Assembly (NCBI GenBank): GCA_003135435.1
Contig: PLBR01000235.1
Location: 1 to 47,817 of the forward strand
Direction of reading: 5' to 3'
DNA from: Nitrospira sp.
GTDB taxonomy: Bacteria; Nitrospirota; Nitrospiria; Nitrospirales; Nitrospiraceae
DNA: 47,817 bases
The translations under genes were made by a program, and so were the position numbers. Under the pieces are notes generated by a model. The model did no database searches. It had not been told where the DNA came from and was given only the letters and a program-made list of their open reading frames with translations. This document shows positions 1-47,817 of this stretch, one piece after another. The first letter of the stretch is position 1, and each line of letters opens with the position of its first letter.

Positions 1-90
1 TGAAATCACTCTCCCTCTTACCCCAGCCCCCCGCGCCACACTCGCAGTAGACACGCCGAGACTCTTCGCAATCACCTGTAGTGACCAGCC
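1..90 (-). repeat. Decayed HTH-coding repeat, copy A
   Basis: Read on the minus strand this stretch encodes SLQVIAKSLGVSTASVAR, a helix-turn-helix of the kind found at the C-terminus of site-specific recombinases. A near-identical copy lies at 600-690. There is no start codon or full domain around it, so it looks like a remnant. The rest of this copy may extend beyond the window. Confidence 0.5.
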
Positions 91-273
91 TTTGCCCCCT
101 GTGGTTGTACCAGCCGCAATGTGAGTCAGGCGTATTGTTTAGGTCTGACCGCGGGAGCTCTGGTAATGTATTTTACGTATACTAGTGCATCGCCTAGGTC
201 CCCCGCGAGGCATTCCTGTGCAAGCTTGAGGGCGTAATCGAGCACCCCACCCCATCCCCGCTGGAGGTATGCC

Positions 274-531
274 ATGATAACCATCCACGCGACTACGGAA
301 GAACGCATTATCGAAATACTGGAGAGCACTGGTGCCTGCAGCCTAGACGATGTCGTCAGGTTCCTTCATCCGCATCTTAGTTGGAGCGATGTGTTCGTCG
401 CCGTCGATCGGATGTCGAGGGACGGACGGTTGTTGCTTCGCCAACTCGGGTACTCGACCTATCAGATCGCCCTGCCCTCGCCGCTCGTGAACCCTCGTTT
501 ACCATCTCGCCAGGAGGAGGCACAACCTTGA
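274..531 (+). CDS. Small winged-helix-like hypothetical protein
   Basis: An 85-residue protein. The start is an ATG preceded by a good ribosome binding site, CTGGAGG, about 7 bases upstream. Residues 8-60 read as an all-helical plus beta-wing pattern (ERIIEILESTGACSLDDVVRF, then DVFVAVDRMSRDGRLLLRQLG and YSTYQIAL), which resembles a winged helix that could bind DNA. The tail is Pro/Arg rich. It lies between two decayed recombinase-type HTH repeats inside the putative element, so a role in element regulation is possible but not shown. The fold call is inferred from pattern only. Confidence 0.55.
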   Translation: MITIHATTEERIIEILESTGACSLDDVVRFLHPHLSWSDVFVAVDRMSRDGRLLLRQLGYSTYQIALPSPLVNPRLPSRQEEAQP

Positions 532-533
532 CT

Positions 534-593
534 CCTCTCGCCGCGCAGATTGCAGAAGCCCAACGACTGGCGCAACAGTTCAAGGGTCGCTGA
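534..593 (+). repeat. Coding-like tail repeat, copy 1
   Basis: This frame reads LAAQIAEAQRLAQQFKGR and then stops. A diverged copy at 755-826 reads AAQFAESKQLSQQ...QQFKGC and then stops. Both are tails with no recognisable gene body and look like remnants of a duplicated gene. Copy 1 is followed directly by HTH repeat copy B on the opposite strand. Confidence 0.4.
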
Positions 594-599
594 GAAGGT

Positions 600-690
600 T
601 TCACCACTCTCTCTTTGCCCACCCCCCCCCCGCGCCACACTCGCAGTAGACACGCCGACATTCTTCGCAATCACCCATAGCGATCAGCTC
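600..690 (-). repeat. Decayed HTH-coding repeat, copy B
   Basis: A second copy of the repeat at 1-90. The minus strand reads WVIAKNVGVSTASVARGG. The shared core is cgcgccacactcgcagtaga followed by cacgccga, then attcttcgcaatcacc with one change. The long C-run at 620-632 probably marks a slippage-prone, non-selected sequence. Confidence 0.5.
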
Positions 691-754
691 TCCCATAAGG
701 TGCCGCGAAGCCGCTCCGAGTTTCATTTGAACTCTCCCACAAACGGGAGCACAC

Positions 755-826
755 TGCCGCGCAGTTTGCCGAATCCAAGCAACTCTCGCAACAGTGTCAG
801 GCACAACAGTTCAAGGGCTGTTGAGT
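755..826 (+). repeat. Coding-like tail repeat, copy 2
   Basis: A diverged copy of the 534-593 tail, reading AAQFAESKQLSQQ...QQFKGC and a stop. It has an internal extension of a few codons relative to copy 1. No start or upstream domain is visible. Confidence 0.35.
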
Positions 827-852
827 AGGGTCCGCCGATAGTTTTAGCCATT

Positions 853-1671
853 ATGAAATTCACAGCGATTGAACAAGAGGTCATTTTTCTCAAAGCGTCA
901 AATGAATCAATTGGATCAATGGTTAATCATGAAGTTCTTAAATTAAGTGAGGGAGATAATGGGGCTCAGGCAATATTCAAGACTTCGATCCATCAAAGGT
1001 TTTCCAACATCATTCTCGTCGATTTTCTTTCGAAGTCTGCCGAAGAGGTTACAGGGGAAAAGATTTCATCCATGGACGCATTAGTCAAAATATGTGAAAA
1101 GCCGAGCTTCAACCAACACAATTCGGTTAAGTCATTGAGGCGAACTGTCACAGCATTCAAGAAGTGGTTGGAGCATGAGATCAAAGTCAAAGTTTGGTTT
1201 CCTTCGATTGACCTTGATACGAAGCTTAAGGTTCAGAGACAGGAGTTCATCAAAATATGCGGAGACATATCCAAGCATAATTTCTCAAGACTTCATGTAA
1301 GAGCCCGCGAGTTGAAAAAGATACTCACGAGGAACGGTAAAGAGGTCAGTGATGAGGACGCCTTGTTGGCATTAGATGATTTCTACGAAAGATTTCACAC
1401 TGATATTTTTAGTTACCGAGGAAGTCACCTAGCTGAGCAGCTCAATAGCATTCGATGGGGCATCCAAGAATATTTGGAGCCAGAGTTTAAGAGGTCAATG
1501 GTAAATGAGGTATATGAGGACTGCACCCTACCGAGATATAGATATACCTATCCAAATGGCGTCAAGACAGAATTTGTTAAACATTGTTACTGGGCACTAA
1601 TGAACGACATCCGGGCGACTTCTTATATCAAGAGATTCAAAACATATAGAATACTGACACGAAGGTATTGA
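853..1671 (+). CDS. Orphan hypothetical protein, AT-rich
   Basis: A 272-residue protein of no family I recognise. It is soluble (no membrane segment or signal peptide), rich in Lys, Phe and charged helices, and ends in a basic tail (YRILTRRY). The start is ATG 853; there is no clear Shine-Dalgarno sequence, only a G-poor leader. Its A+T content and codon choice (AAA, AAT, ATA, TTT) differ strongly from every neighbour, which points to recent transfer. Its place just inside the putative integrated element suggests cargo, perhaps a defence or regulatory gene, but nothing in the sequence proves that. Confidence 0.65.
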   Translation: MKFTAIEQEVIFLKASNESIGSMVNHEVLKLSEGDNGAQAIFKTSIHQRFSNIILVDFLSKSAEEVTGEKISSMDALVKICEKPSFNQHNSVKSLRRTVTAFKKWLEHEIKVKVWFPSIDLDTKLKVQRQEFIKICGDISKHNFSRLHVRARELKKILTRNGKEVSDEDALLALDDFYERFHTDIFSYRGSHLAEQLNSIRWGIQEYLEPEFKRSMVNEVYEDCTLPRYRYTYPNGVKTEFVKHCYWALMNDIRATSYIKRFKTYRILTRRY

Positions 1672-2744
1672 GCTACAACAATGTCATGACCCCAGACTGC
1701 AATATGCTCAGGTGATCTCCCGTTTAGCGTATTGGATGGCAGATTCCCGTATCTCCGAAAGTCATAAGAAATTGAACCCCTGTAACCCGGCGTCTCGCCT
1801 CCCTCTAAGTGCTTGACATCCCGCCAGACCCAGTGGCAATGCATTTGACGACATTCTGAATCTCCCATTTCACCAGCTCTTTGTCATATGCGTCGAATGG
1901 AATGACGAAAACCCGGAAGGCGCAGTGGTACCGCCGCTCACCCCTTCACCCGCGAGAAAGCACCCCACCTTCCGAGGGCAAACGGCGACAAGAGAAGCAT
2001 TTGTCAGAGGGCAGCGCAGGCCAGTGTATGTATGGCCTCTGGAGATTCTGGCTGGACAAACGATCTGCTCAGGGCCGAAGGGCTATGGCAGGGGCCAAGG
2101 CTTTGCCGTCAGTGTAGACGTGTCAAGGCTCTCAGATGCGTGTGAGATGGCGAGAGTGACCATTAGCTGTCACCTCTGTCCACAAAGCCCTCTCAGGGCT
2201 TAATAGACATTCAGGACAGGATGATGAGAGGGGAGTCGATAATGAGTCTTGTTCTGTGGGAGTCCACCGTTCGAGTTTTCCTACTCCCGGTTTCACTCCC
2301 TGTTCGCTCCCGGTTTTACTCCCGATTCCAGGTCCAACTTAATCGCACTCCGTCGCACTCATTCAGGAAGAATTGCTCATAATTTCAATGCGAATATCGT
2401 TCATGGTCTCACTCCATCCCACAAGATCCCTATCCCCACCGATCGCCCTTTTAAGGCGAAGTCCATTTGATGAAAGGATCGTTTAAGGAATGCCAGGAGG
2501 CTCGCACCGCCTCCACGGTGCGAGCCATCGCATCACGATCAGGGGGAATAGGTTTCCCGCTCCTCGGGTCCCCGCGAAACCTCGCGCCCCGCCTGCTAAC
2601 GGCCATTTCCCCATGTGCACTGTGCTCCATTGTGGCCCCCCTCGCGGGCGCGCCGGGTGGGCTGAGGCCAGCGGCCGGTCGACTCCCTGCGGGACTCGCC
2701 CACCCCGCCAGGTCCCACTCGATACTGCCGAGCCGACGGATCAC
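1672..2744. other. Region of about 1 kb without a convincing gene
   Basis: Frames of 70-97 codons exist on both strands, but none has a ribosome binding site, a protein-like composition or a recognisable motif. What can be seen: a 7-bp hairpin at 2185-2201 (AAGCCCT-ctc-AGGGCTT), short repeats of the type ctcccggttt / actccc at 2280-2325, and a perfect 11-bp hairpin at 2499-2526. The right part (2530-2745) is very GC-rich. It may be a decayed or cis-acting part of the element. Confidence 0.5.
2499..2526. repeat. Perfect 11-bp inverted repeat
   Basis: The arms ggctcgcaccg (2499-2509) and cggtgcgagcc (2516-2526) are exact reverse complements with a 6-base loop (cctcca). There is no T-run on either side, so a rho-independent terminator is unlikely. 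It lies downstream of the zinc-finger gene (minus strand) and could be an mRNA 3' end structure or a protein-binding site of the element. Confidence 0.6.
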
Positions 2745-3407
2745 TTAGGGCGCCCCGGCCACTAGCCGCTTCAGGTACTCGACAATCCGTGTGAGCTGCG
2801 CTTCTTCTTCACGGAGCTCCAGCCGGAACTCCGGGTCCAATCCATCCGGTTCCGTCTCAACAAAACGACGTTCGCGAATCCGCTGCGCCAGCCAATGCTC
2901 TTTCAGCCTGCGCATTGAATTGTAGATCCGGAACAGCGCCCCTCGATCTAACCGAAACAGTGCCAGCATTGGCATGAGATCGTGTAGGTAGTCATCCAGC
3001 GTCTGATGTATTTGTTCCCATACTTGGGCATGCGCATTCTGTCCCGCCACATTCATGCGGATCAGTTCCCGTGCCCAGTCAGCGAAGTGCTCAGCGTCCT
3101 GTTGCAGCTGATCAAGCGCGGCCTCCACATCAAGCAAGAGTATCCTGGATTCGTAACTCAGCGGACCCGGTCGCCGTCTCATACAATCTGCCTCTCCACC
3201 CTGCGACGGTCGGAGCCGTTCTCGTAGGGTTGATCCACTATGGTTTTTGACAGCGGCGCCTTGAGGCACAGCGCCAATTTCAGCCTCAGCCTGTGCGCGC
3301 TGCCTCAGATAGGTATGATGACTTAGGTGCCCGAACAGGGCCTGCGAAGTTTTCCAGCGTTTGCCACAGCGATAGCATTCGAATGGGAGACGAGGTTTTC
3401 GAGCCAT
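2745..3407 (-). CDS. Bacterial C2H2 zinc-finger protein
   Basis: A 220-residue protein. The frame stays open upstream, but ATG 3407 is the best start because AAGGAG lies 12 bases before it and the next residues are basic (MARKPRLPFECYRCGKRW). Residues 11-33 form a C2H2 finger: Cys-x2-Cys, 12 residues, then His and a second His two or three residues on (ECYRCGKRW...HLSHH). The remainder (about 75-215) is strongly helical, with charged heptad-like stretches and an acidic/Arg-rich end. The finger suggests DNA or RNA binding; the helical part may dimerise. It sits in the putative integrated element beside an excisionase-like gene. The exact function is unknown. Confidence 0.65.
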   Translation of the reverse strand: MARKPRLPFECYRCGKRWKTSQALFGHLSHHTYLRQRAQAEAEIGAVPQGAAVKNHSGSTLRERLRPSQGGEADCMRRRPGPLSYESRILLLDVEAALDQLQQDAEHFADWARELIRMNVAGQNAHAQVWEQIHQTLDDYLHDLMPMLALFRLDRGALFRIYNSMRRLKEHWLAQRIRERRFVETEPDGLDPEFRLELREEEAQLTRIVEYLKRLVAGAP

Positions 3408-3590
3408 GGTGCAGTGATTCTCCTTCTCTGGTTTAGGTGAAGCGGCCTTTCCCCACGTATATCGATTCCAACTACTACCTAGTCCAAGCCTGTCTCGACG
3501 ATGACAAACTTGTACCGTGTCGCGTAACCCTGCTTTCATGAGATCGCAGGAGGTTATTGTTAGACCTGGTTCTCCAGGCACCCATTCGAA

Positions 3591-3893
3591 TCACTCCTCT
3601 TGCTTGATAAAGGACTGACGTCGCAGCTGAGCAACCACTTCTTCCACCTTCGCGATAAGGTCGGCTTTAGGAAGCTGTTTGCGCTGTAGGAAGAACTCGA
3701 TATCGGCGGGCCGAATCAAAACTTTGGTGTGGGGGGAAGCTTGATAAACGGGTAGGCCTTGCTGAATCCAGCGATCAAGCGTTCGCCGGCTCACGTCGGC
3801 CCAAGCGGCGGCGTGTTTCTTCGAGAGGAGGCCCTTGTCTGAAAATGAAAATGGCCGCACAGATTCTCCATCCGTGGGCCACAAAGGGCACAA
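3591..3893 (-). CDS. Excisionase-like helix-turn-helix protein
   Basis: About 100 residues with a MerR/HTH_17-type helix-turn-helix (LLSKKHAAAWADVSRRTLDR, WIQQGLPVY, then VLIRPADIEFFLQRK). This is the layout of phage and integrative-element excisionases and of AlpA-like regulators: an HTH that recognises DNA, a wing with a basic strand, and a 'DI..FL' helix. The start is uncertain. TTG 3893 is the only in-frame candidate with full coverage, and a second TTG follows 9 bases later. No strong ribosome binding site is visible. An inverted repeat (3896-3920) lies right at the start. The tRNA-Thr remnant at 4180 lies just beyond, which fits a directionality factor of an integrated element. No integrase gene is in view. 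Confidence 0.6.
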   Translation of the reverse strand: MCPLWPTDGESVRPFSFSDKGLLSKKHAAAWADVSRRTLDRWIQQGLPVYQASPHTKVLIRPADIEFFLQRKQLPKADLIAKVEEVVAQLRRQSFIKQEE

Positions 3894-3895
3894 AA

Positions 3896-3920
3896 ATACG
3901 CCGTAAGGACTCTGGCGTAT
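3896..3920. promoter_or_regulatory. Dyad at the start of the HTH gene, possible operator
   Basis: ATACGCC (3896-3902) and GGCGTAT (3914-3920) are exact inverted arms separated by 11 bases, centred about one helical turn upstream of the HTH gene start. An 8-bp palindrome CTACGTAG follows at 3921-3928. This would suit autoregulation by the adjacent HTH protein. That link is inferred from position only. Confidence 0.4.
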
Positions 3921-4134
3921 CTACGTAGAATTCTTATATCACAGATTCAAAAATTCCGTCAAGCGTCATCCAACGGCTCGTCAGTCCGCACTAACTTTGT
4001 GTGCCCTTAGACCGCAAAGTAGGGTGCGCCTGGGGTGCGTAGGGTGCAAGTTTCTGGCGTGGTTTGGCAACGCATGCCCCGCTCATTTCCACAATATGTT
4101 GTGGTTGCCTCTAGTTAGAGTACGCCGATGGATA

Positions 4135-4180
4135 TTTTGTAAACCGCAGGTTGGAGGTTCAATTCCTCTCGCCAGCTCCA
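4135..4180 (+). repeat. 3' remnant of a tRNA-Thr gene, probable attachment site
   Basis: The sequence reads like the 3' half of tRNA-Thr(TGT): anticodon-loop letters ttttgtaaa, then a T-arm ggagg-ttcaatt-cctct, an acceptor strand cgccagc, a discriminator t and an encoded cca ending at 4180. The 5' half is absent: no gctggcg acceptor partner and no D-arm occurs at the expected distance, and the anticodon stem does not pair. Such a scar is normally left where an element has integrated into the 3' end of a tRNA gene, so 4180 probably marks one border. Confidence 0.65.
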
Positions 4181-4213
4181 CTTTTAAGAGTTTTAGTGGT
4201 CTCGAAAAGATAA

Positions 4214-4828
4214 AAGATAACGGAAAAGGTAACAAGAGAAGACCAACCCATTTCTGAAAGTCCTCCTCCCTCCCTTCCTTCCGTTCGAGTAAACGTTGAT
4301 CCAACGGACCCCCCAGGTACTGTCAAATTAAGTTATGATGACGCACGGCCGCCGCGAGTCTTCTTCGACACCAATGTCATTTTAGGTTTTGGCGATGCAG
4401 GCGAAGCCGCGCTCCGCCGCTTGAAAGCAGAGCGAGGTTTTCGCGTTCGTTTCTCAATGCTGAATTTTGTCGAATTGCTCTCCCACCTTGACGATCCACC
4501 CTCCAAAGAATCACCCAACCCTTTTCAGAAATACCGAGCGGCATTCCGCCGCATATACAACATTTTTGATGGTGTGTTACCTTCCGCCGAATCAGCGCTC
4601 ATGCACGATGTCGGACTGAAGGAACATACGGGAAAGAATTGGGTCGTAGATGGGGCGTCGGTCCAGTATCAGGTCGAAGTGATCGCAAAATCCGAAACGC
4701 TTGAGGATGTGTTAAAGGCTGGACTAAATCCCACCCCTTATAAAAAGTTGCGAGAAGCAGACGCGACGGCGTTTCTCGAGGTGGTGGCCGAGTCGCGAAA
4801 AAACATCATAGAGATACGCTTCCCTTAG
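4214..4828 (+). pseudogene. PIN-domain-like frame without a usable start
   Basis: An open frame of about 204 codons. The only standard start, TTG 4421, would cut away the most diagnostic part, RVFFDTNVILGFGDAG (4352-4399). This is the first strand and acidic residue of a PIN nuclease domain (FDTN), followed by NFVELLSHL with the second conserved acidic residue. PIN domains are Mg-dependent ribonucleases, common as VapC-type toxins. Upstream of FFDTN the frame is a Pro-rich stretch with no ATG or GTG, and it begins 33 bases after the tRNA remnant. The natural 5' end may therefore have been lost by integration, or a frameshift may separate it from ATG 4334. The C-terminal half (DGASVQYQVEVIAKSETLED) is not typical of VapC. 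No antitoxin gene is visible. Confidence 0.5.
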
Positions 4829-4846
4829 CTAACAGTGTGGTTTCCC

Positions 4847-4963
4847 TCACCGCACCGGCTGAAACGACACGCCATACGCGTCCCGGTTCATCGGGCTCGT
4901 CGGGTTCCGTGGATCATACCGGTTCATCGGATTGAAGGGATTGAGCGGATTGTCCTGCGTCAC
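4847..4963 (-). CDS. Short peptide with NPx repeats
   Basis: A 38-residue frame from GTG 4963, preceded by GGGGGAG 4 bases upstream. It reads TQDNPLNPFNPMNRYDP and then RNPTSPMNRDAYGVSF, a three-residue NP-x periodicity that is a 9-base repeat at DNA level. It follows directly after the nuclease tail fragment at 4978-5064. Asn-Pro repeat peptides of this type are known but have no function I can name. It may be a real small protein or part of the decayed locus. Confidence 0.3.
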   Translation of the reverse strand: MTQDNPLNPFNPMNRYDPRNPTSPMNRDAYGVSFQPVR

Positions 4964-4977
4964 GAAACTCCCCCACA

Positions 4978-5064
4978 CTACCGCTTGGATTTCCGCCACT
5001 CCCACGGCGACACCTGCTGCGGGTCTTGCCAGAGTCCGCGCTGACCTTCCCGCGCGTCATCCGC
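4978..5064 (-). pseudogene. C-terminal scrap of an SNase-family nuclease
   Basis: This minus-strand frame reads DDAREGQRGLWQDPQQVSPW then EWRKSKR and a stop. That is the characteristic end of thermonuclease (SNase) domains, where xRGLWxDPxPxxPWEWR closes the fold. The nuclease core upstream is missing: the frame is stopped by TAA at 5065. Two larger fragments of the same family lie at 5811-6103 and 8093-8668. Confidence 0.6.
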
Positions 5065-5289
5065 TTACCCTATAATCATGATCAGGAGCAAGAACAACAA
5101 TGCCGCCGCCACCACCACCACCGCGCCCAGGACACGCTGGACAATCTCTTTGCGCTGCCTACGCATCGCGTCAGCTTGCCTCCCATCGAGACGACAATAA
5201 CCTGCCGTTGTCCTGTGTTGCCAGTTGTGGTACACCCAGCCGCCCGCCCTGCCCGTGTAGCACCCGTGTCGAAAGTCCTCACGCAACAA
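5065..5289 (-). CDS. Candidate small protein with C-terminal membrane helix
   Basis: A 74-codon frame with a TTG start. It ends in a strongly hydrophobic segment (VLGAVVVVAAALLFLLLIMI) preceded by a basic stretch (MRRQRKEIVQR), which looks like a tail anchor. The N-terminal half has several Trp, Cys and His residues. No ribosome binding site is convincing, and the GTG/GCG run that encodes the helix could arise by chance. It may be the truncated end of a longer protein. The function is unknown. Confidence 0.25.
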   Translation of the reverse strand: MLREDFRHGCYTGRAGGWVYHNWQHRTTAGYCRLDGRQADAMRRQRKEIVQRVLGAVVVVAAALLFLLLIMIIG

Positions 5290-5516
5290 AAAATGGCTAG
5301 CCCCCCTGGCGAGGACTGACCCGTTGAACCTGGACGATCGAGCAGAATCTTCCGTTCTAGACGCATTTCACAACATGCTTTCCCTGCCGGTGTCAGCCAT
5401 CGAGAGCGCGGAGCACACTTAGCCAGCCCGCAGCCTCGACCACATTCATTCCAGGTTGAAAAGAAGAAGGGGGATTTGCTACAAGTGTGTGAGCGAGCAA
5501 ACACGGAAGGCACCTC

Positions 5517-5702
5517 ATGAAGATACGCATCACGGTGAACCAGTCAGCGGATCACTCCCCCTGTGCCCATCGGGCCCTGACATTGAACGGGCGGTACCTG
5601 ACTTTGAAAGGGGTTGCCCTCACGCGTTCGAGGGAACGCTATACCTGCAATGCGTGCGGTGAACCGGTTGTCCGCACCCTCAACACGTCCGTGTCCTCCT
5701 AG
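5517..5702 (+). CDS. Candidate small protein with CxxC
   Basis: A 61-codon frame from ATG 5517, with GGAAGG about 6 bases upstream. It reads MKIRITVNQSADHSPC at the start and YTCNACGEPVVRTL near the end, giving one CxxC pair that could be half of a zinc ribbon. It lies in a decayed zone between nuclease fragments, so it may be non-functional. Confidence 0.3.
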   Translation: MKIRITVNQSADHSPCAHRALTLNGRYLTLKGVALTRSRERYTCNACGEPVVRTLNTSVSS

Positions 5703-5810
5703 CTATCCCGCGGCCACCGCGCCATCTGACACCGGGAATTGATCCCGCCAATCTTCCCGCGCCCCGCCTTGTGGTTTGATCGTTCCGCTCCTAGAATGGC
5801 GGTGATTGCC

Positions 5811-6103
5811 TCAGCGGGCGTCGTGCTTACGCTTCCGCCACTTCCACGGCGGCACCGGGTGCGGATCGGCCCAGAACCTTTTCCTCGCCTCTCGGGCATC
5901 CGTCTCTAGCCCTTCCAGTACCGTACCCCTGACGCATACTTCCGATACCACCAGCACCAGCCCTGTTTGACGAGTTCCTGATTGAGATTCATCCCATCGG
6001 GCAAGATCACGTCTCCAATGGTGCGCGTGTACTTGTCGCGGCCATGGGTCTGGATGGTGACTTCTTTCCCAAAGGCGAGGTCTGAGGCGGCGGGCTTAGC
6101 CCA
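5811..6103 (-). pseudogene. Frameshifted SNase-family nuclease
   Basis: The minus strand encodes a thermonuclease-type core (FGKEVTIQTHGRDKYTRTIG, DVILPDGMNLNQELVKQGWC, WWYRKYA) in one frame. It continues in another frame as GTVLEGLETDAREARKRFWA then DPHPVPPWKWRKRK. Comparison with the copy at 8093-8668 shows a one-base deletion (ggggtacgg against ggggatacgg) where the frames part. The N-terminal part of the domain is missing: a stop at 6104-6106 closes the frame upstream. The active family hydrolyses DNA and RNA and is usually exported; this copy cannot be functional. Confidence 0.7.
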
Positions 6104-6151
6104 TCACGAGGCGCGCTGTGCGTGAGTGACATTCGATGTGGTACACCCACG

Positions 6152-6180
6152 GGGGGGCAGGTCACTGCCTGCCCCCCTTT
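6152..6180. terminator. Strong GC hairpin, possible terminator
   Basis: Ten-base arms GGGGGGCAGG (6152-6161) and CCTGCCCCCC (6168-6177) enclose a six-base loop and are followed on the plus strand by ttt. It lies 22 bases past the end of the lipoprotein gene, which is on the minus strand, and there is no T-run in that direction. It may terminate transcription from the left, or act as a 3' stabilising hairpin for the lipoprotein mRNA. Confidence 0.45.
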
Positions 6181-6201
6181 CTCTCCGTACAGAGTAAAAG
6201 C

Positions 6202-7863
6202 CTAAAGACCCTGATTTTGCTGCTGTCCCTTCTTGATCGCAGCCCTACTCGCCTCTGTTTGAGCCTTATCGACGATCCCTTTGGCAGCGTCCAACGCACG
6301 TATGGTCGCATCAAGTCCCGTCATGTGAGTGGTGTAATTCTTGATCAGCGTCCCGGGCCCAGCATACTTAAAATCCTCGAACCCCACGGACACCTCAAGG
6401 AAGATGGCACCACACCTGGGCGCCGACTGCTTATACTCCTGAATCATCAGGGGAGACCCTAGGGGCTGGAATTCGACGACGCCCGGTCTCAGTCTGGGGC
6501 AGCCGGCGAAACTCGTTGCGGGGGTGGGTTTACGCAGTGTTCCATTGCTGTCGTAGCGCCATCGATATATACCGGGGGAATCCGGTTGCAACTCGGTGGG
6601 AGTTCCGTATTTCTCCACGAGTGTCTTCGCGAAGGCGACAACAGTTGGCTTCTTGCTGGCCGGAATATACTCGCTCAGATTGAGCGACAGAATTCCCTCC
6701 TGTCCAGGAACAGGCCCAAAGAATACAGTAAGTATAACAGCTGAGTTCTCAGTTGTAGGATGTTTCATGTCACTAATAGCACCGGATATCCGGGCTACAT
6801 AATTCGTGTTCGGCACAGGCTGCGGAGCCTGTCCGGGAAGACTAACTTCCAGTGTGTTCGAGCCTTCAACATAATTTCCAACGGGTCTATTCGGGGATCT
6901 GGTCGTTGCTTCGAACCCATGTGACTTGAACATCTCGCGGGCCTGATCAGGCGCCATGCCGATGCGCAAACCGAGCACGTCCGGGCCGGACCCGCCGCTC
7001 CCGACGGATTTGGAACCGCCTTTGATTGTCGCGACATCGCCCGCCGGAGAATCGTTTGTATTCGACCTTTGATCGGGTGAACGACTTGCGTTGGGCAATG
7101 CTGGCTTTTGGCGATTCGGTTTCCCGCTGTCTGACGCCCCCACGACTGCCCCAGGTGCGGACGACTTCGACGAAGCCGATGACTTGGGCGTCGTAGGGAT
7201 AGCGCGCCGAGGAGACAATTGGGCAAGCTTGGTGTCGTTGTTCTGTTCCGTAGCGCCAGTAGACTGAGGTGGCTGTTGCTGGATACGAATCCCCGAGAGG
7301 TTGATCTCGCGTTTTATTGCAATCTGACCTGGGACCGCTTGACCGCGAGAGTCCATCTTCATAATCCCAATTTCTCCACGCATCGAAAAGGTCAGGCCTG
7401 CAGGAACCTGTCCATTTTGGTAAAACGAGATTGATCCCTGCGTTTCTCGGTCTGGCTCTAACGGCACTGGATTATTGGGGCCGCCAAGATCTTTGCTATC
7501 TCCCGTATTCCAGTTTCTTCCGCTGCTGTCTGTCAAAGAAGTGAACCCTGCCAAAGTGATGAAGAGCCGGCGCCCAGTTCGGTTCACGAGCGACAGACCG
7601 ACATCAGCTTGTGTGTCATGGCTGAACAGCTGTATCTCCGTCACATTCACACAAAACTCCGGCGTTGCGGTGGAGGACACTCCTGCCGGCTGGCAGGGGT
7701 TCAAAGACTGACTGAACGGCGCCGGCTGGGCCCTATGATCTTTCTGCTCTTTCGTGCACGACACGAGCCACAATCCGCCTGCCAATACGATGCATGCTTG
7801 CAGCAACCACCATGTGTGCATAATCGAGCTTCTGTGTAGAAGACCGTTGAACTGTTTATCCAT
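6202..7863 (-). CDS. Large lipoprotein of unknown function
   Basis: A 553-residue protein. ATG 7863 is chosen because GAGGAG lies about 10 bases upstream; Met15 is an alternative. Residues 16-36 are a signal with lipobox LVSC, so Cys36 should be lipidated and the protein exported to the periplasm or outer membrane. Residues about 50-200 form a beta-rich domain (LSLVNRTGRRLFITLAGFTS), perhaps immunoglobulin-like. Residues about 205-300 are a Ser/Pro/Lys linker of low complexity. Residues about 300-520 form a second globular domain (VLGLRIGMAPDQAREMFKSH and later FAKTLVEKYGTPTELQPDS), a pattern seen in periplasmic proteins with 'GMs..qv...l' repeats. No enzyme motif is visible. It stands alone on this strand, bracketed by nuclease pseudogenes. 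Confidence 0.75.
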   Translation of the reverse strand: MDKQFNGLLHRSSIMHTWWLLQACIVLAGGLWLVSCTKEQKDHRAQPAPFSQSLNPCQPAGVSSTATPEFCVNVTEIQLFSHDTQADVGLSLVNRTGRRLFITLAGFTSLTDSSGRNWNTGDSKDLGGPNNPVPLEPDRETQGSISFYQNGQVPAGLTFSMRGEIGIMKMDSRGQAVPGQIAIKREINLSGIRIQQQPPQSTGATEQNNDTKLAQLSPRRAIPTTPKSSASSKSSAPGAVVGASDSGKPNRQKPALPNASRSPDQRSNTNDSPAGDVATIKGGSKSVGSGGSGPDVLGLRIGMAPDQAREMFKSHGFEATTRSPNRPVGNYVEGSNTLEVSLPGQAPQPVPNTNYVARISGAISDMKHPTTENSAVILTVFFGPVPGQEGILSLNLSEYIPASKKPTVVAFAKTLVEKYGTPTELQPDSPGIYRWRYDSNGTLRKPTPATSFAGCPRLRPGVVEFQPLGSPLMIQEYKQSAPRCGAIFLEVSVGFEDFKYAGPGTLIKNYTTHMTGLDATIRALDAAKGIVDKAQTEASRAAIKKGQQQNQGL

Positions 7864-8092
7864 GTGACGCCTCTCCTCTCAGGCAGGTGAAAGCTTTCGC
7901 TCCTGCCTTCAACACGAGTGTACGGCCCCACCTAATTTCTGGCCAGTTTATTGAACATTGCTAACCGTTGTTTCTACAGACAATCCAGCCCTCTTCGAGT
8001 CTCCACTTCTTAAGCGACATCCAGGCACACTCGTTCGTGACTCTGGTGAGAGACCTTCTGCTGTCTTCTGCTGCGAGAGGTCTTGAATAAAT

Positions 8093-8668
8093 TCAGTGGG
8101 TTTCCTGCATCCAGCTGACTAAGCCACCTGTCCACAATTTAAGTGGGGCACAATACTTCTCGTTATGGTGCGGCGCAACCTGGATGTAGTTGGGACAGTC
8201 AGGCCGGTGGTAGATATGGCTTTTGCGGTTGCCGATGATGGGATAGGGCGAAGAGGAAACAGCGGAGTCCGGTTCTCGTGCTCCCAATAATGGCGGACCG
8301 CGAGACGCCATCATGCCTTCTGTCTCAGCATCCAACGGTATGAGGTCTGAGAGGTTGAGCGATTGCCCCCGTCTGGCTTTGTGATAAACCCCACGGCGGC
8401 ACGGGCTGCGGATCGGCCTACAAGCCTTTCCACCCCTCGCGGGCGTCCGTCTCTAGCCCTTCCAGCACCGTATCCCCAGGCGCATACCTCCGATACCACC
8501 AGCACCAGCCCTGCTTGACGAGTTCCTGATTGAGATTCATCCCATCGGGCAAGATCACGTCTCCAATGGTGCGCGTGCACTTGTCGCGGCCATGGGTCTG
8601 GATGGTGACTTCTTTCCCAAAGACGAGGTCAGAGTGAGGCTGCGCGTGGATGGTTCGATTCTGCTGAA
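8093..8668 (-). pseudogene. Decayed SNase-family nuclease with C-terminal Cys/His domain
   Basis: Read on the minus strand: SDLVFGKEVTIQTHGRDKCT, then DGMNLNQELVKQGWCWWYRR, then LEGLETDAREG, followed by an in-frame TAG where Trp is expected (before ADPQPVPPW). After further disruption another frame gives IIGNRKSHIYHRPDCPNYIQ. This GN+xSxIYHxPxCPxY motif is the small metal-binding-like module that often follows SNase domains. The N-terminus is missing, and the element with ends at 8673/8863 abuts it. The core is nearly identical to the 5811-6103 copy, so the two are paralogues decaying separately. Confidence 0.7.
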
Positions 8669-8672
8669 TCGT

Positions 8673-8863
8673 TAGCAGGCTGCGGAAGACGATGTTGCCA
8701 CGCTAGACATGCGAGACAAGCGGGAAAGGCGCGACTGGCGTGACGAGCGAGATGGGCAAAACGAGGGGGGAGTCCAATCTGTCCACGTCGCACCTTTCGC
8801 GCATGTCTCGCGCTTCACGCGCCACACTCTGTGGCGCTGGCGAAATTTTTCAGCATCTTGTTA
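8673..8863. mobile_element. Palindromic element, TAGCAGG...CCTGCTA family, copy 1
   Basis: The left end is tagcaggctgcggaaga (8673 on) and the right end is tttttcagcatcttgtta (to 8863). The ends are imperfect inverted repeats of each other. The interior contains gcgagacaagcggg and, near the right side, catgtctcgcgc, a module seen in other intergenic repeats here. No open reading frame is present. It adjoins the truncated N-terminal side of the nuclease pseudogene. Confidence 0.65.
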
Positions 8864-8921
8864 GGCGCGTGAGCAGATTGTCTGATCCCGTCGCTCGCTC
8901 ACCGCTATGAGAAATACGGAC

Positions 8922-10340
8922 CTAGCGTTCGGCTTCCGTGAGATCGCCTGTCTCTTCCAGCTCTTCAAGATCGGCTTCCGCTTTCGCCTTCGTAGTTGAG
9001 GGATGCAGGCCATATTTTTTGAGCATTTTGTAGAAGTCTGCCCGATAGCGCCCGGCAAATTGAGCGGCGCGTGAGATATTGCCGCCGGTGAGTTGCAGGA
9101 CGTTCTTGAGATAGGTTTTCTCGAACTCTTCCTTTGCCTCAGTCAGCGGCTTGAGCGGCGCGTCCGGTGATGTACCCATAGAGGGCAGGAGGTCCGGCGT
9201 AATCATGTCTTGGCGCGTCATGACGGAGGCCTTTTCAATGACATTCTCTAGTTCGCGAACATTTCCGGGCCAGGGATGTGTGACCAGCCGATTGAGGGCG
9301 GCCGGTGTAAAGCCACGCAAGTCTTTATTTGCCCGTTTCGCACTCGCGATCAGGAAGTGCTGGGCCAACAAGGGGATATCATCTCGGCGGTCACGCAGAG
9401 GCGGGAGAAACAGCGGGACGACAGAGATGCGGTAGTACAGATCGTTCCGGAATGAGCCGTTCTTAACCGCTTCGCCGAGGTCTTTATTGGTGGCGGTAAT
9501 AATCCGTACATCGATCTTCGTTGAGATTTCAGATCCCACTTCGCGAATTTCCCGTTCCTGCACGGCCCGCAACAGTTTCACCTGCATCGAGAGCGGTAGT
9601 TCGCCGATCTCGTCGAGAAAGAGCGTGCCGCCGTTGGCACTTTGAAACAGGCCTCGCTTGGCGCCATGGGCGCTGGTAAACGCGCCGCGCACATGTCCAA
9701 AGAGTTCAGACTCGAAGAGCGTTTCAGGAATGGCCGCGCAATTGAGGGCGACAAACGGTCCTTTACTCCGTCGGCTGTTTGAATGGATCACACGTGCGAA
9801 CACTTCTTTGCCGGTCCCGGTTTCTCCGAAGAGAAGAATGGACGCATCGGAGTCTGCCACCTGCACCACTTGTTGGAGTAAACGCTGCATCGCAGGACTC
9901 CGCGCGACGATGTTTTCCATGCCATACAATTCGTTGACAAGAGACTTGAGTCGCTGGATCTCTCCTCTCATCCGTTGCGGAGAGAGCCCTTCTTCAATCT
10001 TGGACTTGAGTTCCTGGTCATCGAACGGTTTGGTGAGATAACCGAACGCCCCCCGCTGCATGGCTTCCACGGCATTGGGAATGCTGCCGTGGGCCGTCAG
10101 GATGATAACCGGAAGGCCTGGATGAATCCGCAGCAGTTCCTCCGTCACATCTAATCCGTCTTCGCTACCCAGCCGGAGGTCGGTGATGGCGAGGTCGAAC
10201 CGGTCCTTCTTGGCTGCGGCAAGGGCTTCACGTCCGGTGGTGCAGCCTGTGACGGCAAAGCCCATAGCGGTCAACCGCATCTTCACAAGATGTAACAGTC
10301 CCTCTTCATCGTCGACTACAAGAATATGTTCTTTTTCCAT
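8922..10340 (-). CDS. glrR: Sigma-54-dependent response regulator, GlrR/QseF type
   Basis: A 472-residue NtrC-family activator. The receiver domain spans residues about 5-115, with acidic pocket D10/D11, phospho-acceptor Asp54 (AITDLRLG) and Lys104. The AAA+ domain spans about 142-375, with Walker A GETGTGKE (172-179) and the sigma-54 contact loop GAFTSA (219-224), where the usual form is GAFTGA. A Fis-type HTH lies at about 420-450 (GNISRAAQFAGRYRADFYKM), followed by an acidic tail. Phosphorylation by the kinase at 11139-12611 should drive ATP-dependent opening of sigma-54 promoters. It is the last gene of a three-gene operon; AAGGAG sits 6 bases before ATG 10340, in the 10-base gap after the lipoprotein gene. 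The paralogue assignment rests on gene order. Confidence 0.9.
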   Translation of the reverse strand: MEKEHILVVDDEEGLLHLVKMRLTAMGFAVTGCTTGREALAAAKKDRFDLAITDLRLGSEDGLDVTEELLRIHPGLPVIILTAHGSIPNAVEAMQRGAFGYLTKPFDDQELKSKIEEGLSPQRMRGEIQRLKSLVNELYGMENIVARSPAMQRLLQQVVQVADSDASILLFGETGTGKEVFARVIHSNSRRSKGPFVALNCAAIPETLFESELFGHVRGAFTSAHGAKRGLFQSANGGTLFLDEIGELPLSMQVKLLRAVQEREIREVGSEISTKIDVRIITATNKDLGEAVKNGSFRNDLYYRISVVPLFLPPLRDRRDDIPLLAQHFLIASAKRANKDLRGFTPAALNRLVTHPWPGNVRELENVIEKASVMTRQDMITPDLLPSMGTSPDAPLKPLTEAKEEFEKTYLKNVLQLTGGNISRAAQFAGRYRADFYKMLKKYGLHPSTTKAKAEADLEELEETGDLTEAER

Positions 10341-10350
10341 GAAACTCCTT

Positions 10351-11142
10351 CTACGGTGTCATCGGTGTCATCGGTTCCGGCACAGTCGGAGGCGGTGCAA
10401 CCGTCGACGGGGGACGGATAGGACGAACCTTATCCCGCATTTCCTGGTCGATGCGCTTCAATGCTTCCAATTGGCTCGTCAATTCCTCTATTTTCCTATC
10501 CCGATCGGACAATTGCTTTTGTAAGGAAAGCACAATGCCTGTATCGGTTGAACCTCTTACGGTGTCTTTCTTACCGTTGGTCGAGTCGATCTTCCGTTCA
10601 CGCTCGGCTAACTCCCGCTGGAGGCTTTCCAGAGATTGGGAGTCGGCCTCCTTCATGGCCCGCAATTGCTGGATGGTCAGCTCTCTGTCAAGCAAGTCTC
10701 GCACCAGCCGATCTGAGGCCTGAGCCAGGATCGCCTGACTCTCCGAAATGGCCGGGGCTGCCACGACCGATTGGAACCAGGATTGCTCAACGGGAGCGGC
10801 GTGGTTCTCGACCAGTTCTAACCAGAGCTTACTGGAGGAGGCCAGCTGGCTCTTGGGCGCGGCGGCAATCACTTTCTCGAAGTACTTTGAGGCGCTATCT
10901 CGACTTTCGTAGAGCCCCAGCAGGGCACGCGTAAAGTAGACATGGTCGCAGGAGTTGTGCTCGGCACACTTCGGGACGAGCGCCTCCTGCTTTTTCGCCA
11001 ACGCATTGAGGGATTTTACCTCTCCCGCATCCACCTTGAAGTAGGGCTCCGAAAATTGCGGGGCTGGCGACCATGCCGCGCATCCAGCGAGGAATAGACA
11101 GGACAAGACTCCCGATGTGATGCCTCGGTGGACGGCCTTCAT
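10351..11142 (-). CDS. Lipoprotein between kinase and regulator, QseG-like position
   Basis: A 263-residue protein. ATG 11142 overlaps the kinase stop (ATGA) and is preceded by AGGAG. Lipobox LAGC with Cys21 as the lipidation site. Residues about 35-120 are helical and tetratricopeptide-like in feel (FTRALLGLYESRDSASKYFE). Residues about 155-235 are a coiled coil (LQRELAERERKI and LQKQLSDRDRKIEELTSQLE). The tail is Pro-rich (RPPSTVAPPPTVPEPMTPMT). In enterobacteria the glrK-qseG-glrR operon encodes an outer-membrane lipoprotein in the same place that acts on the kinase. The same role is inferred here from position, lipidation and the coiled coil; sequence similarity to QseG was not tested. 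Confidence 0.75.
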   Translation of the reverse strand: MKAVHRGITSGVLSCLFLAGCAAWSPAPQFSEPYFKVDAGEVKSLNALAKKQEALVPKCAEHNSCDHVYFTRALLGLYESRDSASKYFEKVIAAAPKSQLASSSKLWLELVENHAAPVEQSWFQSVVAAPAISESQAILAQASDRLVRDLLDRELTIQQLRAMKEADSQSLESLQRELAERERKIDSTNGKKDTVRGSTDTGIVLSLQKQLSDRDRKIEELTSQLEALKRIDQEMRDKVRPIRPPSTVAPPPTVPEPMTPMTP

Positions 11143-12611
11143 GCCGTTTCTCCTGGTTTTGTGAGGCGTAGGATAAATCGTACAGTCGTCCCCTTCTTGA
11201 CTTCGCTTTCGATCCAAATCCGTCCTCCGTGTGCTTCAACCACTTTTTTTGCCAGTGCCAACCCGAGGCCGCTCCCCGGCGTCGCATGTTTGGCCTTCGT
11301 GCGTCCTTGATAGAAGCGTTCGAAAATATAGGGCAGATCTTCGGCCTGAATGCCGGGTCCTCCGTCGGATACGCTCACTTCAAGGACTCCCGCTTTCGGG
11401 TCCGGCCTCATGAGTACTTTCACAATGCCCCCTTCCGAGCTGAACTTCAAGGCGTTTGAGAACAAATTGTCGAGCACCTGTTCAATCCGAAGCGCATCAG
11501 CCTTGACCCACACACGTTGTGCAGGCGCCTCCACCAACAGCTGCACATGCTTGGCATCGGCGAGGAGCCGGACTTTGTTGACCGACATATCAGTGATGCG
11601 CTTGAGATCCGTCGGGACGATTCGATACTCCATCATCCCAGCGTCCATCTTGGAGAGATCCAGAATAGTGGAGATGAGGGTGATGAGTCGGCGGCTGCTG
11701 TCCGCCATGATGCGCAAGGTCGTACGTTGTTCTTGCGACAATGGGCCTGGAATTTCATCCAACAGCAAATGGGTACCTTCTTGGATGGAGGCCATGGGTG
11801 TGCGTAATTCATGGGAGACATGGGCGAGAAACTCCCCCTTCATATCGTCCAACTCTTGCAGTTTTGTGCCCATCCAGTTTACGGCGTCAACAAGGTCTCG
11901 CAACTCACTGGGGGCTTGAATATTCAGGGACGCGCGGAAATTGCCCTGCCCGATCTGTTTGATATGGCTCTGCAATTGGCGAAGCGGGCGCAGGATCGTG
12001 TAGCTGGCAAAACCGGCGAGTGCAATGCCAAACACGAGCGCAAGCAGAACCAGTTGCTCAGTCACCGCTTCGGCTTGCGCCGAGCTCTCCCGTGACCGGC
12101 TGACGCCGACACTGATGCCCGTCTCGTGAAGATCGATAAACTGTTGGAGTGTGGCGCTGATGCGGTCCATCAAGGCGTCTCGCCGACCTTCATAGTCCAC
12201 AGACCGGGCCGCGGGAGACGCCACGCCATGCTCCAACTCTGTGTAGAAAATCGTGAGTCGTTCTTGCTGCAGGTGCTTGGTGTCCTCGATGAGCTGAATG
12301 CCTTGGGGAGTGAGCTCCTGTGTTTCAAGGCTGCGGAGCCCGCGATGGAATTCCTCGACCTCTTCATCGAAATGTTGCAAGAACGTGGCATCGCGTACGG
12401 CCAGATACTTCTTTTCGCTATTGAGTTGGGCATAAAGCACGGTGAGCAGACGTTTGGCCGATTCGATCGCCGGGTAATGATGAGTGGCCATGTTGGCACT
12501 CAATGCAGTCAACTGGCGCAGGTGAAACAAGGCATACAGATTCACCCCGGCCATCACCACGATGATGACGAGGGAGGTTAGGACGATTCGCCAGAAGATG
12601 GACAAATACAC
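11139..12611 (-). CDS. glrK: Membrane sensor histidine kinase, GlrK/QseE type
   Basis: A 490-residue kinase with a GTG start at 12611. TM1 is residues 7-29. A helical periplasmic sensor of about 150 residues follows, then TM2 (about 186-206) and a HAMP linker (LRPLRQLQSHIKQIGQGNFR). The dimerisation/phosphotransfer helix carries His267 (FLAHVSHELRTPMAS). An HATPase domain carries N-box (DNLFSNALKF), G1 (SDGGPGI) and G2 (GSGLGLALAKKVVEAHGG) motifs. The all-helical sensor resembles a four-helix chemoreceptor-type bundle. Its stop codon overlaps the lipoprotein start, so the three genes form one translationally coupled operon, with the kinase first. The cognate regulator is the sigma-54 activator at 8922-10340. 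Confidence 0.9.
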   Translation of the reverse strand: MYLSIFWRIVLTSLVIIVVMAGVNLYALFHLRQLTALSANMATHHYPAIESAKRLLTVLYAQLNSEKKYLAVRDATFLQHFDEEVEEFHRGLRSLETQELTPQGIQLIEDTKHLQQERLTIFYTELEHGVASPAARSVDYEGRRDALMDRISATLQQFIDLHETGISVGVSRSRESSAQAEAVTEQLVLLALVFGIALAGFASYTILRPLRQLQSHIKQIGQGNFRASLNIQAPSELRDLVDAVNWMGTKLQELDDMKGEFLAHVSHELRTPMASIQEGTHLLLDEIPGPLSQEQRTTLRIMADSSRRLITLISTILDLSKMDAGMMEYRIVPTDLKRITDMSVNKVRLLADAKHVQLLVEAPAQRVWVKADALRIEQVLDNLFSNALKFSSEGGIVKVLMRPDPKAGVLEVSVSDGGPGIQAEDLPYIFERFYQGRTKAKHATPGSGLGLALAKKVVEAHGGRIWIESEVKKGTTVRFILRLTKPGETA

Positions 12612-12824
12612 GAGTGAAGCTCTTTCTCAGCCTTGAGAAGCGAGGCTAACTGTAGAGACTGTAGGTAATTCCATACACTATTTTCCCGTGGCACTCAAGG
12701 GATCTGGCAAACAAGCTCTCTCGCAGATCATCCGCCCTTGTGGGGGGGTGAAAGGGCTAGGAAGGCTTGAGCGACTTCCGATCAGGAAAATCGGAAACTC
12801 TCTCCCTTTCCATTACACACGTCC

Positions 12825-13646
12825 CTACTTGAATGGCGAGACAAATCGGCGTTGGCGGCGTGACACCCCATGTAGCGATGCAAAGAGATGGCCACGAAAC
12901 AATAACATGGCCACGGCCAGCAGTGGCGTGAAGAGCAGCCCGATATACCAGCTGATTGAGGGAGGGATACCTATGAAGTCCAGCCAACTTCCGAAGATCG
13001 TGAAGGGCAGCACGAGGAGCTGGGAAAAATCTAAACCCGCCCCCCTGCCCACTCGACTGGAGAGGGAAAAAAATGATTGCAGCCCCATAGGCGAGAGGAC
13101 GACGGGGATCAGGATCAGCGCAAACGGAAGAAACCATTCTATCCAATTCTCAAGAACGAACTCGTACGAGGTCTTGAACACGTCGAGCTGGGAATCATGC
13201 CGTACTTGATAGATAATTTCCGGTGCCGGGTTCAGTAAGAGAAAGATGAGCAGAAGCGCCGCGTACGACAGGAGTTGCCCAAACGGGTTGGTCTGCATAC
13301 TCATGTCAAGAGCCATGAGCGGCAGCCACAGGATGAACCCAATGCCGATGACATCCCAAAAGTAGTGGCCAACGCTGCCAAGAATGTCGCGGAAGGTGAG
13401 TACCCGTGCATAGGTAATCGATTGCTCGATCAGGCTCAGGGTGGCGCCAACCAGGAGCGCATTCACCACGCCAAGCAGAAATCCTCCAGCCATGCCGAGC
13501 GGCGAGGCAATCTGGCCAGCGAGCACCAGCAGGAATCCAAATCCCACCACGGCCACTATGGTCATCCAGCCGCGAGCAAGGGACTCTCCAGTTTTGCGGA
13601 AGGCCTCCCGATAGAGTGCGAGTGTTTCTGTCAGAATTCGTGACAT
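12825..13646 (-). CDS. Multi-pass membrane protein of unknown function
   Basis: A 273-residue integral membrane protein. ATG 13646 is preferred over the upstream in-frame TTG 13655; no clear ribosome binding site is visible for either. Six or so hydrophobic segments are seen: about 25-45, 50-75, 95-115, 125-145, 170-190 and 230-255. Short polar loops lie between them, and the C-terminus is basic (VSRRQRRFVSPFK). The layout is like the DUF4013 or YciC-type membrane families, but no signature settles it. It is transcribed away from clpB. Function unknown. Confidence 0.75.
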   Translation of the reverse strand: MSRILTETLALYREAFRKTGESLARGWMTIVAVVGFGFLLVLAGQIASPLGMAGGFLLGVVNALLVGATLSLIEQSITYARVLTFRDILGSVGHYFWDVIGIGFILWLPLMALDMSMQTNPFGQLLSYAALLLIFLLLNPAPEIIYQVRHDSQLDVFKTSYEFVLENWIEWFLPFALILIPVVLSPMGLQSFFSLSSRVGRGAGLDFSQLLVLPFTIFGSWLDFIGIPPSISWYIGLLFTPLLAVAMLLFRGHLFASLHGVSRRQRRFVSPFK

Positions 13647-13703
13647 GAAAGACAATAGTCTGCGGGAACTTGTCGGGTCAAGCCAATGGACCCTCGCGGG
13701 AGG

Positions 13704-13747
13704 TTGACTTCCCAGATCCTATGCTTATGTACGTTGACAACGTCAAC
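13704..13747 (+). promoter_or_regulatory. Candidate clpB promoter with overlapping dyad
   Basis: TTGACT (13704-13709) and TATGTA (13726-13731) are spaced 16 bases apart, an acceptable sigma-70-like pair. The inverted repeat GTTGAC-aac-GTCAAC (13733-13747) covers the expected start point about 40 bases before the clpB ATG. It is not the CIRCE sequence bound by HrcA. Promoter and operator roles are inferred from position. Confidence 0.4.
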
Positions 13748-13773
13748 ACATCCGAGTGGAGAGGAGTGGTCCG

Positions 13774-16368
13774 ATGGACATGAATCGCATGACGATCAAA
13801 CTACAAGAGGCGCTCCAGACCGCGTCGTCTCATGCCACGAGGCGGAATCATCAGGGAATAGATGTGGAGCACCTTCTGCTTGCGTTCGTGGAACAGGATG
13901 GAGGTCTCGCGTCCTCTCTCCTCGAACAGGCAGGATTGTCCGTGCCCTCCGTTCGCCAGGGGGTGGAGCAGGCACTCGCGAAGTTGCCTCAAGTACAGGG
14001 CGCCGGGGCAAGCCCTGGACAACTCCATGTCGCCTCGCGGCTCAGCCAAGTCTTGGCCAAAGCCGAAGACGAACAACGAGCGTTGAAAGACGACTATCTC
14101 AGTGTCGAACATGTCATCCTCGCCATGGTCCAAGAAGGGGGCGTCTTCAAAAAACTTGGCCTGACGAAGGAACGGCTCTTGGGCGCGCTGCAACAAGTAC
14201 GAGGGTCTCAACGTGTCACGAGCCAGGACCCGGAAGGCACCTACCAGGCTTTGGAAAAATATGGTCGCGACCTCACCCGGTTGGCAGGGCAAGGGAAACT
14301 GGATCCCGTCATTGGGCGCGATGAGGAAATTCGTCGCGTCGTCCAAATTCTCTCACGACGAACCAAGAATAACCCGGTGCTCATCGGCGAACCCGGCGTC
14401 GGGAAAACGGCCATCGTCGAAGGGCTAGCCTCTCGCATTATCAAAGGAGACGTGCCTGAAGGACTGAAAAAGAAGCGCGTCATCACTCTCGACATGGGAT
14501 CGTTGGTGGCCGGCGCGAAGTTTCGCGGCGAGTTCGAAGAACGATTGAAGGCGGTCCTCAAAGAGGTGCAGGCGGCAGAGGGGCAAGTCTTGCTCTTCAT
14601 CGATGAGCTGCATACGGTCGTGGGAGCGGGGGCCGCAGAAGGGGCGATGGACGCCGCCAATCTGCTCAAGCCCATGCTGGCCCGCGGCGAACTGCATTTG
14701 ATCGGCGCGACGACACTGGATGAATATCGGAAACATATCGAGAAGGATGCCGCGTTGGAACGGCGGTTCCAGACGGTGCTGGTCAAGCAGCCGACGGTGG
14801 AGGATACCATCTCGATTCTGCGCGGACTCAAGGAGCGCTACGAAGTGCACCATGGCGTGCGCATCAAAGACGCCGCGCTGGTTGCTGCAGCAAAACTCTC
14901 GAATCGGTATATCGCCGATCGCTTTCTCCCGGACAAAGCCATCGATCTGGTCGATGAATCGGCGGCCAGCCTGCGTACGGAAATCGATAGTTTGCCGGCG
15001 GAACTCGATGAAGTCTCCCGCAAGGTGATGCAGTTGGAGATCGAGCGGGAGGCCTTGCGGAAAGAACAGGATCAGGCCAGTCGGGCGCGGCTAGCGACGC
15101 TTGAGCAAGAGCTGGGTGAGAAACAAGGAGAGCTTCAAGCGCTCAAGACGCGATGGGACTCGGAAAAAGCCTCGGTGTCTCGGCTGCGCAAGACTCGAGA
15201 AGCGATGGAAGAAGTCAAACAGGCGATGGAGCGGGCGGAACGTGCCTACGATTTGAATCGTGTGGCGGAGCTGCGATACGGAGAGTTGCCCCGGCTTGAG
15301 CGGGAACTGGCGTTGGAGCAGGAACAGCTCGGCAAGAAACAGGGCGAAAGCCGGTTGCTCAAAGAAGAGGTCGATGAAGACGACATCGCAGCCATCGTGA
15401 GTCGCTGGACGGGAATCCCCGTCGCTCGACTGGTCGAAGGTGAAACGGAGAAGCTCTTAAAGCTGGGTGAACTGCTTCATCAGCGCGTAGTCGGCCAGGA
15501 CGAAGCGGTGCAGGCAGTCGCAGATGCGGTCCTCCGCGCGCGCTCCGGCATCAAAGACCCGAATCGGCCCATTGGTTCGTTTCTCTTTCTCGGTCCGACC
15601 GGAGTCGGAAAAACCGAGTTGGCGAGGGCCCTTGCCGCGACGCTCTTCGATGACGACGCCAACCTGATTCGGATCGACATGTCCGAGTATATGGAGAAAC
15701 ACACGGTGGCCCGTCTGATTGGGGCTCCGCCAGGCTATATCGGCTATGAAGAGGGCGGACAACTGACCGAAGCTGTCCGACGGCGTCCGTTCTCCGTCAT
15801 TCTGTTCGACGAGATCGAAAAAGCCCATCACGACGTCTTCAATGTCTTGCTCCAAGTGTTGGACGACGGACGATTGACGGATTCTCAGGGCCGGACCGTT
15901 GATTTCAAGAACACGGTGTTGATCATGACGTCGAACATCGGCAGCCCGCAGATTCTTGAGGCGCAGCAACGACACGCCTCCTATGACGAAGTCTGTTCCC
16001 TCGTGATGGCGGAACTACGGGAGCACTTCCGCCCGGAATTCTTGAATCGCGTCGACGAGACAGTGGTGTTCCATCCGCTGGAGACGGAGCAGCTTACGAA
16101 GATCGTGGAGATTCAGCTCGAGCGGTTGCGGGCACGTTTGACAGAGAGACGAATTTCTCTCTCCGTGACGCCTGCGGCCTTGCGGTATCTGGGGGAGCGC
16201 GGCTACGATCCGGTCTACGGAGCGAGACCGCTAAAGCGATTGATCCAACAGGAAATTGAAACGCCGATGGCGCGTCAATTGGTCAAGGGCGAATTGCGCG
16301 ATGGAGATACGGCGACCGTGGAACTGAAAGATCAGCATATCGTCATCGTGCCGATGGTCGCGGGATAG
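13774..16368 (+). CDS. clpB: ATP-dependent disaggregase ClpB
   Basis: An 864-residue Hsp100 chaperone, full length for the family. ATG 13774 is chosen because AGGAG lies 8 bases upstream; a GTG 18 bases earlier is in frame but has no ribosome binding site. The Clp-N repeats cover about 1-145. The first AAA+ domain has Walker A GEPGVGKT (205-212), and [10 protein letters not shown] follows its Walker B. A ClpB/Hsp104 middle coiled coil spans about 400-520. The second AAA+ domain has Walker A GPTGVGKT and [11 protein letters not shown] Clp C-terminal domain ends the protein. It threads aggregated proteins through a hexameric pore in cooperation with DnaK/DnaJ/GrpE, none of which is in the window. 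It appears to be monocistronic, with a repeat element starting just after its stop codon. Confidence 0.97.
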
Positions 16369-16369
16369 G

Positions 16370-16574
16370 ACGCTGCAGAAATGCCAGCTCACCACAGCAG
16401 AACTACAATGGCCTGCAAGTCTGGGACATGAGTAGAATATCCCCGCAGGATGCTCAAAAGGTCCGTCCAGCAAGGCCGTAGCGAGTGAAGATCCGAAGGC
16501 GTACCCTCTGGGGTACGTTGAGGGTCTGAACGATGCGAGAACGCCGCTGGCGGACGTTTTCAGCATCCTGCTAG
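16370..16574. mobile_element. Palindromic element, TAGCAGG...CCTGCTA family, copy 2
   Basis: This begins right after the clpB stop with cgctgcagaaatgcc, which matches the left end of copy 3 (ggctgcagaaaaacc). It has an inner boundary cgcaggatgctcaaaagg (16444 on) and ends gttttcagcatcctgctag (to 16574). The interior holds a hairpin CGTACCC-tctg-GGGTACG and arms gtccgtccagc / gctggcggac. No frame is present. It may double as the clpB transcript end. Confidence 0.65.
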
Positions 16575-16590
16575 GACGCGTCGCCCTCTA

Positions 16591-17016
16591 TCAACCAAGG
16601 ATGACGGACCCGCCCTTCAGATCGTGCGTCGTGCCGCTGGCACGCAGTTTGTCGATTTTCCATTCGACGGGAGACACCTGGATCACGTGGCCTTTGATCG
16701 TATGGAACTCCCCTTTCGTGAAGGCCACCACGTCGGGCGCCTTCACGTCCATCTGTAAGATGACCATTCCCGAGGCTGGATGTGTGAGCAGCAGACTCTT
16801 CGGGGTCTTATTCACTTCGTAGGCGCGTCGTTCGTTGATCATCAGAGTGCTATCGACGAGTTTTGCCGTCACTTTTCCGACTGCGTCGAACAACGCAAAA
16901 GTCACGAGTAAGTCGCCCGTCGTCGGTTTCAGTGCCACTTGAATCTGCGGAACGCCCTCGATCTCAATCATGCCATCGGTGTTGCGGTACAGATTCGAAC
17001 CCACTTCCACGTCCAT
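16591..17016 (-). CDS. Small beta-rich hypothetical protein
   Basis: A 141-residue soluble protein. ATG 17016 is preferred over TTG 17028, with a weak GAGG before it. The composition is alternating hydrophobic and polar residues, suggesting a beta sandwich (IEIEGVPQIQVALKPTTGDL, LLVTFALFDAVGKVTAKLVD, MVILQMDVKAPDVVAFTKGE). There is no signal peptide, membrane helix or known motif. It is followed closely by a repeat element, and upstream lies a small membrane protein gene on the same strand with a 37-base gap, so it is probably the last gene of the comM operon. Function unknown. Confidence 0.7.
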   Translation of the reverse strand: MDVEVGSNLYRNTDGMIEIEGVPQIQVALKPTTGDLLVTFALFDAVGKVTAKLVDSTLMINERRAYEVNKTPKSLLLTHPASGMVILQMDVKAPDVVAFTKGEFHTIKGHVIQVSPVEWKIDKLRASGTTHDLKGGSVILG

Positions 17017-17053
17017 GTATGGCCTCAATTTACTACGATGTGAGAAACATCCC

Positions 17054-17269
17054 TTATGACTTCTTGATACGATCCAGAATCAATGCGATGCAGCCGCCGA
17101 GCAGTCCCCCTCCCAAGATGGTCGTGAGCAGCTCGACCAATTTAAGTTCCCACACCGATCCCTGCGCTTGCATGGCTTCCCGAATGCCACCTTGCAGAAG
17201 GATCACGGCCAGCGCCATGGTGGCGCCGACAACGAACCACCAGAGAAAGACTTTCAGAGACGACCACAC
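17054..17269 (-). CDS. Small two-helix membrane protein
   Basis: A 71-residue protein with a GTG start at 17269, and GAGG 8 bases upstream. Two membrane helices are clear: about 5-25 (VFLWWFVVGATMALAVILLQ) and about 45-65 (LLTTILGGGLLGGCIALILD, with a glycine cluster suited to helix packing). A basic end (RIKKS) predicts a cytoplasmic C-terminus. It begins 9 bases after the comM stop, so it is coupled to comM, and it precedes the beta-rich protein gene. No function is known to me. Confidence 0.7.
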   Translation of the reverse strand: MWSSLKVFLWWFVVGATMALAVILLQGGIREAMQAQGSVWELKLVELLTTILGGGLLGGCIALILDRIKKS

Positions 17270-17278
17270 AGGGGATCC

Positions 17279-18808
17279 TCAAAACTCCATCCGACGATCA
17301 AGGCTGCGATATTGAATCGCTTCCGCCACATGAAGCGGCTCAATCCTATCAGAGCCCGCGAGGTCGGCAATGGTTCTCGCCACACGCACAATGCGCCCAT
17401 GGGCCCGAGCAGACAATCCAAGTTTAGTGAGCGCCTGTTCTAGGAGTTCCTGCGCCGGCGTCTCCAGGGCACAATACCGCTTCAGGAGCCGCGGCTTCAA
17501 CTGGGCATTCGTATGAATCCCGTCTTGACGATACCGGTGGAGCTGCCGGTCACGCGCCGCCAGGACGCGTGATCGAATCGTGGCAGAACTTTCCGGCATG
17601 GGACCGTGATCGTGCAAGTCTCGCACGGAGACCGGTGGAACCTCGATGTGAATGTCGAGTCTATCCTGTAGTGGTCCCGACAATTTGGCTCGATATCGGC
17701 GGATTTGGTGCGGGGTACAGACGCATTCACGCGTGCGATCCCCATAGTATCCGCAGGGACAGGGATTCATCGCGGCAATCAACATGAATCGCGCAGGGTA
17801 GCGGAGTGAACCGCTGGCCCGGGTCAGGGTCACATGCCCGTCTTCCAGTGGTTGCCGCAATCCGTCCAGGACGGGACGGCGGAACTCCGGAGATTCGTCC
17901 AGGAACAACACGCCATTGTGGGCCAAGGACACTTCTCCAGGCCGGGGAACTGTTCCGCCTCCAATGAGCCCGGCATCGGAAATACTGTGGTGTGGGGCGC
18001 GAAAGGGACGGACGGTCAGAAACGGATGATTGGCCGGTAATTGTCCGGCTATGCTATGAACGCGGGTCGTTTCGATCGCTTCTTCCGGCTCCATGAGAGG
18101 CAGAATCGTCGGGAGACGTTTGGCCAACATGGTCTTGCCTGATCCAGGCGGTCCCACCATCAAGAGATTGTGGCCTCCAGCTGCAGCGATCTCCAGGGCG
18201 CGCTTTGCATGGTCTTGTCCCTTCACATCGCCATAGTCGTCATCCTCCACCGGGCGCGTGGTAAAGAACCGGTCCCGGTCTGCGCGAGCCGGGTTCAGCG
18301 AAACAGTGCCATTGAGAAATGCCACGGCCTCGGGGAGCGTGTGGAGTGGATAGGCCGTCACGCCCTGCACCATGGCCGCTTCTTGGCTGTTCTCAGCCGG
18401 CAAGAGCAGACAATAGTCTGGCCGACAGGCGATCCCAATGGATAAGGCACCGGTAATCGGCTTGATGTGGCCGTCCAGCGAGAGTTCGCCGACACAGATG
18501 CGGCCTCGTACATTCTGGGGTGGAATGACTTCTTCCGCGACGAGGATCCCAATGGCAATGGCCAGGTCGAGCCCGGACCCTTCCTTCTTGATTCCAGCCG
18601 GAGCGAGATTCACGGTGATTTTCTTTGCCGGGAAATGGAAGCCCGTATTCTTGAGCGCGGAGCGGACGCGGTCGCGGCTCTCCCGCACCGTGGCATCGGG
18701 GAGACCGACGACCGAGAATTGTGGAAGCCCTCCGGCAATATCGACTTCCACGTCGATCAAATGCGCATCAATACCGACGAGTGCAGCACTCAGAACTTTT
18801 GCGAGCAT
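17279..18808 (-). CDS. comM: ComM/YifB family AAA+ ATPase (Mg-chelatase-like)
   Basis: A 509-residue protein from ATG 18808 (MLAKVLSAALVGIDAHLIDV), with GGAG 7 bases upstream. The 29 codons further upstream are not family-like. An N-terminal ChlI-like domain (about 20-140, GLPQFSVVGLPDATVRESRD) is followed by an AAA+ core with Walker A VGPPGSGKTMLAKR and Walker B GVLFLDESPEF. A four-cysteine cluster follows (MNPCPCGYYGDRTRECVCTP), which probably binds zinc. A C-terminal helical domain ends the protein. ComM is a hexameric helicase that drives branch migration when single-stranded DNA is integrated in natural transformation; many non-competent bacteria also keep it. It leads a three-gene operon on the minus strand. 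Confidence 0.93.
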   Translation of the reverse strand: MLAKVLSAALVGIDAHLIDVEVDIAGGLPQFSVVGLPDATVRESRDRVRSALKNTGFHFPAKKITVNLAPAGIKKEGSGLDLAIAIGILVAEEVIPPQNVRGRICVGELSLDGHIKPITGALSIGIACRPDYCLLLPAENSQEAAMVQGVTAYPLHTLPEAVAFLNGTVSLNPARADRDRFFTTRPVEDDDYGDVKGQDHAKRALEIAAAGGHNLLMVGPPGSGKTMLAKRLPTILPLMEPEEAIETTRVHSIAGQLPANHPFLTVRPFRAPHHSISDAGLIGGGTVPRPGEVSLAHNGVLFLDESPEFRRPVLDGLRQPLEDGHVTLTRASGSLRYPARFMLIAAMNPCPCGYYGDRTRECVCTPHQIRRYRAKLSGPLQDRLDIHIEVPPVSVRDLHDHGPMPESSATIRSRVLAARDRQLHRYRQDGIHTNAQLKPRLLKRYCALETPAQELLEQALTKLGLSARAHGRIVRVARTIADLAGSDRIEPLHVAEAIQYRSLDRRMEF

Positions 18809-18974
18809 GGGTGACTCCGATGCAAGGCACGGGGCTGGTGGATTATAGGAACCCTGTCGAATCGTTGCAACCGAAACACCAGGAGACAGCAGCAATATGG
18901 TTCCATTTTGCCTTTTGTCATGAAACCAGTTCGAACGCTAGCTCCCCCGCCTCCCCTTCTGTATAATCCATTTC

Positions 18975-19592
18975 ATGTCTGTCCCGTTCCACTCCCTGCA
19001 ATCGAACCTGCTAGAACGCGCTTCACCCATCATGTTGCCTGGTACCATGTCTGTCTGTTTTTTCCTTGGTGGTCTGATTATGGGAGCTGCCAGCCCGGTC
19101 TTGGCCCAAGTGCCTGGTCGTTCGGCCACCACTTCTGGACCAGTTGGAGCGTCGATGGCCGTGCTCGCGATGCTACAAGATGCCGATGTGCTTCCTCCCG
19201 AAGGCACTCCCGATGCGAATCGCGTCATCAGGGTGGTCATCCAATTTCAATCGGTGTTTATGAAGAGCGGTGATCCGGCCGTGCACGCATTTCTGGACCG
19301 AGCATTGGCGGCAAAAACGGGAAGCGGTGCGGACGAAGCGGCGTCTCGATTCCGTTCGACAGGCTGGACGTCGGATGTGCTTGAGGCACTGGGTGAACAG
19401 TGGGTCGCCATGGCGATCGATCAGCGGGAGCAGCTGGCGCCGGGCTTTCGCCAATTCAATATCAGTCTGGCGGATTTCGATTGGTTGATGGAGCTCGTTG
19501 CGAAGGCACGTACCGCCTTCGAACAACGGGGTCAGAATATTCACCAGATGTTTGCGCAACGACGGCGGGAGATGCCGGGCGGGGCACAGTAA
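18975..19592 (+). CDS. Exported hypothetical protein
   Basis: A 205-residue protein if ATG 18975 is used; ATG 19032 would give a more standard signal peptide (MLPGTMSVCFFLGGLIMGAA then SPVLAQ, cleavage after the Ala-x-Ala-like site). The mature part is helical (VIQFQSVFMKSGDPAVHAFL and FDWLMELVAKARTAFEQRGQ), without cysteine clusters or known motifs. It lies 19 bases upstream of an AsnC-type ligand-binding gene on the same strand, so the two may be co-transcribed. A periplasmic location is inferred. Confidence 0.7.
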   Translation: MSVPFHSLQSNLLERASPIMLPGTMSVCFFLGGLIMGAASPVLAQVPGRSATTSGPVGASMAVLAMLQDADVLPPEGTPDANRVIRVVIQFQSVFMKSGDPAVHAFLDRALAAKTGSGADEAASRFRSTGWTSDVLEALGEQWVAMAIDQREQLAPGFRQFNISLADFDWLMELVAKARTAFEQRGQNIHQMFAQRRREMPGGAQ

Positions 19593-19611
19593 TCGCAACA
19601 GGGAGGATGCA

Positions 19612-19848
19612 ATGGCAACGAAAGCTTATATCCTGATCAAGGTCAAGGCCGGGCGGACGAAAGATGTGCTGCAGTCGCTCAAGCGCCTCGCCGGCGTCGA
19701 ACAAGCCCACTCCTGCTTCGGGAGGCCTGACATTATTCTGTTCATCAGTGTCACGGACGAACGAGCCCTCTCGGATGTGGTGATCACAAAGATTCACCAA
19801 ATTGAAGGGGTAGAGGAAACAGATACGCATATCGTCGCCGATGCATGA
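19612..19848 (+). CDS. Stand-alone Lrp/AsnC ligand-binding (RAM) domain
   Basis: A 78-residue protein from ATG 19612, with GGGAGG 6 bases upstream. It consists only of the AsnC/Lrp regulatory domain with a beta-alpha-beta-beta-alpha-beta order: AYILIKVKAGRTKDVLQSLK, then a short turn, DIILFISVTDERALSDVVIT, then IEGVEETDTHIV. The DNA-binding HTH found in full Lrp proteins is absent. In the family this fold forms dimers or octamers and senses amino acids. A stand-alone copy may modulate a partner regulator or enzyme. The partner is unknown. Confidence 0.85.
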   Translation: MATKAYILIKVKAGRTKDVLQSLKRLAGVEQAHSCFGRPDIILFISVTDERALSDVVITKIHQIEGVEETDTHIVADA

Positions 19849-19900
19849 CTCAGCGAGACGGGCGAGGCCGGCGGGAAAAGCGAGACAGGCGGCGATCCTG

Positions 19901-20878
19901 CTAACGGAGAGACGAGACGCTGACGGTTGCCCCGTCAAGTTCTGCCGAACGGTAACAAGCGTCGGCCACCTCGACGGCGCGACATCCATCACGCCCGGTG
20001 ATAGGCGGCGGGGTGTTCGTTTCAATGGCATGGACGAAGGCGCGAAGCGTGGCGAGAATCGTCTGCTGCGGGTGGACGACCCATTCCAGAGGAACGCGGT
20101 CACCGATGACGCCGGTTACTCGCTGGTGACACCAATCGGCAACGATCTGCCCTTGGGCTCCCACCCACTCCGTTCTCGCTACCCGCCCCGCTACGACTCG
20201 TGCAATGTCCAGGACGCATCGTATGCCGCTCGCGGTCTGGGCCTGCACGATCGCCATCGTGTCCGGTGCCACGGTCGGAAGCTGGTCCAACTCGCAGCGG
20301 ACGGCGACCACTTCTTCGCCGGTCAGAAAGGGCACCACATCCAAGAGGTGAACCCCAAATTCCAAGAGCGCCCCGCGCTGACCGGGTATCGGTGACCGAA
20401 CCTGGTCGCTGGCTTTCGTTTCAATCTGGCTGGTGAAGGTGGCGTACCGGAGCCGGCCGATCTCCGGCAAGTGATCTTTTAAAAGAAGAATCGTCGAGTC
20501 GAAACGCAAGGTCTGTGCAGTCATAAGCAACAGGCCTGCGTCTTCTGCTGCCGTCACCATCGCTCGTGCTTCGCGGCCTGTCGGCGCTAACGGCTTTTCA
20601 ATGAGAATCGGCTTCCTCGCCTGCACGGCCTCAAGACAGATCTCGAGACAGAGCGACGGAGGGGTCACCACGACGATGGCCTCTACTGTCGGATCGGCGA
20701 TCAAGGCGCGATAGTCCCCATAGACAGGGATCTCTGTCGTCGTAAGCGAAGGCATTCCTTGCCCGATCCGTTTCCGGCAGAGAGCGGCAAGACTCACCCC
20801 TGGTAGATCATGCAGGAGATGGTGGATATACCGGCTGCCATGCCGGCCGGCACCGATGAGACCGATTCTAAGTGGCAT
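19901..20878 (-). CDS. Gfo/Idh/MocA family oxidoreductase
   Basis: A 325-residue NAD(P)-dependent dehydrogenase-like protein. An N-terminal Rossmann fold starts at residue 2 (LRIGLIGAGRHGSRYIHHLL, GxGxxG-type). The family signature EKP occurs in PILIEKPLAPTGREARAMV, where the Lys binds cofactor and substrate. The C-terminal alpha/beta domain (about 125-325) contains LLEFGVHLLDVVPFLTGEEV, with the Gly-x-His of the catalytic region. Typical substrates are sugars, inositol or biliverdin-like compounds. Nothing nearby identifies which. It stands alone, convergent with the AsnC-type gene. A short repeat motif (gcgagacgggcgag) lies just past its end. Confidence 0.9.
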   Translation of the reverse strand: MPLRIGLIGAGRHGSRYIHHLLHDLPGVSLAALCRKRIGQGMPSLTTTEIPVYGDYRALIADPTVEAIVVVTPPSLCLEICLEAVQARKPILIEKPLAPTGREARAMVTAAEDAGLLLMTAQTLRFDSTILLLKDHLPEIGRLRYATFTSQIETKASDQVRSPIPGQRGALLEFGVHLLDVVPFLTGEEVVAVRCELDQLPTVAPDTMAIVQAQTASGIRCVLDIARVVAGRVARTEWVGAQGQIVADWCHQRVTGVIGDRVPLEWVVHPQQTILATLRAFVHAIETNTPPPITGRDGCRAVEVADACYRSAELDGATVSVSSLR

Positions 20879-20950
20879 AGTCGTCGAACAGTCCGTGAGG
20901 GTGAGAAAACTGTAGCCGCCATCGAACGCGGGGTCAACTAAAACTCGACC

Positions 20951-21281
20951 CTAGCAGGCTGCAGAAAAACCATTTCGGCATAGCAGGACTTCGATAATCT
21001 GTACGTCTGGGGCAAGAGCAGAACACTCACGCAGGATGCTCAAAAAGGCCAGACTTCTCACCCACCCAACCCTGGCAGTTATTTCACCCTCCCGCCCTGA
21101 GTCTGCCAAGACAGCCTCTTCACCCTATGACGCGGCTTCGCGGCTGACCCTCGTTTCACTTTTCACGCCTCGCGTCTTACGGTTCCTCTGAGCGATGGGA
21201 GAACGCTGCATGGGAACAGGCGCGTCTCGGCGCGCCAGGGTTCGGCGGGGGAGAAGAACGACTTTTTCAGCATCCTGCTAG
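20951..21281. mobile_element. Palindromic element, TAGCAGG...CCTGCTA family, copy 3 (composite)
   Basis: The left end is ctagcaggctgcagaaaaac, an inner boundary gcaggatgctcaaaaaggcc lies at 21031-21050, and the right end is tttttcagcatcctgctag. The right 64 bases match the left end of copy 4 in inverted orientation at roughly nine bases in ten. The internal boundary suggests one element inserted in, or fused to, another. No coding frame is seen. Confidence 0.7.
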
Positions 21282-21392
21282 CAGCCGGATTGACAGCCCG
21301 ACGGCCTGGTCCCTATAGTACGCGCGCGTTGTATCAGCCCTACCTGAAGAAGGGACCCCCCGCAAAGCTTTGAGGGAGAAGAGATTATCGCA

Positions 21393-22190
21393 ATGACATC
21401 GACCATCGCTCCCTTTACCTTGGATCAAATCGGCACCGGCACCGCTCGCTTTCCGAGTGGCGTCGCCATTCCCACGCTGACGGATGCCGCCGTCGATCCC
21501 TATATCCAGACACGCGTGTCGAAACATGTGCAGGTGGACTGTATTCAGTTTTGGCCTCAGGAAAAAGGGCTCTACCCCGGGCTCGTCTTACTGCACGAAG
21601 CGTGGGGGCTGACCGCGCAAATCAAGGATCTCGGCGCCAGGCTGGCGTGCGAAGGCTACGGCGTCATCATTCCGAACTTGTACGGACGACTGGGTGGCAT
21701 GGTGACGGCCAACGCAGAGGTTGCGGATGCGCTCATGGGCAAGCTGAACGAGTCGCTCGTCCTGCAAGACATCAATTCCTGCTGTGAATTCTTGAATACG
21801 CGCGACCACATTAAACAAAATATTCACGGCGTGGTCGGTTACGGCATGGGTGGATCGTATGCACTCCGGTTCGCCTGTCAACGGAAACGGCTTCGAGCAG
21901 CAGTCGTCTATTACGGCCGAGTGATGCAGCCTGAAACCGCGATCAAAGATCTGTTTTGTCCGGTGCTCTATCACCAGGCCGGTCAGGGCCAGTGGGTGCC
22001 CAGTCAGGATGTGGACCGGCTTCGTGCGGCGGCAACCGAGTACAAGAAGCGTGTTGAAATCCGGACCTACCAAGACGCTCCCCATGCGTTCTGCAATGAA
22101 CAACACGTGGAGAGCTATCGTGCCGATACGACGGCAGAAGCCTGGGAAACAACCGCCGCGTTTCTCAAGACCTGCTTCCAAAGCACCTAA
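21393..22190 (+). CDS. Dienelactone-hydrolase-like protein lacking the catalytic Cys
   Basis: A 265-residue alpha/beta-hydrolase of the DLH family. The N-terminal 40 residues are a lead-in, then the fold begins: LYPGLVLLHEAWGLTAQIKD (Glu69 at the family's conserved acidic place) and GYGVIIPNLYGRLGG. The nucleophile elbow, normally G-x-C-x-G-G, reads GVVGYGMGGSYALRF, so position 151 is Gly instead of Cys or Ser. The Asp loop reads YHQAGQGQWVPSQ with no clear Asp at the usual place. The His is kept (DAPHAFCNE, His231). A normal hydrolase mechanism is therefore unlikely. It may bind a ligand, or use another residue. ATG 21393 is the first in-frame start and is preceded by a weak GAGG-type site. 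Confidence 0.8.
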   Translation: MTSTIAPFTLDQIGTGTARFPSGVAIPTLTDAAVDPYIQTRVSKHVQVDCIQFWPQEKGLYPGLVLLHEAWGLTAQIKDLGARLACEGYGVIIPNLYGRLGGMVTANAEVADALMGKLNESLVLQDINSCCEFLNTRDHIKQNIHGVVGYGMGGSYALRFACQRKRLRAAVVYYGRVMQPETAIKDLFCPVLYHQAGQGQWVPSQDVDRLRAAATEYKKRVEIRTYQDAPHAFCNEQHVESYRADTTAEAWETTAAFLKTCFQST

Positions 22191-22250
22191 CGAGCTCCCC
22201 ACCCGATCCTGTTGCTTGAGAGTCCCAGTCAAGCGCAGTAGAGTACCGCA

Positions 22251-23225
22251 ATGCGCCATCACATCCTAGTTATTCGACCAGTCCAATCGCGAATCGGCAT
22301 CGCCCTTGTGATGGTGGTCGTCTCTGTATTCGGGGCCTGGTTCAATGCCAAGGCGGACGAATCCCTTCCGAGTTCCACGCCCGATTTCCCATCGGTCATT
22401 CGTGCCCATTCTGATCAACTGGCCAAGATGGAGTCCGACAAGGACGCCAGCAACCTGTTTGTGTCGGCAATCGGTCCCGCACTCCAGATGGGCGATGTGG
22501 CCAAGGCATTGGGAGCCAACCTCTTGCCCGCCAAGCTCGCGAAGGAACTCCTGGTGCCGGATCTGACGGCGGCGGTTCATCGGATGATGGGCAGTCTAGC
22601 CGCCTGGCACCTCGCCTCCACCGTTCGGCAGGCTGTGAGAGATCAGCAACTCGCGACGGTGACCGAGCGACTATCCGGAGCCTCGCAAGCCTGGGCATGG
22701 CTCGATCAACAGGGAAAAGCGCCCTGGCATGACTCACTAAATCAACTCTCTGATGTAGTGGCCTCCCCAGAATGGGCCAAGGGGAATCAGGGAGAACCTG
22801 CATCAACCCTGTTGGTCACGGTCTTGGAGCGATCCACTCGCCTGGAATTGGACGCCATGCAGGCCAGCTACCAGGAATGGGATCGGATACGGAATTGGAA
22901 AGATCGGGTGCGTGGGCTCCGTGGACAGGCCAGGCTGTGCGGGACCTGGCAGTGGATCATTCATAACCATCAGCAACACCATCAAGAACAGAAGCTTTCG
23001 TTACTCTTTCCACCAGCAGGAAATACGCAGGCCACTCTGCCGGGACTCATGGAAACGATCGTGCTGGGCGAGAACGTCTATTTACGGTGGGAAATCGATG
23101 GTTGGGTCCAAGAAGATAGTCTGCAGTTTAGCAAAGAAGGCCAGCGTCTCGAAGGAACCTTCGTGAATTCCCAAGGAGGTTGGGGATCGATCAGCGGAAA
23201 GAGAACGGCTGGCTGTACGCCTTAG
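22251..23225 (+). CDS. Exported protein with lipocalin-like C-terminus
   Basis: A 324-residue protein from ATG 22251. A signal peptide is clear (IGIALVMVVVSVFGAWFNAK then A-DES). Residues about 35-215 are helical, with no motif known to me. The last 95 residues (LCGTWQWIIHN, then GENVYLRWEIDGWVQEDSLQ, then LEGTFVNSQGGWGSISGKRT) show the W-x-W, strand, G-x-F-x2-S pattern of small secreted beta-barrel domains, similar to the lipocalin-like domains that recur in exported proteins. A periplasmic or outer-surface location is inferred. It is 60 bases past the hydrolase-like gene and may share its transcript. A palindrome follows the stop. Confidence 0.65.
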   Translation: MRHHILVIRPVQSRIGIALVMVVVSVFGAWFNAKADESLPSSTPDFPSVIRAHSDQLAKMESDKDASNLFVSAIGPALQMGDVAKALGANLLPAKLAKELLVPDLTAAVHRMMGSLAAWHLASTVRQAVRDQQLATVTERLSGASQAWAWLDQQGKAPWHDSLNQLSDVVASPEWAKGNQGEPASTLLVTVLERSTRLELDAMQASYQEWDRIRNWKDRVRGLRGQARLCGTWQWIIHNHQQHHQEQKLSLLFPPAGNTQATLPGLMETIVLGENVYLRWEIDGWVQEDSLQFSKEGQRLEGTFVNSQGGWGSISGKRTAGCTP

Positions 23226-23228
23226 AGT

Positions 23229-23319
23229 GACGCGCGAGAATGGCGAGAAGGGCGCGACGCAAGGAACGTGGATCTTACCTCGTCTCGCTCGTCCCGCTTT
23301 CCCCGCAAGTCTCGCACAG
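23229..23319. repeat. Intergenic inverted repeat with GCGAGA / TCTCGC arms
   Basis: The left arm cgcgagaatggcgagaaggg pairs imperfectly with the right side (ctcgctcgtcccgctttcc and agtctcgc). This is the same GC-rich arm module found at 19853, 24911 and 44931. It lies between convergent genes and could serve both as a bidirectional transcript end. Confidence 0.5.
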
Positions 23320-23327
23320 TAATTATG

Positions 23328-23741
23328 CTAAGGAGTACGGCTCGTGGTGCGAGGGAGCGCATCCCGCCAGACTCCCCAACCTAAGAGTATCCAGCCTGCC
23401 ATGAATGCCAGCCCACCGATCGGGGTCACAGCCCCCATCCACCGGATGCCCGCAAGAGACACCACGTACAGACTGCCTGAAAAGAGAAGAATCCCAAGGA
23501 TAAAGAGCCATCCAGATTTTTCAAGGCGTTGTCCGGGGTAACGATCAATTGCCCAAGAAACTATACACAGCCCAAACGCATGATACATCACATACCTTGT
23601 TGCGGTCTCGAACACTTGGAGCATAGGCGCATCCAGAATTTCCTTGAGCGCATGGGCACCAAAGGCGCCGGCAGCAACGCCGGATCCCGCCAAAATGCTC
23701 CCAAGCACCAAGAATCGCTGAGAAGGTGAATGACCTATCAT
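23328..23741 (-). CDS. DUF423 (YgdD-like) membrane protein
   Basis: A 137-residue membrane protein with four helices. It carries the DUF423 signature near the N-terminus, LAGSGVAAGAFGAHALKEIL, followed by ETATRYVMYHAFGLCI (Tyr-x2-His-Ala, strongly conserved in the family), FILGILLFSGSLYVVSL and AVTPIGGLAFMAGWILLGWG. The role of the family is unknown; it is found in the inner membrane. ATG 23741 has a perfect AGGAGG 6 bases upstream, and this Shine-Dalgarno sequence overlaps the tip (CTAG) of the adjacent repeat element. Confidence 0.9.
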   Translation of the reverse strand: MIGHSPSQRFLVLGSILAGSGVAAGAFGAHALKEILDAPMLQVFETATRYVMYHAFGLCIVSWAIDRYPGQRLEKSGWLFILGILLFSGSLYVVSLAGIRWMGAVTPIGGLAFMAGWILLGWGVWRDALPRTTSRTP

Positions 23742-23751
23742 AAGTATCCTC

Positions 23752-23922
23752 CTAGCAGGATGCTGAAAAAGCCTCTTTTCTCACCCGCCCAACCCTGCGC
23801 GCCGAGACGCGCCTTTCACCAGGCATCGTTCTCGCGTCGCTCAGAAGCTCAACGTACCGAAGCTACGCCTCGCCTCTTCGCTCGCTGCGGCCTTGCTGAA
23901 CGGCCTTTTTGAGCATCCTGCG
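23752..23922. mobile_element. Palindromic element, TAGCAGG...CCTGCTA family, copy 4
   Basis: The ends ctagcaggatgctgaaaaag and cctttttgagcatcctgcg are near-perfect inverted repeats. The interior includes ttctcacccgcccaaccctg, shared with copy 3. The left tip overlaps the ribosome binding site of the DUF423 gene, so the element also carries or borders that gene's 5' region. Confidence 0.75.
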
Positions 23923-24488
23923 TGACTTTATCCTATTGTCCTGGAAATAGAGACCACTCAATTTTCACCGTGCCACAACAGTTGTTCCGGAGACTCCTGA
24001 TCCTCATTACTCATAACGGTTCGCCGCGAAATCTCCCGAAAGAACGTTCCTCGTGAAACGTGAAGTGGAACATATCTGACGATCTGTCGATCTGATGATT
24101 GGTCGGAAACTCAACAGGTCAACAGGTCAACAGATTCCGGAATTGCTTCACGAACGACGCTTCACACGCAAGTGCAGCGGATCGGCGATTGTAGCAGAAG
24201 CGCTCATGGATAATGTGGGCCAAGTCTCGATATGCCTCTCGAATGCCCCCGCTGCACATTGACCAATTCTGATTCCACTCCCCCCTGCTCATATGGGTAT
24301 GATCTGACCCTGCAGATCCGCAAAGCAACGGATCGCTCTGATGAGTTGATTTAATGGGAACGTTTCCATAGGTCGTGCGTAGGTGCAGGAGATACAGACA
24401 GTTACCCGTACACCACTATTTCGGGTAAGGCCCCCCACCTCTTGAGGAATAGCCAAGCACCCCTTTCCCATACTACCCTGCGCATAAC
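23923..24488. other. Gene-free stretch with a solo repeat end
   Basis: No supported gene. A 69-codon minus-strand frame (24119-24328) has no ribosome binding site. The part at 24199-24226 (gctcatggataatgtgggcc) resembles the end of the element at 24863-25081 (ttcatgaataatgcaggcta), so this may be a decayed copy. A short tandem tcaacaggtcaacagg occurs at about 24112-24130. Confidence 0.45.
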
Positions 24489-24866
24489 ATGATGGCTCAA
24501 GGGACACAACAGACCTGGTGGGATAGTCCGAAGTTTACTATTGACTGCGTGCTAGCGAACGTAAGCAAGCAGCTTGAAGCGGACGGGTGCGTCCTCGAAT
24601 GCTTAGAGGGTGGGCATAAGCTCACCACCCCTGATCACCTGAGAGCAGGGGATTTCGTGAAAGTCCAATTATGGTTGGAAGGCGAGGAGGCCTTTATAGA
24701 TATCCGGCTGGCGGAAGTCAGAAAGGTTCACGACCACTGGATCACGGTGGAAGTGATCCAGGTGAGCCCAAATGACCGGATGAGATTGAAACGATTTATC
24801 GATGCCCCCGCAACCATGCACATCGAAAAACCTGCTCTCATCGACCATCTTCTCATTCGGGCCTAG
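24489..24866 (+). CDS. PilZ-like domain protein (atypical)
   Basis: A 125-residue protein. The beta-barrel pattern of PilZ domains is visible: DGCVLECLEGGHKLTTPDHL, then AGDFVKVQLWLEGEEAFIDI, then AEVRKVHDHWITVEVIQVSP, and a terminal helix NDRMRLKRFI. PilZ domains bind cyclic di-GMP through an N-terminal RxxxR and a D/NxSxxG motif. Neither is present here, so nucleotide binding is doubtful and the protein may be a structural or partner-binding variant. Two tandem ATGs start the frame; no Shine-Dalgarno sequence is seen. The TAG stop lies within the tip of the following repeat element. Confidence 0.65.
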   Translation: MMAQGTQQTWWDSPKFTIDCVLANVSKQLEADGCVLECLEGGHKLTTPDHLRAGDFVKVQLWLEGEEAFIDIRLAEVRKVHDHWITVEVIQVSPNDRMRLKRFIDAPATMHIEKPALIDHLLIRA

Positions 24867-25081
24867 CCCGCATTATTCATGAAGCTTCTGCTGCAAGCGC
24901 GGATGCCTGTCTCAAGCGAGACGGGCGAGACGGGGGAGGGTTGATCTGGTTCATCTGGTCTATCTGGTTCAACCAAACAAACGAGATAAACCAGATAAAC
25001 TAGAGAGACCAGCCGGTGCTCGCGCTCCTCGCGCGCCACTCCGCCATTTCGCGACGCACCTTCATGAATAATGCAGGCTAG
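24863..25081. mobile_element. Palindromic element, CTAGCCCGCATTATTCATGAAG family
   Basis: The left end ctagcccgcattattcatga (then ag) and the right end cttcatgaataatgcaggct (then ag) are 22-base inverted repeats with one mismatch. The interior has a gcgagacgggcgag module and a hairpin whose arms are 9-base tandem repeats: atctggttc/atctggtct/atctggttc on the left (24944-24970) and gataaacca/gataaacta/gagagacca on the right (24985-25011). No frame. The first TAG is the stop codon of the upstream gene. Confidence 0.75.
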
Positions 25082-25286
25082 CTCAGTGTCAACCTCTCCG
25101 GATGGAATCAACAACACTACGGGTCGCTCGGATCAAATCGATCGCAGGGACGGCACAGCAGTCGAACGTACCGTGTGCTCGCCAGGTTGACATGGCGTGG
25201 CTCGGAGCCATTGGTGCGGCGGAATTGTCCGTGGATGGTTGGTCCAAAAATAGGGGAGGCACGCATCAAACGCAACCCCTTGTTTT

Positions 25287-25376
25287 TGGTGCCGGAGGCC
25301 GGGATTGAACCGGCATGGGCCTGTTAAGCCCGAGGGATTTTAAGTCCCTTGCGTCTGCCAATTTCGCCACTCCGGC
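25287..25376 (-). tRNA. tRNA-Leu (anticodon TAA)
   Basis: A 90-base minus-strand tRNA with acceptor GCCGGAG pairing with CTCCGGC, a D-arm GGCGAAATTGGCAGACGC, and an anticodon arm with stem AGGGA/TCCCT and loop CTTAAAA (anticodon TAA, codon UUA). It has a long class II variable arm (CGGGCTTAACAGGCCCATG) that marks tRNA-Leu. The T-arm is CCGGTTCAATCCCGG, and the 3' end is discriminator A with encoded CCA. All parts are intact. Confidence 0.96.
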
Positions 25377-25434
25377 AGCAGGGGCCGCAGTGGCGGGACT
25401 CTAGCATCGGGGTCTAGGTCGGTCAAGGTCGGCC

Positions 25435-25609
25435 TAGGAGCCTGTCCAACATTGACCTTTCTACTGCAGCGAACGATCCGCGACTATCTGCGTCGTGCTC
25501 GGCCCGCTCACAAGAACCGTGAAACGTGGGTCAGCCTCAGGCCTGCGGCCTCGCATCTGGCCACACCTCCTTCGCCTCGTCACGAACGGCAATGTTGGAC
25601 CGGCTCCAA
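25435..25609. mobile_element. Palindromic element, GGAGCCTGTCCAACATTG family, copy 1
   Basis: The left end taggagcctgtccaacattg and the right end caatgttggaccggctccaa are 20-base inverted repeats with two mismatches. About 175 bp with no frame. A single end of the same family (taggagcctgtccgacatt) occurs at the right edge of the window, inside the histidine kinase locus. Confidence 0.7.
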
Positions 25610-25612
25610 GTA

Positions 25613-25646
25613 GGCGCAAACAGCCTAGCAAGAAGCTGTTTGCGCC
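25613..25646. repeat. Perfect 12-bp hairpin beside the element
   Basis: ggcgcaaacagc (25613-25624) and gctgtttgcgcc (25635-25646) are exact inverted copies with a 10-base loop. It lies downstream of the YtxH gene (minus strand), without a T-run, so it may be an mRNA stabiliser, or part of the neighbouring element or its insertion target. Confidence 0.6.
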
Positions 25647-25677
25647 ACAGGTCTGGCCGCTGAGTGAGCCACTCCAA

Positions 25678-25938
25678 CTACACCGCTTCGATCCGCGGCC
25701 TCTGATCGTCCGTCTGAATGAGAGGCTTCCTGCGATCCATCACTTCTTTCACCCCGGATTGGACCGCCCGACTCCATCGAGTCGCTTGCAATTGGGCCTT
25801 TTTCGAATAGCGACCGACATCACGCCGGGTCTCTGCCCCCGTTTGCGGCGCGAAGAGTAATCCAATCCCCGCTCCGATCACCGCCCCACCTGCCACCAAC
25901 GCTGCGACCTTCGCTACCTGACGTCCCTGGTCTGACAT
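25678..25938 (-). CDS. YtxH-domain protein
   Basis: An 86-residue protein from ATG 25938, with a very strong AAGGAGGT 5 bases upstream. A frame extension upstream is ignored for that reason. After a short polar start there is a glycine-rich hydrophobic segment (VAALVAGGAVIGAGIGLLFA), then PQTGAETRRDV, the hallmark of the YtxH family, and a charged helical tail. Such proteins are membrane-anchored and are often linked to general or envelope stress, with no defined activity. It is a single gene between the repeat cluster and lgt. Confidence 0.85.
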   Translation of the reverse strand: MSDQGRQVAKVAALVAGGAVIGAGIGLLFAPQTGAETRRDVGRYSKKAQLQATRWSRAVQSGVKEVMDRRKPLIQTDDQRPRIEAV

Positions 25939-26277
25939 GGTGAACCTCCTTGACACGGTTGAATGAAGAATGTGAGTGCCGACACGCTGCATGCTCATGC
26001 TCTATTTCCTACAGCACTAAGCGTGCCAGACGAGAAACCACAAAATCTCCCATGATTCGTCGCAGCCCTGTTCCTACGATTAAGAGCGCTTAATTTTCAG
26101 TTGTGTTTTCCTCACAGTTCACGACACAGGCGTGACAGAAAACCAACATACGAAAGTGGTAGGCCTCTCAAACTGGCTCTGAGCAACGATCAGAATTGAT
26201 GTTCCGCAGGGCAAACGCGTGCTTGCAATGGTTGAGACCCTCACCTATTATTCTCAAATACGCCACATGAGGCACTA

Positions 26278-27093
26278 ATGACTTTGTTGCACGCGATCCC
26301 CTACCCCAACATCAGCCCGGTCTTTCTTGAACTGGGCCCCCTGCAGTTTCGCTGGTACGGTCTGATGTATCTGATCGGACTGGCGGGCGCCTATTTCCTG
26401 ATCATGCGTCGAGTAGAGTCGAAGGGCCTCTCCATGACCAAGGACCAGGTCTACAATATGGTCGTGTGGGCTGCGTTTGGGGTGTTTATCGGAGGACGGC
26501 TCGGCTACACCCTCTTCTATAATTTTTCTTACTATGTGCAGCATCCGGCCAGTATCGTGGCAGTCTGGGAAGGGGGCATGTCGTTCCACGGCGGCCTGCT
26601 CGGAGTCATCGTTGCCTTGTTTTGGTTCAGCCAACGGCAGGGTATTCCCGCCTACCAGATTGCAGACTTGGCAGCCGCCGCCACGCCAATCGGGCTAGGA
26701 TTCGGGCGACTCGGCAATTTCATCAATGGGGAGTTGTATGGCCGAGCCACCGATGTCGACTGGTGTATGGTGTTTCCGAGTGGAGGGCCTGCCTGCCGCC
26801 ATCCCTCACAACTGTATGAGGCAGGTCTTGAGGGTGTTTTCTTGTTTACCCTGTTATGGGTCATCGCGAAAACCATACCGCCGTCGGGAACAATTTTTTG
26901 GAGTTTTATCACCGGCTATGGAGTCTGCCGGATGATCGTAGAATTCGTTCGCGAACCGGATGCCCAACTTGGTTTTATCCTCGGATCCTTCTCGATGGGC
27001 CAACTCCTCTCCCTTCCCATGGTCGTGGTGGGAATCTTTATGCTCGTCCTCGGTTATCAGCGGCGGACCTTGATTCAGGCTAAATCTCAGTAA
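26278..27093 (+). CDS. lgt: Prolipoprotein diacylglyceryl transferase
   Basis: A 271-residue inner-membrane enzyme with seven or so helices. It moves a diacylglyceryl group from phosphatidylglycerol to the lipobox Cys of prolipoproteins, the first step of lipoprotein maturation. Visible signatures: FRWYGLMYLIGLAGAYFL, the GGRLGYTLFYN loop, WEGGMSFHGGLLG (conserved His), and the family pattern GRLGNFINGELYGR with catalytic-site Arg and Asn, then CRHPSQLYEA. ATG 26278 follows GAGG. The 3' end overlaps the convergent zincin gene by 7 bases. It would serve the lipoproteins predicted at 6202-7863 and 10351-11142. Confidence 0.96.
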   Translation: MTLLHAIPYPNISPVFLELGPLQFRWYGLMYLIGLAGAYFLIMRRVESKGLSMTKDQVYNMVVWAAFGVFIGGRLGYTLFYNFSYYVQHPASIVAVWEGGMSFHGGLLGVIVALFWFSQRQGIPAYQIADLAAAATPIGLGFGRLGNFINGELYGRATDVDWCMVFPSGGPACRHPSQLYEAGLEGVFLFTLLWVIAKTIPPSGTIFWSFITGYGVCRMIVEFVREPDAQLGFILGSFSMGQLLSLPMVVVGIFMLVLGYQRRTLIQAKSQ

Positions 27094-27452
27094 GGCATCT
27101 CCTCGTCATCCAGCCCGACATGGTGTCCGAGTTCATGGACGACCGTGTCGCGGACCTCGTGAATGACTTCGGCCTTCGTCCGGCAGAGACGCAGGATGGG
27201 GCCTCGATAGATGGCGATACGGGCAGGCAGTTCACCAGCAGGCTGGAAAAAAGATGACTGATCAATCGGGACGCCTTGATACAGACCCAGCAGATCGTCT
27301 TCTGATTCCAGTTCAAGATCCTGCAGAACATCGGATGACGGTTCCTCTTCAACCACGATGGATACCTCATCGGCGAGCGTTGCGAAGCGGGCTGGCAGTC
27401 CAGCGAGTGCCTCTTGGATCCAGGCGTCGAATTCTTCCGGCGAGATAGTCAT
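27087..27452 (-). CDS. Minimal zincin-like metallopeptidase-family protein
   Basis: A 121-residue protein from ATG 27452; GTG 27473 is an alternative start. The C-terminus carries HEVRDTVVHELGHHVGLDDE, an HExxHxxG-like zinc site written HELGHH. This matches the short possibly proteolytic 'zincin-like' family (PF06262), whose members are 110-140 residues long. The rest fits the family: FDAWIQEALAGLPARFATLA at the start and ARIAIYRGPILRLC before the zinc helix. It is cytoplasmic, with unknown substrate. It is convergent with lgt. Confidence 0.88.
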   Translation of the reverse strand: MTISPEEFDAWIQEALAGLPARFATLADEVSIVVEEEPSSDVLQDLELESEDDLLGLYQGVPIDQSSFFQPAGELPARIAIYRGPILRLCRTKAEVIHEVRDTVVHELGHHVGLDDEEMPY

Positions 27453-27647
27453 TGGATGTTTAGATCGTGGCACCGTTCTGGTCCCTCGCGATGTCTATCA
27501 CTCAGTTCTCCCGAGCAACAACTTGACGATCACACCGATCACAAAGCCTCTCAGGAGAAATACGTCCTCCCAGTACACCAAAATGCATCTACGCCGCACA
27601 TAGGATTTGGACTCGGTTAAGGGGGCTAGGTCACAACAGCAGCGACT

Positions 27648-30600
27648 TCACACGCTAAGCTGTTCAAGGACTGTTTTAGCCTCAATCAAGTCGAGGTTGT
27701 CGACGCCTTCGGTGAATCTGGAGTACACGGCCTTCAAGATGCGTGTGGCCTCATCCACTTTATTTTGTTTCCTCCAGAGCCTAGCCAGGCTCGTGGCGGT
27801 TCGAAGTTCAAACATTTTTGCATGCTGATCTTGCGCAATCTTCAAGGCTTCACACAAACACTGTTCTGCTGCCTGGACGGAGGGGTCGGATTGTGCGAGC
27901 AGCAGTTCGCCCTTCAGACGAAGCAGTTCCGCTTGCCAAAACAGTTCTCCCCCAGTTGCAGCAAACTTCTGCGCTTCCTCAATTGCGCCCAAGCCTTCGT
28001 CAATGCGTTTGTGTCGTAAATATATTTCTGCAAGCAAAGCCAATGTAAAAGTGCTGTTGAGACCTGCACCTGTGACTCGAATAGCGGAAAGTCCGTGTAT
28101 TAACTTACCGAGACCTTCCTCTTGCCCATTTTCGGCCAAAGCCCATCCTTGAAAGGTCGTCGCCAATGCCAAACCCAATTCAAATGAGTATTGCGTTGAA
28201 ACCGCAATGGCTTCGTCGGCAAGCTCCAGCGTTCTCTTCGCATTGCGGAAAGTGGAATAGATCCAGGAAAGATAAACTAAGGTAATAACTCGAGTGAATG
28301 GGTGTTCCAACTCCCTCGCCATGCCAATGACCTCCAGCGCCAGCGTTTCAGCTTGCTCAACCTCGCCTAATATCCACAATGTCCTGGCCAGGTAACTCGC
28401 CGCGGTTATCCCGGGATCTTGGGCATAGAGAAAGGCATGTGAGCGGTGTTGATTCGGATCATACAGGGATTTTGCGGTAATCAGATGGGTTCGTGCTTCA
28501 TCAAACCGACCGAGGTAGAAATAGGTCGTACCCAAATTCCGGTGAGCTTCAATCAGTAGATCCGAGCTTTGCTCGTGGTTAGCCAGAGCGAGGAGATTTT
28601 CGGCTAGGCCGCGAGCATTGGCGAGTTGCCCTCTGACCAGATGGAATATCCATAATCCCCAAATGGCGCGAAACTGATGCAGGGAACCGCTGTTCTCCTG
28701 TGACAACTCCATCGCCCTTCGATAATTGTGTTCCGTTTCGTCGGATGCATATCCTTTTACGGACACCAAGGGGACTCCGCGTGCAATGAGGAGGTCCAAC
28801 TCCAGGGCATTACGTTCCTGGCCTTGCGGCAGATCCGTTAGCAAATCTAGCGCCCTATTATAATGACTGAGCGCTTCGATATTGGCTGATCGTTCCGCAT
28901 CTCTGCGAGCTGCAAGTTGCCAATAATCAATTGCCTGACCGGTCAATCCTGCCTGTTCATAGTGATAAGCCAGGAGCTCCGGTTCCATTTTTACCCTCTC
29001 GGGGAACCTGCTCTCCAGCGTTTTGGCAATTCGCGCATGGAGTACTCGCCGAGGTTTCTTGGGGAGGGTGCTGTAGGCAGCTTCTTGGACTAGAGCATGC
29101 TTAAAGTGGTATGTCGCAAGGGGTATCTCGCCCTCTTGGAAAATGAGCCCGGACGCGACGAACCGGTCGAGCGCTTGCCTCAACTGGCTGTCCGGCATTT
29201 CGACCGTGGCCCGTAACAGCTCGTAGCTGAATTCACGTCCGATCGCTGCTCCGGTTTGGACAATCTCTTTGGCCGGCCCCAATCGGTCCACCCGTTCCAT
29301 GAGCAACGCGTGCAGATTGTCCGGAATGGGCAATTCCTTTAATGTGGCCTTCAAGGTAAATGCATCGTTGTTCTCAGTCAGCAGCCCGGATTCCAGCACA
29401 TTTTCCGTCAACGCTTCGATATAGAGAGGCACGCCATCGGCCTTCGCCAGAATCGCCTGCTGCACCTCGGGCGGCAGCGTTTTCCCTCCTGTCATCGTCG
29501 CCATGAGTTCAGCACTCTGCCGACGTGGAAGCCGGCTCAGCGTCAGAAACGTCACGTGACTATAGTCCGCCCACACCGGCTTGAAGTCGGGGCGAAAGGT
29601 GATCAGCACCAACACGCGCATCTGCCGAATGCGGTCAATGATTCGCGTCAGGAGGTCCAGCGTCGTGGGATCTAGCCAATGGGCATCTTCCACAATGAAC
29701 AACAGTGGACAGCGATCGGCCAGCCTTTGTAGATGATGCACGAGGGCTTCCAGCGTCATTTCCTTGCGTTTTTCGGATGACATAGTGAGCGGCGGGTACC
29801 GGTGATCTCCTCGAATCGAGAGTAGATCTGCAAGCAATGACACCGTGTCCTGGTTATCAATTCCGCTTTCGCGAGCCATGACGTCGAGTTTATTCAGTTG
29901 CGCCTGGGCACTGTCCTGACTGGCGAGTCCCGCTGCCTGCCGCAGAAAATTGATCGCCGGATAGAGCGCCGTATTGGTATGGTACGGTGAACAGTGAAAT
30001 TGAATCGTCTGGTACCGTTCATCGGCGAGGCGGTCACACAGACTATGAGTCAGTCTCGATTTTCCGATGCCGGCCTCACCACACAGGAGCACGACCTGTC
30101 CTTCGCCGCCGACGGCTTCGCGCCAGCGACCCACCAGGAGTGCGAGCTCCTGCTCTCTGCCGACGAAATTGGTTAAGTGGCTGGCTCGATGGGACTCAAA
30201 CCGGCTGGCCGACAATCTGATACTCAATACCTGCCAGGCTTGGACGGGTGTATCGAACCCTTTCAGCGACACGACGCCAAGATCCGCGAACTCGAACTCA
30301 TGTCCGACAAGACGTTTCGTCACCGGGTCTATGACTATCTGATTGGGTTGTGCCAGTGCTTGGAGGCGAGCGGCAAGATTCGGGGTTTCGCCGAACACTG
30401 ACCGTTCCTTGGCGGTGTCCTGCCCCATCAGTTCGCCGACGACGACGTGACCCGTCGCGATCCCGATGCGTGCTGCAAGACTAACCCCTGGATGGGGAGT
30501 GTCGTGATTGAGCGCCGTCACCGTATCCAGAATCGCCAGTCCGGCATGGACCGCGCGTTCCGCATCGTGTTCGTGAGCCTGGGGGTACCCAAAATAGACC

Positions 30601-31040
30601 AACATCCCATCACCCATGTATTTGGCGATATAGCCATTGAACCGACCAACCGCTTGGCTACAGGCGTCTAAAAAACGTCGGACCACATCCTGGAGGTCTT
30701 CAGGGTCCACCCGGCGAGACAGCGCGGTCGAATCCACCAGATCACAAAACATCACCGTCAACTGGCGCCGTTCGGCTTGCTCTCGCTCGAGAGGGACTGG
30801 CGGCGTGTCCAGACTGACGCCAAGGGGGAGAGACCCCGGGCCCCTACCTTCAGCGCTCGGTGACAATTGCGCGATCGCGCGCAAGAGTGTTTTTCGATGT
30901 CCCAGTAAGACACCCAGCGCCTCCAGGTCGCTCTCCTTCAGCTCGGGTAGTACATCCCACGTGATCGCATTGTGCTGAAACGCCTCAGAGTATCTCCCGA
31001 GACCAAGGTTATCCAGCCACGCTGATACACGATCATTCAT
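27648..31040 (-). CDS. SAM / class III adenylate cyclase / ATPase / TPR regulator
   Basis: A 1130-residue multidomain protein. Residues 1-60 are a SAM domain (VSAWLDNLGLGRYSEAFQHN). Residues about 90-270 are a class III nucleotide cyclase with both metal-binding aspartates (MFCDLVDST, Asp100; YMGDGMLVYFG, Asp144) and NLAARLQ at the substrate end. Residues about 290-560 are an AAA-like ATPase of the STAND type, with FVGRE at its start, Walker A GEAGIGKS (321-328) and VEDAHWLDP as Walker B. The rest, to 1130, is a TPR superhelix. The arrangement suggests a sensor that gates cAMP (or cGMP) synthesis by ATP-dependent assembly. The ligand is unknown. It is a single gene, and no partner regulator is adjacent. 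Confidence 0.93.
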   Translation of the reverse strand: MNDRVSAWLDNLGLGRYSEAFQHNAITWDVLPELKESDLEALGVLLGHRKTLLRAIAQLSPSAEGRGPGSLPLGVSLDTPPVPLEREQAERRQLTVMFCDLVDSTALSRRVDPEDLQDVVRRFLDACSQAVGRFNGYIAKYMGDGMLVYFGYPQAHEHDAERAVHAGLAILDTVTALNHDTPHPGVSLAARIGIATGHVVVGELMGQDTAKERSVFGETPNLAARLQALAQPNQIVIDPVTKRLVGHEFEFADLGVVSLKGFDTPVQAWQVLSIRLSASRFESHRASHLTNFVGREQELALLVGRWREAVGGEGQVVLLCGEAGIGKSRLTHSLCDRLADERYQTIQFHCSPYHTNTALYPAINFLRQAAGLASQDSAQAQLNKLDVMARESGIDNQDTVSLLADLLSIRGDHRYPPLTMSSEKRKEMTLEALVHHLQRLADRCPLLFIVEDAHWLDPTTLDLLTRIIDRIRQMRVLVLITFRPDFKPVWADYSHVTFLTLSRLPRRQSAELMATMTGGKTLPPEVQQAILAKADGVPLYIEALTENVLESGLLTENNDAFTLKATLKELPIPDNLHALLMERVDRLGPAKEIVQTGAAIGREFSYELLRATVEMPDSQLRQALDRFVASGLIFQEGEIPLATYHFKHALVQEAAYSTLPKKPRRVLHARIAKTLESRFPERVKMEPELLAYHYEQAGLTGQAIDYWQLAARRDAERSANIEALSHYNRALDLLTDLPQGQERNALELDLLIARGVPLVSVKGYASDETEHNYRRAMELSQENSGSLHQFRAIWGLWIFHLVRGQLANARGLAENLLALANHEQSSDLLIEAHRNLGTTYFYLGRFDEARTHLITAKSLYDPNQHRSHAFLYAQDPGITAASYLARTLWILGEVEQAETLALEVIGMARELEHPFTRVITLVYLSWIYSTFRNAKRTLELADEAIAVSTQYSFELGLALATTFQGWALAENGQEEGLGKLIHGLSAIRVTGAGLNSTFTLALLAEIYLRHKRIDEGLGAIEEAQKFAATGGELFWQAELLRLKGELLLAQSDPSVQAAEQCLCEALKIAQDQHAKMFELRTATSLARLWRKQNKVDEATRILKAVYSRFTEGVDNLDLIEAKTVLEQLSV

Positions 31041-31151
31041 AATGGATACAGTCGATGGTGGATATTCCAGCCTGTGAAGGATAGGATTAACTGCGTTAAG
31101 CGTAGGAGATTACTCGTTGCGGGGAGTAATCCTTCAAGCAATGATACACGT

Positions 31152-31328
31152 ATGATGAACAGCGCTTCCACGAATACGATCCCGGAACGGCCTTTCATTC
31201 GACAGCTGGAGCGCTGGCTGGTCGGCCTGGCGATGATGGTCATCGCGTACCTGCTTGAGAAAGCCGTGTTACGTTCGATCAGGCGCAATGGCACGAAGTC
31301 TTCGTCGCGGGACCGCACTGCATCGTAA
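31152..31328 (+). CDS. Candidate small membrane protein
   Basis: A 58-residue frame from ATG 31152. One hydrophobic segment is flanked by basic residues (RQLERWLVGLAMMVIAYLLE then KAVLRSIRR), a believable single-pass membrane protein. No strong ribosome binding site is seen. It lies in the 300-base gap between two minus-strand genes, on the opposite strand, and ends 13 bases before the end of the UspA-ABC1 gene. A real gene is plausible but unproven. Confidence 0.4.
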   Translation: MMNSASTNTIPERPFIRQLERWLVGLAMMVIAYLLEKAVLRSIRRNGTKSSSRDRTAS

Positions 31329-31341
31329 ACCATTGTCATCT

Positions 31342-33426
31342 TCAACGCCCTCGCAGCAGATCGATCACCAGGCCAACGGTCAGTAGACCGGCGACGACTC
31401 CGAATGTTATCGGTACCCACTCTGCCACACCCGTCGCCATGACCGTGAGTCCGCTGGCCAGGACACTTGCCGCAGCGGTCAGGCCGAGCGCCAGACGCCG
31501 TCCCGTGCGGCGCACCATATCCTCCAGCGAATTGGCCCGGAAGTTCACCACAAGCTTTTGGCCAGGGCTGGCACCGATGAGGTGTTCGACCGCCTCGATC
31601 ACGCGCAAAGCCCGTACTTTAAACTTTTGCGCTTGATACACCAGTGTCTTCGGGTTGAGCGTAGCACCCATGCGCTTGACCACCCAGCGCGTCAAGAACT
31701 TGCCGGCTATGTCGTAAGGATCGAGTGCTGGATCGAGATCTGCAGTCGCCAGTTGTACCTGCGCGAGGGCCTTGATGGCGAGCGTGAGCGAGGCCGGTAG
31801 CGGGACCCCATGCCGTAACGAGACCGCACTCATTTCTTGCAGAATGGGCCCGATCTGCATCTCAGCCAGCGCGGCCGTGCGATATTTCACCATGACTTCC
31901 GCGATCTCGCTTTGGAATCGAGGCACATCGAGATCGTTGCAATCGATGGCGCCCGTCATCATCAGTGTGATATCGGTGACAAACGCAGCATCTTCCTGCC
32001 ACAGCGCCATCAACAATAACAACAGATGCTCGCGGAAGTCGGCTCCTACCTCGCCGACCATCCCGAAATCGAGAAAGTAGACGCGGTTCTTCCACCACAT
32101 CAGGTTGCCTGGGTGGGGATCGGCATGGAAGAAGCCATCGACGATGATCTGTTTGTAATAGCTCTCCAGCAGTTGACGGGCGGCCTGGATGCGCTCTGGA
32201 CCTGCCGGTGCCTGCTTGATCGGTATGCCCTGGATCTCTTCCATCACCAATAATCGGGACGTGGAGAGATCCCGGTACACGCTGGGTACGGCAAGGCGAT
32301 CATAGCCTGCGAGCACACCCTGCATCCGCCCGATGTTGTCGGCCTCCTGACGGAAGTCAAGTTCACGGTGGAGCGAGGTGGAGAGGTGCTTGAACACGGC
32401 CTCCATATCAATCACCCGATTGAGCGCGGGACGCTTTCCGACTTTCTCGGCAAACACCTCGAGCAGGGCGAGGTCCTGTTCGATTTCAGCACGAGCGGTG
32501 GGTCGCTGAACCTTGACGACAACCCGATCACCGTTTTCGAGTGTCGCACGGTGGACCTGAGCGATTGTGCCGGCGGCGAGGGGACTCGGATCGATCGACT
32601 TGAACACATCTTCCCACGGTACTCCCAATTCCTGCTCCGAAACCCGGACCACGTCGCGCTCAGTCATGGGCGGCACGTGGCTCTGCAACAGGGCAAGTTC
32701 CTCAATGTACTCTACCGGAAGGAGATCCGGGCGGGTTGATAACACTTGTCCGAGTTTCGAGAATGTCGGACCCAGCTCTTCCAGGGCCGTGCGTAAGCGC
32801 TTGGCCTGCTGACGGCGGATGGTCGTATCCGGTTCGTCGGATTGGCCGAACAGCTCTGTGAGGCCATGTTTCGCCATCACGGTTGCGATTTGCGTAGCGC
32901 GCGCTACCAGCCGAGGCTCAAAAGGCGGAATGTCACCCTTCGGTCGGTGAGCTTGCACCGAGTCCGATCCAGGCTCACCAGTAGATGACAAGGTGTTCAC
33001 GATAATCACGGTGCAGCGGGCATTGTGACTGATGCGGTTCGGTACGTTGCCGAGCAAAAACTCCTTTCGTCCCGCCATGCCAAAATTGCCGACCACCAGG
33101 ACATCGATGGCCTCCTGCTCAACGGCGCGGACGATCGCCAATGCCGGATCGACATCAATAACGACCAGGGCATGACCGCGCTCCTCGGCGACCTGCCGCG
33201 CGAAGCCCGCCAGTTCATTCTTGGCGGTAGCAGCGCGTGTTTGTTCGGCTGCGCCGAATTCTGTGGCGGACGGATACTGCGGAACCACTACCTGTACCAC
33301 GAACAGCTCTGCGTCGTAGCGATCGGCGAACCCGGCGGCCCAGTGGACGGCCTGGTCGGCGGGTTCGGAGCGGTCGGTGCCTACCATCACGCGCCGTATG
33401 GCGTGACTTTTTAGATGCTTTTCCAT
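31342..33426 (-). CDS. UspA - ABC1 (UbiB-like) kinase fusion protein
   Basis: A 694-residue protein. Residues about 9-148 are a universal stress protein domain (VMVGTDRSEPADQAVHWAAG). Its ATP-binding end reads GNFG, nine residues, then GN, close to the G-x2-G-x9-G-(S/T) motif. Residues about 175-600 are an ABC1/UbiB atypical kinase: KLGQ with LSTRPDLLP, AAGTIAQVHRA (the Ala-rich loop that replaces the Gly-rich loop), VVVKVQRP, DFRQEADNIGRM, FHADPHPGNLM and VYFLDFGMVGE. The C-terminus has two membrane helices (ALGLTAAASVLASGL and ITFGVVAGLLTVGLVIDLL). UbiB proteins support ubiquinone or lipid handling at the membrane. The fused UspA domain could sense adenine nucleotides or stress. The fusion is visible directly; its function is inferred. 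Confidence 0.92.
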   Translation of the reverse strand: MEKHLKSHAIRRVMVGTDRSEPADQAVHWAAGFADRYDAELFVVQVVVPQYPSATEFGAAEQTRAATAKNELAGFARQVAEERGHALVVIDVDPALAIVRAVEQEAIDVLVVGNFGMAGRKEFLLGNVPNRISHNARCTVIIVNTLSSTGEPGSDSVQAHRPKGDIPPFEPRLVARATQIATVMAKHGLTELFGQSDEPDTTIRRQQAKRLRTALEELGPTFSKLGQVLSTRPDLLPVEYIEELALLQSHVPPMTERDVVRVSEQELGVPWEDVFKSIDPSPLAAGTIAQVHRATLENGDRVVVKVQRPTARAEIEQDLALLEVFAEKVGKRPALNRVIDMEAVFKHLSTSLHRELDFRQEADNIGRMQGVLAGYDRLAVPSVYRDLSTSRLLVMEEIQGIPIKQAPAGPERIQAARQLLESYYKQIIVDGFFHADPHPGNLMWWKNRVYFLDFGMVGEVGADFREHLLLLLMALWQEDAAFVTDITLMMTGAIDCNDLDVPRFQSEIAEVMVKYRTAALAEMQIGPILQEMSAVSLRHGVPLPASLTLAIKALAQVQLATADLDPALDPYDIAGKFLTRWVVKRMGATLNPKTLVYQAQKFKVRALRVIEAVEHLIGASPGQKLVVNFRANSLEDMVRRTGRRLALGLTAAASVLASGLTVMATGVAEWVPITFGVVAGLLTVGLVIDLLRGR

Positions 33427-33481
33427 AGACGTAGATAACCTTTTAGCAAGAACAGAATCGGCATTACAGGATCAATGACTG

Positions 33482-33675
33482 TAGCAGGATGCTGAAACAT
33501 TCTGCCAGCCTGTCTTGTTCATTTGGTCTGTCTGGTCCATCTGGTCTCTCTGGTTAGTCTGGTTCAACCAAATAGACAAGACGGACCAAACAGACGAGAC
33601 AGACCGGGCTTGTCCCAGAGAGGCAGGCCAGCGAAACTCTGCTGTGCCGAAATAGTTTTTCCGCAGCCTGCTAGA
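33482..33675. mobile_element. Palindromic element, TAGCAGG...CCTGCTA family, copy 5
   Basis: The ends tagcaggatgctgaaacat and gtttttccgcagcctgctag are inverted repeats. The core is a hairpin made of five 9-base units on the left (tttggtctg, tctggtcca, tctggtctc, tctggttag, tctggttca; 33522-33566) and complementary units on the right (33567-33604). The right tip ctag contributes the stop codon of addA. Confidence 0.75.
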
Positions 33676-36600
33676 CATCAACAGCGACACCTGGCCGCAA
33701 AAAGACGAACAGAAACGAGAGAGACGGCAATCCTAAAGAACTCGCGACAGCTCGCGAATAACTATCCGCTTGGGATCGATAGTGATCCGCCCTGGCCTGT
33801 ACGTCTGCAGCCGCCACCGTATCCGTCTTATAGTCGGCAATCCAGATTCGGTCGTCCAACCGGTAAATCAAGTCAATCACCCCTTCCATCATCTGGCCCT
33901 CTCCCAAGGGCATGACGAACGGGACTTCTCGTCCTAGTACCGTCGCACGTTGCAGTCTTTTGTACGGCTCGGAGGAAAGGAAGCTCTCAAAGAGCGCGGT
34001 GAGATCTTCCGTGACGTCGGCCATCAGTTGAGGATGATCCTGTGCCACATAGCGACGACTGGTCTGCTCGATGACATTACTGATTTCAGTGCGAGGCCTG
34101 GTGAAGTCCCACTGTTCGAGCACCGCATGGGCACAGACTCCGATAAGCCGAGCCAGATCGGCATCACGCCCTGTCACAGTACGCGGGAAAACGGCCTCGG
34201 GCCTGCTTCCTGCGAGGCTCGAAGGGGTCAGCCGTCGCGACGTCGTTCGACGTTGCTCCCACTCAACTTGCCTTGCGTGGCGGCGAATGAGAATGGGGCC
34301 AAGGGCAGGAGCAGGAGCGACCTTCGACAGAGGCTCCTTCCGGTGTCGTCTCGCTGCCACCGTGGCCGGCGTGATCACACGAGTGAGGCAACTTGTTCCG
34401 ATACAGATATGGTCAGACGTCGATAGAGTCGTCTCGTCTGACATCGCTTCTCCGAGCAGAGCGAGGACCGTGTCATGCCCCGGTTTAGTGGTCTGCCCAC
34501 CGGATAAGACCAGCAGATCGCGCGCGCGTGTCATGCCGACATACAGGAGCCGCCGCTGTTCCGCCTCTTCCCGCGCCGCCATCTTCATATCCACAAGCAC
34601 GGCTCCGAGATTCGAGCGGCCTCCCATCTGCAGGCTATAACACCGGCTCGACCAATCATGATGGATAGACGGACCCTTGCGGAGATTCTTTGACCCCTGG
34701 TGCAGGCCGGGAAGAATGACCACAGGAAATTCCAATCCTTTGGCCTTATGGATGGTCAGCACGCGAACGGCATCCAGTGATTCCTCAGCCAGGGCGCTTT
34801 CTGCCTCATCCGGCTGTTGCGACACCCTGGTCATCATCAGATCAACGAACCCGGTCAACGTGAGATGGGGGCGATCGGCGAGTGTCTCGGCCATATCCCT
34901 TGTCTTCCGGAGATTGGCCACGGCTTGCTCGCCATGGAGCGACGCGGCGGCCAATTCCAGGACGGGCAATCTATCGAAGATCAGATCAATGGCGTCAGGC
35001 ACAGGTCGCAAGGGAGCGAGTTGGTGCAGTTCGACCAAGCGCTCATAGAGCCGCCTCACCATTCCTGCCTGGGGATGGTTCCAGGCAGATAGCCGTTCCC
35101 GTTGCTGGTAGTCCAGGCCCTCTATCTGCTGGAGGGCCAGTAGGTCCCGGTCCGTCATGCCGCCCAGGGGTGAACGCAAGATTCCGACCAGCGCAATCGT
35201 ATCGTGCTGGTTGTCGATGACCCGGAGGAGGTTGACCAAATCGATAATTTCCTGGCGCCGATAAAAATGCTTTTCCCCGTCAGTGATATAAGCGATGTCG
35301 TAGCGGCGAAGGGCATCGAGATAGACCTGGGCTTGGGTCAACTTTCTGAAGATCAGGGCAATGTGGCCCGGTTGGAGCGGACCGTCGCGTCGATCGCGAT
35401 CCGTGACCGTCGTGCCGGCGAGGAGCTCCTCCTTCAGCCAGCGCGCCAGCGCTTCCGCCTCCGCCCGAGTCGCAGCCTGCACATCGAACTCCTCGTCGTC
35501 CTCTCCCGGCGTGACGAGGCGAAGCTGCGCTCCGGAGACTGAAACCTCTGGCTTTCGTTGCGGCCTGGCTGCCAGCCGTTCATTGGCTGGCTGAACATGT
35601 TCGGTCGGTCGGAAGAGCCGGTCGAAAACATTGTTGACGACGTCGAGGACGGCTCCATCGCTGCGAAAGTTCGTCACCAGGGAATAGACGCCTCCCCCGC
35701 CTGCTCGAATTTTCTCCACGACTCGTTCGAAGGCTTCAATGTCGGCCCGGCGGAAGGCATAGATCGATTGCTTGGGATCCCCCACGATAAACAATTTGCC
35801 CGGTTCCAAGTCCACGTCATGCCACGCGGTCTGATGGCTGCCCGCTCGTTCACCGAGGTAGAGGATGATCTCGTACTGCACCGGATCGGTGTCCTGAAAC
35901 TCATCGACCAGGATCGCCCGATAGGTCTCTTTGATCCGAGCGCGGACGGCCGAATGGTCCCGCAAGAGGGTTTTGGCTCGGGCCAACAACCCATCGAAGG
36001 CGATCCACCCCGACGTGAGAAACCCATGATGTACCTGATCGAGGAAGGGTCGCACGAGCGTCACTACTTCTTGAAAGTATGACTGGTCAACCGTAAGGAG
36101 TTGTTGGGCGAGCCCGATGATGGAAGCCGCCTCTTGGAACGCAGCCTCATCCCATCCGGCAGGCGCCTTTCCCAGATCCTTCTCCAGGACGGCCCGTTCA
36201 TCCTGAGATACGTGAGCAAGCCCCGGCGGCCCTTCCTCCAACAAGAGTGCCAGCGACCGCACTGCAGCGGCAAGCATCTGTTCCGCCTTACGCCGTTTCG
36301 GTCGATCTTGCGCGGCAAGGAGAATGGCTGCACGACAATGCGTGGCCACGATCCAGTCACGCAGGGCGCCCTCCAAGGAGCTGGATCGGCACTGCCGATC
36401 TAGCTCATCGAGGTCTACAAAATCCCCGGCGAGGGTAGCGGTAAACTGTTGGAGATCGTCGAGGGTGGTCCCAGCCAGAACTCGTCGCCATCGATCATGC
36501 TGTGGTCCGGCTGCTCCGAGCTCATCGTCCAACCATCGGTCCCAGCCTGAGTGAAATAATTCCTTGAAACGTGATCCGTCATCCTCTTGAAATGATGGAT

Positions 36601-37021
36601 CAATCTCAGACTCAAGTGGATGGAGACGCAAGAGGTGCGCGGCAAAACTATGCAAGGTGCCGATCTGAGCTTTTTCCATCTGCTCAAGCGCCGTCCTGGC
36701 CCGTTCGCCTACTTGTTCAGCTGAAAGATGGTAACGGGTCCGGAAGGTGGCGATCATGTCATCGGCCTGCTCGGTTAAGCGAAGGAGCTGCGTGCGGAGC
36801 CGCTGCTTCATTTCTGTTGCGGCTTTGTTGGTGAAGGTGAGGGCCACGATCTCCGTGATGGCCAAGGGGTTTGGCTCTCTCATGAGGAGGTTGAGGATGC
36901 GATTGACCAGGATTGTGGTCTTGCCGGTCCCGGCTCCCGCAACCACCACGACATTGCGGTCCCAGATAGTCTCCGCCAGGAGCCGATCCTGGGAGTCCGC
37001 GAGTGTCAGTCCATCACTCAT
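33671..37021 (-). CDS. addA: AddA-type helicase-nuclease subunit
   Basis: A 1116-residue UvrD/REP superfamily 1A helicase with a RecB-like nuclease end. Motif Q/I region: LADSQDRLLA and Walker A AGAGTGKTT (28-36). LTFTNKAATEMKQRL is motif Ia. DEFQDTDPVQYEII is the Walker B helicase motif, GDPKQSIYAFRRADIE is motif III and VLTIHKAKGLEFPVVIL is motif V. The C-terminal PD-(D/E)xK nuclease has GVIDLIYRLDDRIWIADYKT. It processes double-strand breaks with AddB and feeds RecA. It starts inside the end of addB (8-base overlap), so the two are coupled. Its stop lies in the tip of a repeat element. Assigned by domain layout; the AdnAB and RecBC families were considered. Confidence 0.9.
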   Translation of the reverse strand: MSDGLTLADSQDRLLAETIWDRNVVVVAGAGTGKTTILVNRILNLLMREPNPLAITEIVALTFTNKAATEMKQRLRTQLLRLTEQADDMIATFRTRYHLSAEQVGERARTALEQMEKAQIGTLHSFAAHLLRLHPLESEIDPSFQEDDGSRFKELFHSGWDRWLDDELGAAGPQHDRWRRVLAGTTLDDLQQFTATLAGDFVDLDELDRQCRSSSLEGALRDWIVATHCRAAILLAAQDRPKRRKAEQMLAAAVRSLALLLEEGPPGLAHVSQDERAVLEKDLGKAPAGWDEAAFQEAASIIGLAQQLLTVDQSYFQEVVTLVRPFLDQVHHGFLTSGWIAFDGLLARAKTLLRDHSAVRARIKETYRAILVDEFQDTDPVQYEIILYLGERAGSHQTAWHDVDLEPGKLFIVGDPKQSIYAFRRADIEAFERVVEKIRAGGGGVYSLVTNFRSDGAVLDVVNNVFDRLFRPTEHVQPANERLAARPQRKPEVSVSGAQLRLVTPGEDDEEFDVQAATRAEAEALARWLKEELLAGTTVTDRDRRDGPLQPGHIALIFRKLTQAQVYLDALRRYDIAYITDGEKHFYRRQEIIDLVNLLRVIDNQHDTIALVGILRSPLGGMTDRDLLALQQIEGLDYQQRERLSAWNHPQAGMVRRLYERLVELHQLAPLRPVPDAIDLIFDRLPVLELAAASLHGEQAVANLRKTRDMAETLADRPHLTLTGFVDLMMTRVSQQPDEAESALAEESLDAVRVLTIHKAKGLEFPVVILPGLHQGSKNLRKGPSIHHDWSSRCYSLQMGGRSNLGAVLVDMKMAAREEAEQRRLLYVGMTRARDLLVLSGGQTTKPGHDTVLALLGEAMSDETTLSTSDHICIGTSCLTRVITPATVAARRHRKEPLSKVAPAPALGPILIRRHARQVEWEQRRTTSRRLTPSSLAGSRPEAVFPRTVTGRDADLARLIGVCAHAVLEQWDFTRPRTEISNVIEQTSRRYVAQDHPQLMADVTEDLTALFESFLSSEPYKRLQRATVLGREVPFVMPLGEGQMMEGVIDLIYRLDDRIWIADYKTDTVAAADVQARADHYRSQADSYSRAVASSLGLPSLSFLFVFLRPGVAVDV

Positions 37022-40000
37022 CGTGTACTTTCTGTTTTCTCAACCGGCGTAAGACTCGGGCCTGGGGAGACCGGTAAGAGCGCCACCAGGCCATAGCATC
37101 GTGGCGGCGGCAGGCGCCTGAAAATTCGCAGTAGTCGCAATAGCCATCGGGAAGAATGAAAAACTCTCTGCGTGTAATGCCTTGGACCAATGTGGAGAGC
37201 GTCTGTCGGATCATGTCACCGGTGTGGCCGGTCCAGAGACCCGCGTCAAACGTTGAGCGAGAGATCGGCTGCTTCCACTGCGGCGCCAAGAAGAGCAATT
37301 GGACATCGGTTGGTGCAGGCAGCGACGGCAGCGTCATGCGCGCATAGAGGGGTGGTTGCAGCCGAAACCCGCGCACGGCCGACAGGGCAAGGTTGCGATC
37401 CACGGCGGTGATCTCCTTCCCCTGCTTAAATTTATAGTCCACGATACGAAGCGCCGGAGGCTCAGCGCGATAATCGACACGGTCCAAGGTGCCATGAATC
37501 TTCAGGGAAACGGATAACCCGTCGGACTCCAGCGGGACGATTCCTTGGGCGGTCGCCTCAAACGCAACCGGGCGGAATCCGGTTGCCTGATACTCCGCCT
37601 GGTCGGAAGATACGGCAGCCGTGACCAATTCTGTCACCTGTTCGCAAGCCAAGGTCCAGAGCAGGGCGTGCCCCGTCCCTTGGCTTGCAGCATGGGAGGC
37701 AAACGTATTGGTCACTGCCGCATGCACCGTGGATTGCACCGTGGCCTCGGTCAGCGAGCCGTCTGGCCACTGAAGCAGCACCAACCGTTCGTAGCTCAAA
37801 CGTAGCGATTCATGAACAAGGGTCCCGAGCGTTAAGGGAGGCAGGTGGTCGTGCTGGAGCCGTCGGACAGGCTCCAGCCGAAGAACTTTTTCTGCAAAAT
37901 ACTGAAAGGGACAGGTCGCATACCGTTCTAATGCTGTGGGCGAGAAGCTCCGTTCCGCGGCCACCGGTGACACAGATGTTTGTGCGCCGACCATGCCGTC
38001 GAAGGGACCAAGCTCGGGGGATTCTCGCTCGATGGTGTTCAGTGTGGCAAGGCCCTGTTCAAAGAGTGGCCTGTCCCGTCCCATCGTATCGAGTACAGGT
38101 CGCGCATCGTAGCCCTGCAACAGGCAACCCAAGGCCAATTCCTCTGCCGGTAAGAGGTCTTGGATCGACGGCTGTTCGCTGATCCGTTGGGTCAGCCGTC
38201 GAGGGACTGTCTCTTCCAGCTTTCCGATGAATCGTGGATCGCGCATCGCCATGGCGATGAAGCCGGACGGCGCCATAACTCGTCCTGTTTCATCGGCTCG
38301 CTGGTAGGACAGATACAGCCGATTGGTTGCCGAGCGGCTGAGGAGTTCAAACAATAGCAACTCCTCTTCATGCCCGGCTAATTTCTCATCGATCTTGTAG
38401 CCCAGGGTTGATTCCAACACGACGCGTTGACGGTCACGAAGAAATGGGTCTTCACGCACGTACCGTGGAAAGAGTTTTTCGTTCATGCCAAGAACAAAGA
38501 GCGCCCGAACCGTCCGTCCGCGAGCCGTCATGGCGTCCAGCACCTGAACACCCTGGTGCCGCTCCTCTTCGATGGGGATGCTGGTCTCGTCCAATACCAG
38601 CCGGAACAATTCGGCCCATTCCTCCCATGAGAGGTCCCCTCCCAGCGGGTCTAACTCCCGTAGACGGGCCAGCGAGGACCGGACCAGCGAGCCAACCTTG
38701 CTGAGATCGGCAGGCTCGGAGAGCTCTATAGAGGGTGCGTCGAACAGGCCAGGCACGTGAACATGCGATTCCACCAGTGTGAGAAATACGTCGGTCAAGG
38801 TTCCGATTGATCCTCGCACTGGGAGAGCCCGGCAATCGTGAATCAGTTGCGACACGAATTCCCACAGGTATGTCAGCTGAGAGGTCTCGCACATCCCTAC
38901 AGTTGTTGCCTCATCGTCTTCCTCAGCCTCCGCTTCTGCATCGCGAAGGATCGACGAACTAGCCGGCTCTGCCAGGCGCCTCCATTCCACTTCCCCTTTC
39001 GTAATACCCAAGGTGTAGACGAGAGAACGCCACACATCAGGCCGGAGATTCACTCTGGCTGAACCGGCGCCCTGGGCGTGATAGAAGGGCGACGTGACCA
39101 CATCCAGCATGGCAACACGATCGAAGTCATTCAGTGGGAGCGAGACGAGGCGCAAGAGGGTTTTGACCAGGGGTTCGCGCGCCAGCGGCCGTCCAGCCGT
39201 TGACGTGAAGGGCACTAGATGATGATCGAACACCGATTGCAGCCGAGCCTGGTAGGGCTCCAACGTACGGGCCACCACGCCTATCTCGTCGAAACGATAG
39301 CCGTTCACCTCGACCAAGGTCAGGATTTCACGGCAGACCGTCGCCAGCTCCTGTTCGGCCCCGATCACGTTTGTGACGGAGAGTTCAACCAGATCCGTTG
39401 TTGCGGTCCGGTCCCCTTCCCCACTCAGATCATCATGGGTGTCTGCCAGAGGAAGGAGATGACGCTCGAAAAATTGGCGGGCAAAGAAAAAAGCTTGGCG
39501 GTCCTGCAGCGGAAAGTACAACGTGGTCGGCGCGGCGCGGACCACCGATTCGAAGAATGAGAGTTGGACCTGCGAGAGGTCGTAGAAACCATAGTAGAAC
39601 AGGCGTTGCAGCCCGTTGAGGAACGGTGAACCTGAGAGATCCCGGCCGAGTGAGGCCGCCAGATCATCCGGAGAACCAACCCCGAGCGACCGGCTGGCTT
39701 CCATGATGGCCGCATGCAGGGTGAACATGGAATGGAGCCAGATATGGTCATCCTCCTCGAAGACCCCTTCCGTGAGGGCCTTCAGCGCCGTCGTTGGAGC
39801 GACCACTGCGTCTTTCAAATCGCGCACCGTCGCCCACAGGCCTTTCCAGGTTCCTGGTGAGGCAGGTAAGCGCGTGAGCGGCTCAAGCCCTGGAAGCTTG
39901 CGTCGAACCACCTGCCGTACTAATTGTTCGAAGAAGAAATCGTCGACCAGTTGCAGGGTCGGTTCCGAACTGGTCTCGGAGACCGCCGCGAGATCATCAC

Positions 40001-40220
40001 GCAGACGGAGGGCCAGCTGGTGGAACGTCAAAAAGTGGATGTTGAGGAAAGCGTGAGGCTCGTGACGCGTGAGTAACTGTTTCAACTGCTCGACTAGGGA
40101 AGCCGAGGGGACAATGACGGCGAGCCGAGCAAAGGGATCGTCGGTCTTACAGGACCGAATGTCCTCGACGAGGGCACGATCAAGCGCTGGATGAAAAGGC
40201 CCGGTGATGATGCGAAGCAT
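37014..40220 (-). CDS. addB: AddB-type nuclease subunit with Fe-S motif and degenerate P-loop
   Basis: A 1068-residue partner of AddA. The N-terminus (LRIITGPFHPALDRALVEDI) aligns by position with the AddB P-loop but lacks the GxGKT lysine, so this subunit probably does not hydrolyse ATP there. A helicase-like middle (ADTHDDLSGEGD, EIGVVARTLEPYQARL, GRTVRALFVLGMNEKLFPRY) remains. The C-terminal PD-(D/E)xK nuclease has LRIVDYKFKQGKEI. Four cysteines form the 4Fe-4S staple expected of AddB-type nucleases: one in ALERYATCPFQYF and three in CDYCEFSGAC. ATG 40220 has a weak ribosome binding site. It is the first gene of the pair. Confidence 0.88.
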   Translation of the reverse strand: MLRIITGPFHPALDRALVEDIRSCKTDDPFARLAVIVPSASLVEQLKQLLTRHEPHAFLNIHFLTFHQLALRLRDDLAAVSETSSEPTLQLVDDFFFEQLVRQVVRRKLPGLEPLTRLPASPGTWKGLWATVRDLKDAVVAPTTALKALTEGVFEEDDHIWLHSMFTLHAAIMEASRSLGVGSPDDLAASLGRDLSGSPFLNGLQRLFYYGFYDLSQVQLSFFESVVRAAPTTLYFPLQDRQAFFFARQFFERHLLPLADTHDDLSGEGDRTATTDLVELSVTNVIGAEQELATVCREILTLVEVNGYRFDEIGVVARTLEPYQARLQSVFDHHLVPFTSTAGRPLAREPLVKTLLRLVSLPLNDFDRVAMLDVVTSPFYHAQGAGSARVNLRPDVWRSLVYTLGITKGEVEWRRLAEPASSSILRDAEAEAEEDDEATTVGMCETSQLTYLWEFVSQLIHDCRALPVRGSIGTLTDVFLTLVESHVHVPGLFDAPSIELSEPADLSKVGSLVRSSLARLRELDPLGGDLSWEEWAELFRLVLDETSIPIEEERHQGVQVLDAMTARGRTVRALFVLGMNEKLFPRYVREDPFLRDRQRVVLESTLGYKIDEKLAGHEEELLLFELLSRSATNRLYLSYQRADETGRVMAPSGFIAMAMRDPRFIGKLEETVPRRLTQRISEQPSIQDLLPAEELALGCLLQGYDARPVLDTMGRDRPLFEQGLATLNTIERESPELGPFDGMVGAQTSVSPVAAERSFSPTALERYATCPFQYFAEKVLRLEPVRRLQHDHLPPLTLGTLVHESLRLSYERLVLLQWPDGSLTEATVQSTVHAAVTNTFASHAASQGTGHALLWTLACEQVTELVTAAVSSDQAEYQATGFRPVAFEATAQGIVPLESDGLSVSLKIHGTLDRVDYRAEPPALRIVDYKFKQGKEITAVDRNLALSAVRGFRLQPPLYARMTLPSLPAPTDVQLLFLAPQWKQPISRSTFDAGLWTGHTGDMIRQTLSTLVQGITRREFFILPDGYCDYCEFSGACRRHDAMAWWRSYRSPQARVLRRLRKQKVHDE

Positions 40221-40227
40221 CAGGAAC

Positions 40228-40330
40228 CGTGACGAGTGATCGGTGATGGGTGACGAGCAGAAACCGGACAGAGAGCCATGATGTTCTCTTTGTGGCTAGA
40301 ACTCATCACCCATCACACAGCACTACTCAC
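40228..40330. repeat. Intergenic inverted repeat before addB
   Basis: The left arm gtgacgagtgatcggtgatg continues with ggtgacgag (40228-40257). The right arm, reversed and complemented, reads gtgagtagtgctgtgtgatg then ggtgatgag (40307-40329). The arms are imperfect, with a rough 7-base rhythm (gtgatgg). It sits between the zinc-ribbon gene stop and the addB start. Confidence 0.5.
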
Positions 40331-40334
40331 TTGG

Positions 40335-40493
40335 TTAGCCGGTTTCCGGCCCCAACAGTTCGCCATTGCAATCCACACAACACCAGTCACCATCGATAAA
40401 TCCCATCGGCTCGCCGCACATGGGGCACTCGGGCGGAGGTCCCTTGTCGATGACAGGGAGCTCAGGTAGCTCAAAATCGTCGTCGTCGACCAT
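40335..40493 (-). CDS. Small acidic zinc-ribbon protein
   Basis: A 52-residue protein from ATG 40493, with AAGGA 9 bases upstream. After an acidic lead (MVDDDDFELPELP) it has two zinc knuckles, CPMCGEPM and WCCVDCNGELLG, spaced as in a zinc ribbon. It is too short to be an enzyme and probably binds a partner protein or nucleic acid. It starts 15 bases after the thioredoxin-fold gene stop, so the two are co-transcribed and may be linked through thiol or metal chemistry. This small gene has not been matched to a named family. Confidence 0.7.
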   Translation of the reverse strand: MVDDDDFELPELPVIDKGPPPECPMCGEPMGFIDGDWCCVDCNGELLGPETG

Positions 40494-40508
40494 GGAGTGG
40501 TCCTTCCC

Positions 40509-40772
40509 CTACTCGCGCGGTTTCATTTTGAGTAACAAGGCCTTCTCGGCGCTCTCACGGCTCGGCACGCCGACGAACGTCAGTCGCCCATCGATAATGG
40601 TGGCCGGCACCGCCCTGACCGCATGCCGGTCGGCGAGGCTCCGTCCATCCTCTGTGGTGATATCCACCTCGCGATAGCTGAAACTATATTTCACCCGCAA
40701 CTGTTTCCAGAGACTCTTCGCCGACGGGCAGGCCCCACAGCTCGGCGAGACTAAGAGCAAAATGTTCGGCAT
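40509..40772 (-). CDS. Thioredoxin-fold / glutaredoxin-like protein
   Basis: An 87-residue protein from ATG 40772. The upstream frame extension lacks family character. It opens with a beta strand and redox loop, NILLLVSPSCGACPSAKSLW, giving a CGAC active site. It continues with YSFSYREVDITTEDGRSLAD and the cis-proline loop AVRAVPATIIDGRLTFVG, as in glutaredoxins and small thioredoxin-like proteins. A role in thiol-disulfide exchange in the cytoplasm is expected. It precedes the small zinc-ribbon gene and lies divergently from rpsB, sharing a 275-base region with its promoter and leader. Confidence 0.85.
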   Translation of the reverse strand: MPNILLLVSPSCGACPSAKSLWKQLRVKYSFSYREVDITTEDGRSLADRHAVRAVPATIIDGRLTFVGVPSRESAEKALLLKMKPRE

Positions 40773-40983
40773 CGACTCCCTCCAACAGCGGTGCGAGCTT
40801 AACACCGGGTCGAACGGGGGAGCAAGCGAGGGGATGGCGCTGGTCTTGCAAACTCACCCTCACCATGCTAGCGTGCCAAGGCTTTAGTGCTCAGGAGACC
40901 GTCTCCTTCTCGCACAATCTCGTGCGTGGAGGAACAGTATCAAATTCATATCGGCGTCACGGACGTCGCTCGACTTGAGAATA

Positions 40984-41018
40984 AGGGGGCCAGTCCCCCT
41001 CGCCTGCGTCAGCAGGCG
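40984..41018 (+). promoter_or_regulatory. Two stem-loops in the rpsB leader
   Basis: AGGGGG-ccagt-CCCCCT (40984-41000) is followed at once by CGCCTGC-gtca-GCAGGCG (41001-41018), ending 15 bases before the rpsB ribosome binding site (AGGGGAGGTG). S2 controls its own operon through the leader in several bacteria, and these hairpins are candidates for such control. A further small hairpin, ggagac-c-gtctcc, lies about 80 bases upstream. Confidence 0.45.
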
Positions 41019-41047
41019 CTCTGCAAGTCTTGAGGGGAGGTGAAGGC

Positions 41048-41821
41048 ATGGGAGTGGTTTCGATCAAGGAATTGTTAGAAGCGGGTGTCCATTTCGGACA
41101 CCAGACGAATCGGTGGAACCCAAAGATGAAGAAGTTTCTCTTTGGGGAACGCAACGGCATCTATATCATCGACCTTCAGCAAACACTAACTCGGATGGAG
41201 CAGGCCTATGCCTTCGTCCGCGACACCGTTGCCACCGGCCAATCGGTGCTGTTTGTCGGGACCAAGCGGCAGGCTGCTGAGATCCTTCAAGAAGAAGCTT
41301 TACGCGCCAACATGTTCTTCGTCAACCAACGCTGGCTCGGCGGGATGCTCACGAACTTCCAGACCATCCGGAAGAGCATCGATAAGATGAAAAAGATGGA
41401 GACCAAGCTGGCGGACCCCAGCCAATACGGCCTGAAGAAAAAAGAAATTATGAAGATGCAGAAAGAGATTGTCAAACTTCAGAAGTATCTGAGCGGCATC
41501 AAGGACATGCGCGGCGGACCAGGAGCCGTCTTCGTCCTCGACACCCGCATCGAACACCTTGCCGTGCAGGAAGCGAAGCGGTTGGAGATTCCGATAATCG
41601 CGATCCTGGACTCGAACTGCGACCCGGACCACATCACTTACCCCATCCCTGGAAACGACGACGCCATTCGCTCCATCAAACTCATCACGTCTCGCATTGC
41701 CGACGCCTGCATTGAAGGCGCCCAATTGCGGGCACAGCGCGAAGAAGCAGATTTCAAACCCGTTCCTGCAGGGGGAGACAAAGACGCGGCCATCAGCTTC
41801 GCGAGCGCACCGGCTTCATAA
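41048..41821 (+). CDS. rpsB: 30S ribosomal protein S2
   Basis: A 257-residue protein from ATG 41048, with GGGGAGGTG just upstream; an in-frame TTG 18 bases earlier is discarded. The family signatures are complete: [20 protein letters not shown] at the start, [20 protein letters not shown], the loop [39 protein letters not shown], and [20 protein letters not shown] near the C-terminus. S2 binds the small-subunit platform near S1 and is one of the last proteins to assemble. It heads a five-gene run with tsf, pyrH, frr and alr. Confidence 0.98.
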
Positions 41822-41881
41822 CGCCCGGCGTCGCATGCGTCAGCTACTACACTCACTGTTTACCCAGAAGGATCGTCACGT

Positions 41882-42478
41882 ATGGCTGGATCAAGTCAGC
41901 TGGTCAAAGAACTGAGGGAAAAAACCGGCGCCGGCATCCTCGATTGCCAGAAAGCGCTCACCGAGAATGGCGACGACATCGAGAAAGCCATCGATTACCT
42001 GCGCCAAAAGGGTTTGGCCGCCGCGCTCAAAAAATCAGGCCGCGAGACCAAGCAAGGCCTCGTACACGCCTACATCCACATGGGTGGAAAAATCGGTGTG
42101 CTCATCGAAGTCAACTGTGAAACCGACTTCGTCGCCCGGAACGAAGAGTTCAAGTCGTTCGTCAACGACCTGGCCCTCCAGGTTGCTGCCGGGAAACCCT
42201 CCTACGTCAGACGGGAGGACATTCCTGCCTCGCTCATCGAGAAAGAACGATCGATTTATGAGGGACAGGCCAAAGAAATGGGCAAGCCCCCGGCCACATG
42301 GCCGAAGATCGTCGAAGGTAAGGTGGAAAAATTCTTCCAAGAGAGCTGTCTGATCGAACAGTCCTTTGTCAAGGACCCAGCTGTCACGATTAAGGACCTC
42401 CTCGCACTGAAGATTTCAAAAATCGGCGAGAACATGAACATTCGCCGCTTCACCCGGTACCAATTAGGCGAAGCATGA
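41882..42478 (+). CDS. tsf: Elongation factor Ts
   Basis: A 198-residue protein from ATG 41882, with AAGGA 9 bases upstream. It has the N-terminal UBA-like helix bundle ([20 protein letters not shown]), the nucleotide-exchange core [20 protein letters not shown] and the C-terminal [17 protein letters not shown]. It is a short form of the protein, about 198 residues instead of about 280, lacking part of the second core domain, as in several phyla. It catalyses GDP release from EF-Tu. It overlaps pyrH through ATGA. Confidence 0.97.
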
Positions 42479-43200
42479 GCTCTGCCAACTATCGGCGCAT
42501 CCTCCTTAAAGTGAGCGGAGAGATGTTGGCCGGTGAGCAGGGCTTCGGCATCCAACCCTCCATCCTTGAAGGCCTCGCGTCGGAAATCGCCTCCGTCGTG
42601 GCCCTCGACATCGAAGTGGCCGTGGTCATCGGCGGTGGTAATATCTTCCGAGGTATTGCCGCCAGCGCGTCCGGCATGGAACGCGCCTCTGCCGACTACA
42701 TGGGAATGCTCGCCACCGTTCTCAACGCCCTGGCTCTGCAAAACGCACTCGAACGCACCGGCATTATGACGCGGGTCCAGTCCGCAATCGAAATGCGCCA
42801 GTTGGCAGAGGGGTATATCCGCCGACGAGCCATTCGCCATCTTGAGAAAAAACGCGTGGTCATCTTCGCCGGCGGCACGGGGAATCCTTACTTCTCCACC
42901 GATACTGCGGCGGCACTGAGGGCGATGGAGATCGGGGCCCAGGTCATCATGAAAGGGACCAAGGTCGACGGAATCTACGACGCCGATCCCGTGAAAAACC
43001 CCTCTGCAAAGAAATATCAGACGATTTCCTTTCTTTCGATTTTGAATCAAAATTTGAAAGTGATGGATGCCACGGCCATCAGCCTATGCATGGATAACAA
43101 CCTTCCGCTCATCGTGTTCAACCTGAAGGAACAAGGCAACTTCAAACGCGTCGCCATGGGCGAAGCGATCGGAACCGTTGTCACACCCGATCGCCGCTAA
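42475..43200 (+). CDS. pyrH: UMP kinase
   Basis: A 241-residue hexameric UMP kinase that phosphorylates UMP to UDP in the pyrimidine pathway. Motifs: [20 protein letters not shown] (ATP-binding start), [37 protein letters not shown], and [20 protein letters not shown]. The ATG overlaps the tsf stop (ATGA), so the two are translationally coupled. It has the usual place after tsf in bacterial genomes. Confidence 0.98.
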
Positions 43201-43218
43201 CTTTCTGGGGAGTCTCGC

Positions 43219-43782
43219 ATGTCCAACCCTGCCGCCATACGCCAAAAGGTCACGGAAAAGATGGAGTCCGCACTGGAGCATCTCAAGCGGGATTTGGCCG
43301 GCCTACGGACAGGGCGAGCGTCGGTCGCCCTCTTCGACGGCGTTCGGGTTGACTACTACGGCACGATGACCCCACTGAAGCAGGTGGCCAATATTTCGAC
43401 CCCGGAGGCCCGCCTCATCACGATCCAGCCGTGGGAGCCGAACCTGATCAAGGAAATCGAAAAAGCCCTGGCGGGATCGGGCCTTGGCATCACACCGTCC
43501 AACGACGGAAAGGTCATTCGCGTGCCCCTTCCGCCGCTCACCGAAGAACGGCGCAAAGAACTCAGCAAGATCTGCAAAAAACACGGCGAAGACACAAAAG
43601 TCGTTGTGCGTGGGTTCCGGCGAGATGCGAACGAAGACTTGAAGAAACTGCAAAAGGATGGCAAGTTGACTGAAGACGAGCTGCGAAAGTCCGAAACCGA
43701 CACCCAGAAACTGACCGACCAATACATTCAAAAAATCGACGACGTGGTGAAGAAAAAAGAACAAGAAATCATGGAAGTGTGA
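43219..43782 (+). CDS. frr: Ribosome recycling factor
   Basis: A 187-residue protein, full length. The family features are clear: MESALEHLKRDLAGLRTGRA in the first helix (RTGRA is highly conserved), LKQVANISTPEARLITIQPW, GITPSNDGKVIRVPLPPLTE and ERRKELSKICKKHGEDTKVV. A long coiled-coil tail follows. It splits post-termination ribosomes with EF-G. ATG 43219 lies 18 bases after the pyrH stop and has GGGGAG upstream. The stop (TGA) overlaps the alr start (GTGA). Confidence 0.98.
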   Translation: MSNPAAIRQKVTEKMESALEHLKRDLAGLRTGRASVALFDGVRVDYYGTMTPLKQVANISTPEARLITIQPWEPNLIKEIEKALAGSGLGITPSNDGKVIRVPLPPLTEERRKELSKICKKHGEDTKVVVRGFRRDANEDLKKLQKDGKLTEDELRKSETDTQKLTDQYIQKIDDVVKKKEQEIMEV

Positions 43783-44912
43783 TCTCGATTTCGACCGTGC
43801 TACCCACCTACGCCACCGTCAATCTCACGGCACTCGCCCACAATCTCTCTTGCATCAAGCGCTATCTGTCCCCCGGCTGTGAGGTCATGGCCATCGTCAA
43901 GGCCAATGCGTACGGGCATGGAGCTGTGGAGACCGCTCAGGCGCTTACCCGCCAGGGCATCGAGCGATTTGCAGTGGCCTCGCTCGACGAAGGTATCGCA
44001 CTCCGCCAAGCCGGTCTTTCAGCGTCTATCGTGGTTCTGGGAGCGCTCTTCGAGGAGCAGGTGTCCGACCTGGTCGCTCACCGGCTGACACCGGTCGTCA
44101 GCGATGGGCGCATCCTTCCTACCTTGGCGAAGGCCGCTCGTTCACATCCAACCTCCTACCCGATTCACCTCAAGGTCGAAACCGGGATGGGACGATTAGG
44201 GTTTTCTCCGGAAGATCTGCTCTCATTCCTCGACAACCCTATCTTGCGGAGTCCCCTCCAGGTCGAGGGCATGATGACCCACCTTGCCGACGCAGACGGA
44301 GCGGACAGCGACTTCACGGAACGGCAACTTGGCGCATTTCGTGCCATGCTGGAGCAGATCCGACAACGTGGTCTCTCCATCCCGCTGGTGCATACGGCAA
44401 ACAGTGCCGCCATCGTCAGGTTTCCCGACGCGCACTTTTCACTCGTGCGCCCCGGCATCATGCTCTACGGGTACCACACCTTGCCCGCCACAATCCCCGC
44501 TCCTGATCTCACACCTGTCCTCTCGCTTCGAACCACGATCGTCCAACTTCGGACAATTCCACGAGGGAGAACCGTCAGCTACAACGGGACATTTGTCGCG
44601 CAACGACCGACGCGCATTGCGGTGCTGCCCATTGGTTACGCCGACGGCTATAGTCGGCGGCTCTCCCATTGCGGATCGGTCTTGATTCAAGGACGCCGCG
44701 CCCCGATCGTCGGTCTGGTGTGCATGGATATGATCATGGTGGATGTCACCGATCTCGCACCGGTACAAGTGGGTGAGGCCGTCACGCTGATCGGGCAACA
44801 GGGCCAGGAATCGATCTGGGCTGATGAAGTGGCCGACTGGATCGGCACGATCCCCTATGAAGTCCTCTGCGGGATCGGTTCCCGCGTTCCGCGCCTGTAC
44901 GAATCCGCCTGA
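43779..44912 (+). CDS. alr: Alanine racemase
   Basis: A 377-residue PLP enzyme that makes D-alanine for peptidoglycan. The start GTG 43779 overlaps the frr stop. The PLP lysine is Lys41 in VMAIVKANAYGHGAVE. The substrate-binding run HLKVETGMGRLGF and TANSAAIVRFPD are typical. The catalytic tyrosine region is RTVSYNGTFVAQRPTRIAVL, then PIGYADGYSR. The C-terminal beta domain has GLVCMDMIMVDVTD and IPYEVLCGIGSRVPRLY. Coupling of cell-wall precursor supply to the translation operon is an inference from gene order. Confidence 0.97.
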   Translation: MISISTVLPTYATVNLTALAHNLSCIKRYLSPGCEVMAIVKANAYGHGAVETAQALTRQGIERFAVASLDEGIALRQAGLSASIVVLGALFEEQVSDLVAHRLTPVVSDGRILPTLAKAARSHPTSYPIHLKVETGMGRLGFSPEDLLSFLDNPILRSPLQVEGMMTHLADADGADSDFTERQLGAFRAMLEQIRQRGLSIPLVHTANSAAIVRFPDAHFSLVRPGIMLYGYHTLPATIPAPDLTPVLSLRTTIVQLRTIPRGRTVSYNGTFVAQRPTRIAVLPIGYADGYSRRLSHCGSVLIQGRRAPIVGLVCMDMIMVDVTDLAPVQVGEAVTLIGQQGQESIWADEVADWIGTIPYEVLCGIGSRVPRLYESA

Positions 44913-44930
44913 CGCACGACGTTTCGCTAC

Positions 44931-45046
44931 GCGAGACGGGCGAGGGTTCGACGTCCGAAGTTCGAGGTTTCCGGAACTTCGAATCCCGAACTTCAAACTT
45001 CGAATCGCGCCTATCTCGCCTTTCTCGCTCGTCCCGCCCATCTCGC
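44931..45046. repeat. Intergenic inverted repeat with GCGAGACGGGCGAG arms
   Basis: The left arm gcgagacgggcgag pairs with the right side (ctcgctcgtcccgcccatct then cgcg). The middle contains nested smaller copies of cgaagttcgagg / ggaacttcgaa / cgaacttcaaacttcgaa. It lies between the convergent stops of alr and the FadL-type gene, with the CTAG of the latter's stop codon at its edge. It probably ends both transcripts. Confidence 0.6.
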
Positions 45047-45054
45047 GCATCCGG

Positions 45055-46452
45055 CTAGTAGATCATTCGAATCGACACACCACCGTTATACAGCGTGGTC
45101 CTGTAGGTTCCATCGACGGTCGGATTGCGATTGCCCAGCACCGTACGGTCCTCGTAGAGCGCCGTTTGAAACGAGAGATCGACTCCGATCGCTTTGGGTT
45201 TCAGCGAGCCCACACCGAGGTCTCCACATCGCATCAGGCCCAGAAACGACCCCTGCTCCTTGCACAACAATCCAATCCCTCCCCCCACGATGTGGAGGTC
45301 CGAAGAGGGAATCCCTGGATCATAGGTCAAATCAGGCATTTGATTTTGCTGGTTGGTATAGCCGGCCCGCAGCGCCACCTCCCAGTTCGGGAGCGATTCA
45401 AGCGCCAGCCACTTGTATTCGGTTCCGAGCATCACAGCATAGGTACTACTCCAGTTCTGCGGCTGCGCAATCGTCATACCGCTCCCCAACGTGACATCGA
45501 GATTTCGAACAGACTTCCACCCCACGTAGTCGACGTCCATCTCCAATTTCCACTCCCGTTCACTCGTCCGAACAGGCCAAATCGCAATCGCTCCTGTAAT
45601 GATTTGCGGTAAGACCAGTGTGGCGCTGGCATCGGACACTTTGGCTCCATTAGCCAATAATGCGCCGCTCAGGTGCAAGGTCGCTTGACTGCGGTAGACG
45701 ATGCCGATGTTTGCCAGCGGCTTCCCATCGGGATTGCGCAACACCGTATACAACAGGCTGGCGTTGAAACCAACCGCGGTGTCTTTCCCAAAAAGTTCAG
45801 TTTTCACCCCGGCGGCAGGAATCGACTGTTTCTCTGCATGACCTTCGCCGGCGAGTCCGCTGAAGGTATAGATATCCGCACCCAGCCCTAGAGAGAGGTT
45901 CTCCGTGGCCTTGTAGGCGAGGGTAGGCTTGATATCCAGAAGCGGCAGCGCGTTGAAGGTCGTGGCCGTCCTGAACGGCCCATCGTTCGGCCAGCGAGTC
46001 AGCGAGCCGAACGGCACAGTCAGGCCAATTCCGGCAGAAAGGTTACCCAGTGCCGTGATCCCGAGATCCTTCAAATTCGCGACGATGTATGTGTGCGTAG
46101 GCGGCGGCCAGGCAAGACTGCCGTTGCGATCGCCGGTCGCATTGACGCCGCTCGAACTTGTAAAGTTGGTCGTACCGCCGGCAAGAAGCCCTCCTGCCAA
46201 GATCTGCACCCCCTGCAACTGCGTCATCCCTGCCGGATTGTAGTGCAGAGCCGAGGGGTCGTCGGCTTGGGCTGCAAAGGCATTACTCATCGCGGATGCG
46301 GCGGCTCCCTGCCCTTGAATACGGGGAACCTGTGCGGAGGCCATCCCGGGTAAGCACGCCAAGCACACCCCTATCATACAGATCCACGGCATCCACATCC
46401 GAAGAACCGATCCAGTCCTTCGACAACACCTCCCCCAGACTCTCCTAGTCAT
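45055..46452 (-). CDS. OmpP1/FadL-type outer-membrane transport protein
   Basis: A 465-residue porin. ATG 46452 is chosen over the upstream frame, which overlaps the histidine kinase gene; a later Met (about residue 19) would also fit a signal peptide. The signal (MPWICMIGVCLACLPGMASA) is followed by QVPRIQGQGAAASAMSNAFA and AQADDPSALHYNPAGMTQLQ, the FadL plug and entry region. FadL proteins are 14-strand barrels that carry hydrophobic compounds across the outer membrane. The final strand ends in an aromatic (VSIRMIY). It follows the histidine kinase by 17 bases and may be in its operon. Confidence 0.88.
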   Translation of the reverse strand: MTRRVWGRCCRRTGSVLRMWMPWICMIGVCLACLPGMASAQVPRIQGQGAAASAMSNAFAAQADDPSALHYNPAGMTQLQGVQILAGGLLAGGTTNFTSSSGVNATGDRNGSLAWPPPTHTYIVANLKDLGITALGNLSAGIGLTVPFGSLTRWPNDGPFRTATTFNALPLLDIKPTLAYKATENLSLGLGADIYTFSGLAGEGHAEKQSIPAAGVKTELFGKDTAVGFNASLLYTVLRNPDGKPLANIGIVYRSQATLHLSGALLANGAKVSDASATLVLPQIITGAIAIWPVRTSEREWKLEMDVDYVGWKSVRNLDVTLGSGMTIAQPQNWSSTYAVMLGTEYKWLALESLPNWEVALRAGYTNQQNQMPDLTYDPGIPSSDLHIVGGGIGLLCKEQGSFLGLMRCGDLGVGSLKPKAIGVDLSFQTALYEDRTVLGNRNPTVDGTYRTTLYNGGVSIRMIY

Positions 46453-46469
46453 ACTCCTCTTCTTTTTGT

Positions 46470-47774
46470 TCACCCGAGCATGCCCGACTCCCCCGCAGAC
46501 TCCGATAACGGTCGCTCCAAAGGCCGAAACCAATAGTCTGCGACCCGTTGCAGCTCGTCGACATCGAACGGCTTCAGCACATAGGCCTGCGCACCCATGC
46601 CGATCGCGCGAACCGCCAATTCTTTGGAGCCTGACGCTGTGACCATCACAATCGGGATCTGCTGATCCCATCTTCGAATTTGCCTAAGCACGTCCATCCC
46701 ATCCATAGAGGGAACGCCAATGTCCAAAATCATCCCTTCGAACGTCTCGGACCGCACCGCTTCCAGCGCTCGGACTCCGTCAACCGCCGACTGGACACGA
46801 TACCCCTTGGCCTGCAAACAATCCTGGAAGAGTTGACGAATATCCGGATCATCATCGACGACCAGGATGCGGGGCGCTTCTGCCGATGAAGCACCGAGCG
46901 ACACCGCGATCGTGGGAAGCAACGGAATCGTGAAGGTCAACTCCGCACCGTGCCCTGGTTCACTCCGCGCGACGATGGCCCCACCTTGTAGTTCCACCAA
47001 CGTTCGCACGATCGACAAACCCAAGCCCAGCCCTTTCGTTCCGCTCCGGACCTGCTTGACTCGAAAGAACGGATCGAATATCTGGTCAAGGAACTCTGGC
47101 GGAATACCCGGCCCGGTATCGCGCACAGAGACCCCGGCGAGCGTCTGGTTCTCCTGCCTCACCGTCACCATAATGCTGCCGGCCTCCGGGGTAAACTTCA
47201 CCGCATTCTGGACCAAATTCGTGATGATCTGGATCAGGCGATCGCGATCCGCCCAGACTATCAGTGGGGCAGGAGGAGCGACCGCCTCCAATGTCTGCTG
47301 TTTGGCCTGGGCCAAGAGGCGCAATTGTTCGACCGCATCCGCCACACAGCGCCCCAGGTCGATCTCGCCGGGAACGAGATCCAACCTCCCGGATTGAATC
47401 CTCGTGCGATCCAACAAGGCCTCGATCATACGGATCAACCGGTCTGAATTCTCCAACATCCGTGACAAATAACGCTGCTGTTTTTCATTGAGCGGCCCCG
47501 TCAATCCATCGAACAGGTTCTGCAAGAACCCCTTGATCGAGGTCAACGGCGTCTTGAGCTCGTGCGAAACATGCGAGAGAAATTGAGACCGCAAGCGATC
47601 CGCCTGCTCCAGCTCAGCCGTGCGTTCACGCACTTTGACTTCGAGTCCCACGTTCAACTCTTCAATTTGTTCATACGCGGAGGCGTTATCCAGTGCGATC
47701 GCGACTTGATGGGCGACCGTCATCATCAACTCAAGATCATCCTGTATCAGGATGTTTTGGCACCAGCTTGGCAC
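46470..47774 (-). CDS. Hybrid histidine kinase, apparently 5'-truncated
   Basis: A 434-codon frame from GTG 47774. The start falls inside what looks like the tail of a GAF sensor domain (LELMMTVAHQVAIALDNASA). It continues with a coiled-coil linker, phospho-acceptor His71 (FLSHVSHELKTPLTSIKGFL), an HATPase domain (TNLVQNAVKFTP, RDTGPGI, GLGLGLSIVRTLVELQGG) and a C-terminal receiver domain (RILVVDDDPDIRQLF; phospho-Asp in GMILDIGVPSMDGMD). An in-frame TAA lies just upstream of the GTG. The sequence from 47799 is a repeat end, so the gene may have lost its N-terminus to an insertion. It precedes the FadL-type gene by 17 bases. Confidence 0.85.
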   Translation of the reverse strand: MPSWCQNILIQDDLELMMTVAHQVAIALDNASAYEQIEELNVGLEVKVRERTAELEQADRLRSQFLSHVSHELKTPLTSIKGFLQNLFDGLTGPLNEKQQRYLSRMLENSDRLIRMIEALLDRTRIQSGRLDLVPGEIDLGRCVADAVEQLRLLAQAKQQTLEAVAPPAPLIVWADRDRLIQIITNLVQNAVKFTPEAGSIMVTVRQENQTLAGVSVRDTGPGIPPEFLDQIFDPFFRVKQVRSGTKGLGLGLSIVRTLVELQGGAIVARSEPGHGAELTFTIPLLPTIAVSLGASSAEAPRILVVDDDPDIRQLFQDCLQAKGYRVQSAVDGVRALEAVRSETFEGMILDIGVPSMDGMDVLRQIRRWDQQIPIVMVTASGSKELAVRAIGMGAQAYVLKPFDVDELQRVADYWFRPLERPLSESAGESGMLG

Positions 47775-47798
47775 CAGGGAGGCGACTTATATCATCGC

Positions 47799-47817
47799 TA
47801 GGAGCCTGTCCGACATT
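47799..47817. mobile_element. Palindromic element, GGAGCCTGTCC family, copy 2 (cut by window edge)
   Basis: The sequence taggagcctgtccgacatt matches the left end of the element at 25435-25609 with one change. It begins about 25 bases upstream of the histidine kinase start and runs out of the window. The rest cannot be seen. Confidence 0.55.

Follow-up and report, generated by a model that had tools for sequence, protein, structure and literature searches.

The 47,817-nt contig PLBR01000235.1, from a Nitrospira genome (the window, that is, the whole stretch of DNA analysed here), carries five short palindromic sequences, and it raises the question of what these sequences are, how they reached their positions, and whether any part of them is kept by selection. 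A first-pass annotation read them as either MITE-like non-autonomous mobile elements or REP-type palindromes and expected a large genome-wide family. The results indicate, with a probability that we put at roughly 0.75, that they belong to a large Nitrospira family of MITEs that has unlike left and right ends, makes a 4-bp YTAR target duplication, would be mobilised in trans by transposases of the IS5 type, and contains, in many copies, a core probably selected in the form of one strand.

The ends are far more abundant than in controls. In the window, the 18-base end has 9 matches with up to 3 mismatches, as compared with 0.05 expected from 100 shuffles; in the 4.34-Mb host genome (254 contigs), it has 463 matches, as compared with 1 for the reversed pattern, in agreement with the expected large family. 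The possibility that the ends occur at the five places only is contradicted by searches of other genomes with up to 2 mismatches: every one of the 31 other genomes of the genus that were searched yields between 13 and 302 matches, five genomes from other genera of the same family have 4 to 23 matches each, and end matches occur in 18 of 24 genomes from the order's remaining families; there, a count of one or two is close to what the reversed-pattern control gives (0 or 1). The ranks of the comparison genomes (Nitrospira, Nitrospirales, Nitrospirota) were inferred from the records nearest to one window protein, the nearest named records being Nitrospira MAGs, with RSF8 first at 86% identity.

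The anatomy of the elements was defined on 447.8 kb from the host, a figure that includes the window, together with 400 kb from a relative, G027; these stretches contain 184 clusters of end-like sites, 74 of them with more than one site. The first-pass annotation was right that imperfect terminal repeats are shared, but the sites represent not one motif but two related ends and a third, internal copy. The right end reads CAGGATGCTGAAAAAGTCCGCCAGC, the left end reads CAGGCTGCGGAAAAACTATT, and the motif inside the element reads GCAGGATGCTCAAAAAGGCC; the left end CAGGCTGCGGAAAAAC differs from the right end CAGGATGCTGAAAAAG. The 74 multi-site clusters comprise 17 in the order left-internal-right, 28 internal-right, 8 left-right, and 21 in other arrangements. 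Left and right ends point inward in the 17 left-internal-right and the 8 left-right clusters, and in 14 of the former 17 the gap from left end to internal motif is 75-77 bp. Among end pairs within 5 kb, 63 of 73 span 128-346 bp; the elements are about 130-350 bp long and gene-free. Long end pairs (957-3457 bp) were considered as autonomous copies and rejected, their frames being ordinary-gene-like and none transposase-like by eye. The space between the internal motif and the right end is occupied by a folded core about 130 bp long, by hairpins made up of 9-bp repeats like GGTCTATCT (by eye), or by other palindromic modules, which in some cases sit in the core's tip (by eye).

At 24863-25081 the window also holds a copy from another MITE-like family, whose ends are CCCGCATTATTCATGAAG; CTAG flanks this copy on either side. 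In 848 kb of host and G027 sequence, the 15-base end of this family has 37 matches with up to 2 mismatches, some of them chance-like, and ten end pairs lie 167-302 bp apart. Its member in the window and element 5, described below, have interior GGTCTATCT-type 9-bp repeats in common. Hairpins of 9-bp units (GGTCTATCT, GGTTCATCT) are found in both families (window 33516-33605 and 24930-25019) and also, without a right end, after clpB in at least four relatives (L207, L208, L209, L210).

All five annotated copies are present in the window, with slightly shifted borders, and, as annotated, no gene-sized mobile-element frame was noticed inside them. Element 1 (8673-8864, + strand) has the left end TAGCAGGCTGCGGAA, the reverse complement of TAACAAGATGCTGAAAAA as right end, TTAG on both sides, and an interior of degenerate 9-bp repeats that by eye resemble GCGAGACGG. 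A 240-bp direct repeat (5844-6086 and 8391-8634, 2.5 kb apart, with stretches 86% and 96% identical) stops about 40 bp before element 1. Element 2 (16366-16574, + strand), which starts at 16366 rather than at 16370, comprises a degenerate left end (TAGGACGCTGCAG, 5 of 19 bases off), a folded core (16443-16573, + strand; 144 bits, as compared with 33 bits for the opposite strand), and a right end; its left end coincides with the end of the ClpB gene (13756-16368, + strand), whose stop codon, the TAG at 16366-16368, is also the terminal TAG of the element. Element 3 (20952-21281, + strand) has a left end, an internal motif at 21029, a right end, and CTAG on both sides. It lies between two divergent genes, with outward promoter-like sites at 20909-20937 (- strand) and 21290-21319 (+ strand).

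Element 4 (about 23752-23999, - strand) has a genuine right-type end at 23753-23770, but what had been taken for its second end, at 23906-23923, is the internal motif. A tentative left end, degenerate (5 of 19 bases off) and with no YTAR outside it, lies 76 bp beyond the internal motif at about 23981-23999; the folded core is at 23799-23923 (- strand; 63 bits), and the element lies 12 bp upstream of the first ATG of a DUF423 frame. Element 5 (33482-33674, - strand) has its right end at 33482-33499, its left end at 33655-33673, and an interior hairpin of 9-bp repeats (GGTCTGTCT units); the TAG stop codon of a UvrD-like helicase gene (33671-37021, - strand; stop at 33671-33673) is its terminal TAG. 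In a relative (L118), the UvrD-like gene has the same stop, and an element starts at that stop. Within that RSF8 record, at L118 6308-6720, the end of the UvrD-like gene is repeated after a scaffold gap, with and without the start of the element, perhaps as a strain variant or an assembly slip. No folded core is recognisable in elements 1, 3, and 5 with a covariance model at E 1e-4.

Target-site duplications, which the first-pass annotation had proposed as a check, were sought in 36 full elements from the window, the host and G027 stretches, and related loci. Nineteen of the 36 are unscorable, intact NTAN being missing from one side or the other. In the 17 that can be scored, identical flanking 4-mers are found in 13 (CTAG 8, CTAA 3, TTAG 1, TTAA 1), as compared with 6.3 in shuffles, none of 20000 of which scores as high; in the remaining 4, the flanking 4-mers are mismatched. 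The target duplication is 4-bp YTAR. Empty sites give the same picture at individual loci. The site of element 2 is empty in G014, G006, and G030, which read GGGATAGGACGCG, where the window has GGGATAG, then 206 extra bases ending in CTAG, then GACGCG; the 4-mers of this element, ATAG on the left and CTAG on the right, are an imperfect duplication. Candidate empty sites for five elements show a 4-base overlap of the flanks in three (element 3, in four relatives; a G030 copy; and one more) and no overlap in one, the fifth being uninformative because its end position was set wrongly. The site of the G030 copy is empty in G006 and in the window, both of which read CTAG there; the empty-site 4-mer of element 3 has diverged in the relatives and is no longer YTAR (GTTG in G008). 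Three genomes at a greater distance (G011, G002, and G009; loci L214, L216, and L213) also have elements close to or exactly at the clpB stop codon, so that this site is empty in nearer relatives and occupied in more distant ones, a pattern that either an old shared insertion followed by precise loss or repeated insertion could produce. We conclude that the copies inserted as MITEs with a 4-bp duplication.

YTAR targets are used by the IS5 group, and insertion sequences of related genomes connect the elements with that group. L103 (in G015) carries on both sides a 19-base end, TAGCAGGCTGCGGAAAAAC, that is identical at 19 of 19 positions to the consensus left end, and L111 (in G008) has ends TAGCAGGCTGCGGAAAAAC, one of them with TAA for TAG; the proteins of both belong to the IS5 family (NCBIfam NF033581; 280 and 267 bits, cut-off 140). 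A transposase-bearing element with the same ends, which the first-pass annotation had suggested looking for, is found in this way for the left end in related genomes, but, among the loci searched, neither in the host nor for the right end. In line with the annotation of no transposase for the elements in the window, a search of its contig (C37) for PF01797 and PF01609 transposases finds none, and among the 3 PF01609 proteins, the 7 PF01797 proteins, and the relatives of L080 in the host, none has the exact element ends. L080 itself, which comes nearest, is a host transposase gene in an element with TAGCAGGCTGTTGACAAAC at both ends; its protein is near but under the IS1182 and IS5 cut-offs. In the genus, 13 of 32 genomes have matches to this protein (E 1e-5), several of them fragments, and such matches are far fewer than the elements. 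No insertion sequence among the part examined has the right-end motif on both sides; the nearest to the right end is one end of L089, from another genus, with one base different in the 18-mer, and, in the subset of insertion sequences compared, the right end differs from the L103 end. The paired ends in a preferred order, the target duplications, the empty sites, and the insertion sequences with an identical end support the MITE alternative of the first-pass annotation. From the identity of the left end, we infer that IS5-family DDE transposases whose elements end in TAGCAGGCTGCGGAAAAAC would move the gene-free elements in trans into YTAR.

The position of the elements relative to genes, which were called with our own script, shows an excess at stop codons. 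Of the 74 multi-site clusters, 71 lie outside genes or at stretch edges, although the coding share of the sequence is 77%; unpaired end matches, which are partly chance, fall inside called genes in 60 of 110 cases. Intact TAG/TAA ends coincide exactly with the stop codon of the incoming gene in 29 of 94 cases in a first set and, in a repeat with an independent 387 kb of the host genome, in 12 of 37, giving a pooled 41 of 131, an excess over the share of extragenic YTAR sites that are stop codons, estimated from site counts at about 17% (P 6e-5). In 34 full elements, irrespective of the state of the ends, 15 of 68 ends are at a stop codon. Of 28 abutting genes, 10 were tested, for the most part larger ones, and Pfam domains are present in every one of them; the clpB and UvrD-like stops are the genes' own, as relatives show. 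An apparent bias of right ends toward stop codons in the first set (27/68 vs. 2/26, P 0.0024) failed to repeat in the second (8/22 vs. 4/15, P 0.72; pooled P 0.008) and was dropped. The simplest account of the stop-codon excess would be that insertion there is harmless, because YTAR includes TAG/TAA and the duplication restores the stop codon.

Neither the stop-codon coincidence nor the conservation of a folded core figures in the first-pass annotation. The consensus of the core is GCAAGGCSGCAG - stem - GAGGCGUAC - loop - GUACGUUGAG - stem - CGASAACGNNGC, and its internal loops are GA-rich. Twenty-six cores of 125-132 bp were aligned by MAFFT, and in 25 of them the left-to-right strand is the better folded one (mean -68.2 vs. 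-59.2 kcal/mol). G-U pairs occur on this strand, as do GA/GA internal loops judged by eye. In this unfitted alignment, from which the structure was itself predicted, 17 of 37 pairs show two-sided changes. A wider alignment was made from 54 of 60 fetched loci and two host-genome stretches, and six opposite-strand rows were left out of its final, structure-fitted form. In the 58-sequence structure-fitted alignment, 91.2% of cells pair, two-sided changes are seen in 31 of the 37 pairs, and covariation scores 0.480, as compared with 0.170 when shuffled and at most 0.117 when partners are slid, values that hold for an alignment fitted to the structure. The strand preference extends to single loci: the L248 element has a score of 139 bits in one orientation, as compared with 33 bits in the other. 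We infer that the core is kept by selection on a single-stranded form. That form is most likely RNA, predicted to be a 3'-end or terminator-like structure, and less likely single-stranded DNA, since the ends and duplications are of the DDE type, which needs no folded strand. Against an RNA role, cores in tandem operons show no significant preference for the sense strand (17 vs. 24, P 0.35), and a scan for intrinsic terminators, whose loop limit of 8 excludes hairpins of this kind, does not flag the elements. No known RNA family accounts for the core: Rfam at gathering scores finds nothing but tRNAs in the window and in five loci, and it has no match for element 2 up to E 1.

The core is more widely distributed than the ends that carry it in Nitrospira. 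In 0.83 Mb of the host genome it occurs at 50 distinct places (57 matches, 7 of them to the other strand). Within the order, 60 of 61 genomes have a match to the core model (E 0.001), several of them one match each, and within the phylum 135 of 295 do (E 1e-4); these E-values are rough, and sequences were inspected for part of the more distant matches. A second covariance model, built from 58 sequences and run on 50 genomes reached through the search with the window protein, matches 6, one of them Nitrospira and the others 5 of 49 (4 of the 49 being labelled no finer than "bacterium"); in the other 44 of the 50 the core was not found at 1e-4, a result that doubles as a control. Two of the five non-Nitrospira genomes have a single weak match. 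The remaining matches are in two deltaproteobacterial genomes, with 3 and 12 (best E 5e-12 and 4e-15), and in one Syntrophomonadaceae genome, with 5 (best E 1e-10). The vehicles differ among hosts. Among copies outside the genus, a right end of CCTG then YTA is kept in 13 of 54. In G044, from another family, the core lies in elements that begin with GGGCCTGTTGAATA and end with CAACATTCCC; in a sample of 23 of 66 matched copies, from which 10 were dropped because the end pattern missed an end, identical 5-mers lie outside 9 of 13 elements, as compared with a shuffle mean of 0.68 and a maximum of 7 in 20000, and the target duplication there is therefore 5 bp rather than 4-bp YTAR. The right end in G044, GGGAATGTTGAAAAA, and that of the present elements, CAGGATGCTGAAAAA, are alike at 11 of 15 positions (counted by eye). 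Given this resemblance, either the core stayed in one lineage of elements whose transposase and ends were replaced, or it was captured repeatedly.

Two other accounts of the origin of the elements can be set against these data. Chance similarity or an assembly artefact has a negligible probability: several contigs do end inside the motif, as draft assemblies do at repeats, and the L118 copy contains a scaffold gap, but the shuffle and reversed-pattern controls and the genus-wide presence of the ends oppose both possibilities and rule out chance similarity. The REP-type alternative of the first-pass annotation, in which the elements would be REP/BIME palindromes moved as single-stranded DNA by a REP-associated Y1 transposase (RAYT), is improbable. 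The strand specificity of the core is what such a mechanism would lead one to expect, and the host has 7 PF01797 (Y1) matches, 6 of them above the cut-off; but the duplications co-vary on both sides, the empty sites have a 4-base overlap, and an element lies in the fetched flanks (about 1.5 kb) of just 2 of the 7 Y1 loci, which we estimate to be about chance at this density. To our knowledge, Y1 enzymes make neither target duplications nor empty sites with 4-base overlap. The target duplications and the Y1 gene context speak against a RAYT as the mobiliser, and a MITE family probably mobilised by IS5-type transposases is the preferred account.

Two further explanations concern the function of the elements and the status of the core. 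One holds that the elements are mainly bidirectional terminators or protectors of mRNA 3' ends and are kept for that purpose. The contact of intact ends with stop codons is consistent with this, as are the A- and T-tracts that most rows from distant relatives have at the hairpin base. However, the 41, 13, and 12 clusters that lie in tandem, divergent, and convergent gaps, respectively, are about in proportion to gap length, which shows no terminator-like preference for convergent gaps; the right-end bias did not repeat; and the stop-codon excess follows equally from neutral survival of insertions that do no harm. We regard this explanation as rather unlikely. Somewhat more credible, while still the lesser possibility, is that the core forms a structured RNA family of its own, captured by, or switching between, different types of MITE, the ends being secondary. 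Favoring it are the different ends and 5-bp duplication of the same core in G044, the low retention of the right end outside the genus, and the matches in Deltaproteobacteria and Syntrophomonadaceae; against it, the residual resemblance of the G044 right end is explained as well by divergence of a single lineage, and, where copies were viewed in numbers, the core is repeated rather than a single-copy gene. Taking the MITE family as the vehicle, we tentatively propose, at a little under even odds, that an undescribed, widespread fold of about 130 nt is a passenger in MITEs with different ends and duplications, that it has used more than one transposase, and that its single-stranded form is selected, in Nitrospirota, Deltaproteobacteria, and Syntrophomonadaceae. 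The fold would act single-stranded, most likely as RNA, as a stable, perhaps terminator-like, 3' structure.

Bacterial MITEs are commonly known from one species or genus. In the present case, compensatory change has preserved a folded core across families of one phylum, with sporadic occurrences outside it, while the ends and the duplication differ, and it can now be tested whether a non-autonomous element survives through a benefit of its single-stranded fold to itself or to its host. Contact with stop codons provides a simple account of how a 4-Mb genome can bear hundreds of insertions. The core deserves an RNA-family model for use in annotation. The spread of the elements and the role of the fold are both now open to testing. 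No published description of these elements is among the literature matches listed, in a search with subscription journals and supplements outside its scope: the excerpted text of a report on two Nitrospira genomes mentions CRISPR as the only repeats (PMC5767232), that of a REP survey lists Nitrospira moscoviensis (PMC12306157), and that of a study of stem-loop families names neither Nitrospira nor Geobacter (PMC2267715).

Comparison with known systems places the elements nearest to IS5-derived MITEs. They are like REP/BIME sequences with a RAYT in being extragenic, palindromic, and present in hundreds of copies, and unlike them in having target duplications, DDE-type ends, and no association with Y1 genes (2/7 loci). 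Correia, RUP, BOX, and ERIC sequences are small mobile intergenic repeats able to form RNA hairpins, BOX being modular as well, and they are set apart, by description, by ends and hosts other than those of the present elements. Small mobile repeats of bacteria have been reviewed (PMC2229807, excerpted text). Among the multicopy intergenic sequences of Geobacter metallireducens is a family of 24 with a central GRCGTAGCGCTGCTACGCC palindrome, proposed to be a short RNA and reported as well for two other Geobacter and for Desulfotalea (PMC2700814). That family resembles the present elements, by description only, in being repeated and intergenic, and it could possibly be related to the core; mobile ends are not described for it in the excerpted text (PMC2700814). 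With MITEs derived from the IS5 family, the elements share a short gene-free form, terminal inverted repeats, and a 4-bp YTAR duplication, and IS5-family elements of related genomes have ends identical to the left end here; they differ from such MITEs in having unlike left and right ends, a third, internal motif, and, in many copies, a strand-specific core.

Follow-up and report, generated by a model that had tools for sequence, protein, structure and literature searches.

The window, i.e. the whole stretch of 47,817 nucleotides of Nitrospira sp. DNA analysed here (contig PLBR01000235.1), carries two ladders of 9-base tandem repeats, each enclosed in a short non-coding element (the shell). The features of these two sites and of a further miniature element are the following.

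24863..25081, no strand: C-family miniature element (shell), bounded by CTAG and with 22-nt inverted ends; relatives have an empty or an alternative site; its first CTAG includes the stop codon of the upstream gene (24864-24866)
24916..24933, plus strand: outer 9-mer run of site 1, GCGAGACGG twice, from sequence and alignment; one unit in genome G023
24945..24968, plus strand: left ladder arm of site 1, TCTGGT three times with a 9-base period; four units in G023
24968..24975, plus strand: centre of site 1, TTCAACCA, read from the sequence
24972..25012, plus strand: right ladder arm of site 1, degenerate ACCAGA-type blocks with a 9-base period
25434..25610, no strand: D-family miniature element with GAGCCTGTCC ends, a relative of which occupies site 1 in genome G010
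33482..33673, no strand: A/B-family miniature element (shell) with ends TAGCAGGATGCTGAAA and TAGCAGGCTGCGGAAAAACT and an ortholog in genome G021; the minus-strand gene 33671-37021 ends in its right-hand TAG (33671-33673), which serves as stop codon
33522..33563, plus strand: left ladder arm of site 2, TTTGGT then TCTGGT four times with a 9-base period
33563..33570, plus strand: centre of site 2, TTCAACCA, with a core that points the opposite way in G021
33567..33605, plus strand: right ladder arm of site 2, degenerate

The 9-base TCTGGTNNN runs reported at both sites in the initial annotation are indeed present, and their arms are joined across TTCAACCA. At site 1, exact TCTGGT motifs start at 24945, 24954 and 24963, with the centre next, and the right arm reads ACCAAA-CAA-ACGAGA-TAA-ACCAGA-TAA-ACTAGA-GAG-ACC; this ladder lies inside a 219-bp element whose 22-nt ends are 95% complementary. 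At site 2, TTTGGT at 33522 precedes exact motifs at 33531, 33540, 33549 and 33558, and the right arm reads ACCAAA-TAG-ACAAGA-CGG-ACCAAA-CAG-ACGAGA-CAG-ACC. The right arm, first described as the left-arm pattern in reverse, is a facing complementary run but a degenerate one, mostly with one mismatch per 6-base block. The ladder unit can be written as T-C/T-T-G/C-G-T followed by a variable YNR triplet, the arms measure 30–60 bp and the whole ladder 60–130 bp.

Because two runs of 9-base units face each other, a hairpin can form on each strand in several registers, offset by 9 bases, as was initially proposed. Indeed, mean arm complementarity is 0.68 in the best register, 0.60–0.61 at ±9, 0.55–0.56 at ±18 and 0.22–0.44 elsewhere, so that shifts of 9 or 18 bases pair almost equally well. 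Both window elements fold far better than shuffled sequences (DNA z of -6.0 and -4.4). Furthermore, arms are more alike within a locus than between loci, and pairing is stronger between arms of the same locus than between swapped arms (-44.6 versus -39.8 kcal/mol, p about 0.0004). Locus-specific compensatory pairing was rejected, as the own right arm ranked only about 10th among 35.

Abundance and shells of the ladders

Hairpin ladders are scattered by the hundreds between the genes of Nitrospira-type bacteria. The motif TCTGGTNNNTCTGGT has 8 matches with at most one mismatch in the window versus 0.24 expected, and 263 exact matches genome-wide. Strict ladders number 47 in 873 kb of the own genome, the part of its 4.34 Mb that all own-genome ladder statistics cover, versus none in an equally long first-order Markov sequence. 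Almost all are intergenic, only 1 of the 43 placed ladders falling within a called ORF, in keeping with the initial view that the runs lie outside coding DNA. Matches in other groups were rejected: that in Pseudomonas is a two-unit chance match, that in Bacteroidetes adjoins a 9-base low-complexity run of another type (CCAGAGACA), and that in Acidobacteria is probably due to mis-binning, since its DNA is 99–100% identical to G012. No description of such repeats was found in the searched open literature on Nitrospira.

The ladder is a separable module found in more than two families. The initial annotation, which placed it in two unrelated sets of ends, was right about its occurrence in unrelated shells but not about its confinement to two families: of the 47 strict ladders, 14 are enclosed by paired A/B or C elements, another 15 are close to a single end of this kind and the other 18 lack any within 220 bp, which also contradicts the idea that the runs always sit inside palindromic elements with such ends. 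Nor are the element families ladder families, a ladder being present in 15 of 27 A/B, 2 of 30 A/A and 1 of 14 C elements. Copies devoid of the core, initially regarded as evidence against the proposal, thus make up about half of the A/B and nearly all of the A/A and C elements; they are an argument for a module, not against one.

The A/B and C shells are short non-coding elements with terminal inverted repeats, mostly about 90–300 bp long. Most A and B ends are preceded by TA, usually as CTA (CTA or TTA at 83 A/B ends, GTA or ATA at at least 12 more), and elements of the IS630 family insert at TA, which they duplicate (PMC2170065). One ladder-bearing A/B element (L186:13955-14247) is absent in G023, where the flanks join exactly as GTCTCTAGTCATGG; between L186 and L109, a single CTAG is found when the site is empty and TA at both ends when it is filled. 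Because this element has a clean empty site and a TA duplication in CTAG, ladders can be carried along by IS630-like miniature elements. By their short size, terminal inverted repeats, TA insertion usually within CTAG and this clean empty site, the shells resemble IS630/Tc1-mariner-type MITEs, whereas the ladder is not a terminal inverted repeat and also occurs without MITEs. Neither a convincing long element with A/B or C ends nor a cognate transposase for the shells was found in 873 kb of own DNA and 20 related loci. The ladders without a recognisable shell end point either to fast shell decay or to another route of spread.

Changes at orthologous sites

As the initial annotation anticipated, unit number differs between relatives, changing by 9 or 18 bp at orthologous sites. 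Between the own genome and G023, site 1 displays unit changes of +9 and -9 bp; elsewhere, differences amount to 9 bp at L043:11066, 18 bp at L043:14450 and 9 bp between SWDP and NEWT.

Inversion of the core is a feature absent from the initial annotation. Comparison of 14 orthologous sites in related genomes shows the core inverted at about half of them; the compared genomes are mostly MAGs in many contigs, with N gaps in some elements. Its orientation is discordant in 22 of 46 ortholog pairs, i.e. those with orientation assignable in both members, some of which are reciprocal or share a site. A single inversion raises the alignment score by at least 20 in 11 of 20 discordant pairs versus 0 of 19 concordant ones. 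Inversion is strongly supported at five independent sites (window 33521, L040:1529, L040:9713, C60 near 8.4 kb and L043:14450), and for the discordant sites C60:12867 and G008/G009 a single inversion improves the alignment little or not at all. The inversion limits differ among sites and fall within the arms, the outer units and flanks being shared.

The suspected swapping of modules is borne out by ladder exchange at orthologous sites: at two places, a TCTGGT ladder in one genome corresponds, between the same flanks, to a ladder of the 7-mer GAAGTTC or GGTTCGA in another. Furthermore, site 2 has a ladder without A/B ends in G010, G018 and G008, and at C60:12867 a ladder lies between two convergent stop codons, ladder sequence being present there in five genomes.

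Candidate mechanism and SbcCD

The ladder is probably an unstable quasi-palindromic minisatellite that owes its changes to slippage and template switching and its dispersal to miniature transposons. With two facing runs of 9-base units around a short centre, either strand would fold as a hairpin that replication could remodel: slippage of the folded arms would gain or lose whole 9-mers, and template switching between the arms would flip the core and make the arms of a locus alike. Template switching between inverted repeats leads to arm homogenisation and spacer inversion (PMC8604942) and is presumably the cause of the inversions, although that work concerns short single inverted repeats in yeast genes and not a many-copy ladder of tandem repeats. 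Ladders would spread mainly by riding in non-autonomous IS630/mariner-type miniature elements, which insert at TA, often in CTAG. Copy-to-copy exchange, by gene conversion or by template switching via shared outer arms, would replace one ladder type by another, conversion being the likely route. Most ladder copies are, we think, selfish or neutral hairpins.

SbcCD normally destroys DNA hairpins and holds down long inverted repeats. This hairpin nuclease limits palindrome-driven rearrangement (PMC3315005), and the Nitrospira-type lineage appears to be devoid of it: the SbcD model TIGR00619 matches in 1 of 32 genus genomes versus 13 of 14 controls, and the SbcC model PF13558 in the same single genome versus 12 of 14 controls. 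Loss of SbcCD as a sufficient cause is ruled out, as G026 has both SbcC and SbcD and still carries ladders, and many genomes of the sister genus g6 lack both SbcD and ladders. Because ladder-free relatives also lack SbcD, the loss would be at most permissive, and it may be coincidental.

Comparable systems and alternative explanations

Inverted arms made of tandem repeats in variable number are a foldback-type trait. The Foldback and Galileo elements of Drosophila (PMC3573991) share tandem-repeat inverted arms, unit gain and loss, exchange between copies and chimeric elements. However, they are animal elements (Galileo belongs to the P superfamily) with arms that span hundreds of bases and extend to the ends of the element, whereas the bacterial ladder has arms of 30–60 bp that lie within a small IS630-like shell or occur apart from one, and the termini of the copy with the clean empty site are non-repetitive shell ends. 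A bolder reading, which we hold to be conceivable but doubtful, is a bacterial foldback-type parasite whose interchangeable 9-mer and 7-mer ladders would take each other's place at fixed sites and keep flipping, sustained by the lineage-wide loss of SbcCD and possibly self-spreading via single-stranded replication intermediates. BrickBuilt of Porphyromonas gingivalis (PMC4596501) also consists of intergenic tandem repeats in a MITE, with a unit number that varies between strains at a locus; its repeats are 23-nt direct repeats in about 19 copies, and the available part of its description mentions no facing arms, core inversion or exchange between shells.

Mobility of the ladder itself, foldback- or REPIN-like and perhaps as single-stranded DNA moved by a tyrosine HUH transposase, would turn opposite orientations into independent insertions and is unlikely. 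It would account for the ladders without a known shell end, including those of site 2 in three genomes, for a core well conserved across loci and genomes and for the remnants of Y1 (RAYT-type) transposases. However, neither a clean empty site nor a target duplication was found for any bare ladder, ladder-less comparisons differing in their flanks too, and the inverted segments stop within arms whose outer units are common to both genomes. REP/REPIN sequences with RAYT transposases (PMC3733652) are likewise high-copy intergenic palindromes in both orientations, but they are RAYT-associated palindromes of 20–40 bp with a GTAG or CGTC tag; the ladder has no such terminal tag by inspection, is much larger and has arms of unit repeats. 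A RAYT-driven REPIN was rejected, since the RAYT-type genes are few and mostly broken.

Quite unlikely too are host-functional RNA or DNA hairpins under selection, i.e. bidirectional terminators, mRNA stabilisers or protein-binding arrays, even though the predicted RNA fold is very stable, the arms remain complementary and a position can persist while units turn over, as between the convergent stop codons of C60:12867. Indeed, the ladders are polymorphic in presence as well as in orientation and are replaced by ladders of other types, and no Rfam family matches the ladder, a tRNA being the only match in the window. Intrinsic terminators were rejected: no T-run follows the stem at either window site, and convergent genes are not enriched (9 of 42, versus a baseline of 95 of 695 and 69 of 404 for gaps of at least 100 bp).

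Some flips could be artefacts, because hairpin repeats misassemble easily and some elements have N gaps, and many relatives are fragmented MAGs. That inversions and unit differences are largely assembly artefacts is nevertheless very unlikely: the differences are consistent 9-mers, each core is whole with flanking sequence on either side, and the results of different genome projects are in agreement. A dedicated invertase or phase-variation system, to which discordance at about half of the orthologous sites might point, is most improbable, as the inverted segments end at different points within the arms depending on the site, no recombinase was seen associated with ladders and the neighbouring genes are unrelated.

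The orthologous series (no element, shell without ladder, ladder of 3 or 4 units, inverted ladder, replaced ladder) allows slippage, template switching and transposition to be told apart from sequence alone. Hairpin ladders can break or misjoin the contigs of Nitrospira MAGs. Finally, because SbcCD normally restrains long inverted repeats and none was detected amid many hairpins, the Nitrospira lineage is a natural experiment on palindrome stability.

Architecture and folding of the ladders

Two hairpin ladders, i.e. facing runs of 9-base units around a short centre, lie in the window, each within a miniature element (a shell).

Ladders and neighbouring features in the window
24944-25012: ladder of site 1, inside a 219-bp C-family element (24863-25081) with CTAGCCCGCATTATTCATGAAG ends
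25434-25610: D-family miniature element flanked by CTAG, with GAGCCTGTCCAACATTG ends and many relatives in the genus
33522-33605: ladder of site 2, inside a 192-bp A/B-family element (33482-33673) with TAGCAGGATGCTGAAA and TAGCAGGCTGCGGAAAAACT ends
33671-37021 (-): addA-like UvrD helicase/nuclease gene, preceded by a second large gene on the same strand (both within 33671-40220)

At both sites, the left-arm unit is TCTGGT followed by a triplet that is not random (mostly pyrimidine, any base, purine; commonest TCA, CTG, CTA and TTG), and the arms are linked by TTCAACCA. The facing 9-base runs reported in the initial annotation are present well above chance, with 8 near-matches in the window for 0.24 expected. 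The right arm, which had been described as the same pattern reversed, is indeed a complement with 9-base spacing but a degenerate one, made of ACCAAA, ACGAGA, ACAAGA or ACCAGA blocks.

The two window elements fold much better as DNA than their shuffled versions (z -6.0 and -4.4), and RNA from the strand read together with the addA-like gene gives z -7.4. Pairing in several registers, as had been proposed, is right since, among 35 well-centred ladders, arm complementarity stays high at shifts of 9 (60-61%) and 18 bases (55-56%), versus 68% in the best register and 22-44% at other shifts. Pairing is stronger between the two arms of a locus (mean -44.6 kcal/mol) than after exchanging arms between loci (-39.8 kcal/mol, p about 0.0004). 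The advantage is modest: the own right arm usually ranks about 10th among 35.

Abundance, shells and genomic placement

The exact two-unit pattern has 263 matches in the host genome, and 873 kb of host DNA (about one fifth of the genome, chosen in part for the ladders listed in it) contain 47 strict ladders, against none in Markov sequence. The two-unit pattern is present in every one of the 32 host-genus genomes (2 to 309 matches each). Out of 148 genomes of the phylum, 10 have the three-unit pattern, all from one family and mostly from the host genus. A collection scan gave at least 100 stretches, nearly all of those among the matches listed coming from MAGs named Nitrospira. A contig from a MAG named Acidobacteria bacterium gp11 AA57 (QHZQ01000712.1) also has ladders; it is probably mis-binned, because the ladder flanks are 99-100% identical to those of the Nitrospira-type genome G012. 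The host genome also holds seven matches to the Y1 tyrosine transposase (PF01797; L191-L197), several with internal stops or cut by contig ends.

As anticipated, the runs avoid coding DNA: only 1 of 43 ladders lies within an ORF called by a simple gene caller made for this analysis. The gene context of the 42 others, away from contig edges, is near baseline (27 tandem, 9 convergent, 6 divergent). The expectation that ladders always sit inside palindromic elements does not hold: paired A/B or C elements enclose 14, and another 15 have a single end of this kind no more than 220 bp away (12% of random 520-bp windows contain one by chance), but 18 have none within that distance. The ladder is carried by both families of ends, as first noted, but is a constant core of neither: it occurs in 15 of 27 A/B, 2 of 30 A/A and 1 of 14 C elements, and 12, 28 and 13 copies are without it.

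At both sites, a terminal CTAG or TAG is the stop codon of a neighbouring gene (24863-24866; 33671-33673), the first CTAG of the site 1 element providing that of the upstream gene. The addA-like gene and the second large gene probably form a double-strand-break repair operon, with site 2 just downstream.

Among repeat arrays of period 5-30, periods 9 and 7 are the most frequent. Intergenic arrays often have an inverted arm close by, and coding ones seldom do (63/107 versus 4/25 for period 9). Further hairpin ladders were found at L050:14779-14809, L040:19531-19618, L182:8068-8182 and the L058/L184 site, with 7-base (ACGTTTC, AATGTTC, GGTTCGA/GAAGTTC) or 9-base (GCGAGACGG) units, some of which stand where the orthologous site has a TCTGGT ladder.

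Variation between relatives

In relative G023, the element at site 1 is the same except that its left arm counts four units, against three in the window, and that it has one GCGAGACGG unit less; unit number therefore varies between relatives, as had been suggested. The G012 copy has the same ends and a short interior devoid of ladder. In G008, G009 and G004 the element is absent and CTAG runs into other DNA. A different element with GAGCCTGTCC ends uses the same stop-codon CTAG in G010, which corresponds to the MAG Nitrospira sp. isolate RCB Rifle_cladeB, since the flanks of locus L099 and of a G010 locus are 100% identical. At site 2, the A/B ends recur in G021 around an inverted core and different units; in G010, G018 (cut by a contig end) and G008, ladder DNA lacking A/B ends adjoins the same stop codon.

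Core orientation, called from a 48-base consensus drawn by eye from the ladder copies of this analysis, was assignable in both genomes for 46 of 88 orthologous comparisons and discordant in 22. Some pairs are reciprocal; grouped by hand, they come from about 14 independent sites, of which 7 are discordant. When one inversion was allowed, the alignment improved by at least 20 in 11 of 20 discordant pairs versus none of 19 concordant ones, with strong support at five independent sites. Indels within cleanly aligned ladders are of 9 or 18 bases. At L040:9713 and L058/L184, shared flanks enclose a TCTGGT ladder in one genome and a 7-mer ladder, with GAAGTTC or GGTTCGA units, in another. These comparisons involve largely fragmented MAGs, in which hairpins assemble poorly and some elements contain N gaps.

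A ladder-bearing A/B element of the host (locus L186) is absent from G023, where the flanks are joined exactly: CTAG is present once in the empty site versus TA at both ends of the filled one. This cargo insertion bears the signature of an IS630/mariner-type event, TA insertion and duplication being typical of IS630-family elements (PMC2170065). No cognate transposase with shell ends was found in 873 kb of host DNA and 20 related loci.

Proposed mechanism and likeness to known elements

The ladder would be an unstable quasi-palindromic minisatellite. Hairpins formed during replication would allow slippage by whole 9-base units, and template switching between arms would account for both arm likeness and core inversion; arm homogenisation and spacer inversion by template switching have been described for inverted repeats (PMC8604942). 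Miniature transposons would spread the ladder, and exchange between copies, perhaps by conversion, would swap ladder types. In Escherichia coli, the hairpin nuclease SbcCD curbs palindrome-driven rearrangement (PMC3315005). Among the 32 genomes of the genus, G026 alone matches the models of SbcD (TIGR00619) and SbcC (PF13558), against 13/14 and 12/14 control genomes respectively, which suggests that this function may be lacking. Its absence would be at most a permissive background, because many genomes of the sister genus lack SbcD without having ladders and G026 has both SbcCD and ladders. Unit change, core inversion, ladder replacement, one cargo insertion and the missing SbcC and SbcD matches are observed; the enzymes at work and the conversion route are inferred from them, and the ladder would have no function for the host.

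The ladder does not belong to REP/REPIN sequences, intrinsic terminators or Rfam families, and the features of IS630-type MITEs tested are found in the shells only. The ladder resembles BrickBuilt, a minisatellite-bearing MITE (PMC4596501). Galileo/Foldback-type elements likewise have arms built from tandem repeats, which grow, shrink and swap sequence (PMC3573991), and by this analogy the ladder would work like a miniature bacterial counterpart of Foldback-type elements.
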